Shown: positions 1 through 30,664 of the stretch, in pieces | Numbering within the stretch: position 1 is the first letter of the stretch | Layout of the letters: the number at the start of each line of letters is the position of its first letter | Origin: a virus | IMG/VR virus record: IMGVR_UViG_3300035698_016990 | Location: 1 to 30,664 of that record | Reading direction: 5' to 3' (one strand) | Length of the DNA stretch: 30,664 bases | Notes under the pieces: model-generated | Database searches by the model: none | Told to the model about the DNA's origin: nothing | The model's input: the letters and a program-made list of their open reading frames with translations, nothing else | Position numbers and translations under genes: made by a program

Positions 1-875
1 CAAGTTATGCATGGAATGTTCAAGGAACAACTAAATCTATATCTGAAGAAATGTCTGCAAGAGGGCATCAAGTTCTTGTTATTAATAGAAAGAAGATATC
101 TGAAATTTTACAACACATCGCAAAACACAAACCCAGCTGCATCTGGTTGGCGTCTTCAAATATCCTTATAGAACAATTTAAAAATAAAATCAAAATTCCA
201 GTTGTTGGATTTGGATTTTCTGATCCATATATTTTCACTACAGATAGATTCAAGTCATATGATATTTATGTGACCAATCATGAAGATACGATGAATAAAT
301 ATTCTTCAGTGATTCCAATGATTTATAACCCAACCGCTTGTGATTTGAAATTCCATAAAGACATGAAACTATCAAAAACAATTGATATATCATGCATTGG
401 TACTCTTAATCATCCAAGATTTAAAAACCCAAAAATGAGACCAAAAACAGTAAACAAATTAAGAGATGATGGGTTTTCAGTAGATGCTTATGGTATTGGA
501 TGGACAAAATTGGGTGGAACCCAAAACCATAAGCCCATCAATGGTCCTGAATTTCTTAGTGTCATAAACCAGAGCAAAATCGGGATTGACTTACAAGATC
601 TAGGTGCGCCACTCGCACATAGGATGCTTGAATATGGCGCATGCGGAACTCCTTGCATAACAAGAGACCGCCCAGAAGTATATAATTTATTTACGAAGGA
701 TGAGATACTAACCTATATAAATTATGAAGATTTAAAAGATAAATTAAAATATTACTTAAATCACGAAGAAGAATTGGAAAAATTTGGACAAAGACTAAAA
801 AATAGATGTAAAAAAGATCACAACATCACTAATAGAGTAAATCATTTACTAAAAGAACTTAAAAAATATGCTTAA
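1..875 (+). CDS. Glycosyltransferase, GT-B fold (5'-partial)
   Basis: The reading frame is open from the first bases of the window (first full codon at 3), so the true start lies upstream. An in-frame ATG at 51 is probably internal. The C-terminal half has the look of CgeB/Glyco_trans_1_2 enzymes: a segment ending 'SKIGIDLQD', then 'RMLEYGACGTPCITRDRPEV', which corresponds to the nucleotide-sugar-binding 'fE.mACG.p.it' region, and a C-terminal helical tail. It would transfer a sugar from an activated donor in the cytoplasm; donor and acceptor cannot be read from sequence. Its stop overlaps the next start by 8 bases (868-875), so the two are probably translationally coupled. The neighbouring pyruvyl-transferase-like gene suggests shared glycan synthesis. 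Family assignment is fairly sure, exact reaction unknown. Confidence 0.75.
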   Translation, partial: SYAWNVQGTTKSISEEMSARGHQVLVINRKKISEILQHIAKHKPSCIWLASSNILIEQFKNKIKIPVVGFGFSDPYIFTTDRFKSYDIYVTNHEDTMNKYSSVIPMIYNPTACDLKFHKDMKLSKTIDISCIGTLNHPRFKNPKMRPKTVNKLRDDGFSVDAYGIGWTKLGGTQNHKPINGPEFLSVINQSKIGIDLQDLGAPLAHRMLEYGACGTPCITRDRPEVYNLFTKDEILTYINYEDLKDKLKYYLNHEEELEKFGQRLKNRCKKDHNITNRVNHLLKELKKYA

Positions 876-1620
876 ATTAATCACATGTAAAGATGAAAAT
901 TGGGGCGATAAAGTTGGCCCCATAATTGCCAATCTTATATCTGGTCAAGACGTAGTTGAAGTGGGTCGCAAGTATAAACCAAAAACAGGCGAAACTCTAT
1001 ATGTTACTGTTGGTAGTATATTGAGTTGGGCACACTCAAGAACAGTGGTTTGGGGTGCTGGGTTTAGTGCAAAAAGCAGAATGGTTGTGAGCCCGCCGCA
1101 AAAAATTTGTGCCGTTCGCGGGCCGATGACAAGAAAAATATTAATAAATAACAACATAAAATGTCCGGAAATTTATGGTGATCCAGCATTATTATATAAA
1201 AATTATTATGATCCAAAAATAGATATCAAATATGATATTGGAATTATACCACACTATATTGACAAAAATTCAGAATGGGTTGCCACCAATAAATCAAAAA
1301 ACATAAACATAATAGACATAAGAAGTGGTATTAAAAATGTCGTAGATGAAGTCAAGAAGTGTAATGTAATATTATCCAGTTCACTGCATGGATTAATTAT
1401 TGCTGATACATATAATGTTAAATCTATATGGATAAAACTTTCTGATAAAGTTATTGGTAATGGTTTTAAATTTGTTGATTATTTTAAATCTGTTAAAAGA
1501 TCAACAGAAGAACCATTTATTATACACAATAACACCAAGATTGATGATATTAAATGTGATGATTATGAAATCGATATTGATATGGAAAGGTTGATGTCCG
1601 TATGTCCATTTCAACAATAA
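868..1620 (+). CDS. Polysaccharide pyruvyl transferase family protein
   Basis: This 250-residue protein carries the WcaK/PS_pyruv_trans pattern: an N-terminal 'NWGDKVGPIIANLI' segment, 'VGSI...VVWGAGF', 'CAVRGPMTRKIL', 'PEIYGDPALLY', 'IGIIPHYID' and 'VILSSSLHGLIIADTY'. Known members add a ketal-linked pyruvate to exopolysaccharide or cell-wall sugars, or are sugar-modifying relatives with GT-B-like folds. It starts inside the end of the upstream glycosyltransferase and its own end overlaps the next gene by 19 bases, which points to an operon. A second member of the same family lies on the opposite strand at 2492-3292. Substrate is unknown, and a non-pyruvyl activity is possible. Confidence 0.82.
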   Translation: MLKLITCKDENWGDKVGPIIANLISGQDVVEVGRKYKPKTGETLYVTVGSILSWAHSRTVVWGAGFSAKSRMVVSPPQKICAVRGPMTRKILINNNIKCPEIYGDPALLYKNYYDPKIDIKYDIGIIPHYIDKNSEWVATNKSKNINIIDIRSGIKNVVDEVKKCNVILSSSLHGLIIADTYNVKSIWIKLSDKVIGNGFKFVDYFKSVKRSTEEPFIIHNNTKIDDIKCDDYEIDIDMERLMSVCPFQQ

Positions 1621-2495
1621 CAAAGTGGCAATCAACTTTAGATGAAGACTTGACACAATACAAAGTTAAGCTTCTTTTTGGTTATACGGATTATACACCA
1701 GGTAGATATTTGCAAGATGCATTTAAAAGATGTGGTATTAAATTAGTAGACAAAAATGAAGATATTTCAATATGGATAGAAAGCCCCACCAAATCAGTAC
1801 CAAAAGAAATAAATAGTATGGGTGGCGCTAAAGTTTGTTGGATCCATCACGGAGCCAACATGTTAAATTGCAACTTAAAAATAATAAACAACATAAAACC
1901 AGATTTGGTTTTGATGTCTCACTCATTGTTTTTGGCGAAAAAAATTAATTACCCAACTGCATTTTTCCCATTTGGGGTTGACCCAATTTTTATCAAGAAA
2001 AATGACTGGAAGAATAGACCAATAGACATATCATTTGTTGGTAATGGCGGAAAGCGCATTAAAAACAAGACCTATATTAATAGATGTAAAATGATCGAAT
2101 CAGCTACAGATATTGCCAGAAAGATGGGTGCGAAAGTTGATTTTAACCGGAGAATTTTTAGAGAAAACATGGCAAATCTATATGCCAAATCAAAGATTGT
2201 CCTTAATCCCGTTCATGACACAATACCATCTATAAACATGAGATTATGGGAGACAATGGGTTGTGGAGCATTGTCTTTAACAGGACACGCTGATGATCAA
2301 GAATTATTGTTTGAAAATAATAAACATTTTAAAATAATAGATAATCTAAAAGAGAATATTAAGTGGGCTTTGGGTTCAGGAGAAGCTCAGAAAATTGCAA
2401 ACAAAGCCCAGGCTTGCGTTACAAAACATCACACATATAATCACAGAGTGCATCTAATATTTGATCTTCTTAGATCAATCAACAAATTAGATTAA
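1602..2495 (+). CDS. Glycosyltransferase, CgeB/Glyco_trans_1_2-like
   Basis: A 297-residue GT-B-type protein. The N-terminal half has a Rossmann-like 'KLLFGYTDYTPGRYLQDAF' opening and 'KVCWIHHGANM'. The C-terminal half has 'IDISFVGNGGKR', 'YAKSKIVLNP', then 'MRLWETMGCGALSLTGHADD', the expected acidic-residue/ACG donor-binding segment, and a C-terminal helix. The start at 1602 lies inside the preceding gene (19-base overlap), consistent with coupling. Its TAA stop overlaps the TAA stop of the opposite-strand gene within the tetramer TTAA at 2492-2495, so the two operons converge with no spacer. It probably acts with the adjacent pyruvyl-transferase homologue. Sugar specificity is unknown. Confidence 0.75.
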   Translation: MSISTITKWQSTLDEDLTQYKVKLLFGYTDYTPGRYLQDAFKRCGIKLVDKNEDISIWIESPTKSVPKEINSMGGAKVCWIHHGANMLNCNLKIINNIKPDLVLMSHSLFLAKKINYPTAFFPFGVDPIFIKKNDWKNRPIDISFVGNGGKRIKNKTYINRCKMIESATDIARKMGAKVDFNRRIFRENMANLYAKSKIVLNPVHDTIPSINMRLWETMGCGALSLTGHADDQELLFENNKHFKIIDNLKENIKWALGSGEAQKIANKAQACVTKHHTYNHRVHLIFDLLRSINKLD

Positions 2496-3292
2496 ATCCA
2501 TTTTTTATTTAGTTTATTAAACGGGCAATGATCTATAAGTTTTTGTAAGTCTAATTTTATCTCATTAGCTCTACAAGACTTTTTTAGTTTGTTTGTTTTT
2601 AAGATTTCTTCTTTAGTTAAATAGGTTGGCTTGTAGGTTTGAGCACCTATTGAATCAAAATAATCTAAATATTTAAACTCTTTTCCCTTAATTGATGGTA
2701 TCCCAGTAATAACTACCCACAAAGATGGAATTTGATAAGTATCAGCCAATATTAAACCATGCAATGATGAAGAAATAATTCTTTCACATCTGTTAATCTG
2801 ATTAACAACTTTTTGAAAACCTTGTTGAATATTAATATTCAACATGCCATCTGGCAATTCCCATTCAGAAACTTTTTTCCTATCAATAACATGCGGAATT
2901 ATTCCTAAGGAATATTCTTTTGTCTTTTTTGCTTTAAACATCATTGGACAAAGTAGCCCAGGATCACCATAAACTTCTGGACATTTTATTCCTTTTTTAA
3001 TTAGCCATTTTCTAGTTCTTGGCCCTCTGACAGCACAGACTTTTATTGGGTTTGCTTGTATGTTCCATCTTGGTGTTAAAACCGCAGAACCCCATACTAT
3101 TGTTGGAATTTTGACAAATGTCATGCTGCTGCCGCAGACTAAGTATGGCTTATCGGAAGATTTTATATTGCCTTCATTATTATTTACATTGGTTACTTTT
3201 TCACCAGAAAAAAACTCACCAATGAATGGGTTAATTGCATCACCAAAATTGCGAGTGGGTTTGCCATTATTAAGTGGCCAATAAACATACAT
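2492..3292 (-). CDS. Polysaccharide pyruvyl transferase family protein (second copy)
   Basis: A 266-residue homologue of the product of 868-1620, with the same ordered motifs: 'NFGDAINPFIGEFF', 'VWGSAVLTP', 'CAVRGPRTRKWLIKKGIKCP', 'EVYGDPGLLCP', 'LGIIPHVID', 'IISSSLHGLILADTYQIPSLW' and a late 'FKYLDYFDSIG'. The same 'FK(F/Y)(V/L)DYF' stretch is in the plus-strand copy, so the two are paralogs rather than chance family members. It is last in a minus-strand operon behind glycosyltransferase genes, with one base between it and the gene upstream. Predicted to modify a sugar on a phage or host glycan (inference). Confidence 0.82.
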   Translation of the reverse strand: MYVYWPLNNGKPTRNFGDAINPFIGEFFSGEKVTNVNNNEGNIKSSDKPYLVCGSSMTFVKIPTIVWGSAVLTPRWNIQANPIKVCAVRGPRTRKWLIKKGIKCPEVYGDPGLLCPMMFKAKKTKEYSLGIIPHVIDRKKVSEWELPDGMLNINIQQGFQKVVNQINRCERIISSSLHGLILADTYQIPSLWVVITGIPSIKGKEFKYLDYFDSIGAQTYKPTYLTKEEILKTNKLKKSCRANEIKLDLQKLIDHCPFNKLNKKWI

Positions 3293-3293
3293 G

Positions 3294-4328
3294 CTATTTT
3301 TTCCTATTCATTTTGAGTTGTTGAAGAGTCCTTCTTCTATGTTGTCCTGAACTGCCGTTACATGTCCTTATGAGATTTTCAAGTATTAAACCCATCGATA
3401 TGGCTCTGTTTTTGAAAGAAACATTATTTGCATTATCTATGGAACATTTACTAAAACTATTCCATGTCTTTTTATTGTTATATATTCTATCTACATAAAA
3501 ACACAAGTCATCAATAGTTTCTGTTTTTACTCCACTAAAACCAACATACGGAGTTAATGATTGTGGGATATGCCTATAAATTACTGGAGTACCAACTCCT
3601 TGAGCCTCAAGGGGCACCAAATAAAAGGTCTCATTAGTTTGTAAAGATATAAATAATCGAATAGATGGCAAAAATTTAGTGACAAATTCATTACCTGGAT
3701 TTACTATTTTTATACTTTTTGCTGGTGCGGGGCCAGATCCATATGTATAAAAGTCAATTTTTGAAAATGTTTTTATCAAAACATTAATGACTTTTTTTGT
3801 ATTATTCATATTATCATAAGGCGAGTGGCCACTAAATCTTTTATTAAGTGTTTTCAAGGTATGACCCAGGCATATTCCAGATCTTTCCGAGTATTTGGGA
3901 ATAGACGATAACGACGGCGACAGTATTGGTTTGGGTAATGATATATAATTAGTTCCCTTGAATTTGCCGAGACTTCCAAAAGTTCCATCCCAAATTGTAA
4001 AATATATATTCCCATAAGATAAATTTAATTTATTTAATCTTCTTATGTCTTTCGCGTCTTCATAACTATGCCGTATTAAAGATAGCGATAAAATTGGCGA
4101 CTTTGTGATTGTTCTTATTTTCTTATATATAGAGTCTTCTGTTGATGAATCTCCGCCAAGCATAATTAGATCAACATCTTTTAATTTATCCCACTCTATG
4201 CTGCTATCTCCCATTAAACAAACTTCCCAGTTTGGAGTTAATTGCAGCATTTTATCCCACAATATTGTGACTCTTTCCAGCCCAGTCATTCGTCTTTTTT
4301 TAACTCGTCCAATTATTGCACATTTCAT
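3294..4328 (-). CDS. Glycosyltransferase-like protein, GT-B type
   Basis: A 344-residue protein read from the ATG at 4328, which overlaps the stop of the upstream gene in a TAATG arrangement. An ATG five codons earlier exists, but the coupled start is more natural. The N-terminal half has 'VDLIMLGGDSSTEDSIYKKI', typical of a Rossmann half. The C-terminal half has 'IDFYTYGSG', 'FLPSIRLFISLQTNETFYLVP', then 'LEAQGVGTPVIYRHIPQSLTPYVGFSG', resembling the GT4 donor-site 'E..a.G.PVI' segment. The C-terminal tail is very basic (QHRRR...KMNRKK). Assignment is by fold pattern only; substrate unknown. Confidence 0.65.
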   Translation of the reverse strand: MKCAIIGRVKKRRMTGLERVTILWDKMLQLTPNWEVCLMGDSSIEWDKLKDVDLIMLGGDSSTEDSIYKKIRTITKSPILSLSLIRHSYEDAKDIRRLNKLNLSYGNIYFTIWDGTFGSLGKFKGTNYISLPKPILSPSLSSIPKYSERSGICLGHTLKTLNKRFSGHSPYDNMNNTKKVINVLIKTFSKIDFYTYGSGPAPAKSIKIVNPGNEFVTKFLPSIRLFISLQTNETFYLVPLEAQGVGTPVIYRHIPQSLTPYVGFSGVKTETIDDLCFYVDRIYNNKKTWNSFSKCSIDNANNVSFKNRAISMGLILENLIRTCNGSSGQHRRRTLQQLKMNRKK

Positions 4329-6733
4329 TAGTATACAGTCCATTTTCCAAAAGATTTAATTGTTTTAGTCTGTTTGTCCGCTGTTAATTTTTTTCCACAA
4401 ATTGAATTTTTTGCATTAGATCCTGGTATATCTTTCAACCATCCTGCCGGTCTAGCGACACAACGGAGACCGATTTTCTTTTTCTGAGCCAAAACACCAA
4501 ACCAAATGTCTGCCATATTTGGCGAATTAAAATGCTCTTTACAGACCTGTATTGTGTTAGAATGATAAGCAAGAGTTCCAGTTCCTAATATATGAACCCC
4601 AACATCTTTTAATTGTGCCGCTTTATAATGGAAACATTTGCGGCTTTTATAATAATTAATCATTGGTGTGTTTAATATGACTCCATGCACACCAACGCAA
4701 CATTTTTTGTTATATTGGTTGATCTTATCTATCATAGTGGACACATAATCTGATGGATATATTAAATCATCATCTACTGTAAATATATACCCCTTTGCTT
4801 GTGGAGCATAAAATTTGCCAACATCGCCCCTATCTCCAAGTTTCTTCCCCTCGAAAACAGTGATTCCGTTTTTGTTTAAAAAATCAGGAATTCCATCATA
4901 ATCATTGAGATATATATTGAGTTGATCGCATTGCCCAGCTAGAGAATTAACCACCGTTTTCAGAAATCCAGCTCGCTCTTTGATGCTGGCCATTGAAATG
5001 GTTATTTTAGTTTGTGCTGTTGATATTATTGGCTCGTGTTTTCTGAGATGAGCATGCATTTTGGATTGATGATCTTTATGCGCAACCAAAGTAGAACCAG
5101 GCTGATACATCGACATGGAAGATTTATTTAATCTTTCGCTAATCTGCGCTCCAACTCCACTTGATTTAGACGGATCTTTGATCCATCTAGATTTAGGTAC
5201 TGGATCAATTTTAAAATTCAATTTCTCAAAAAATCTGTTCTCACAGAAGAACATCATATCAACCCATCCAGAATTCCAATATGCACGTTGGTTAAATGTA
5301 ACTTCTCTGGGGTTCCTGCCAGACCAAACAACCTTACCTTTTCTGAGCTCATCTAATAATGGATTTATACAAATCTTTTTAGGATCTGATATGTTATTCC
5401 AATATGATATACATTTATCAAAAAATCCATTAACCAGGCGCACATCATCATCTAATTTAAGAAAGAAATGTGCCTTGCTATTTCTGACATCAGCAAATCC
5501 CTGATTTATCACCTGCCAATAATTCTGCTTACCATGATTTTTATCTAGTTTCTTATATGTTATGTTTAGATTTTTACTGTGTTTCTTTATAACCGCTCCA
5601 TAATTGGCTGAGCTGGCGTCATCATAAACATATATAAATATTTCATGTTTTGATTTATTCTTTTCAACATCAGAAAGTAATAGGCCAAGTAGATCTGGCC
5701 TATTATAAGAATTAATAATCATGTGTATTTTGGATGGATATATTTCAACTGGTGGGATATACATTCTAGCACTTTTGTTAACTGTATCAAAAACCTTTTT
5801 GGCTTTTCTAAGGATATTACCCTTATCTTCTTCTACTGTTTTCTCAGGGTAAATCTTAAAATAGGCATCAGCACCTTCTACATCATGAAACCCCGGTGGT
5901 TGTATGCCGCTTTTAGATATCCTATTTGACCAATCCACATGAGCCATTCCATATCTTGGGAATTTATGATCGTAGTATCCCACAAATTTAAACGCATCAT
6001 CATCAAATACCATAACTGCGCCCTGTGGTTTACCAACTATGGTTTTTATGGTTATTGACCCCACTTGTTTTGCTTTTTCATTTTTTAGGTTAGCACCATA
6101 TAGGCCATACTCTCTATAACAAAAATGATGATAATTGGTTTTTTGCATTACATTAAAATAAAATGTCTCCCATCCTTTTTTCTTGACTTCAACATCGTCA
6201 TTTAGAATCATTTTAAATCTGTATGGAATGAGAGCATGCAATAGATTATTGGTGTTATGTACCACGCCCTTGCGCTCTTTGTGGTCCAACAATGTAATCC
6301 AATCGACAGAACGTAGATATTTCTTAACTTTCTGATCTGTCGATTCATCACTAACAATTACATTGATACCATCTGGGCCATTCTTTTTTATCGATTCTAA
6401 AAGTCTTTTGACGCAATGTAATCTGTTACAAGATAGAATACCTATACCAATATTAGATATGGTAGGCATTATTGCAGCATTTTTGAGTTTTGGTGGCAAG
6501 GGTTTAGGTTTACGCCCCTGTGCTTTTCTATATTTCGTGTTTTTGCGTGGAATTCTACCTTTAGATAGCTTCTTTTTATCAAACTGTTCTACAAGTTTGA
6601 GATATTTAGGACAATATTTTAAAAAATACCTAGGAAGGATTATGCTCTGTCCCGGCAGGATTTTGATCACTTCCCTGCTCGGTCCCGACACCTGCACCGA
6701 GTGTTTGTTGTGGTTTATGAACGTGTACGTCAT
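4328..6733 (-). CDS. Three-domain glycosyltransferase (triple GT-A)
   Basis: An 801-residue protein with three GT-A (GT2-like) domains in series. Domain 1 (about 93-300) begins 'IGIGILSCNRL' and carries NDDVE at 178-182. Domain 2 (about 336-560) begins 'IHMIINSYNRPDLL' and carries LDDD at 427-430. Domain 3 (about 575-790) begins 'ITISMASIKERAGFL' and carries VDDDLIYP at 653-660. The acidic clusters fit metal/nucleotide-sugar-binding DxD motifs. Residues 1-50 form a small separate region with 'ILPGQSIILP', followed by a basic linker rich in Lys, Arg and Pro (52-86). Such multi-domain enzymes usually add different sugars in sequence. The 5' end overlaps the upstream gene by 104 bases; a later start at Met89 would remove that overlap but lose the N-terminal region. 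Acceptor is unknown. Confidence 0.8.
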   Translation of the reverse strand: MTYTFINHNKHSVQVSGPSREVIKILPGQSIILPRYFLKYCPKYLKLVEQFDKKKLSKGRIPRKNTKYRKAQGRKPKPLPPKLKNAAIMPTISNIGIGILSCNRLHCVKRLLESIKKNGPDGINVIVSDESTDQKVKKYLRSVDWITLLDHKERKGVVHNTNNLLHALIPYRFKMILNDDVEVKKKGWETFYFNVMQKTNYHHFCYREYGLYGANLKNEKAKQVGSITIKTIVGKPQGAVMVFDDDAFKFVGYYDHKFPRYGMAHVDWSNRISKSGIQPPGFHDVEGADAYFKIYPEKTVEEDKGNILRKAKKVFDTVNKSARMYIPPVEIYPSKIHMIINSYNRPDLLGLLLSDVEKNKSKHEIFIYVYDDASSANYGAVIKKHSKNLNITYKKLDKNHGKQNYWQVINQGFADVRNSKAHFFLKLDDDVRLVNGFFDKCISYWNNISDPKKICINPLLDELRKGKVVWSGRNPREVTFNQRAYWNSGWVDMMFFCENRFFEKLNFKIDPVPKSRWIKDPSKSSGVGAQISERLNKSSMSMYQPGSTLVAHKDHQSKMHAHLRKHEPIISTAQTKITISMASIKERAGFLKTVVNSLAGQCDQLNIYLNDYDGIPDFLNKNGITVFEGKKLGDRGDVGKFYAPQAKGYIFTVDDDLIYPSDYVSTMIDKINQYNKKCCVGVHGVILNTPMINYYKSRKCFHYKAAQLKDVGVHILGTGTLAYHSNTIQVCKEHFNSPNMADIWFGVLAQKKKIGLRCVARPAGWLKDIPGSNAKNSICGKKLTADKQTKTIKSFGKWTVY

Positions 6734-6962
6734 TTCCGTCTACCCTATCTAGGATTCTTTTTCTCAAAACCTTCGCGACGGTAACAGCCATAGCAGTATA
6801 TTCAAGTTGATCGCCATGATAAACAACGACTGGCTGATCAGATTCTTCTTCCAACGCTGTTATTACCAAACATCTTATGTTTGGCTGGTCTTTTAATAGC
6901 TGTTTTCTGAGGTCCAGTATTTTATCGACTAACACAGGATGTTCTTCAGTAATTTTTTCCAT
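6630..6962 (-). CDS. Hypothetical protein, overlaps glycosyltransferase start
   Basis: A 110-residue protein not recognised. The start at 6962 is chosen because GGGAG lies six bases upstream; a longer frame to 7064 would run into the divergent gene. Residues 1-77 look like an ordinary small alpha/beta domain ('IRCLVITALEEE', 'QPVVVYHGDQLEYTAMAVTVAKVLRKRIL'). Residues after about 78 are low complexity (Gly, Gln, Asn, Thr, Pro) and are encoded by the same DNA as the first 34 residues of the triple glycosyltransferase in another frame. It is first in the minus-strand operon and divergent from 6991. Confidence 0.6.
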   Translation of the reverse strand: MEKITEEHPVLVDKILDLRKQLLKDQPNIRCLVITALEEESDQPVVVYHGDQLEYTAMAVTVAKVLRKRILDRVDGNDVHVHKPQQTLGAGVGTEQGSDQNPAGTEHNPS

Positions 6963-6990
6963 GATGATCTCCCGTAGCGATAAAATACAA

Positions 6991-7611
6991 ATGGACGAAA
7001 AAATAATAGATGAAAAAACAAATGAAATAATAAAATTATATAACGCCTTAACTGGCAGAAACATAATCCCACAAAATACAGATCCTAAAAGAACATATCA
7101 ATATAGGTACGCTGCGAAATTTCTAAAAAACATGAAAGGAATTTCCTGGGAAACAATCAAGAAAATAGTATATTATGCTGTTGAATATGCTAAAGAAAAC
7201 AAAAAGAAAAGTGTCTGGACTCGCGGCTTGTGGATGTTAACTAAATCAAATATTGTTGATATTGCATATAAAAAAGCCAAAGAGGAAGACAGTCAGAAAA
7301 AATTAGATCTAGATAAAGTTATTAGAAGCAAAAACTTTGCAGAAAAACATGATCATAAATTCTCCGAAATAAAAAACCAAGGTGGATTTCCAAACATAGT
7401 TGCTTGGTATGACAATGGAGAGATATCACTCACTTATCTCTCCATGTCGGAATCATGTAAAAAAGCACTCGCAACTTTAGACGAAACCGACAAAAGAATA
7501 ATGCCAAACCAAAAAGAAATAATTAAAAGAAGAATAAGATGTCTCATGGATAAAGATTGTAGAGAAGAATTGAAAAACATTTTGGGAAACGACTATATTA
7601 AAATTACGTAA
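6991..7611 (+). CDS. Hypothetical lysine-rich protein
   Basis: 206 residues from the ATG at 6991; upstream in-frame codons belong to the opposite-strand gene. No Shine-Dalgarno is visible. Instead TAAAATA (6981-6987) sits three bases before the ATG. The sequence is strongly basic and helical, with 'YRYAAKFLKNMKGISWETIKKIVYYAVEYAKE' reminiscent of small winged-helix or replication-accessory proteins, but I do not recognise a family. A run of Lys/Glu continues in the middle. It is followed ten bases later by the dUTPase-like gene, so it probably belongs to a nucleotide/DNA-metabolism operon. Function not assigned. Confidence 0.65.
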   Translation: MDEKIIDEKTNEIIKLYNALTGRNIIPQNTDPKRTYQYRYAAKFLKNMKGISWETIKKIVYYAVEYAKENKKKSVWTRGLWMLTKSNIVDIAYKKAKEEDSQKKLDLDKVIRSKNFAEKHDHKFSEIKNQGGFPNIVAWYDNGEISLTYLSMSESCKKALATLDETDKRIMPNQKEIIKRRIRCLMDKDCREELKNILGNDYIKIT

Positions 7612-7621
7612 GGAGAGAAAA

Positions 7622-8125
7622 TTGACAAAAGATAATTATAATAATCGGAGACCACCATATGAAAGAAAAAGGCAACCGTTTTCTGTAAAAACGCAAACTG
7701 TTGACGGATCGATAGAATGGGTACCATCTAGGGCAGATTCAACAGACGCGTCTTTTACCGTCAAAGCCAAGTCCTTTACAAGTATTCATGGCGCCGAATT
7801 GGAATCGTGCATCCTCGAGCCAGATTCAAAAATATTAGCCAATACCGGATTTATGATAGAATTAATGCCAGGATGGGAAGGACAAATCAGAACAAAACAT
7901 AATTTGGCTTTAGAAGGTGGCCTGGTGGTTTTGGATTCCCCAAGCACAATAGACAATAGCCACAAAGGTGAGATTCAAGTAATTCTTGTGAATAGTGGAG
8001 AAGATGATTTAGGAATCAATAGTGGCGACGAAATAGCCCAAATGATCATTACAAAAATACCACACGTAAAGCTATGGCATGTTGAGAAAATCCAAAGCTC
8101 AGTCAAAGATACGGAAAGTGAGTAA
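7622..8125 (+). CDS. dut: dUTPase-fold protein (divergent)
   Basis: 167 residues with a TTG start, supported by AAGGAGAG at the right distance and no better ATG. The order of trimeric dUTPase motifs is visible: motif 1-like 'ILEPDSKILANTGFMIELMPGWEGQ', motif 2-like 'IRTKHNLAL' in place of PRSGLA, motif 3-like 'STIDNSHKGEIQVILVN' keeping the catalytic-position Asp, and motif 4-like 'GDEIAQMIITKI'. The usual C-terminal Gly-rich motif 5 that closes over the nucleotide is absent; the chain ends 'SSVKDTESE'. The 35-residue N-terminus is polar and basic. Expected reaction is dUTP to dUMP plus PPi, but the changed motif 2 and missing motif 5 leave room for an altered or non-catalytic role. Confidence 0.78.
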   Translation: MTKDNYNNRRPPYERKRQPFSVKTQTVDGSIEWVPSRADSTDASFTVKAKSFTSIHGAELESCILEPDSKILANTGFMIELMPGWEGQIRTKHNLALEGGLVVLDSPSTIDNSHKGEIQVILVNSGEDDLGINSGDEIAQMIITKIPHVKLWHVEKIQSSVKDTESE

Positions 8126-8146
8126 TAATTCCCAAGGAGATTTATC

Positions 8147-8620
8147 ATGGCTGAAGCCACATCTATAGTTGGAAGATTCGATGGAACCCTTAGTTACGAC
8201 GATGGGTCCTGGGGAAGCTTTCATTGCCAAATAGAGACATTTGATTTAACCAATGACATTGTTTGGTCTTTTGCCGAATCCTACTCTGAAGAACAAATGC
8301 AGAGAATGTATAATGATCCGGTCAGAAAGGCAGCTCTTGAGGAAGTAATTGAAACCTTACCATTCATTTCAAGTATTACGTGGACAGATGTTGCTCTTGA
8401 TGATAAGGTAATTACTGATGGTGTTCTCCATCTTTATCTTCTAGTGACTTTTGATGATGGAACTACCTATCCGGTTTCTCTTACTGGCGAAAAGGGAGAA
8501 GTAAGATATCATACGGAGAGTGCCACAGATCTATTATCTGGCGCCAGCAATCTTAGCACTATGCTCGGCAAGATGGAAGATATGCTAGATAAGATCATGC
8601 AGTCGGTTACTCTTGCGTAA
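8147..8620 (+). CDS. Hypothetical acidic protein
   Basis: 157 residues with AAGGAGAT seven bases before the ATG. The protein is acidic and beta-rich in the first two thirds ('GRFDGTLSYDDGSWGSFHC', 'LHLYLLVTFDDGTTYPVSL') and ends in a helix with regularly spaced Leu/Met ('LGKMEDMLDKIMQSV'), a possible oligomerisation segment. No family recognised. It is the last gene before a strong terminator, so it closes the 6991-8620 operon. Codon use is slightly richer in G+C than its neighbours. Confidence 0.65.
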   Translation: MAEATSIVGRFDGTLSYDDGSWGSFHCQIETFDLTNDIVWSFAESYSEEQMQRMYNDPVRKAALEEVIETLPFISSITWTDVALDDKVITDGVLHLYLLVTFDDGTTYPVSLTGEKGEVRYHTESATDLLSGASNLSTMLGKMEDMLDKIMQSVTLA

Positions 8621-8645
8621 GGAACGCAAAGTGGGGAAGGCCAAG

Positions 8646-8670
8646 GGGTCCCTTCGGGGACCCTTTTTTT
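8646..8670 (+). terminator. Rho-independent terminator
   Basis: A 7-bp stem GGGTCCC/GGGACCC (8646-8652 and 8657-8663) is capped by a UUCG tetraloop closed by C-G and followed by seven T (8664-8670). This is a textbook intrinsic terminator for the 6991-8620 operon. The T run is adjacent to the stop of the opposite-strand gene. Confidence 0.95.
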
Positions 8671-9082
8671 ATTGATGCTCTACTGATATTATAAGTTCAT
8701 CTTTAGTTAAATAAAGCCAGCCATCGGCTATAAACGCACAGTGTTCTATGTCTTTGTAATCATAACTGAACAGGAATGGTATTTTTAATTCGGTATATTT
8801 ATTTTCTGGAACCAACCAAACTGGTCCAAAGGATATTTGACCACTTGTAACAACAAGCCTCTTGACTTTACTCATATAACTTTTGGGCGCACATTTTCTT
8901 ATTTGAACCATACTAATCATGTTCATATTTATTGTTGCTTTTATTGATTTGTTCTTCAAAAACAACTGATATTTTTCAAATAAACCAGGAATGTATTTAC
9001 CACCTGGTTCTCCATACGTATAAACCTCGACATTGTCATATATTATTTCGCCGCATAAAATGATTCGATTAGCTTTTATCAT
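8669..9082 (-). CDS. Hypothetical protein
   Basis: 137 residues, read from the ATG at 9082 with a purine-rich GGGAAGAAAG before it. Longer frames to 9295 would overlap the divergent gene and are not used. Mixed beta-strand sequence ('RIILCGEIIYDNVEVYTYGEP', 'RLVVTSGQISFGPVWLVPE', 'ADGWLYLTKDELIISV'). No family recognised. It is a single-gene minus-strand unit converging on the 8646 terminator and divergent from 9155, with a 72-base shared upstream region. Confidence 0.55.
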   Translation of the reverse strand: MIKANRIILCGEIIYDNVEVYTYGEPGGKYIPGLFEKYQLFLKNKSIKATINMNMISMVQIRKCAPKSYMSKVKRLVVTSGQISFGPVWLVPENKYTELKIPFLFSYDYKDIEHCAFIADGWLYLTKDELIISVEHQ

Positions 9083-9134
9083 TTCTTTCTTCCCGTATTT
9101 AACAACAAAAGGAAAAATGTTGGCTATCTTAAGG

Positions 9135-9143
9135 TATATTTGA
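9135..9143 (+). promoter_or_regulatory. TATATTTGA intergenic nonamer, site 1
   Basis: TATATTTGA lies in the gap between divergent genes, 11 bases before the ATG at 9155. The flanks are GG before and AAG after, the same as at 29343. It is one of seven copies seen only between genes. Function unproven; candidate promoter or operator. Confidence 0.45.
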
Positions 9144-9154
9144 AAGGCAAAATC

Positions 9155-9772
9155 ATGTATGAAGCAATCAAGTTTAAGATCAAGGGAGTTATGCCAACCA
9201 TTATGCACAATGGTCAGACAAGTGATCCATTGAATCATTATGCAAAAGAAATGAAAAAGATAACAAGTAAAAGGGTTAAGAAAGACAGTGACCATATGGA
9301 AATTGCCAAAATTGAATGGTATGCAGCTCTATATGTTGACGAACAAAATCGCCCATGTTGGCCTGGAGAGAATATTGAATCAATGCTTGTGGCGGCGGCC
9401 AAGAAAACCCGCATGGGACCTTCAGCCAAATCTGGCATGTTTGTCGACGGCAATGCAGTCGTAGTACATGACGGCCCCCGCACCGCAGATGGGATTTGGA
9501 AATTCAAACAATTTGAAAAGAATCCATTTATTTCTAGAGTACCAGTTGTCATTAATAAATCAAGGGTGATGAGAACCAGGCCGATATTTCAAAATTGGTC
9601 CCTGGAATTTGTTGTTCATTTCATGTCAGACATTATTAATAAAGAAGATATCATAGATTTTGTTACAAAAGCTGGTAGGATGATAGGTTTAAGCGATTGG
9701 CGTCCGAAATACGGTCGTTTTGAGATGGAATCTTTTGAAGAAATAGAATCTACTAGTAAAAGCAATGCATAA
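9155..9772 (+). CDS. Conserved-looking phage protein, function unknown
   Basis: 205 residues from the ATG at 9155, preceded by GAAAGG; a TTG five codons upstream is less likely. It has the pattern 'FKIKGVMPTIMHNGQTSDPLN', 'WYAALYVDEQNRPCWPGENIESMLVAAAKK', 'MFVDGNAVVVHDGPRT' and the closing 'GLSDWRPKYGRFEMESFEEI'. This looks like a compact alpha/beta phage protein whose C-terminal 'DWRP.YGRF' signature is highly ordered, but I cannot name the family. It starts a plus-strand run (9155-12000) leading to the helicase, which hints at DNA metabolism. Confidence 0.65.
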   Translation: MYEAIKFKIKGVMPTIMHNGQTSDPLNHYAKEMKKITSKRVKKDSDHMEIAKIEWYAALYVDEQNRPCWPGENIESMLVAAAKKTRMGPSAKSGMFVDGNAVVVHDGPRTADGIWKFKQFEKNPFISRVPVVINKSRVMRTRPIFQNWSLEFVVHFMSDIINKEDIIDFVTKAGRMIGLSDWRPKYGRFEMESFEEIESTSKSNA

Positions 9773-9800
9773 TATCGAAGTGCAATGAATGGAGAGCCTA

Positions 9801-10004
9801 ATGCCTGATGATGATGGTCGTAAGAGATTTATGCCAAAACGCGGGCCGCTTGGTGGTCAAAGTAGAGATTATTGTCTCCCAACCATACCATGTAGAGTAG
9901 CTAATTGTCCGTGTAATGCAAATGAAAAATGCGAAATGCCATCTGCAATCAAGATCAATGCGGCTGGCAAATGTGAGCAATCATCAAAATTAAAGGACAA
10001 ATAA
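9801..10004 (+). CDS. Small Cys-rich protein, DUF1540-like
   Basis: 67 residues from the ATG at 9801, which has GGAGAG at proper spacing; an ATG four codons upstream lacks this. The C-terminal half shows 'IPCRVANCPCN', 'EKCEMPSAIKI' and 'AGKC', that is C-x3-NC-x-C-N-x4-C then A-I-x-I then C, resembling the small Cys-rich DUF1540 pattern, probably metal-binding. The N-terminal part is charged. Its TAA touches the next ATG directly. Molecular role unknown. Confidence 0.6.
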   Translation: MPDDDGRKRFMPKRGPLGGQSRDYCLPTIPCRVANCPCNANEKCEMPSAIKINAAGKCEQSSKLKDK

Positions 10005-10487
10005 ATGAGTCCAAACAGACCACTAAAGATACCAATGAATTTAGCCAAATGCGAATATGGAATGATAATACAAAACTCTCTCATTGAAAAATTGTATGAC
10101 ATAGAGGAAGATGATCCCAATTTTTCTCTAGCAAGAATGAAATTCAAACAAAGACTCGAATTTCTTCTTGAAAAAGACTTTGAGATGCCATGTACTATAT
10201 GTGTCAGAGATGGATTATTAAAAATATTGACACACGAAGAAGCATCCGAATATCACAAACACAGATTTAATCTTTGCATATTAAAAATGATGCAATCATT
10301 CCATAAAAACAGACAAGTTACTACAGAAGACTTTGAAAAGATAATGGTCAAAGAACACCATAGAACTTTAGAAGTACAAAGTAAAGTGCTGCAATCGGTT
10401 GTGAAAGTTCATCCAGACATCAAATTGGCGGCCCACAAAAGAAAGACCCCATTACCATTATTCAATGAAAACCATAATAGTCGATAA
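10005..10487 (+). CDS. Hypothetical protein upstream of helicase
   Basis: 160 residues beginning immediately after the previous stop. Mostly helical and charged, with 'ARMKFKQRLEFLLEKDFEMPCTICVRDG', a stretch with C-x2-C, then 'HRFNLCILKMMQSFHKNRQVTTEDFEKIMVKEH' and a basic tail. No family recognised. It overlaps the helicase start by 23 bases, so the two are almost certainly cotranscribed, and it might be a helicase partner (inference only). Confidence 0.62.
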   Translation: MSPNRPLKIPMNLAKCEYGMIIQNSLIEKLYDIEEDDPNFSLARMKFKQRLEFLLEKDFEMPCTICVRDGLLKILTHEEASEYHKHRFNLCILKMMQSFHKNRQVTTEDFEKIMVKEHHRTLEVQSKVLQSVVKVHPDIKLAAHKRKTPLPLFNENHNSR

Positions 10488-12000
10488 CAGATGGATTTAC
10501 TTAGATAACGTAACTCCTGACGTAGACAATCTATTATATAACCACTTCGCCGCAGAAGACCCAAGAGCGAGGTACATAGACTCTGTTGAAGAACAGAGTT
10601 GGGATGGTGTTTATAGAAAATATCGGAAGAAAGATCAGAAATTATCTAGGGGTTTTCTTCAAGAATTAACAGAATTTTGTGGCAAACACGACATACCGCT
10701 CGAAATAGAAGATAAACGACCCCCCTCAAAATACCCAATGTTCAGCAAAAAAGATATCAATCCAGATATTTTATCTGGCATAACATTGGGTGTTCACCAA
10801 ATAGAGGGGCTCGAGGCCTGCATAAATAATGAAACAGGTATAATGTTCTATATTACCGGGGCCGGTAAGACTGAATTGATGTGCGGCATCTCTAAGCTTC
10901 TGAATTGTCCTACTATTATTATAGCAGAAGAGAGGGTGGTTGTAGATCAGATTAGAAGTCGTCTTAAATTGAGAGACGTGACGGACGATGTTGGTGTTTT
11001 TTATGCTGGACAGTCACCAGATGGCCAATTGGTGTGTGTTGGCAGTTTGGCCAGCCTAATGTTACCACCGAAGATTAAGCGTAAGAAAGACGAAAGCCAA
11101 GAAAAATATGGAATGCGACTCAAAGCCCACAAAACCAGAACGAAACATCATAAAATCTATAGAAAACTTCTGGAAAAATGCGAGTTGCTGATGATTGACG
11201 AGTGCGATAAAGCAGCCACCAATAAACAATATAGGAAGATAATACAGAAATATACAAATTCAAGATATGTATATGGTTTTACTGGTACTCTGCCAATGGA
11301 TGAAGACAAATTAGATCAACTCAATTTAACAGAGTTACTTGGTAGCGTAATAGCCGAATCAGATAGAAGACATCTAGAAAAAATCGGAAGAATTATACCA
11401 GTAAAATATGTAATGACAGTATTTGGAGAGAACAATAGGGACGATAGATCCGCTTTCGATATTGCTGTTAGAGAATTAATTGAAGAGAATGAAGATCTAC
11501 ATGATAAAGTAAACCAAATAATATCTGGTTTTCCAGATGATAATTTTTTGATATTGGTAGAAAATTTAGAACTTGGAAGGGAATTGAAGAAAAAAATTCC
11601 AGGCAGTGAGTTTATTTATGGCACAACCTCTAAGAAAGCAAGAGACAAGGCTCTTAAAGAGTTTGAAGACAAAAAGCTAAAAGTGCTAATTGGAAGCAGG
11701 ATTCTGAAGAGGGGTTTGGATCTAAAAGGCGGAGTAGATAATTTGATATTGGTCGCCAGCAGCAAAAAGGATCAAGAAATAGAACAGAAAGTCGGCAGGG
11801 CACTCAGAATAAATGAAAGAGGGTGGGCGCGAGTTTTTGACTTTATGTTTATTAATAATTATTATCTATATAAACATTCAAGAAGAAGATTAAAGAGGAT
11901 GATCCAACTTGGATATCCCACCATTGTTGTTGCGCCAAAGAAAACTCTAGACGGGAAAGATGTAATAAAGAGGGGATTTAATTTATTTCGTTATGTCTAA
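10465..12000 (+). CDS. uvsW: SF2 DNA/RNA helicase, UvsW-like
   Basis: 511 residues with superfamily 2 motifs in order: Walker A TGAGKT at 131-136 (preceded by FYI rather than the usual AP), DECD box at 245-248, motif III 'GFTGTLP' at 271-277, motif V 'KRGLDLKGG' at 415-423 and motif VI 'EQKVGRALR' at 440-448. The 100-residue N-terminal region and overall length fit T4 UvsW, which unwinds branched recombination and replication intermediates and helps switch from origin- to recombination-dependent replication. Residues 200-235 form a very basic insertion between motifs Ia and II. It begins inside the previous gene and ends overlapping an opposite-strand gene by 18 bases. The name is by similarity of architecture; another SF2 phage helicase is possible. 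Confidence 0.85.
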   Translation: MKTIIVDNRWIYLDNVTPDVDNLLYNHFAAEDPRARYIDSVEEQSWDGVYRKYRKKDQKLSRGFLQELTEFCGKHDIPLEIEDKRPPSKYPMFSKKDINPDILSGITLGVHQIEGLEACINNETGIMFYITGAGKTELMCGISKLLNCPTIIIAEERVVVDQIRSRLKLRDVTDDVGVFYAGQSPDGQLVCVGSLASLMLPPKIKRKKDESQEKYGMRLKAHKTRTKHHKIYRKLLEKCELLMIDECDKAATNKQYRKIIQKYTNSRYVYGFTGTLPMDEDKLDQLNLTELLGSVIAESDRRHLEKIGRIIPVKYVMTVFGENNRDDRSAFDIAVRELIEENEDLHDKVNQIISGFPDDNFLILVENLELGRELKKKIPGSEFIYGTTSKKARDKALKEFEDKKLKVLIGSRILKRGLDLKGGVDNLILVASSKKDQEIEQKVGRALRINERGWARVFDFMFINNYYLYKHSRRRLKRMIQLGYPTIVVAPKKTLDGKDVIKRGFNLFRYV

Positions 12001-12312
12001 TTTAGAAATGATTGTTTCTACGAATTCATGCAAATTACTCAAAAATTCTTCATCGAACAAACTCACAGTAAACTCGCGCCTCGGCCCATAAACAACTAAA
12101 TCGGTATCCACAACGCCAATAGTAAAAATATAAGATTCATCACCAAACACGTGAATATCTATCCACTCCCCTATAGATTCCCCGTTTTTTCCTCTATATC
12201 TATTACTAGAATCAACCCTACATGATATTGATGGCCATGATTCAAGATCATATTTATCCTTAATTATGTCCTGAATAGATGCCAACAACGGATTGGTAGA
12301 TCTTTTAAACAA
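11983..12312 (-). CDS. Hypothetical protein with TTG start
   Basis: 109 residues. There is no ATG in the frame; the TTG at 12312 has GGAGGGTGG a few bases upstream, which decides the start. The sequence looks like one beta-rich domain ('EWIDIHVFGDESYIFTIGVVDTDLVVYGPRREFTVSLF') with a C-terminal helix. No family recognised. Its 3' end overlaps the helicase gene by 18 bases in convergent orientation. It probably forms a short minus-strand operon with 12388-12540. Confidence 0.55.
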   Translation of the reverse strand: MFKRSTNPLLASIQDIIKDKYDLESWPSISCRVDSSNRYRGKNGESIGEWIDIHVFGDESYIFTIGVVDTDLVVYGPRREFTVSLFDEEFLSNLHEFVETIISKLDITK

Positions 12313-12387
12313 CTAAGCCACCCTCCACTCGGATCTCTGGGACAACAACTGGTGTTTGGCAAAGTCTTTTCGAGAGAGTTGGCTGCC

Positions 12388-12540
12388 CTATAGTCCGTAC
12401 CGGACCGCCATCCGCATGAAGACAACCGACTCTTTAATATCAACGAGGCACCGACCACCCACAAAAGTCTTCTTCATCCGATACGAGGCCTGGAGCATAT
12501 TGCGCTCGATCAACGTCATCTTTTCGTCCAAATCATGCAT
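12388..12540 (-). CDS. Small hypothetical protein (50 aa)
   Basis: A 50-codon frame starts at the ATG at 12540 with GAGAGG eight bases upstream and ends TAG. The product starts MHDLDEKMTLIERNML and is basic and Met/Arg-rich. Base composition is clearly richer in G+C than surrounding genes, which could mean recent acquisition. Support is the ribosome site, orientation and the otherwise empty gap; no homologue is known to me. Confidence 0.45.
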   Translation of the reverse strand: MHDLDEKMTLIERNMLQASYRMKKTFVGGRCLVDIKESVVFMRMAVRYGL

Positions 12541-12602
12541 AATCAAACCTCTCTACCTGGGAATTATTTTTCCTTAAGACTTCTCTATATAAATCTATAT
12601 CA

Positions 12603-12611
12603 TCAAATATA
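12603..12611 (-). promoter_or_regulatory. TATATTTGA intergenic nonamer, site 2
   Basis: The minus strand reads TATATTTGA here, pointing toward the minus-strand start at 12540. It lies in the divergent gap between 12540 and 12642, next to TATAAATC at about 12588-12595. Candidate control site; not proven. Confidence 0.4.
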
Positions 12612-12641
12612 ATCATGTATTTTATTATCGGAGGATTAATA

Positions 12642-13331
12642 ATGGCTTTACCATCTAATTATTACTTCGATAACGATGCTGTCGAGGCAATTCTTGTTAG
12701 ATATCATAAAACCGGATGTACTTGTATCTCTATCCGCAACGAAGTAATGAAAAATGCAGATGAGTTGATTATCAACGTAATCAGAACGCACAATTTACAC
12801 AACATTTATGCTGGAAAAGACGAATCTGCATTTAATGATTTATATCAAATAGCATGGTGTGCTATTGAAAGTGCGCTCTATAAATTTAACAACGATCCAG
12901 GACACCCAAAAATCTTTAATATGTGGTCACAAATTGCTAGAACAGCGATATTGGCAGCAATTAAAAAAGACAACAGAGATAAGAAAAACTCTGAAGGATA
13001 TAGATATTATCTAGACGAGAGAGCAATAAAAAGATCAGCCAAATTTGACAGATTTATAAAAGAAGCCAAAGACGTATGTAAATATTGTGACGATTTTATG
13101 AAAATAATATGTGCTTTAGAAAACCTATATCTTCATGACCCAAAACCCCACGAAGGACTTATAGGAAAATTAACAAAGTTTTCCGGAATGTCTAGAGCTA
13201 AAATTATAAAATTCATCAAGATACTTCGATTGATGAGTTTTGAGTTTACAGACTCCCCAATCGGCGAAATAGAACACCAAGAGCAACCAGTCAAGCCTAG
13301 TTCAATAGCATTCACAAAAGAAGAGGATTAG
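12642..13331 (+). CDS. 55: T4 gp55-like late sigma factor
   Basis: 229 residues from the ATG at 12642 with CGGAGG upstream; a longer frame starting at 12615 is less likely. Residues 62-115 give a sigma region 2 pattern: 'FNDLYQIAWCAIESALYKFN' (like the core-binding 'DL.Qeg..gl..A...fd' helix) followed by 'MWSQIARTAILAAIKKDNRDKK'. There is no region 4 helix-turn-helix, as in T4 gp55, which recruits host RNA polymerase core to TATAAATA late promoters together with sliding-clamp accessory proteins. The remaining C-terminal half is helical with a polar tail. The position next to terminase and portal genes fits late-gene control. Sigma-type identity is fairly sure; the gp55 role is inferred. Confidence 0.8.
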   Translation: MALPSNYYFDNDAVEAILVRYHKTGCTCISIRNEVMKNADELIINVIRTHNLHNIYAGKDESAFNDLYQIAWCAIESALYKFNNDPGHPKIFNMWSQIARTAILAAIKKDNRDKKNSEGYRYYLDERAIKRSAKFDRFIKEAKDVCKYCDDFMKIICALENLYLHDPKPHEGLIGKLTKFSGMSRAKIIKFIKILRLMSFEFTDSPIGEIEHQEQPVKPSSIAFTKEED

Positions 13332-13365
13332 GGAAAATATATTTATAGAATATTTGGGGATATAT

Positions 13366-14472
13366 ATGTCTGCTAGACAAAAACAACCAGGTACAACTAG
13401 CCCGCAAGAACGCGTGGTGAAAAATATTGATAAGCGACTAGATAAAATCGGTAATCCAGATAGAAAGCCGAACACGAAACCAAAATCTGGCAGTAAAGCA
13501 GATAGGCGTCGTACAAAAGACCCCACCAAAGTCGGCCGATTGCATCGCAAACCGGGTACAAAAAAGAAAATAAAACCTGATATTGATGAAGGAGCAAATA
13601 TGGATGGCATCGTGAACGCGGTCCGCTATATAATAGAAAATCACGGCAAAAACGTAAAGAAAGTAATGGCCGGATTTGAAGATAAAGAATTGCTATCTAA
13701 GATGGCTAAAAAATGTCTATCAACATGTCTGCCAGGTTGGGAAAAAACAGATGACGGCTTGGTATCCGAGAATACCAATCTAGTATTATCTAAAAATAGT
13801 TGGGAAATTGCTAAAGATGGATCCGCAAAACTTACTGGTGGCTTCCAATTTAACTATGATTGGTTATATGATTTATCAAACGCAGATCTAATTACAGAAG
13901 ACATTGAGGAATCTGAACTAGATAAAGATTCATTTTCTGATTCTCTTTCCAATGCATCAAACCTATTAAGAAAACTTTCCGATAAAGAAGTGAAAAAGTA
14001 CATCCTCAACGCTGCTAAAGAAGATGAAGACATTGATATCATGAACTTGAAAGAGGTTCTCGAAGATACTGGCGTAAATTGGAAATTTATAGGTGCCGAG
14101 GTAAGTGGGGATAAAGTAAATCTGCTCATTAGAGTCCGTTACACCAGAGATGGAACACAAGAAGGTGTAATAGAAAAGAAATTAAGCATTGAAGTTAAAC
14201 CCAGCGCAGATGTTACAGATGCTTCTGGTAATATGGCTGTCGACGATGGGGATGATGTTAATCTGTCATTTTCGGATTCTGACAGAGATGGCGAAGAATC
14301 GATTGAACAACCTATAGCATCTAAGCTCGATCCAGAAAGTTTAGAGGAGCCAATTGAGGAGCCAATTAAAGAGCCAATTGAGGAGCCAATTGAGGAGCCA
14401 ATTGAAGAGCCAATTGAAGAGCCAACCGAACTCGACCCAGAAGCCGGATTGGATCTGGAGGTTAATCTTTAA
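13366..14472 (+). CDS. Hypothetical protein with basic N-terminus and EEPI repeats
   Basis: 368 residues from the ATG at 13366; a weak GGGGA lies before it. Residues 1-70 are strongly basic and probably disordered, able to bind nucleic acid or an acidic partner. The middle (about 75-290) looks folded ('VRYIIENHGKNVKKVMAGF', 'KEVLEDTGVNWKFIGAEVSGDKVNLLIRVRYTRDG'). The C-terminus is very acidic and includes seven tandem 4-residue units of the EEPI type. The stop overlaps the next ATG in TAATG. The position, between late sigma factor and terminase small subunit, suggests a late or packaging-related role, but no family is recognised. Confidence 0.65.
   Translation: MSARQKQPGTTSPQERVVKNIDKRLDKIGNPDRKPNTKPKSGSKADRRRTKDPTKVGRLHRKPGTKKKIKPDIDEGANMDGIVNAVRYIIENHGKNVKKVMAGFEDKELLSKMAKKCLSTCLPGWEKTDDGLVSENTNLVLSKNSWEIAKDGSAKLTGGFQFNYDWLYDLSNADLITEDIEESELDKDSFSDSLSNASNLLRKLSDKEVKKYILNAAKEDEDIDIMNLKEVLEDTGVNWKFIGAEVSGDKVNLLIRVRYTRDGTQEGVIEKKLSIEVKPSADVTDASGNMAVDDGDDVNLSFSDSDRDGEESIEQPIASKLDPESLEEPIEEPIKEPIEEPIEEPIEEPIEEPTELDPEAGLDLEVNL
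14344..14427 (+). repeat. 12-bp in-frame tandem repeat (EEPI x7)
   Basis: Seven tandem 12-base units of the form GAGGAGCCAATT encode EEPI with minor changes (one KEPI, last EEPT). The near-identity at DNA level suggests recent expansion by slippage. Copy number should vary between relatives. Confidence 0.9.
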
Positions 14473-14981
14473 TGTCAGCCCTGCCTCAGGACGATGAATT
14501 ATCTGCACTTTTAAATGATCTCGAAGATGTTGTCGATGTCGATGTCAATATTCCTAACATTGCAGAAACAGCACCAAAGAAAATAACAGAAGAAATAATA
14601 GAAACAAACACAGAAGACACAGAAGACACAGAAGACACAGAAGACACAGAAGACACAGAAATAGTAGAACATAAGGGTGACGATGCGCCCCCAATTGGTG
14701 ACGTAGAATTACCAGATATGTATAATAATTCCCTCAAAGAATTGTTATGTAATTATCGCAAAGACCGACAAGACATAGACAAACTCATCACCCATTTGTG
14801 GAAGAAATTAAACAAAGCAGAGCCGAGTAGGGTGTTCTTTGAAACCCTGGCCATAAGTTTAAGAACCAAGTCAGAAACAAATTCCAATCTCGTCAAGATA
14901 CTTGATAGTTTAAGTAAGAGAATGGACAAAGCAAATAACGGTGTTGTTGATCTAGATCTTGAAGGTCTATTAGATGACTAA
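14472..14981 (+). CDS. 16: Terminase small subunit, probable (gp16-like)
   Basis: 169 residues. The N-terminal 75 residues are acidic and low complexity, including a TED repeat tract. The C-terminal 85 residues match the T4 gp16 style: 'LKELLCNYRKDRQDIDKLITHLW' followed by 'EPSRVFFETLAISLRTKSETNSNLVKILDSLSK', a helical hairpin that in gp16 forms the oligomeric ring and stimulates the large subunit. The start overlaps the previous stop (TAATG at 14470-14474) and the end overlaps the large terminase start by 8 bases, the classic arrangement. Identification rests on motif and position rather than strong identity. Confidence 0.72.
   Translation: MSALPQDDELSALLNDLEDVVDVDVNIPNIAETAPKKITEEIIETNTEDTEDTEDTEDTEDTEIVEHKGDDAPPIGDVELPDMYNNSLKELLCNYRKDRQDIDKLITHLWKKLNKAEPSRVFFETLAISLRTKSETNSNLVKILDSLSKRMDKANNGVVDLDLEGLLDD
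14610..14654 (+). repeat. 9-bp tandem repeat in terminase small subunit
   Basis: Five perfect copies of ACAGAAGAC, read as Thr-Glu-Asp units in the protein, with partial units on both sides. A slippage-prone tract; copy number is likely variable. Confidence 0.93.
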
Positions 14982-16803
14982 AAACAATAATGATAAAATA
15001 GCTAAAATCAAAGAAATTATTAAGAGATGCAAGCAATCTCCCGATTACTTTATTGATAATTTCTGCATGATTAAGCATCCAAATGCTGGAGTAATTCCAT
15101 TCCATTTATTTAGTTATCAGAGATCCTGTTTGGGGCAATTTAAGAAAAGCAGGTTCAACATATTTAGTAAGACCAGACAAAGCGGAGTTAGTACCCTATG
15201 TGGTGCTTATGCTCTATGGCTTTCTATGTTCTTTAAAGCGAAAACTGTTCTTATTGTGTCAAAACGTGACCTAGACGCAAAAGAATTCATGATTAAGAAT
15301 ATAAAGTTTGTTTATAATTATCTTCCAAAGTGGATGAAATCAATATGGATACCAACAACCGATAACGAGCATCAATTGGGATTTGCCAACGGATCTAAAA
15401 TAACATCCCTACCATCTGGTCCAGAAACATTAAGATCGAATTCGTCATCGCTAAACATCATCGATGAGGCTGCATTCTGCCCACACATGGGAGACATGTG
15501 GGCTGGTGGCTATCCCACATTGCAACACGGTGGTTCTGTTATCGTTGTGTCGACATCGCGTGGCATAGGAGATTGGTACTGGAAAACTTGGACAGATGCA
15601 TTGGACAAACAAAACGAATTTAATCCAATCCAAATTGATTGGTGGGAAATGGACTGGGAAATTGAATATCGCGACGACATCACTTCCAACATGGTTAAAA
15701 TATCACCATCAGATAATATGAGAAAATGCACCACTAAAGAAGAGAAAAACAAATATGGAGAATATTGGAGTCCTTGGTTAGAAACTCAATATAGACAACT
15801 TACCGAAAAAGGTAACGATTCTAAATTCCGTCAAGAAGTTTTAAGAGATTTTCTCGGTTCTGGCAACACGGTATTGAGCCGAGAAAGCCTTATCATGATG
15901 CGATCCCAGGCCAAAGAATATGATAACAAACACAAAACAGTTAACCATGTTGATTATGTCCAACCAATTACTGGCGAAAGTCATCATATGGATTTTCAGG
16001 ACAGGTTATGGATATGGAATGAGCCAGTGGAAGATCATATTTATACAATGGGAGGGGACATTTCTAGTGGTGAAGCTAGTGACTGGTCAGCAGTACAGAT
16101 ATTTGATATAATGACAGCCGAACAGGTTGCGGAGCTTCAAATAAAAATAAAGCCAAAACAATTTTCTATAATGATTGACTATCTCGGTAGATGGTATAAT
16201 AGCGCATTTATGGTTCCCGAGCGTACAGGCATGGGCGTTACTGTGTGTCAAGATCTAGAAGAATTAGTATATCCAAACATATTTCGCAAAAACATGTTAC
16301 CATCTGCTAACAAAAAGCCACTAGTAAACCAAATTAAGGGTCCAATAGGATACAACACAACTGGTGTTGGCAAACCAATCCTAAATAAATCATTAATAGA
16401 TAATTTGGGAGAAAATGGATTTAAAATAAAGTCACATAGATTGGTTATGCAATCGGAAACTTATGTTCATTTGGGACCAAACAAAACCGGTGCCGAAAAA
16501 GGAACAATGAATGATGACTTGGTTATTGCGTCTGGGTTGGCATTTGTCGGAATCAATCTTGCCATAAGCAGAGAAAATTGCGCTCTATTACCATTCAATG
16601 CTAGTGTTAATTTTGGAAAACCTGGGGAAAGAGAAGTCATTAACACCAATGATTTCACAGCAGTTGGTCCGATGGTGTCTAATATGGCGCCAATGCCAGG
16701 CCAAACACAAGAAGAAGAGATGATGAAATTTACTCAAACTCTAATGGCTCCCGCAGTTGACTCTCAAATGAAATTTGTTGTTCCAAAGAAAAAACTATTT
16801 TGA
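14974..16803 (+). CDS. 17: Terminase large subunit (gp17-like)
   Basis: 609 residues, matching T4 gp17 in length and layout. The ATPase half has the Walker A-type KTRQSGVST at 66-74, Walker B IIDEAA at 162-167 and coupling motif 'VVSTSRG' at 191-197. The nuclease half has the first catalytic acid at D362 in 'GGDISSGEASDWSAVQIFD', an acidic E417 in 'MVPERTGMG' and 'NDDLVIA' at 513-519. The protein powers DNA translocation into the prohead through the portal and cuts the concatemer. It overlaps the small subunit gene by 8 bases (ATGACTAA). The Walker A reads QSGVST instead of the canonical G-K-T/S, a variation seen in phage large terminases. Confidence 0.95.
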   Translation: MTKNNNDKIAKIKEIIKRCKQSPDYFIDNFCMIKHPNAGVIPFHLFSYQRSCLGQFKKSRFNIFSKTRQSGVSTLCGAYALWLSMFFKAKTVLIVSKRDLDAKEFMIKNIKFVYNYLPKWMKSIWIPTTDNEHQLGFANGSKITSLPSGPETLRSNSSSLNIIDEAAFCPHMGDMWAGGYPTLQHGGSVIVVSTSRGIGDWYWKTWTDALDKQNEFNPIQIDWWEMDWEIEYRDDITSNMVKISPSDNMRKCTTKEEKNKYGEYWSPWLETQYRQLTEKGNDSKFRQEVLRDFLGSGNTVLSRESLIMMRSQAKEYDNKHKTVNHVDYVQPITGESHHMDFQDRLWIWNEPVEDHIYTMGGDISSGEASDWSAVQIFDIMTAEQVAELQIKIKPKQFSIMIDYLGRWYNSAFMVPERTGMGVTVCQDLEELVYPNIFRKNMLPSANKKPLVNQIKGPIGYNTTGVGKPILNKSLIDNLGENGFKIKSHRLVMQSETYVHLGPNKTGAEKGTMNDDLVIASGLAFVGINLAISRENCALLPFNASVNFGKPGEREVINTNDFTAVGPMVSNMAPMPGQTQEEEMMKFTQTLMAPAVDSQMKFVVPKKKLF

Positions 16804-16880
16804 ATTATTGTATTATTTATAATCTGTAAATCCATAAGCATCGCAAAAATAAGGTATGTATTTAACCATTCGGAGCAATT

Positions 16881-18746
16881 ATGAGCATCCAGCTATTTGA
16901 TAGAATAAGGGCGTTCCTAAAGAGCGCTGGCGTTTATACACACGAAAACCTCCTGCAAAACCAGGGGGATATCAATAGAGCCATCCAAAATGGTGAATTT
17001 ATAAATTATTCCTCTGCTGGATTGCTGGATCAGACCAATCTCCAAATAAACAGAATGGAGAGATATAAAGATTACGACCAAATGGATGAGATGGGTGAAA
17101 TTTCACTCGCTCTCGATTTATATGCCGATGAATCAACCCAAATAGATCCAGAAACCAAACACACCATTGCCATCAAAGCCAAAAACAATGAGCTGAAAGA
17201 AGAACTTGAAAGACTGTTCTTTGACATCCTAAATATAGACAATAAACTAAGAGCAGTGGTAAGATATTTGTGCAAGTATGGAGATTTTGCCGCAGAAATT
17301 ATCACAGACGAAAACCGAACCGAAGTGGCCTCTTTCAGACCATTCAACATTTATAGTTTTCTTAGAGTAGAAACAAAATTTGGGGATTTGGTTGGATTTT
17401 TCTTCTCTGATGAGATGATGGCCGAACCAATATTTCTACATCCATGGCAGGTAATGCACCTCAGATTGACATCTTATGAAAACATTTATGCCCCATATGG
17501 AAGAAGTATTCTAGATGGTGCAAGAAAAGATTTCAGAAGACTCAGACTGATGGAAGATGCTGCCCTTATTTACAGAATCACAAGAGCACCAGAAAAACGC
17601 ATATTCACTATCCCAGTTGGTAATATACCAACCAATCAAGTCGGTCAATACCTTAACCAAATAGCAGACCAATTTAAGAAACAGAGATTTTATGATCCAG
17701 CTACTGGCGATGTCAATTGGAGATATGCCCCGTTAATCCAGGAAGATGATTTTTGGATGCCACAACGCCCAGATGGCACTGGCCCATCGGTCGACACCAT
17801 GAAGGGTGCTGAAAATCTAGATCAGATCGCAGACATTGAATATTTTAAGAAAAAGATGATTGCCCCTCTAAAAATTCCGTTCTCCAGAGTTGGTATTGGT
17901 GATGACGCAGGCGGCAATGCAGACAAATCTCTCGCCTCTAGCCACACAGATTTTGCTAAGGCCGTCCAGTTTGTACAACAAGAAATCTGCATAGGGCTTA
18001 AGAAAATAGCTTTAGTACACTTAGCCATGAAGGGATTCGATTCTAAAGACATGTCAGAGTTTAATGTCATTATGACTGCTTCTTCTGCTATAGATGAGTT
18101 ATATAGAATAGAAACATGGAATTCAAGAGCTGGAGTCATAGCCACTCTCAGAGAAACCAATCTTTTCCCAGATGAGTGGATCCTATCCAGATTTACTGAT
18201 ATGACCGAAGATGAGGTAGAAAAATTAAAAGAACAAAAAGATAAAGAGAGTCCCGCTGCAAAAGAGGGTGATGATCTTGCTGGTCTGGGTGTGGGTGGTG
18301 GGGAAGAAATGGGTGGTGCCGAAGCTCTTGGACTACCTGGGTTGGAATCTCTTGATAGGGACCAGGCAAAAGTTCTTAATGAGTATAATAAATCAAATGA
18401 AAATCGAGATGATCGTATTGCGAAAAGTAAAGCCAAGAAATATATTGACGTGTTCAATTACTTGTTGAACAATAATGAATTCGACGGATTGCCATTATCT
18501 AAAAATCAAAAAGATAAAGTTATTCAAGATGATAAAGAATCTGATCCGTTTGTTCTAGTAGAAAGCACCGATAAAGATGAAGACAAAGAAGATCTTTATA
18601 TAATTAATCCACTTCTAGAAGAAGACAAGGAAGCACAGGAAGCTCTTAAAGCAAATAAAGAAATTTTGTCAAACATTGTCGACAAAGAAGACGTTGCAGA
18701 AATGCAATACCCAATATTGAAGATTTCAGATGGTATGGATCAATGA
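16881..18746 (+). CDS. 20: Portal vertex protein (gp20-like)
   Basis: 621 residues, with GGAG before the ATG. It has the T4 gp20 signature 'RMERYKDYDQMDEMGEISLALDLYADES' near residues 58-85, then 'YGRSILDGARKDFRRLRLMEDAALIYRITRAPEKRIF' and 'VGNIP', and later 'FKKKMIAPLKIPFSRVG'. It forms the dodecameric ring at one capsid vertex through which DNA passes. Residues after about 455 are an acidic, charged tail with a Gly-rich patch (LAGLGVGGGEEMGG) and look less conserved. A 77-base gap separates it from the terminase, with TTTATAA-type AT-rich DNA that may hold a late promoter. In T4 the tail sheath and tube genes lie between 17 and 20; here they do not. Confidence 0.95.
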   Translation: MSIQLFDRIRAFLKSAGVYTHENLLQNQGDINRAIQNGEFINYSSAGLLDQTNLQINRMERYKDYDQMDEMGEISLALDLYADESTQIDPETKHTIAIKAKNNELKEELERLFFDILNIDNKLRAVVRYLCKYGDFAAEIITDENRTEVASFRPFNIYSFLRVETKFGDLVGFFFSDEMMAEPIFLHPWQVMHLRLTSYENIYAPYGRSILDGARKDFRRLRLMEDAALIYRITRAPEKRIFTIPVGNIPTNQVGQYLNQIADQFKKQRFYDPATGDVNWRYAPLIQEDDFWMPQRPDGTGPSVDTMKGAENLDQIADIEYFKKKMIAPLKIPFSRVGIGDDAGGNADKSLASSHTDFAKAVQFVQQEICIGLKKIALVHLAMKGFDSKDMSEFNVIMTASSAIDELYRIETWNSRAGVIATLRETNLFPDEWILSRFTDMTEDEVEKLKEQKDKESPAAKEGDDLAGLGVGGGEEMGGAEALGLPGLESLDRDQAKVLNEYNKSNENRDDRIAKSKAKKYIDVFNYLLNNNEFDGLPLSKNQKDKVIQDDKESDPFVLVESTDKDEDKEDLYIINPLLEEDKEAQEALKANKEILSNIVDKEDVAEMQYPILKISDGMDQ

Positions 18747-18966
18747 ATCACTCCATGATGGTTTCGAGCTGGTCGGAGATATCGACGGCCACATGGTTAG
18801 GTTATATATTAAGCACCCAAAAGGAGAGAAGCTCCTCAGGGTTAAACACATGACTCAAACAGATTTAGATGGTTCAGATTTAGATGACGTAAGAAGACAT
18901 TTTTCACGCCTAGTATATGATATACAATCCAAGACACCAGACCAACTACAACTCATATGTACTTAA
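18730..18966 (+). CDS. Hypothetical small protein after portal
   Basis: 78 residues beginning 17 bases before the portal stop. Sequence includes 'GFELVGDIDGHMVRLYIKHPKGEKLLRVKH' (beta-rich) and a helical end 'VRRHFSRLVYDIQSKTPDQLQL'. No clear Shine-Dalgarno, consistent with translational coupling to the portal gene. Not recognised. Confidence 0.55.
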   Translation: MVWINESLHDGFELVGDIDGHMVRLYIKHPKGEKLLRVKHMTQTDLDGSDLDDVRRHFSRLVYDIQSKTPDQLQLICT

Positions 18967-19019
18967 CATCTATGTTATAAACTTCGCAGTTATTCACTAC
19001 TGACGAGAGTTGGAGTTGC

Positions 19020-19202
19020 ATGATCCCACAATCAATATCCCGCGTGGTCAATTCTATCAGGATTCATTCGGTCGTAGTTGATGAATACTTGACAGAGATA
19101 CTGCTTCTGTGTTATAATGGAAGCATAGATCGGGGCGCGGATGAGGTTATACAACTAGCGGTATTGCGGGCTGGCACACTACTTGCTATGTTAGTAGTGT
19201 AA
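19020..19202 (+). CDS. Doubtful small ORF
   Basis: A 60-codon frame with GGAG six bases before the ATG. The product is hydrophobic in places (EILLLCYNG, AGTLLAMLVV). The strong sigma70-type promoter at 19089-19118 lies inside the frame, and the frame's end holds a hairpin, so the region is more likely the leader of the next gene. Kept only as a low-confidence call. Confidence 0.25.
   Translation: MIPQSISRVVNSIRIHSVVVDEYLTEILLLCYNGSIDRGADEVIQLAVLRAGTLLAMLVV
19089..19118 (+). promoter_or_regulatory. Consensus sigma70-type promoter
   Basis: A perfect -35 TTGACA (19089-19094) and a perfect -10 TATAAT (19113-19118) are 18 bases apart. The start point would be near 19125, giving a leader of roughly 110 bases before the sigma-factor gene at 19238. 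It should be read by the host housekeeping polymerase, that is early in infection or independent of phage factors. Confidence 0.85.
19176..19200 (+). other. Leader hairpin of sigma-like gene
   Basis: A perfect 8-bp stem ACACTACT/AGTAGTGT (19176-19183 and 19193-19200) with a 9-base loop lies in the leader between the promoter and the ribosome site at about 19228. No T run follows, so it is not an obvious terminator. It could stabilise the mRNA or bind a regulator. Confidence 0.55.
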
Positions 19203-19237
19203 AGTTGAAAAGAGGAAAGGCAAACAAGGAGATCAGA

Positions 19238-20593
19238 ATGGCCAGAAACAAAGACAAGGACATGACGGCATCAATTCCACATCATTTGGTTGATGAGGGC
19301 TACGACACGCCAGATGCGCCGCCGTTTGGTAGAGATGAAGAGGAAATTCTTGTCAAGAAAATGAAGGCAGTACGCAAAAAGGTTCTTAATTTGCTACCAT
19401 ATTCAACTGGTCAGAAGATTGTTATTAAAGTTGATAACAATGAAGTTAAAGCAACTATCAAAGCGATTATAATTAGATCGCGGAAAAACAATTTTTACGA
19501 ATGTCTCTACAAGTACAAAGACAGAAAAGAAAAAGACAAAGAAAAAACCGTTAAGCGCTACGCCTCAGAGATCATAACAAAAACCAGAAAAAAGGCACGC
19601 AGCGAAGCACAGTGTGCTAAAATCTTTGCAGAATACGAAAATGAACGTCACAGCTTCTCTGTAAGATATGCTTTTGTGGCTCACAAAATTGCTGCCGCCC
19701 TTTGTAATCAGTGTCATCGCGGAATGGGATATGGTGACCTGAATCAGTCTGGTTTTTTGGGTATTTCTAATACAGTCGACAGGTGGCCTCCTTTTCTTGG
19801 CGCCAAAGATAAGGGTGCACGCATCTTAACCTCGATGCGCGTGGCTGTTCATAATTCGATCTGCAGGTCTCTTGATGATTTCAATAGAAACATTAGGATT
19901 CCATCATATAAGATTGAGCAGATAGGTGTTCGCTTGAAACTCGACGATATCCTCTACGGCAAAAAGAAAAAGATTGGGAAAAAGGAAGAGGAAGAAGACG
20001 ATAAGAGAAAAGATGAGGATAAGATATTTTGCAAGAATAAAAAGTGCCTCATTGCCCAATGTGCTGCTTGTAAAAATAAACACGGCAGCAACTGTCGTCG
20101 CAAGAATCCTGAGGCATTCGAGCTAGATGTTCAAAAGATGATTGATGACCTAAACCTAGAGCCGTGCGATGTTGATGGGAAGTCTATCAAAATCATAGCA
20201 GTCGAAACTGGTAATTATCGAGAAGTAGCCAAAGCTGTTAACCTGGATGTTAGTTCATTTATTTCGATCGTTGAACCAGTAGCTTCCATCCATGTGCCAC
20301 TAAATGAAGATAATGAAGATTCAATAGCTGACCTGATGCCACATGAGGAGTATGATAGTGGCCATCAGTCATTCGTGCGGGAAGCCTTGGAGGAAGCAAT
20401 CGATCAAATCGGTGGAAGAGATGCCTCATTCATTCGCGATCATCACTTTGGTAATCTTAGCATTAGAGAATTGGCCGAAAAACATAACATTTCTGCAATG
20501 AGAGCTTCTGAGTTGATTAACAAAGCAGTCATCAAGCTGCGCACCAATGAAGCAGCTAACAATATTCTAAAGAACAAGATTGTTGGTCGATAA
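19238..20593 (+). CDS. Sigma70-family factor with Cys-rich insertion
   Basis: 451 residues from the ATG at 19238 (AAGGAG upstream). Residues 1-135 are a lysine-rich extension with a beta section ('TGQKIVIKVDNNEVKATIKAIIIRSRK'). Residues about 140-230 resemble sigma regions 2-3: 'RYAFVAHKIAAAL', 'MGYGDLNQSGFLGISNTVDRW', 'ILTSMRVAVHNSICRSLDDFNRNIRIPSYKIE'. Residues 376-436 resemble region 4 with a helix-turn-helix ('LEEAIDQIGGRDASFIRDHHF', 'SIRELAEKHNISAMRASELINKAVIKLR'). Between them sits an insertion with five Cys (265, 270, 275, 278, 286), perhaps zinc-binding, and a poly-Lys/Glu stretch. It would redirect RNA polymerase to phage promoters. It has its own promoter and terminator and is more G+C-rich than its neighbours, suggesting separate origin. 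The gene is monocistronic. Confidence 0.75.
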   Translation: MARNKDKDMTASIPHHLVDEGYDTPDAPPFGRDEEEILVKKMKAVRKKVLNLLPYSTGQKIVIKVDNNEVKATIKAIIIRSRKNNFYECLYKYKDRKEKDKEKTVKRYASEIITKTRKKARSEAQCAKIFAEYENERHSFSVRYAFVAHKIAAALCNQCHRGMGYGDLNQSGFLGISNTVDRWPPFLGAKDKGARILTSMRVAVHNSICRSLDDFNRNIRIPSYKIEQIGVRLKLDDILYGKKKKIGKKEEEEDDKRKDEDKIFCKNKKCLIAQCAACKNKHGSNCRRKNPEAFELDVQKMIDDLNLEPCDVDGKSIKIIAVETGNYREVAKAVNLDVSSFISIVEPVASIHVPLNEDNEDSIADLMPHEEYDSGHQSFVREALEEAIDQIGGRDASFIRDHHFGNLSIRELAEKHNISAMRASELINKAVIKLRTNEAANNILKNKIVGR

Positions 20594-20618
20594 TGTCCAT
20601 CTTTTTGAGTTTGTATTT

Positions 20619-20641
20619 AAGGGCCGGAAACGGCCCTTTTT
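20619..20641 (+). terminator. Rho-independent terminator
   Basis: An 8-bp stem AAGGGCCG/CGGCCCTT (20619-20626 and 20631-20638) with GAAA tetraloop runs into a T tract ending at 20641. It closes the sigma-like transcription unit. Confidence 0.92.
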
Positions 20642-20645
20642 ATTT

Positions 20646-20693
20646 GGAGCAAATATGCCAGAGAATAATGGAGCAAATATGCCAGAGAATAAT
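20646..20693 (+). repeat. 24-bp tandem duplication of a translation start
   Basis: Two perfect tandem copies of a 24-base unit (20646-20669, 20670-20693), starting GGAGCAAATATGCCAGAG. Each holds a GGAG ribosome site and an in-frame ATG, so the next gene has two equivalent starts eight codons apart. The following GGAG begins a third, broken unit. Confidence 0.92.
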
Positions 20694-20957
20694 GGAGTAC
20701 CAGAGGATAAAGATAAACAAAACCCCATTGATCTTATCTCAACAGATTCAAATAACTTAATCATGTCACTATTGTTGTTTAAGGTAGTGGCTAAAATATT
20801 AACATCACGAGAAATAGAGGCTATAATAAGCGGGGCGTCTGATACCATAATCGACGAAATGTCTAATCATTTCGACAAAAATATGGTAGAAAAAATAGTA
20901 AAAGATACCGCAGAAAATTTGAAAGATAATATTGGCAAGTTCCCGGCGGCAATGTAA
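20655..20957 (+). CDS. Hypothetical protein with duplicated start
   Basis: 100 residues from the first ATG at 20655, or 92 from the ATG at 20679; both have GGAG five bases upstream. The first 16 residues are a repeat (MPENNGAN twice in effect). The rest is helical: 'NNLIMSLLLFKVVAKILTSREIEAIISGASDTIIDEMSNHF' and 'MVEKIVKDTAENLKDNIGKF', suggesting a small helical-bundle protein. Starts right after the sigma-gene terminator, so it needs its own promoter, or readthrough. Not recognised. Confidence 0.6.
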   Translation: MPENNGANMPENNGVPEDKDKQNPIDLISTDSNNLIMSLLLFKVVAKILTSREIEAIISGASDTIIDEMSNHFDKNMVEKIVKDTAENLKDNIGKFPAAM

Positions 20958-21007
20958 TTTATCTATAAGATATATAAAATTATAGGGGTTAATATAGGAA
21001 TAAAACG

Positions 21008-21352
21008 ATGTGGAATAAAATAGAAAAATTTATAGGACGCCATTACATCTTTAGACTAGATGGTATATTAACATCTGGTTACTTCTGTGGCGTGGGAGAG
21101 GTAAATGATAATCATGGCATGATGTTTATCAATATCAGGCAGCGTGGTATCGAAATATCAAGAAGTTCGTGCCTAATAGTTCATCCACTAAGGATAAAAT
21201 GCACGCTATATTCTGATATGATTAGTCTAAGAACAACATGTCGCAAAATATTTAGAAAACACAAATTACGCAACAAACCTACCGAAATTTATTTTCCCAC
21301 TTTTGAAGTTAATGAGATAGCTTATGAAAAAGGGATTGAAACAAAAAGATAA
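21008..21352 (+). CDS. Small protein, paralog of 29372-29719
   Basis: 114 residues with ATAGGAA before the ATG. It aligns by eye over nearly its length with the minus-strand product of 29372-29719: 'KIEKFIGRHYIFRLDGI..SGYFCGVG' against 'RLSKLVGKRIRFVLHYFKYEGIFLGVG', then S..LVHP, then R.IF..H and IY(F/Y)P in both. The pattern looks like a small beta-barrel followed by helices. The function is unknown. It overlaps the next gene by 29 bases. Confidence 0.65.
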   Translation: MWNKIEKFIGRHYIFRLDGILTSGYFCGVGEVNDNHGMMFINIRQRGIEISRSSCLIVHPLRIKCTLYSDMISLRTTCRKIFRKHKLRNKPTEIYFPTFEVNEIAYEKGIETKR

Positions 21353-21761
21353 TGTATGCATAGTCTGCGGTCAGAATCTTGGCAAATTTTCCGCAGCTAG
21401 AGTCTCACACTTGAGAAAACATGTGAGAGATGGTTCATTAATAGAAGGTAAAAATAAATCCAATAAATTAATGTGGGAAACTACCGGGAAAGAACCCAAA
21501 CAAAAAGAAACTGCAATTCACTGGAATGTACATAGATCACCAGCAAAGCATTTTGATTTACGCATACCAGTTAGGGCCAAGAGCAATAAAAAGGGAGATA
21601 TATCAATCCGTTGTAGAAAATGCGAAAAATGGTCTAAATCTATACAAGATTTTGCCGATGGAAGATTTTTGGCAATCTTATGTTGTAATAATATGACACC
21701 ATTTCCCAAAAGAATAATTGATGCTGTGACTAAAAATCCCGGCAAAGAATTTATAGAGTAG
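21324..21761 (+). CDS. Zinc-finger-like protein
   Basis: 145 residues. Near the N-terminus C12, C15, H29 and H33 make a C2H2-like finger ('CIVCGQNL...VSHLRKHVRDG'). A later 'IRCRKCEKW' and 'LCCNNM' may form a second metal site. Between them is a basic segment (GKNKSNK, GKEPKQKE). Probably nucleic-acid-binding. It begins inside the preceding gene, so the pair are coupled. Confidence 0.65.
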   Translation: MKKGLKQKDNVCIVCGQNLGKFSAARVSHLRKHVRDGSLIEGKNKSNKLMWETTGKEPKQKETAIHWNVHRSPAKHFDLRIPVRAKSNKKGDISIRCRKCEKWSKSIQDFADGRFLAILCCNNMTPFPKRIIDAVTKNPGKEFIE

Positions 21762-21775
21762 TCAAAGATATAAAT

Positions 21776-22342
21776 ATGGATAATAGATTCCAATTCCCCG
21801 TGTCAGCAGAAATCGATTTTATTAATGATGTTGGCACAACGGGCCAAGCTCACGATTCATATGCAGAACCTGGCACTCTTCCAAGATATGACTGGATGAG
21901 AATGGTTGTTCTTGGAATACTTGCAAGCCAAGCGTCTAGAGATGAACCACAACAATATAGACCAGGAACTTTATATTATGATTTAAACACATTCTTTTAT
22001 AAATGTATGAAGGACGACAATTTCGAAGATATCGCCAAGTGCATAAAAACCATAAACAAGAGCCTCTATGACTGGGCACAAGAAATAGAAGAAAAAAGAA
22101 AAAGATTTCAATTAACTGGAGTATTCTCTGGCACTACCTACGACACCAACAATGTTATTAATATCCCAGAGAACCTACAGCCAATATCAATATCCCCCAA
22201 TAGACCATACATGTTTAAAAACGGTGGTATTGTGGACCCATCTTTGGTACAATTCAATACCGGGTGTCCAGTTGCCATTGAATTGTCTGGGAGCGCAGTC
22301 TTAGCTGTAGACGATCAATTCACTGTTTTTATCAAACAATGA
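21776..22342 (+). CDS. Hypothetical, possible virion protein
   Basis: 188 residues. No Shine-Dalgarno is seen; TATAAATA overlaps the ATG. The N-terminal 110 residues are helical ('YDWMRMVVLGILASQASRDEP', 'IAKCIKTINKSLYDWAQEIEEKRKRFQ') and the C-terminal 75 residues are beta-rich ('GVFSGTTYDTNNVINIPENLQPISISPN', 'GCPVAIELSGSAVLAVDDQFTVFI'). This helical-then-beta shape suits a small structural protein, but that is inference. Its TGA overlaps the next ATG by 4 bases. Confidence 0.6.
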   Translation: MDNRFQFPVSAEIDFINDVGTTGQAHDSYAEPGTLPRYDWMRMVVLGILASQASRDEPQQYRPGTLYYDLNTFFYKCMKDDNFEDIAKCIKTINKSLYDWAQEIEEKRKRFQLTGVFSGTTYDTNNVINIPENLQPISISPNRPYMFKNGGIVDPSLVQFNTGCPVAIELSGSAVLAVDDQFTVFIKQ

Positions 22343-22518
22343 CTCCAGCCATTGAATTTTTCAGAATAATACAACGAACAGTTAAGCCACTAAAATGTGT
22401 ATATACTACCCGTCGGATGTGGATTCGTCTATATGACCCAATACGGGGAAAGTACATGGTCTCAGAAGAGAGATATAGAAAAATCAAAATAGAATGGAAA
22501 AAGAAACAATTTCTATAA
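22339..22518 (+). CDS. Small basic hypothetical protein (59 aa)
   Basis: 59 codons starting in an ATGA overlap with the preceding gene. The product is strongly basic and aromatic ('TRRMWIRLYDPIRGKYMVSEERYRKIKIEWKKK'). It overlaps the following small gene by 25 bases. Support is coupling and codon pattern; no family known. Confidence 0.5.
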   Translation: MTPAIEFFRIIQRTVKPLKCVYTTRRMWIRLYDPIRGKYMVSEERYRKIKIEWKKKQFL

Positions 22519-22622
22519 AACACGAGAATGATGAACTAGAGTACGATTTAATGAACCCGGACAGTATATCCAATATTATAGAATATGTATTGAAAAAAGC
22601 AGCCCCTTTCAGGTTGGTGTAA
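22494..22622 (+). CDS. Small acidic hypothetical protein (42 aa)
   Basis: 42 codons from the ATG at 22494 inside the previous gene. The product begins MEKETISIKHENDELEYDLM and is acidic with a hydrophobic tail. No clear ribosome site, so expression would rely on coupling. Modest support. Confidence 0.4.
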   Translation: MEKETISIKHENDELEYDLMNPDSISNIIEYVLKKAAPFRLV

Positions 22623-22669
22623 CTATAATTAATTATTGGCATATAAAGAAATAGAAGAAGGAGACAACC

Positions 22670-22876
22670 ATGTTCATAGCGACCACCCCAACACCTAGTG
22701 AAGACATCACAGAAGAAAAGGCAATTGAAGACTTTTTGCATCTACTAGGGCGGGCATGTGAGTATATAAAAGAATTGGAAAACCTCGGAAAAATCAAAAA
22801 GGGTTCCTATATGCCTCTTTATGAAGACGTTTGCGGTAATGCCAAAAAGGTTGTAGATGAAAACTGGTCCAAATAA
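22670..22876 (+). CDS. Small hypothetical protein (68 aa)
   Basis: 68 residues with GAAGGAG before the ATG, a strong ribosome site. The product is acidic and helical ('EEKAIEDFLHLLGRACEYIKELENLGKI', 'YEDVCGNAKKVVDENW'). It overlaps the next gene by 20 bases. Not recognised. Confidence 0.6.
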   Translation: MFIATTPTPSEDITEEKAIEDFLHLLGRACEYIKELENLGKIKKGSYMPLYEDVCGNAKKVVDENWSK

Positions 22877-23270
22877 ATTTATACAATCTCACACAACAAC
22901 AATCAATTTGGTGGTGTTCAGGGGATTAGTCACCATCAGAAATGGCCTCATATCTGAAGAAATAGAACCAAAATCGGAAATATATGAAAAATATATAATT
23001 GGGATTGATCAAGATAGTTGGGATGTTTTAGTTACCAACAACCAATTTAAAGTAATAAGCCACAGTGGCCTTCTTTTAGATAATGTCTGTCTGGAATTAA
23101 CAACCAAAGACAAAAAAATTATGAAAAAATATAGAGATTTGTGTTTGTGTTATGGTCCAGAATGTGGGCGCATAAAACAGGCGGATGTATCACAAGGCTG
23201 CGAGGGTTATGAAAGTGGTTTTTATATTGGTGTGCCATATAATGATAGAGATTTGTGGGAAGTTGCTTGA
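22857..23270 (+). CDS. Hypothetical protein
   Basis: 137 residues beginning within the preceding gene. Mixed alpha/beta with 'WDVLVTNNQFKVISHSGLLLDNVCLEL' and a Cys-containing segment 'LCLCYGPECGRIKQADVSQGC' that might bind metal. Its TGA (23268-23270) is directly next to the TAA of the convergent minus-strand gene at 23271. Not recognised. Confidence 0.58.
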   Translation: MKTGPNKFIQSHTTTINLVVFRGLVTIRNGLISEEIEPKSEIYEKYIIGIDQDSWDVLVTNNQFKVISHSGLLLDNVCLELTTKDKKIMKKYRDLCLCYGPECGRIKQADVSQGCEGYESGFYIGVPYNDRDLWEVA

Positions 23271-23546
23271 TTATGTAAATATATTCAAAAAGTCAGGTTT
23301 TTCTTTGTAAAGCTTTGCCAATTTCTTAGCTTTTTCTGGATCCTTAACAATATTAGCAAACATCGATTGGGCTTGAGGATCCATCTTTCTAAACATGTCA
23401 ATTGGAATGATTTTGTTTATTATCGATAAAAAAGCACGAGAAACGAGACCTTCATCGATCGTGAATGGAGACACAATTTCGTCTCCTTCTTCTAACAAAT
23501 ATGTTTCACCATCGAGAATTATTTTAGTATTGTGAGTTACCTTCAT
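23271..23546 (-). CDS. Small protein with N-terminal YLLEEGD module (A)
   Basis: 91 residues from the ATG at 23546, five bases after GGAG; an ATG one codon upstream is possible. Residues 1-25 share the pattern 'TKIILDGETYLLEEGDEI' with the products of 28470-28676 and 29012-29320. The remainder is helical ('MDPQAQSMFANIVKDPEKAKKLAKLY'). The three share the N-terminal module but differ after it, so the module may be a targeting or binding unit. Overlaps the upstream gene by 23 bases. Function unknown. Confidence 0.65.
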   Translation of the reverse strand: MKVTHNTKIILDGETYLLEEGDEIVSPFTIDEGLVSRAFLSIINKIIPIDMFRKMDPQAQSMFANIVKDPEKAKKLAKLYKEKPDFLNIFT

Positions 23547-23958
23547 CATCGCTCCTGCTCTTATTCTCGCCAGTATTAAATTGTTTGCCGCATGGTTTTA
23601 ACATACCATAAAGCTGACTATTTAATCCTTTTGGAGAAGCATCAATACCGCCAGCAAGATTGGCACCCATACCCACACCCTTGCCACCACTGTCGCTACA
23701 ACAACCAGGTTTAGCTGAACCAGAAATAGCAACCGCAGTAAATGATTCGCCATTACCCTTATCGATAGATACCCTAGAAATATCAAGACCCTCTTCGCCA
23801 GCTGGTTCGGCCTCTCCATATTCTGGAGCGGATGAATTACCTGCAGCTATGAGTGGGGGATTATTGCTCAATACAGGACCAAACAGAGTGTGCTGTTTAC
23901 TACCAACAATCATATTTTGAGCAATATTTTGAATATCCCTGATTTCAATTTCTTTCAT
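23524..23958 (-). CDS. Hypothetical Gly/Ser-rich protein
   Basis: 144 residues, AAAGGGAGG upstream of the ATG at 23958. After a short helix ('MKEIEIRDIQNIAQNMIV') the chain is low complexity, rich in Gly, Ser, Ala and Asn ('GKGVGMGANLAGGIDASPKG'), with a 'PGCCSDSGG' segment. Probably extended or flexible, possibly a virion component. Not recognised. Middle gene of the minus-strand cluster 23271-24398. Confidence 0.55.
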   Translation of the reverse strand: MKEIEIRDIQNIAQNMIVGSKQHTLFGPVLSNNPPLIAAGNSSAPEYGEAEPAGEEGLDISRVSIDKGNGESFTAVAISGSAKPGCCSDSGGKGVGMGANLAGGIDASPKGLNSQLYGMLKPCGKQFNTGENKSRSDDEGNSQY

Positions 23959-23972
23959 GGGTCTACCTCCCT

Positions 23973-24398
23973 TTAAGATATTTTTGATCGGGCTTCTTTT
24001 AATTCCTTAATAACCCATGCATATTTCTCAAGGAAGTCAGAAATTGCGTCAGAGTATGTTGCAATTTTATTAAACCATTTATGATCGCGTATGTGCTTTT
24101 TTATGATTCCTAGCTCTATATTGGTAAGGGCATCGTCTGACTCACATTTATGAATCATTGTGCACAAAGCCAAATCGGATATGTCTGGTAATGGTTCTGT
24201 GACATCTTTATCACACTCTTTACAAAGAGCACACATTGCTTCTCTCATTATCCAAGCATATTTATTTATAAAATCCATAGTCGCTTCGTCGTCACTAGAT
24301 ATGTGATTACATTGTTTGTGCTCGCTAAGATGGTTTTTTATGAGATCTATCTCAACCGCTATAACTTGAGATGCGTATTTGCATTTTTCACATCTCAT
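23973..24398 (-). CDS. Protein with an internal duplication and Cys clusters
   Basis: 141 residues from the ATG at 24398, which has GGGGAG seven bases upstream; an ATG at 24413 lacks that. Residues about 15-53 ('EIDLIKNHLSEHK...MDFINKYAWIMRE') and about 95-133 ('ELGIIKKHIRDHK...SDFLEKYAWVIKE') are a clear internal repeat. CxxC at 3-6, a Cys cluster at 56, 59 and 62, and C79/C85 with nearby His suggest metal binding. First gene of a minus-strand operon, divergent from the zinc-ribbon/tmRNA unit. Function unknown. Confidence 0.62.
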   Translation of the reverse strand: MRCEKCKYASQVIAVEIDLIKNHLSEHKQCNHISSDDEATMDFINKYAWIMREAMCALCKECDKDVTEPLPDISDLALCTMIHKCESDDALTNIELGIIKKHIRDHKWFNKIATYSDAISDFLEKYAWVIKELKEARSKIS

Positions 24399-24415
24399 GC
24401 CGAATCTCCCCATGT

Positions 24416-24424
24416 TATATTTGA
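24416..24424 (+). promoter_or_regulatory. TATATTTGA intergenic nonamer, site 3
   Basis: TATATTTGA in the 61-base divergent gap between 24398 and 24460, upstream of the zinc-ribbon/tmRNA unit. A TATAAATG at 24448-24455 follows, four bases before the ATG. Candidate control region for both directions. Confidence 0.45.
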
Positions 24425-24459
24425 ATAATTGTAATTACTTTATATGTTATAAATGAATC

Positions 24460-24645
24460 ATGACAAATCTTACATTGAGGTGTATTGTATGTAAAACAGA
24501 AGAAAAAATAGACTTTGCGACACTAGGATTATACCAAGTAATGCAGGATATAATAAAAGAAAAAGGGTGGGAGTTGATCAAAACTACCGGTACTGAAGGT
24601 TATTGTTGCAAAAAATGTGGGCTAGATCAGGTATCGACTGGATAA
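24460..24645 (+). CDS. Small zinc-ribbon protein overlapping tmRNA
   Basis: 61 residues with two CxxC pairs ('RCIVCKTEE' and 'YCCKKCGLD'), a minimal zinc ribbon. No Shine-Dalgarno; TATAAATG lies just before the ATG, so the mRNA may be leaderless. The last 27 bases of the frame (24619-24645) are also the 5' end of the tmRNA, including the whole acceptor strand, so processing of the tmRNA must cut this message. A shortened relative of this frame follows the tmRNA at 25023. Confidence 0.6.
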   Translation: MTNLTLRCIVCKTEEKIDFATLGLYQVMQDIIKEKGWELIKTTGTEGYCCKKCGLDQVSTG

Positions 24646-24971
24646 GGAGGGATACAGCGGCGTGCCGAGGTTGATCGGTTGGCCTCGTAAAAAGCCGATC
24701 AAAACAACAACTGCCGACTTCGGTCAGCTCCGTCAAGCTGCCTAAACAGCTCGACCCAGAAAGCGATAAGGTAGCAGCGTAATCGTTAGTACGGCCACTA
24801 CTCTGCTAAGGCAAGATTTGGAATTGTCAGGGCATATCTTGCCAAGATTACTCTGACAGACAAGCCCGGAAAGACGGGCAAACGGTTGTTGATGACCGAA
24901 ATATCAACTACGCACGTAGAGACTGTTTTCTAATTTATCGCAGGACCGGAGTTCGATTCTCCGCTGGTCCA
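24619..24971 (+). ncRNA. ssrA: Transfer-messenger RNA (tmRNA)
   Basis: The tRNA-like part folds fully: acceptor strands GGGCTAG (24619-24625) and CTGGTCC (24964-24970) pair over 7 bp with a G3-U pair, the alanine identity signal, and A73 follows; CCA is not encoded. The T arm is CGGAG-TTCGATT-CTCCG (24947-24963). The tmRNA D-region 'GGTATCGACTGG' and the conserved 'GCCGAGG...GGCCTCGTAAAAAGCCG' are present. PK1 pairs CGAGG/CCTCG and GATCGG/CCGATC (24666-24700). Further pseudoknots are GGCAAGAT/ATCTTGCC with TGTCAG/CTGACA (24810-24858), and CGGT/ACCG with GTTGAT/ATCAAC (24883-24908). It rescues stalled ribosomes with SmpB and tags the product; no smpB is in the window, so host SmpB is expected. 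About 353 bases, normal size. Confidence 0.96.
24713..24745 (+). other. tmRNA tag reading frame (ADFGQLRQAA)
   Basis: Twelve bases after PK1 a resume codon GCC opens the frame GCC GAC TTC GGT CAG CTC, then CGT CAA GCT GCC TAA, giving ADFGQLRQAA. The Ala-Ala end is what ClpXP-type proteases need; the usual penultimate Leu-Ala-Ala is Gln-Ala-Ala here. The other two frames have no suitable short stop. Confidence 0.85.
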
Positions 24972-24979
24972 AACACTAA

Positions 24980-25017
24980 CGCCTCCACTTCCACCCAAAT
25001 ATAAGGAAGTGGAGGCG
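24980..25017 (+). other. 13-bp inverted repeat after tmRNA
   Basis: A perfect stem CGCCTCCACTTCC/GGAAGTGGAGGCG (24980-24992 and 25005-25017) with a 12-base loop starts nine bases after the tmRNA end. There is no T run. The right arm contains GGAGG, seven bases before the ATG at 25023, so the stem would hide that ribosome site; it may also protect or help trim the tmRNA 3' end. Confidence 0.75.
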
Positions 25018-25022
25018 ATAAT

Positions 25023-25094
25023 ATGAAAATAAAGAGTAAATGTATTGAGTGTAATGATAAATTTGAAACAGGCTTGCTGATATTGGGTACCTAA
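25023..25094 (+). pseudogene. Truncated zinc-ribbon remnant
   Basis: A 23-codon frame beginning MKIKSKCIECNDKFETG resembles the start of the 24460 product (LRCIVCKTEEKIDF) in protein and in DNA (TGTATTG then GTGTAA). It stops at 25092-25094 with only one CxxC, so a complete zinc ribbon cannot form. Best read as the decayed first gene of a duplicated zinc-ribbon/tmRNA unit, though a genuine mini-protein cannot be excluded. Confidence 0.45.
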
Positions 25095-25130
25095 CAATCA
25101 AAAATGATAAATTCCACACATAGCATGCGA

Positions 25131-25151
25131 CGATTCCCCGCTGGTCCACCA
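25131..25151 (+). repeat. Partial copy of tmRNA 3' end, with CCA
   Basis: CGATTCCCCGCTGGTCCA at 25131-25148 matches 24954-24971 of the tmRNA in 17 of 18 bases (T-loop end, T-stem strand, acceptor strand), and is followed by CCA, which the full tmRNA lacks. The sequence to its left shows no T-stem partner or tRNA body, so it is a fragment. Confidence 0.85.
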
Positions 25152-25162
25152 ATACATTTTCA

Positions 25163-25191
25163 GCCTCCAGTATTTAACTGGAGGCTTTTTT
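25163..25191 (+). terminator. Rho-independent terminator
   Basis: An 8-bp stem GCCTCCAG/CTGGAGGC (25163-25170 and 25178-25185) with a 7-base loop is followed by six T. It ends the zinc-ribbon/tmRNA transcription unit. Its left arm shares GCCTCCA with the inverted repeat at 24980. Confidence 0.93.
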
Positions 25192-25203
25192 ATTGGAGAT
25201 ATG

Positions 25204-25728
25204 ATGAAATTGGGGATATTATCAGAAGAAAATAATCCAACAGAAGATATGGTCAGTCGTTTTGAAAAAAGAACAAAAGATCATATAGATAAAGTCGCAG
25301 CTAATATGTCCAAAGTGGCGACTAATACTGACTACCAGGATTTAGAGGAGAGAGGCAAGGAACACGACGCATCGAAATACGATGATTACGAAAAAACACC
25401 ATATATTTGGTTAACCGAATATCATAAATTTAAAAATGAAGGAAAAGATTTTCAATATCCCCCAGGAATTGAAGAAAAAGTCGATTCTGCCACTGGCCAC
25501 CATGTTGAAACAAATCTTCATCATCCAGAGGCACACCAAAACATTGAAGACATGGCCGATATAGATATTATAGAAATGGTGTGTGATTGGACAGCTATGT
25601 CTCAAGAGCTTGACCAAGATGACGGAAGCGCCAAGGAGTGGGCTGATAAAAATATTGGCAAGAAATGGAAGTTCACCAGTAACCAAGTTGACTTAATATA
25701 TGAAATAATTGACGTATTGGATTCATAA
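25204..25728 (+). CDS. DUF5662-like protein
   Basis: 174 residues from the ATG at 25204, five bases after GGAG; the ATG one codon earlier is too close to it. A His-rich core 'GHHVETNLHHPEAHQNIEDMADIDIIEMVCDWTAMSQE' with an earlier 'KEHDASKY' resembles phage DUF5662 proteins, which have spaced His/Asp that could bind metal like HD-type hydrolases. The C-terminal 'KKWKFTSNQVDLIYEIIDVL' matches their usual end. Starts right after the tmRNA-unit terminator and couples to the next gene (TAATG). Enzymatic role is not established. Confidence 0.7.
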   Translation: MKLGILSEENNPTEDMVSRFEKRTKDHIDKVAANMSKVATNTDYQDLEERGKEHDASKYDDYEKTPYIWLTEYHKFKNEGKDFQYPPGIEEKVDSATGHHVETNLHHPEAHQNIEDMADIDIIEMVCDWTAMSQELDQDDGSAKEWADKNIGKKWKFTSNQVDLIYEIIDVLDS

Positions 25729-25952
25729 TGCTTAAAATCGCATTCAAACCATGGTATTTTAAAAGAGTGAATAAACCCGCACCAACCCCATTCCAAGTAT
25801 TATATGAATGTAAATGCGGATGTATCACGATTAATTATCAAACTAGAACCTCCATACCATTCAAGATAAAATGTGACAAATGTGAATGGAAAGACAGAAT
25901 AAACATAGAGGAAAATAAATGCATATCGCAGGATTTAAAGAATCAAGCCTAA
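25728..25952 (+). CDS. Small zinc-ribbon protein
   Basis: 74 residues. Cys spacing 'YECKCGCITI' then 'KCDKCEWKDR' gives a likely four-Cys zinc ribbon. Starts in a TAATG overlap with the previous gene and overlaps the radical-SAM gene by 34 bases, so the three are one translational run. Function unknown; nucleic acid or protein binding are possible. Confidence 0.6.
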   Translation: MLKIAFKPWYFKRVNKPAPTPFQVLYECKCGCITINYQTRTSIPFKIKCDKCEWKDRINIEENKCISQDLKNQA

Positions 25953-26617
25953 ATGAATGGGAAGGTCGCGTTTCTTCAATTATCTGGACGGCCGGGTGTA
26001 ACTGGAAATGTTCATATTGCCATGCCAAACACCTCATCTTAGAACCCGATAAAATTGAGCGAATAGAAGAAGAGGTGGTTTTTAAGTACATTAAAGATAA
26101 AAAAGGTTGGATAGATGGTTTATGTATTAGTGGTGGCGAACCAACTTTACAACCAGATCTAATAGATTTTATTATGAGAGTCAGAGAAGAATTAAATGTG
26201 GCTATTAAACTAGAAACTAATGGATCGAAACCAGATGTCATACGTAAATTAATAAAGGACAATCTTATAGAATGTTTGTGTCTTGATTTTAAACAATTAC
26301 CATCCAAACTTTTATTTGTAAATAATCAAGCAGGCAATTTGTTTGAGGTGCTTGATAGCTTCAATATAGCATTTAAGGCCGATATGGAGGTAGAATTCCA
26401 CACCACCTTATGCCCTGCGTTTATAGATTTACATTCTATTAAAGAAATGGGTGAATTTTTGCACAATAAGGGAATGTGGGTTCTGCAACAATATGACGCG
26501 TCCGAGACACTAATCCCAGATAAAGCAGGCAGTAAGGTATATTCTGAAGAAGGGGTTACGGAATTATATCAAGAAGCTCAAAAATACCACAATAATGTAA
26601 TCTTAAAAAACATGTAA
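25919..26617 (+). CDS. Radical SAM activase, NrdG2-like
   Basis: 232 residues with GAGGAAAA before the ATG. The N-terminus 'IAGFKESSLNEWEGRVSSIIWTAGCNWKCSYCHAKHL' has the radical SAM CxxxCxxC cluster ligands C27, C31 and C34. 'GLCISGGEPTLQPDL' (68-81) and 'IKLETNGSKPDVIRKLI' follow the pattern of the second type of anaerobic ribonucleotide reductase activator (NrdG2), which uses a 4Fe-4S cluster and S-adenosylmethionine to make a glycyl radical on NrdD. No NrdD or other glycyl-radical enzyme is in the window. Related activases or deazaguanine-pathway enzymes are alternatives. Radical SAM identity is sure, the partner is not. Confidence 0.82.
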   Translation: MHIAGFKESSLNEWEGRVSSIIWTAGCNWKCSYCHAKHLILEPDKIERIEEEVVFKYIKDKKGWIDGLCISGGEPTLQPDLIDFIMRVREELNVAIKLETNGSKPDVIRKLIKDNLIECLCLDFKQLPSKLLFVNNQAGNLFEVLDSFNIAFKADMEVEFHTTLCPAFIDLHSIKEMGEFLHNKGMWVLQQYDASETLIPDKAGSKVYSEEGVTELYQEAQKYHNNVILKNM

Positions 26618-26797
26618 TCATTTATGGATATTTTTACCGGCGTACTTTTTTCTCAATGGACCCTTCATGATAGAAGCATCATCATACGATTTTGGTACAA
26701 AATTCCAAACATTAGTTGCGCCTTTGTGCCCGCCCGGTCCAGCAGAAACGGTATCTGATCCAGCAGAAACATCTGTCTTTTTCTTCTTGGGTACCAT
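26618..26797 (-). CDS. Small basic protein (59 aa)
   Basis: A 59-codon minus-strand frame from the ATG at 26797, with CCGGAGG at good spacing. The product begins MVPKKKKTDVSAG and ends with a basic 'LRKKYAGKNIHK'; the middle 'GGHKGATNVWNFVPKSYDD' is Gly/Asn-rich. Its TGA directly abuts the TAA of the convergent radical-SAM gene. Strong ribosome site and fit into the gap support it. Not recognised. Confidence 0.6.
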   Translation of the reverse strand: MVPKKKKTDVSAGSDTVSAGPGGHKGATNVWNFVPKSYDDASIMKGPLRKKYAGKNIHK

Positions 26798-26813
26798 AAT
26801 ATTTCCTCCGGGA

Positions 26814-26822
26814 TATATTTGA
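26814..26822 (+). promoter_or_regulatory. TATATTTGA intergenic nonamer, site 4
   Basis: TATATTTGA in the 41-base divergent gap between 26797 and 26839, 16 bases before the protease ATG and directly before its AAGGAA ribosome site. Same element as the other intergenic sites. Confidence 0.42.
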
Positions 26823-26838
26823 TAAGGAAACTCAGCAA

Positions 26839-27570
26839 ATGAAAAGATTAATCATATCTTTATTACTTCTGTTCCTATTCGGCTGCGAACAAATTGATCA
26901 TGTGTTGGTACCAGGAATACCATCTGAAAAACCCCAAAAATCCCAAGAGGAATTTAAAGTAGAAAAAGTAGAACCAATAGGAGAATTGGTTAAAGAAAGA
27001 TCCGGCATAGTACATGTAAAATTTGATGGTGGTATGTCATATTCTATTGGAACTGGATTCTTTGTGGTATATAAAAATAATAAATATTTATTGACCGCAG
27101 GCCACAATGTGATCGGTGCCGGTAGGGTGTTTGTGTTCCGCGATAGTGGATCAATTGAAGTGAATATATTAAAACATAAGATATCTAGAGAAGATGACTT
27201 GGCAGCATTTATAGTGGAAACAAAAGAAAACTGTTTCGAATTAGAAGACCCAAAAATATTTGATGGTATACCAGATTTTGGCAAATTATATAAACCAAAT
27301 AACTACAAAGTAGTAAAAGTTAACATGTTTGGATATCCAGCAGAATGGAATTTCAGAAAAATAAGTGGAGAAATCTATCAAACAATTTTTGACGGTAAAT
27401 ATTTGGTTTGCACCGGAAAATGCGATAGTGGAATGTCTGGCGGGCCTTGGTTTAATAAAGAAACTGGGAAGGTGGTTGCTGTACATTCGACACAAATTTC
27501 TGGAAAATCAGGTGGTATATCAGTTAAAGCCATCATAAGCCTTCTTGATAAAATGGAGAATGGCAAATGA
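26839..27570 (+). CDS. Lipoprotein trypsin-like serine protease
   Basis: 243 residues with TAAGGAA before the ATG. Residues 1-15 are a signal peptide (MKRLIISLLLLFLFG) and Cys16 a lipobox cysteine (LFGC, slightly atypical), so it should be membrane-anchored outside the cytoplasmic membrane. The chymotrypsin-fold triad is visible: His89 in 'LLTAGHN', Asp120 in 'SREDDLAAF' and Ser200 in 'CDSGMSGGPWF'. Residues about 28-50 are a charged linker. Substrate unknown; an exported protease from a phage could process envelope proteins or act in lysis or superinfection control (inference). It overlaps the next gene by ATGA. Confidence 0.85.
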   Translation: MKRLIISLLLLFLFGCEQIDHVLVPGIPSEKPQKSQEEFKVEKVEPIGELVKERSGIVHVKFDGGMSYSIGTGFFVVYKNNKYLLTAGHNVIGAGRVFVFRDSGSIEVNILKHKISREDDLAAFIVETKENCFELEDPKIFDGIPDFGKLYKPNNYKVVKVNMFGYPAEWNFRKISGEIYQTIFDGKYLVCTGKCDSGMSGGPWFNKETGKVVAVHSTQISGKSGGISVKAIISLLDKMENGK

Positions 27571-28067
27571 AAAACATGATAGCGTTGATAATATTTATAG
27601 CACTGCCAACCTTTGTTATGGCTACCACCGCAAATAAGGTTGCAGAAAAAGAACCAGTTGTTAAAGAAGTTAAAGAAGCAGACATATTAATGGAAGTAAA
27701 ACCGCAAATGGAAACATTGGCTGAGAAACAAAAACGCATAGATAAGATAATTGCCCACATGTTGGAAGAAGGCCCACCAGAACCAATTGCTAGAGGTTTA
27801 CATGTGAAATTCGGGAAAGCCGCTGAGTGGGTCATAAATAACGCTAACAAACCAAATGGCTGGAGCCTTACAGGATATGCCAAACTAAAAATTAGCAAAA
27901 GAAATATTAGTCGTTGGAAGTTCGGGATCATTAATGGTGAATTGGATTGGTCCCTATATCAAGAATTAGAAAATAGCAAGATGTATCACCACAGCCTTAT
28001 GAACGAATGGAACATGAGAAAAAGCAGAGAAGTAATTGTGGGGTTTTCTTTTAGTAAGGAGTGGTAA
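27567..28067 (+). CDS. Secreted hypothetical protein
   Basis: 166 residues with an N-terminal signal peptide (MKNMIALIIFIALPTFVMATT, likely cleaved after the Met-Ala region). The mature part opens with a charged helix (KVAEKEPVVKEVKEADI) and then 'MLEEGPPEPIARGLHVKFGKAAEWVINNANKP'. Coupled to the lipoprotein protease upstream (ATGA) and the next gene (TAATG), so the three exported proteins probably act together. No family recognised; a lysis role is possible but unsupported by motif. Confidence 0.62.
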   Translation: MKNMIALIIFIALPTFVMATTANKVAEKEPVVKEVKEADILMEVKPQMETLAEKQKRIDKIIAHMLEEGPPEPIARGLHVKFGKAAEWVINNANKPNGWSLTGYAKLKISKRNISRWKFGIINGELDWSLYQELENSKMYHHSLMNEWNMRKSREVIVGFSFSKEW

Positions 28068-28483
28068 TGGTAGATAAATTAGATATGGGAATTTTATTAT
28101 GTATTGTTACCGTGATATTTATTGCTATGTCTGCCAATTATCTATCAAAACGCACAGAAATATCTCCAGAAGTCCAAGAAGTATTCCAGAAGATTCCAGA
28201 GGTATCTGAAGACCCCCAGACCCCACAGAATTTAAAGGAAGCCAAAGAAGACCCCAAGGAGACCCCACAAACAAATCTTGGGCGCCCTCTGAAATTCAGA
28301 AAATTCATAGTAGTCGTGGAGATATATTCAAAAGAACCCAAAGACGACAACTGTGTTCGAGAAGAGACAAAAAAGCTAATGGATCTAGCCAAATCAGTAG
28401 CTGATGTAAATGATGTTAAAATAATTAAATTACAGGGCGTGTCGGTAAGCAGAAATCAGACATTCGATATTAGTCTAGATTAA
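28067..28483 (+). CDS. Membrane-anchored hypothetical protein
   Basis: 138 residues from the ATG at 28067 (AAGGAGTGG upstream, TAATG overlap). One transmembrane segment spans about residues 6-25 (LDMGILLCIVTVIFIAMSAN), then a Pro/Glu/Lys-rich linker (about 38-72) and a C-terminal alpha/beta domain ('FRKFIVVVEIYSKEP', 'DVNDVKIIKLQGVSVSRNQTFDISL'). The arrangement resembles a spanin-like or tethering protein but no proof exists. Its end overlaps the convergent minus-strand gene by 14 bases. Confidence 0.6.
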   Translation: MVDKLDMGILLCIVTVIFIAMSANYLSKRTEISPEVQEVFQKIPEVSEDPQTPQNLKEAKEDPKETPQTNLGRPLKFRKFIVVVEIYSKEPKDDNCVREETKKLMDLAKSVADVNDVKIIKLQGVSVSRNQTFDISLD

Positions 28484-28676
28484 CCCCAATACCACTTAAG
28501 AATGTTGCTATTTCAGATGCCTTTTCGGTATCGCCTGCCTCTACGGATCTTTTATAAAGTGCTTTCAGTTGTTCTACGTGGTTGTTGCCTTCTAACTTTA
28601 TTTTGTCACCCTCTTCTAACAATATGCGCTTGCCATTTGCAACAATTTCTATGTCTTCTGATATAGTAAATTCCAT
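28470..28676 (-). CDS. Small protein with N-terminal LLEEGD module (B)
   Basis: 68 residues from the ATG at 28676, with GGAG six bases upstream; the longer frame to 28718 overlaps the upstream gene. Residues 1-28 read MEFTISEDIEIVANG then 'RILLEEGDKIKLE', matching the 23271 and 29012 products. The rest is one helix-rich stretch ('VEQLKALYKRSVEAGDTEKASEIATFL'). Last gene of the minus-strand cluster. Function unknown. Confidence 0.62.
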   Translation of the reverse strand: MEFTISEDIEIVANGKRILLEEGDKIKLEGNNHVEQLKALYKRSVEAGDTEKASEIATFLSGIGVNLD

Positions 28677-28677
28677 G

Positions 28678-29010
28678 TTAATCTCCGAACCAGTCCATCC
28701 CAATAGTAAAATTATCAAATTGTCTTTTAAATCTTATCAACTCAATTCTTGTTTTCATTAATTTCTCTCGAAAATTTATGCTTTCACAGGCATCATTAAA
28801 TGTTACTTCTATAAAATCCATCCAATCCCTAAAACTATCTAACTGTGAGGGCCAGAGACCAAGCTCTAGCATTTCATCTATGTCGCTTTGATAATCTTCT
28901 ATTTCATCTGCTGTTGTGCTGGAAAGCGCAGCGAGACTGTTGGTTTTCCAGTCTTGATATTTGCGCCATTTAATGCCAGGATTTTGTATACCAAGATCTT
29001 CCCAAGACAT
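28678..29010 (-). CDS. Hypothetical protein
   Basis: 110 residues between two module proteins. The sequence is acidic/aromatic and helical ('IKWRKYQDWKTNSLAALSS', 'LPSQ'-like turn, 'FRDWMDFIEVTFNDACESINFREKLMKTRIELIRFKRQ'). AAGGAGTC is present upstream but at long spacing. It ends one base before the next gene. Trp-rich pattern is unusual for its size. Not recognised. Confidence 0.58.
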   Translation of the reverse strand: MSWEDLGIQNPGIKWRKYQDWKTNSLAALSSTTADEIEDYQSDIDEMLELGLWPSQLDSFRDWMDFIEVTFNDACESINFREKLMKTRIELIRFKRQFDNFTIGMDWFGD

Positions 29011-29011
29011 T

Positions 29012-29320
29012 TTATTTTGTGACTCCTTTGCCTTTCCATTTCCCGCGTTTTGCCCTAATCGCGAATTGTAATTCGCGAATCATTTTAGTTGATTCTGGAT
29101 CGGCCTTCTTCCCTTGTTTTTCGAGGCTTTCTTGCTTTTTCTTGAGGTTGCTAACTTCACTCATCAATTGAGATATTGATTTTGACGCATGTTCGCCAGT
29201 ACTATTAATCTTAACATCACCCTTCCACTTTTCTAGGATGATAACATCACCCTTTTCTAATAAATACTTTTCACCGTTTAAAACGATTTCGGTACTTTCA
29301 GACACGGCGAACTTGTTCAT
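29012..29320 (-). CDS. Small protein with N-terminal YLLEKGD module (C)
   Basis: 102 residues from the ATG at 29320; GGAGGGG lies eight bases upstream inside the right arm of a strong hairpin. Residues 1-29 give 'STEIVLNGEKYLLEKGDVI', the same module as A (23271) and B (28470). After it comes a coiled-coil-like 'KSISQLMSEVSNLKKKQESLEKQGKK' and a basic tail (RAKRGKWKGKG). Shared module plus different tails suggests a common targeting or assembly tag. Function unknown. Confidence 0.65.
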   Translation of the reverse strand: MNKFAVSESTEIVLNGEKYLLEKGDVIILEKWKGDVKINSTGEHASKSISQLMSEVSNLKKKQESLEKQGKKADPESTKMIRELQFAIRAKRGKWKGKGVTK

Positions 29321-29322
29321 AA

Positions 29323-29366
29323 CATCCCCTCCATCTTTTCGGTATATTTGAAAGATGGAGGGGATG
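29323..29366 (-). promoter_or_regulatory. 16-bp hairpin covering a ribosome site
   Basis: Perfect inverted repeat of 16 bp: 29323-29338 and 29351-29366, 12-base loop. In the minus-strand mRNA the 3' arm contains the GGAGGGG ribosome site of the gene starting at 29320, so folding would block its translation. The loop holds the TATATTTGA nonamer on the other strand. Confidence 0.8.
29343..29351 (+). promoter_or_regulatory. TATATTTGA intergenic nonamer, site 5
   Basis: TATATTTGA with the same GG...AAG flanks as at 9135, here in the loop of the 29323-29366 hairpin. No plus-strand gene starts downstream, which argues that the element may be bound by a protein rather than be a promoter alone. Confidence 0.4.
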
Positions 29367-29371
29367 AACAT

Positions 29372-29719
29372 CTACGCCGACATTTCTAGCAATCTGTGGG
29401 CTTGAGTTATAGTAATGGTTTCCATTTGATTCGGCGGGTAATAAATATCTTTACTTCTTATGATGTGATAATGTTCTTTGAATATTTCTCTCGCTTCATA
29501 AATTATGATTTTAGATATATTATCTATCGGTATAATATCATCTGGATGAACCAGCATCGCAGATGATATTTTCCTACTTATTTCATAAACATCTTTAAAT
29601 AATAACCCCAACACTTTTGTTCCTTTTTTCCTTCCTACACCCAAAAATATTCCTTCGTATTTAAAATAATGCAACACAAATCTGATTCTCTTTCCAACTA
29701 ATTTGGACAGCCTATTCAT
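29372..29719 (-). CDS. Small protein, paralog of 21008-21352
   Basis: 115 residues with AAAGGAGGG upstream. It shares the layout of the 21008 product: basic start 'KLVGKRIRFVLHYFKYEGIFLGVG', 'S.AMLVHPDDIIP', 'REIFKEHYHIIRSKDIYYPP'. First gene of the minus-strand cluster 28470-29719, whose divergent partner starts at 29856. Function unknown; the beta-rich start suggests a binding domain. Confidence 0.65.
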   Translation of the reverse strand: MNRLSKLVGKRIRFVLHYFKYEGIFLGVGRKKGTKVLGLLFKDVYEISRKISSAMLVHPDDIIPIDNISKIIIYEAREIFKEHYHIIRSKDIYYPPNQMETITITQAHRLLEMSA

Positions 29720-29810
29720 GACATGTCCCTCCTTTGCGCGCTCCTATTTAAGTGTCAATTTCAAAATGTTAATTCACCTTTCTAATGTTTTTATAAACCT
29801 TATAGCAATT

Positions 29811-29850
29811 ATATTTGATAATATATACAATCTATTGTATTATCAAATAT
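29811..29850. promoter_or_regulatory. 40-bp AT-rich palindrome in divergent control region
   Basis: Perfect 13-bp arms ATATTTGATAATA/TATTATCAAATAT (29811-29823 and 29838-29850), with an inner pairing TACAAT/ATTGTA around CT. It lies in the gap between minus-strand start 29719 and plus-strand start 29856. Each arm carries the TATATTTGA nonamer (29810-29818 forward, 29844-29852 reverse), so this looks like a two-fold operator for a dimeric regulator controlling both directions. Confidence 0.7.
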
Positions 29851-29855
29851 ATCAT

Positions 29856-30089
29856 ATGAATAGCCTATCGTTATTAAATTCCAGAAAATGCATATATTTC
29901 AAATCAGAAAATATTATTTATCGCTTAGCAAAAATTGATGATGAATATGAATTGTCGTTTTGGAATGAATTAGGCTGGGAAGGCAAGATTATTAAAGAAA
30001 ATACTGCTATCTCTCTACTAAACAAAAACAAAATAACCTGTTCACTGCAACAAGTTCATTTTTGGATCTTAGGTATGGAGGAGATATGA
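29856..30089 (+). CDS. Small hypothetical protein (77 aa)
   Basis: 77 residues from the ATG at 29856; the open frame upstream crosses the divergent gene and the palindrome and is not used. Beta-rich then helical ('KCIYFKSENIIYRLAKIDDEYELSFWNELGWEGKII', 'ITCSLQQVHFWIL'). Only six bases separate the palindrome from the ATG. Its TGA overlaps the next ATG by 4 bases. Not recognised. Confidence 0.55.
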   Translation: MNSLSLLNSRKCIYFKSENIIYRLAKIDDEYELSFWNELGWEGKIIKENTAISLLNKNKITCSLQQVHFWILGMEEI

Positions 30090-30238
30090 TGAACGTGCAA
30101 GATGTTATTCATAAATTAGCCACAGACCAGAAAGTGACGGAAAGCGAATTTTTCATCCTATTGGCAGCACTCATAAAAACTAAAACTAAACAAAAATTAG
30201 CTAATAAATATTTATATCATGGCATTAATTATAACTAG
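30086..30238 (+). CDS. Small hypothetical protein (50 aa)
   Basis: 50 codons, ATGA-coupled to the previous gene with GGAGG upstream of the ATG. Product 'MMNVQDVIHKLATDQKVTESEFFILLAALIKTKTK' is helical with a basic, Tyr/Asn-rich end. Its TAG lies inside the left arm of the folded element at 30234. Not recognised. Confidence 0.55.
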   Translation: MMNVQDVIHKLATDQKVTESEFFILLAALIKTKTKQKLANKYLYHGINYN

Positions 30239-30304
30239 AGGTCCGGCTCAAGATGGTCGCTAGATCATCTGGTGAGCCGACGAGAGCCGAACCGGACCTC
30301 TAGT
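30234..30304. other. GC-rich folded element (possible structured RNA)
   Basis: A 13-bp outer stem ACTAGAGGTCCGG/CCGGACCTCTAGT (30234-30246 and 30292-30304) encloses an inner hairpin AGATG/CATCT (30251-30255, 30266-30270) and two competing partners for CGGCTC: GAGCCG at 30274-30279 and at 30284-30289. No T run follows, so it is not a normal terminator. It overlaps the stop of the preceding gene and is far richer in G+C than its surroundings. Possible RNA gene, processing site or protein-binding site. Confidence 0.6.
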
Positions 30305-30349
30305 AATATATAACCCTCCCATAAATTATTGTTTGTTGTATAAATACCC

Positions 30350-30664
30350 ATGAGCAGAAATGATCCAGTAGCCTTTATAAAATGGATGGCTCAAACCATT
30401 CATCAAGCATACCATGAAGACGAAGACAGCACATGGGAAACATGTAATAAGGATATTTGTGCATCAACCAGAAAATGGATTGAAGATTTTTTCGAAGACG
30501 ATAATCTATGGGTAACCTCTGACGGTAAAGTAATTCCAATAAAAGAGATGGAAGATTCTCATTTAATAAATGCACATAGATACTTAAAAAGAAAGATTGT
30601 AGAAAGAGCTTGCGAAATGCAAAAGGAAATGCCAATCAGCGACATTGATATCAGCAAGATAGAA
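30350..30664 (+). CDS. Hypothetical protein (3'-partial)
   Basis: At least 105 residues, running off the window. No Shine-Dalgarno; TATAAATA (30339-30346) ends three bases before the ATG, so a leaderless late message is possible. Sequence includes 'FIKWMAQTIHQAYHEDEDSTWETCNKDICASTRKWIEDFF' and 'IPIKEMEDSHLINAHRYLKRKIVERACE', the latter resembling the 'M...HL.NA...L.R' helix common in phage proteins of unknown function. Function unknown. Confidence 0.6.
   Translation, partial: MSRNDPVAFIKWMAQTIHQAYHEDEDSTWETCNKDICASTRKWIEDFFEDDNLWVTSDGKVIPIKEMEDSHLINAHRYLKRKIVERACEMQKEMPISDIDISKIE

Follow-up and report, generated by a model that had tools for sequence, protein, structure and literature searches.

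Transcription of the lambda cI gene from PRM yields a leaderless transcript. In phage T4, late transcription uses the gp55-dependent promoter TATAAATA, which occupies positions -13 to -6 (PMC1524935), and the late promoter of Aeromonas phage Aeh1 is CTAAATA, with C at -12 (PMC1524935, PMC2988020). At T4 gene e, a hairpin hides the SD sequence in the long transcripts; transcripts initiated late lack the 5' strand of that hairpin (PMC3014915). Here we describe a nonamer, TATATTTGA, repeated in a 30,664-base virus record (the window, meaning the whole stretch of DNA that was analysed). We consider it highly probable that its seven copies, taken on the opposite strand, are late promoters, each consisting of a lone -10-type box and probably read by a sigma factor resembling T4 gp55.

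The window encodes a T4-like terminase and a T4-like portal protein (gp20, a late gene; 16881-18746, plus strand; Pfam Portal_T4, 3e-74). Genes were called with a purpose-written caller that uses SD sequences and codon usage; SD sequences are present before many window genes, and 13.8% of the window is non-coding by these calls. The window is AT-rich. Scanning viral contigs with the portal protein gathered 80 relatives, 45-75% identical over the best segment, among them contigs of 408, 395 and 320 kb; single-protein scans of viral contigs with TerL and with the sigma factor found no relatives. The result is a clade of uncultured phages that is T4-like in its portal, terminase and capsid genes. 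For four relatives (G001, G002, G007 and G011) almost the whole sequence was used; the records L119, L103, L151 and L094 are parts of these four, respectively, and the motif training set shares those stretches.

Exact copies of the nonamer lie at 9135+, 12603-, 24416+, 26814+, 29343+, 29810+ and 29843-. The first-pass annotation had listed these seven copies, all of which are real, with the last placed one base off, at 29844. As it had stated, every copy falls outside coding sequence under our own gene calls, and the comparison of intergenic with coding counts that it had proposed gives seven copies in gaps against 0.34 expected (order-2 Markov model of the gaps). Its estimate of about one chance occurrence in the window agrees with 100 dinucleotide shuffles, which gave a mean of 0.97 copies and a maximum of 4. 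The bare count is not unique, as the window has 27 nine-mers with seven or more copies, and with one mismatch allowed the excess is absent (28 versus 26.8 expected). The case for the nonamer rests on its restriction to gaps and on the evidence from relatives, rather than on the word count. When read on the other strand as TCAAATATA, six of the seven copies end 16-90 nucleotides upstream of a start codon in our gene calls; for the seventh the distance is 4 nucleotides, to the ATG of an open reading frame (29856-30089) without an SD sequence. In the TATATTTGA orientation, the copies at 12603 and 29343 are directed away from genes, and the copy at 9135 is only 11 nucleotides from an ATG. The earlier observation that most copies point toward a gene start holds better for the opposite strand (6/7) than for the strand on which it was made.

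The relatives decide the question of strand. Across 663 upstream regions from the window and the 80 relatives, the top strand-specific 8-mer was CAAATATA (34 occurrences versus 2.65 expected, 1 in reverse), followed by CAAAAATA (30 versus 2.79, 2 in reverse). In G007 alone, CAAATATA also ranks first upstream of genes (9 versus 0.88, 0 in reverse); it ranks second in G002, and in G011 and G001 the leading words are different or weaker ones. Sites scoring at least 11 with the trained motif, counted in the window and its relatives, number 70 in the TCAAATATA orientation versus 6 in the TATATTTGA orientation within 640 tandem gaps, which largely refutes the strand first proposed. The 89 divergent gaps hold 18 sense and 24 antisense sites, and the 43 convergent gaps 1 and 0. 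The exact nonamer, a test independent of motif training, occurs in tandem gaps 18 times in the sense orientation, as TCAAATATA (2 of these from the window), and never in antisense. Counting against a promoter is a simple tally in G002 of 16 sense and 16 antisense sites, made before divergent gaps were set apart. As judged from sequence, the repeat is a real motif and very probably a promoter, whose strand is the reverse of that in the first-pass annotation.

Motif discovery upstream of genes, another check that had been suggested, does recover a motif, on the opposite strand: EM on 409 upstream regions, with the window excluded, returned [G/T]CAAA[A/T]ATA (10.9 bits, present in 35%). Among 124 de-duplicated sites there is no -35 element: no column exceeds 0.14 bits from -45 to -5, counted from the motif start. 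Pyrimidines are weakly preferred 3-5 nucleotides upstream. A purine stands exactly 6 nucleotides past the last A at 106 of the 124 sites, and at 7 nucleotides at 91. Two observations count against the reading: the purine signal at 6 nucleotides is weak in T4 itself (9/13), and coding sequence also holds sites with PWM scores of at least 9. Applied to 49 kb of T4 as a positive control, the same pipeline ranked TATAAATA first (10 versus 0.86 expected). Orthologous promoters are conserved in close relatives.

When training excludes the window, its top-scoring site (PWM 12.9) is GCAAAAATA at 16843-16851 on the plus strand, 29 nucleotides before the portal ATG at 16881, with a predicted TSS near 16857. 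Matching sites are present in the L084 and L086 orthologues, and they vary at the positions where the consensus itself is degenerate. Also on the plus strand, TCAAATATA at 12603-12611 (PWM 11.8) lies 30 nucleotides before the start at 12642 of the gp55-like sigma gene (predicted TSS about 12617), and a weaker candidate promoter, TCAAAGATA at 8103-8111 (PWM 10.6), lies 35 nucleotides before a start at 8147. The minus strand carries TCAAATATA as a predicted late promoter element of five genes: 8669-9082 (element 9135-9143; 52 nucleotides to the called start, predicted TSS about 9129), 23973-24398 (24416-24424; 17 nucleotides, then the SD sequence GGGGAG, predicted TSS about 24410), 26618-26797 (26814-26822; 16 nucleotides, SD sequence GGAGGA, predicted TSS about 26808, with TCAAATATA in the L085 relative as well), 29012-29320 (29343-29351, within a hairpin loop; predicted TSS about 29337) and 29372-29719 (29810-29818; 90 nucleotides). 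The last of these forms an outward-pointing pair with the copy at 29843, and a similar divergent pair is present in L085. TCAAATATA is followed by an SD sequence and ATG at 12603, 24424, 26822 and 29351, and by longer leaders at 9143 and 29818. A further minus-strand element, TCAAAAATA at 23979-23987, sits within the end of the upstream gene, 20 nucleotides from the start of gene 23524-23958; the L085 orthologue has TCAAATATA at the matching place.

The genes behind these sites point to late expression. A tail sheath gene follows the motif in all four of the nearly complete genomes, the four proteins being orthologous and 56-69% identical, and portal, tail tube and tail fibre genes also lie behind strong sites there. 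By orthologue group, a site precedes the gene before the gp23 capsid gene in 36 of 45 cases and the large gene after portal in 45 of 68; none was found before the UvsW-type helicase (0/40) or before the capsid gene, which stands second in its operon (0/36). We scanned 43 of 46 motif-positive genes (leaving out L189:7218, L199:8306 and L221:3577) and 45 of 46 length-matched motif-less controls (leaving out L205:8669), the long controls being shorter than their motif-positive partners. The controls include ribonucleotide reductase, DNA polymerase, ligase and exonuclease, and also one tail tube. By position, then, the sites would be late promoters, and we infer late timing from the genes that they precede.

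As the first-pass annotation had said, there are two sigma factor genes in the window, and its suggestion that a phage sigma factor reads the motif is well supported together with the promoter itself. The likeliest candidate is the gp55-like sigma (12642-13331, plus strand; SigA below), which has an orthologue upstream of portal in 46 of all 80 relatives and in 38 of the 43 whose sequence covers 8 kb or more of that region. A structure model of SigA (pLDDT 79) has as its top match T4 gp55 in a promoter open complex (7d7c_F; Z 12.8, rmsd 5.3, 123 residues), with other sigmas, among them many sigma-70 domain-2 structures, close behind at 11.9 and below, a gap of 1-2 Z units. In sequence comparisons based on a 26-member alignment (A2, built from 12648), hhalign against ten gp55 proteins aligned 29 columns, around an IKKE/IKKD stretch, at a non-significant E of 0.078; 3 of the 26 members weakly matched the sigma family phrog_351, and the G011 copy matched it at 3.4e-4. 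A tblastn search against named phages gave no match, and a PDB sequence search with the SigA profile returned RING-finger chance matches on a zinc-ribbon insert and one other chance match. On the strength of its predicted fold, SigA likely works like gp55, with homology unconfirmed by sequence profiles.

The tails of SigA are acidic in most of the 26 sequences and carry phenylalanine (IDFDEE, IAFTKEED) in part of them only; some of the sequences have an acidic end similar to the part of gp55 that binds the clamp. No C-domain family match to the T4-type clamp gp45 exceeded the cut-off in 17 records of relatives, no bacterial clamp did so in 13, and no family-B polymerase (PolB) was found in the relatives searched, so a T4-like coupling to replication is unsupported. 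A family-A polymerase matched in 8 of 13 relatives, with uninformative C-termini. The SigA gene is preceded by a site of its own at 12603, and the L086 orthologue by a weaker one (TCAAATTTA), which would give positive feedback there; across the clade at large, the motif is rare before SigA-type genes.

A different reader would be the second sigma factor (19238-20593, plus strand) or a host sigma. Although we regard this as unlikely, the second factor is a clear sigma-70-type protein with regions 2 and 4 (PDB sequence matches to SigA/RpoD; Sigma70_r4, 4e-4), and the gp55 homology of the preferred candidate is structural only. Against this, the motif occurs clade-wide, whereas relatives of the sigma-70-type factor are found only in L085/L086/L179 and L087/L088/L181; the motif is clean in G007, a contig that may be incomplete and in which no sigma matches phrog_351; and without a -35 element there is nothing for region 4 to bind. 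The reader is most likely the gp55-like factor, since both its gene and the motif span the clade, whereas the sigma-70-type gene is confined to the closest relatives.

The remaining alternatives concern the motif itself. The Bacteroidota -7 box has the consensus TAnnTTTG, so that TATATTTG could be such a box, read in the TATATTTGA orientation by a host-like sigma; Flavobacterium phages are among the TerL relatives, and a number of copies occupy divergent gaps, which leave the strand ambiguous. This is very improbable given the tandem-gap counts and the absence, in those tandem gaps, of any exact nonamer in that orientation (0/18), EM seeded with TATATTTG yielding only a flat 4.2-bit result, and the SD sequences on many window genes. 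The first-pass annotation had left the choice between promoter and operator open; the promoter is well supported, on the other strand, and the operator is unsupported; in its favour, the copies at 29810 and 29843 form an inverted repeat. We reject operators or another kind of protein-binding site as scarcely probable, because most sites are single and directional, at a fixed distance to a purine and often to an ATG, and because operators would not be expected to prefer one strand in tandem gaps. That an AT-rich word recurs by chance in AT-rich gaps would fit the 27 nine-mers with at least seven copies and the lack of one-mismatch excess, yet it is the least credible of all in view of the seven copies in gaps and is refuted by independent enrichment in relatives of 41-51% G+C.

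For a late promoter on the TCAAATATA strand, the surroundings of two window sites suggest a further layer of control. The element at 29343-29351 sits in the loop of a hairpin with a 16-bp stem (29323-29366, minus strand; -38.3 kcal/mol, z -6.2), whose 3' arm holds the SD sequence of gene 29012-29320; RNA beginning at about the predicted TSS (29337) loses the 5' arm and retains little structure (-6.6 kcal/mol, z -0.3). Likewise, CCAAATATA at 24995-25003 lies in the loop of a 13-bp stem (24980-25017, plus strand; -25.8 kcal/mol, z -7.5) with an SD sequence in its 3' arm, preceding a 23-codon open reading frame at 25023, and a transcript begun in this loop has no predicted structure. By analogy with T4 gene e, the hairpin would hide the ribosome site at both places. 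As a clade-wide device the arrangement was rejected, with stems of at least 9 pairs flanking the motif at 26 of 158 sites versus 31.7 in shuffles, so that only the two window cases stand out; an earlier tally of 78 of 157 sites with at least 6 paired SD-region bases was made without a control and set aside.

A second group of sites abuts the start codon. In the window, TCAAATATA at 29843-29851 (plus strand) places the ATG at 29856 at +5, without an SD sequence; the predicted leaderless late gene (29856-30089, 77 amino acids) is 40% identical to L085:9660-9893, which has the same +5 spacing. TCAAAGATA at 21762-21770 precedes the ATG at 21776 of a predicted leaderless late gene of 188 amino acids (21776-22342, plus strand), and the ATG is at +5 in its orthologues in L084 (TCAAATATA) and L085 (TCAAAAATA). 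In G002, the ATG of an open reading frame of at least 50 codons falls exactly at +5 at 34 of 74 CAAANATA sites, compared with 1 of 30 for the backwards motif there and 0 of 19 for TATAAATA in T4. Across 13 relatives (G001-G013), CAAANATA-N4-ATG occurs 91 times versus 8 for the backwards pattern, and CAAANATA-N7-ATG 15 versus 4; in three outgroup records the N4 counts are 4 versus 6. One 395-kb phage alone has 36 CAAANATA-N4-ATG sites. For 28 such genes in G002, a pyrimidine always precedes the ATG and no alternative SD start lies within 90 nucleotides (28/28); 16 of the 28 score as clearly coding, so some of them may not be genes. The arrangement of motif and ATG is kept in orthologous pairs, and matches among members of this class include portal, a head-tail adaptor and a nudix hydrolase. 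This excess, the new element of the study, implies leaderless late mRNAs, whose transcripts would start at the A of the ATG.

Taken together, we propose that host RNA polymerase, most likely carrying the gp55-like sigma, opens the DNA at a lone box lying at about -14 to -6, with RNA beginning 5-6 nucleotides past the last A and yielding mRNAs of virion and other late genes. From most sites the mRNA would begin with a short SD-containing leader. At the two hairpin sites, a start in the loop would drop the 5' arm that hides the SD sequence in read-through transcripts, and at others, a start on the A of the ATG would produce a leaderless mRNA. Somewhat better than even, in our estimation, are the chances of the broader proposal: that a clade of uncultured T4-like phages, some with contigs of about 400 kb, carries out late transcription without the T4 clamp and polymerase, through a new box (KCAAAWATA) and a highly divergent gp55, and has fused the box to the start codon to give leaderless late mRNAs at tens of sites. 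If so, these late genes would be translated by SD-independent recognition of a 5' AUG, and viral messages could thereby gain an advantage over those of the host late in infection.

The literature covered holds no report of the clade consensus or of gp55-read leaderless late genes, which is weak evidence of novelty as subscription papers were mostly outside that coverage; a word search for CAAATATA gave, among the matches listed, only papers unrelated by title. For a large clade of uncultured phages, the analysis supplies candidates for the late promoter and the late sigma, making their late genes predictable from sequence, and would widen the known range of T4-type late promoters. Should the leaderless branch be confirmed, it would offer a natural system in which a single type of promoter gives rise to many leaderless messages and in which the reasons for the persistence of leaderless translation could be studied.

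Among known systems, the lambda cI transcript shares with the predicted leaderless class a start at the A of the ATG and the lack of an SD sequence, but here tens of such sites are predicted in one genome, from one type of late promoter. With T4 gene e (PMC3014915), the two hairpin sites have in common an internal late promoter within an SD-hiding hairpin; they differ in that their genes have no assigned function and that the two strong cases, both in the window, are predicted only. The Aeh1 promoter (PMC1524935, PMC2988020) is another diverged late box of the T4 type that has a C close to its 5' end as its mark, although the clade has this C one position farther from the start, followed by AAAWATA instead of TAAATA. 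The closest parallel is the T4 late promoter, also a single -10-type box without a -35 element, upstream of virion genes in a phage with T4-like portal, terminase and capsid. Its last A stands 6 nucleotides before the start, and because TATAAATA ends at -6 (PMC1524935) and the clade purine lies 6 nucleotides past the last A, the spacing of box to start appears to be the same. The clade box departs from T4 at -13 and -11, where C and A stand in place of the T of T4, as well as in having A or T at -9 and a G/T preference at -14, and the clade differs in its leaderless subset and in relatives with no gp45 clamp or PolB found. The box does not fit the canonical TATAAATA consensus, even with the known variation at -13 allowed; on the sequence evidence, it would work like a T4-type late promoter while being a divergent relative in kind rather than a canonical member.

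Besides the proposed late promoter box, which is followed by an ATG at +5 in the predicted leaderless genes of G002, the words GTATCTGA and GTATTTGA are also enriched upstream of genes in this relative, as are CTCGCAAC and ATTAACGG in G001, another relative, covered almost whole. Either pair may represent promoters of the early or middle class, or else elements of mRNA leaders.

Several of the predicted leaderless proteins of G002 (contig stretches L188-L201) have in common an N-terminal sequence resembling LITEDPDVLxE; it may serve to target them to the head and carry a cleavage site for the prohead protease. The same relative encodes an 882-amino-acid phage protein (L197:5517-8162) that matches the shoulder and repeat domains of Major Vault Protein (Pfam, 8e-25). 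The portal match in LR756508.1 (146003-149422) falls in three pieces, possibly interrupted by inserts. In the 26-sequence alignment of gp55-like sigma factors, 17 members, counted by eye, have their sigma domain interrupted midway by an insert that looks like a zinc ribbon, whereas none is present in the copy encoded by the window (aligned from 12648 to 13331).

Elsewhere in the window, three small minus-strand genes (23271-23549, 28470-28718 and 29012-29320, the last lying behind the predicted hairpin-borne promoter box at 29343-29351) encode proteins with a common N-terminal stretch, I.I..NG..YLLEEGD.I, and by this likeness look like paralogues. The left-end block (51-6733), going by its sequences alone, probably consists of sugar-transferase-like genes, and a long imperfect inverted repeat (tagaggtccggctc ... 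gaaccggacctcta) occupies intergenic positions 30238-30305.

The tmRNA gene lies at 24619-24971, and its terminal sequence (GATTC-CCGCTGGTCCA) is repeated near 25131-25148, such that the tmRNA end and the repeat copy flank the hairpin with a predicted promoter box in its loop (24980-25017) and the 23-codon ORF at 25023. The whole arrangement (24619-25148) resembles an insertion adjoining a tmRNA gene.

Follow-up and report, generated by a model that had tools for sequence, protein, structure and literature searches.

A tmRNA (ssrA) gene on an uncultured phage contig raises the question of whether the phage copy is a complete molecule that could act in ribosome rescue, and of what its tag, ADFGQLRQAA, would mean for the proteins that receive it. 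Phage tmRNAs are already established, so the kind of gene is known (PMC9004378). Hudson and colleagues described tmRNA in Bacillus phage G and in nine mycobacteriophages, one of them with a TLD only (PMC4131195), a 2022 survey counted it in 402 of 18,146 phage genomes (PMC9004378), and both huge phages (PMC7162821) and virulent Bradyrhizobium elkanii phages (PMC12656738) are carriers too.

Phage context of the tmRNA gene

The window, by which we mean the whole stretch of DNA analysed, is an entire IMG/VR record, 30,664 bases long, which covers part of the genome of a T4-like phage. It encodes a terminase large subunit (phrog_2), a T4-type portal (phrog_213) and a UvsW-type helicase (phrog_16), as well as a dUTPase and glycosyltransferases. 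The portal reaches no more than about 36% identity with those of cultured or named phages and has 143 relatives among viral contigs, of which the closest, L016 to L018, are syntenic with much of the window. By blastn, window positions 23793-23988 correspond to L017 6672-6867 and positions 25919-26181 to L017 6886-7148, and these flanking matches therefore define what lies between, tmRNA included, as a segment that L017 is without (Table 1). Since this closest relative does not carry the tmRNA, the phage group can do without the gene. Judged from its surroundings, the tmRNA sits in the phage genome and not in flanking host DNA, because terminase, portal and helicase are on the same record and synteny is found on both sides of the segment. 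The G+C content of the tmRNA is 50%, that of the rest of the segment 35% and that of the window 36%. For a QueE-like neighbour only distant loci were found, all without tmRNA.

SmpB (PF01668) was absent from the record and from 12 other phage records, several of them with tmRNA, in searches where bacterial controls were positive; the host's SmpB therefore presumably serves, the record being a fragment in whose missing part an SmpB gene could sit.

Several further observations concern the window and its closest relative. A 146-aa protein of two similar halves (23973-24413, minus strand) sits at one edge of the stretch that L017 is without; it has a weak match to an HNH endonuclease family (E 0.0033) and might be a relic of whatever moved the segment. 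A lipoprotein-like trypsin-family protease is encoded at window 26839-27570 (PF13365, E 8.3e-11), and upstream of the head genes, in window 1-6733, is a cluster of glycosyltransferase-like and polysaccharide-pyruvyl-transferase-like ORFs, one of which phrog_2456 supports. The portal ORF of L017 (227-2140) begins with a stretch that differs from the portal of the window; this stretch closes with ...YDIEVPDHYCFAAGTDKSWVIVHNC and resembles the C-terminus of an intein or Hint domain.

Structure of the tmRNA and its 3' flank

The only RNA gene that ARAGORN called in the window was a one-piece tmRNA. The Rfam model RF00023 matched 24619-24972 at 117.8 bits (E 1e-45, gathering score 47) and was covered end to end, at model positions 1-374, with no truncation; no other Rfam family reached its gathering score in the window. 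The initial annotation had proposed such a covariance-model search as a check on its call, and the whole-model match bears the call out. The folding energy of the tmRNA strand was below that of all 100 dinucleotide shuffles (z -3.0).

Paired by hand, the acceptor stem P1 (GGGCUAG/CUGGUCC) closes at 7 of 7 pairs, G3-U70 included, and the T-stem at 5 of 5. The discriminator A is followed by AAC (GGUCCA-AAC), so that CCA is not encoded in the tmRNA. Covariation was assessed in 62 aligned tmRNAs from phages and Planctomycetota: P1 is paired in 90% of cells, with double changes at 4 of its 7 pairs, the T-stem in 99%, with double changes at all five, and the two PK1 helices, complete in the window (5/5 and 10/10 pairs), in 100% and 78% of cells among relatives. 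Judging from this alignment, P1, the T-stem, PK1 and inner P2 are maintained by compensating changes, despite only ~62-69% identity to the nearest relatives. The helices of PK2 to PK4 are paired in 36-50% of cells in the same alignment, which is too loose in that region to weigh for or against them.

Pairing and covariation thus uphold the tRNA-like domain with a G3-U pair described in the initial annotation, and PK1 with it; the count of two further H-type pseudoknots has to be corrected, as three (PK2, PK3 and PK4) pair. The ten-codon tag frame with its Ala-Ala-stop end was recovered on retranslation (GCC GAC TTC GGT CAG CTC CGT CAA GCT GCC TAA). Like the one-piece tmRNAs of RF00023, the window tmRNA spans the whole model, with G3-U in its TLD, P2, PK1 to PK4 and a tag that starts with Ala and ends Ala-Ala-stop; it differs in its unusual acceptor, in the lack of an encoded CCA and in the QAA end of the tag. 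It is well supported that this is a complete phage-encoded tmRNA, one that would be able to act in trans-translation.

Table 1. Coordinates of the tmRNA, its parts and its surroundings in the window
Feature	Position	Strand	Details
1.93-kb segment holding the tmRNA	23989-25918		absent from L017 (18 bp there); blastn
61-aa ORF, two CxxC motifs, zinc-ribbon-like	24460-24645	+	27-nt overlap with the tmRNA
One-piece tmRNA (ssrA) gene, 353 nt, without encoded CCA	24619-24971	+	ARAGORN, Rfam RF00023
Acceptor stem P1, 5' strand, GGGCTAG	24619-24625	+	pairs with 24964-24970 (CTGGTCC)
P2 outer, 5' strand	24641-24645 with 24935-24939	+	71% of cells paired in alignment
P2 inner, 5' strand	24660-24665 with 24912-24917	+	97% of cells paired, double changes at 5/6 pairs
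PK1	24666-24702	+	24666-24670/24683-24687 and 24671-24680/24693-24702
Tag reading frame	24713-24745	+	resume codon GCC, ADFGQLRQAA, stop TAA
PK2	24762-24808	+	24762-24767/24782-24787 (6/6 pairs); 24772-24777/24803-24808 (6/6)
PK3	24810-24858	+	24810-24817/24836-24843 (8/8 pairs); 24825-24830/24853-24858 (6/6)
PK4	24883-24908	+	24883-24886/24895-24898 (4/4 pairs); 24888-24893/24903-24908 (6/6)
T-arm (CGGAG TTCGATT CTCCG) and 3' acceptor strand	24947-24970	+	RF00023, hand pairing
Putative second tmRNA or tRNA-Ala 3' end, CGATTCCCCGCTGGTCCACCA, with CCA	25131-25151	+	17/18 identical to 24954-24971
Strong intrinsic terminator with T-run (stem 10 bp, loop 5 bases)	25162-25191	+	10 bases past the second 3' end
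DUF5662 protein, downstream of tmRNA in the same segment	25201-25728	+	PF18907, E 6.6e-30

The last 18 nt of the tmRNA, CGATTCTCCGCTGGTCCA, recur at 25131-25148 with one change and are there followed by CCA. This second 3' end lies 177 bp downstream of the tmRNA without any 5' part, and no Rfam model scored above threshold at it; the flanks of the two 3' ends align on into the start of a GCCTCCA stem that both have. It looks like an original tmRNA or tRNA-Ala gene end that recombination at the 3' terminus displaced or left behind, and may alternatively be the relic of a collapsed second copy. A tandem duplication of the zinc-ribbon ORF together with the tmRNA was rejected, since shuffled versions of the ORF part scored just as well in 148 of 500 cases for DNA and 142 of 1000 for protein; the duplication is therefore confined to the 3' end and the first part of the stem behind it. 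The idea that the 3' half was swapped in from a phage tRNA-Ala was also dropped, as the 26-nt identity of the 3' part to tRNA-Ala of other phages stems mostly from the search pattern and base pairing.

Directly 3' of the tmRNA, at 24977-25020, lies an inverted repeat whose two 16-bp arms match almost perfectly around a loop of 12 bases, terminator-like and without a T-run. No prominent promoter was found upstream: sigma-70-like sites number 5 against 3.6 expected, and TATAAATG at 24448 belongs to an excess that is itself weak. The 61-aa ORF on this side, with a weak, sub-threshold match to PF08421 (E 0.034), has its last 27 nt inside the 5' end of the tmRNA, and its message therefore overlaps the tmRNA.

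The tag ending and the nearest relatives

The initial annotation called the tag unusual, which holds for the exact peptide and less so for its ending. Searched as an all-codon pattern, ADFGQLRQAA had 0 matches in 2.9 million viral contigs and 84,980 genomes, scans that leave out the record's own source. QAA closes 15 of about 1,240 tags in the ARAGORN dictionary, where the bacteria with this natural ending include Bradyrhizobium, Nitrobacter and Rhodopseudomonas. The tag is rare, not unprecedented.

Its end does differ from those of its nearest bacterial kin, the Planctomycetota, whose 101 tags with an ARAGORN call end in LAA (67) or MAA (31), with FAA, YAA and IAA once each, and include none with a polar residue, Q or other, before AA. 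Compared with 66 distinct phage tags, in a comparison where the phage hosts belong to more than one phylum, some tags are non-independent through kinship and the phage-tag parser favoured frames ending in AA and so undercounted other endings, LAA or MAA closes 37 of 66 phage tags against 98 of 101 (p 4e-11), a polar residue precedes AA in 7 against 0 (Fisher p 0.0012), and 8 phage tags end other than in AA (p 0.0005). The polar endings are QAA three times (the window tmRNA and the large phages L425 and L445) and NAA, KAA, RAA and HAA once each; a further 6 tags end in AAA. Tags of up to 34 residues occur among phage tmRNAs, many of which are on contigs of 100-260 kb, and the endings seen among them include QAA, NAA, KAA, RAA, HAA, AAA, ALV and AVA. 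In L295 (IMGVR_UViG_3300011417_000010) and L484 the tag frames pass an internal AA or AN and run to odd ends (AKNDEFDVPFDLVVAAGFGGGPSARAWN; AKNEEFDVPFDLIVANGFGVGHGVRALA), where a possible Ala-Ala degron would be buried or lost.

Complete tmRNA genes are likewise known from phage G, from the mycobacteriophages Bxz1 and Wildcat, from the marine phage Melnitz and from huge phages (PMC4131195, PMC9004378, PMC7162821). Set beside Melnitz, with its two-piece tmRNA and glutamine riboswitch, the molecule described here is in one piece; the phage G tag ends in QVA and that of Bxz1 in ALV, both departing from LAA, whereas ours, from an uncultured T4-like fragment, ends in QAA. The phage tmRNA of L425 (IMGVR_UViG_3300033144_005525, 191 kb; tag ANDNVDSVELVAQAA) shares the QAA end but differs in tag body and acceptor, and no common neighbouring genes were found. 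Three portal relatives, 146, 320 and 395 kb in size, gave above-threshold matches to RF00023, and the PK1 pattern was present in 95 viral contigs, many longer than 100 kb. A DNA search of INPHARED returned no match for the window tmRNA or L266 and four partial matches for L294.

As to origin, no more than 20 stretches in the genome collection contain a 5' motif of the window tmRNA, and most of these are Planctomycetota; motif GGUAUCGAC is common to the window and to tmRNAs of that phylum such as L220 (isolate SZUA-567) and L234, and the PK1 hairpin is near-identical to that of SZUA-567. The best bacterial DNA match is also from Planctomycetota, at 69% over tmRNA positions 12-344. Planctomycetota tmRNAs have the acceptor GGGGGCG/CGCCUCC and LAA or MAA tags, in contrast to GGGCUAG/CUGGUCC and QAA here. 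In a tree of 52 rows the window tmRNA is nested in Planctomycetota, grouped at 99/95 with L234 and L265, the latter a viral contig and not a bacterium, and at 95/90 within a larger group. In a tree of 62 rows with more phage sequences, its nearest neighbour is the phage tmRNA of L425 in a phage-only group (96/71), and it falls in no well-supported set. A Planctomycetota host would be no more than a reasonable guess from these likenesses. A QAA pattern search of 392 Planctomycetota genomes was set aside, the pattern being far too unspecific.

Ribosome rescue, tag fate and rival readings

We consider it probable that this is a functional one-piece phage tmRNA working in rescue. The transcript would be trimmed and receive its CCA from the host CCA-adding enzyme, the host AlaRS would charge it with alanine by way of G3-U70, and host SmpB would take up the alanylated molecule. 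It would then enter ribosomes stalled on broken mRNA, stalls that should be common as a lytic phage degrades host mRNA. On reading ADFGQLRQAA the ribosome would terminate, and the pool of ribosomes would stay available to the phage, the presumed benefit. Tagged fragments, which still end in Ala-Ala, would probably be degraded, perhaps more slowly than with LAA or MAA. The E. coli tag has LAA as its critical end, with degradation slowed by AAV and ClpX binding reduced to a minimum by DAS (PMC9382460), and from these precedents Q might plausibly alter the rate.

The same shift in tag ends could be read more boldly, the phage tag reprogramming the fate of rescued proteins. A polar residue before Ala-Ala would weaken recognition by the host ClpXP, a step we think rather doubtful, and it is no more than a tentative suggestion that tagged proteins, phage proteins among them, would then survive or pass to another protease. 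The seven polar endings in phages against none in Planctomycetota point this way, as do the eight phage tags not ended in AA and the phage G and Bxz1 tags, which also lie away from LAA. Yet QAA is natural in several bacteria, Bradyrhizobium, Nitrobacter and Rhodopseudomonas among them, so the tag need not escape ClpXP; moreover, the phage set is not limited to hosts of the Planctomycetota, more than half of it (37/66) retains LAA or MAA, and drift under relaxed selection would give the same picture.

A host ssrA copy without function, captured or decaying and now drifting, which came in by transfer or with an element integrating at the 3' end of a tmRNA, is a reading that we regard as improbable. 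An insertion at the 3' end of a tmRNA would leave just such a CCA-bearing second end as lies 177 bp downstream, L017 is without the whole segment, and the Rfam score of 117.8 is below most of those in Planctomycetota, which run from roughly 147 to 198 among the matches listed. Against a decaying copy, however, the helices are intact with compensating changes, the reading frame of the tag is uninterrupted and has a proper end, the nearest neighbour in the wider tree is another phage tmRNA, and open-frame tmRNAs occur in many phages. Very unlikely, in our judgement, is a decoy that titrates host SmpB and so shuts down host trans-translation. A TLD-only molecule is known from mycobacteriophage DS6A and such RNA can inhibit tmRNA (PMC4131195), but a decoy would have no need of the mRNA-like domain, tag and pseudoknots that are all present here. 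A working rescue tmRNA thus remains the reading that we prefer.

The gene is real, and its sole slightly out-of-ordinary feature is the label it adds, which is rare but not unique. As a single gene it is one addition to several hundred recorded phage tmRNAs; new here are the segment missing from L017, the second CCA-bearing 3' end with its terminator, and the absence of SmpB from the fragment. Its comparative use lies in pointing to a wide set of phages with shifted tag C-termini, uncultured and in many cases very large. It is conceivable, if on balance unlikely, that phage tmRNAs as a group have tags whose C-termini depart from the host LAA/MAA degron, with ADFGQLRQAA as one instance. A polar residue before AA, an AAA end or an end without AA might, on this speculative account, mean that the rescue half of the function is kept while the protein-destruction half is weakened or redirected. 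Such a set makes testable the question of which of the two, rescue or tag, is the reason for a phage to carry a tmRNA.
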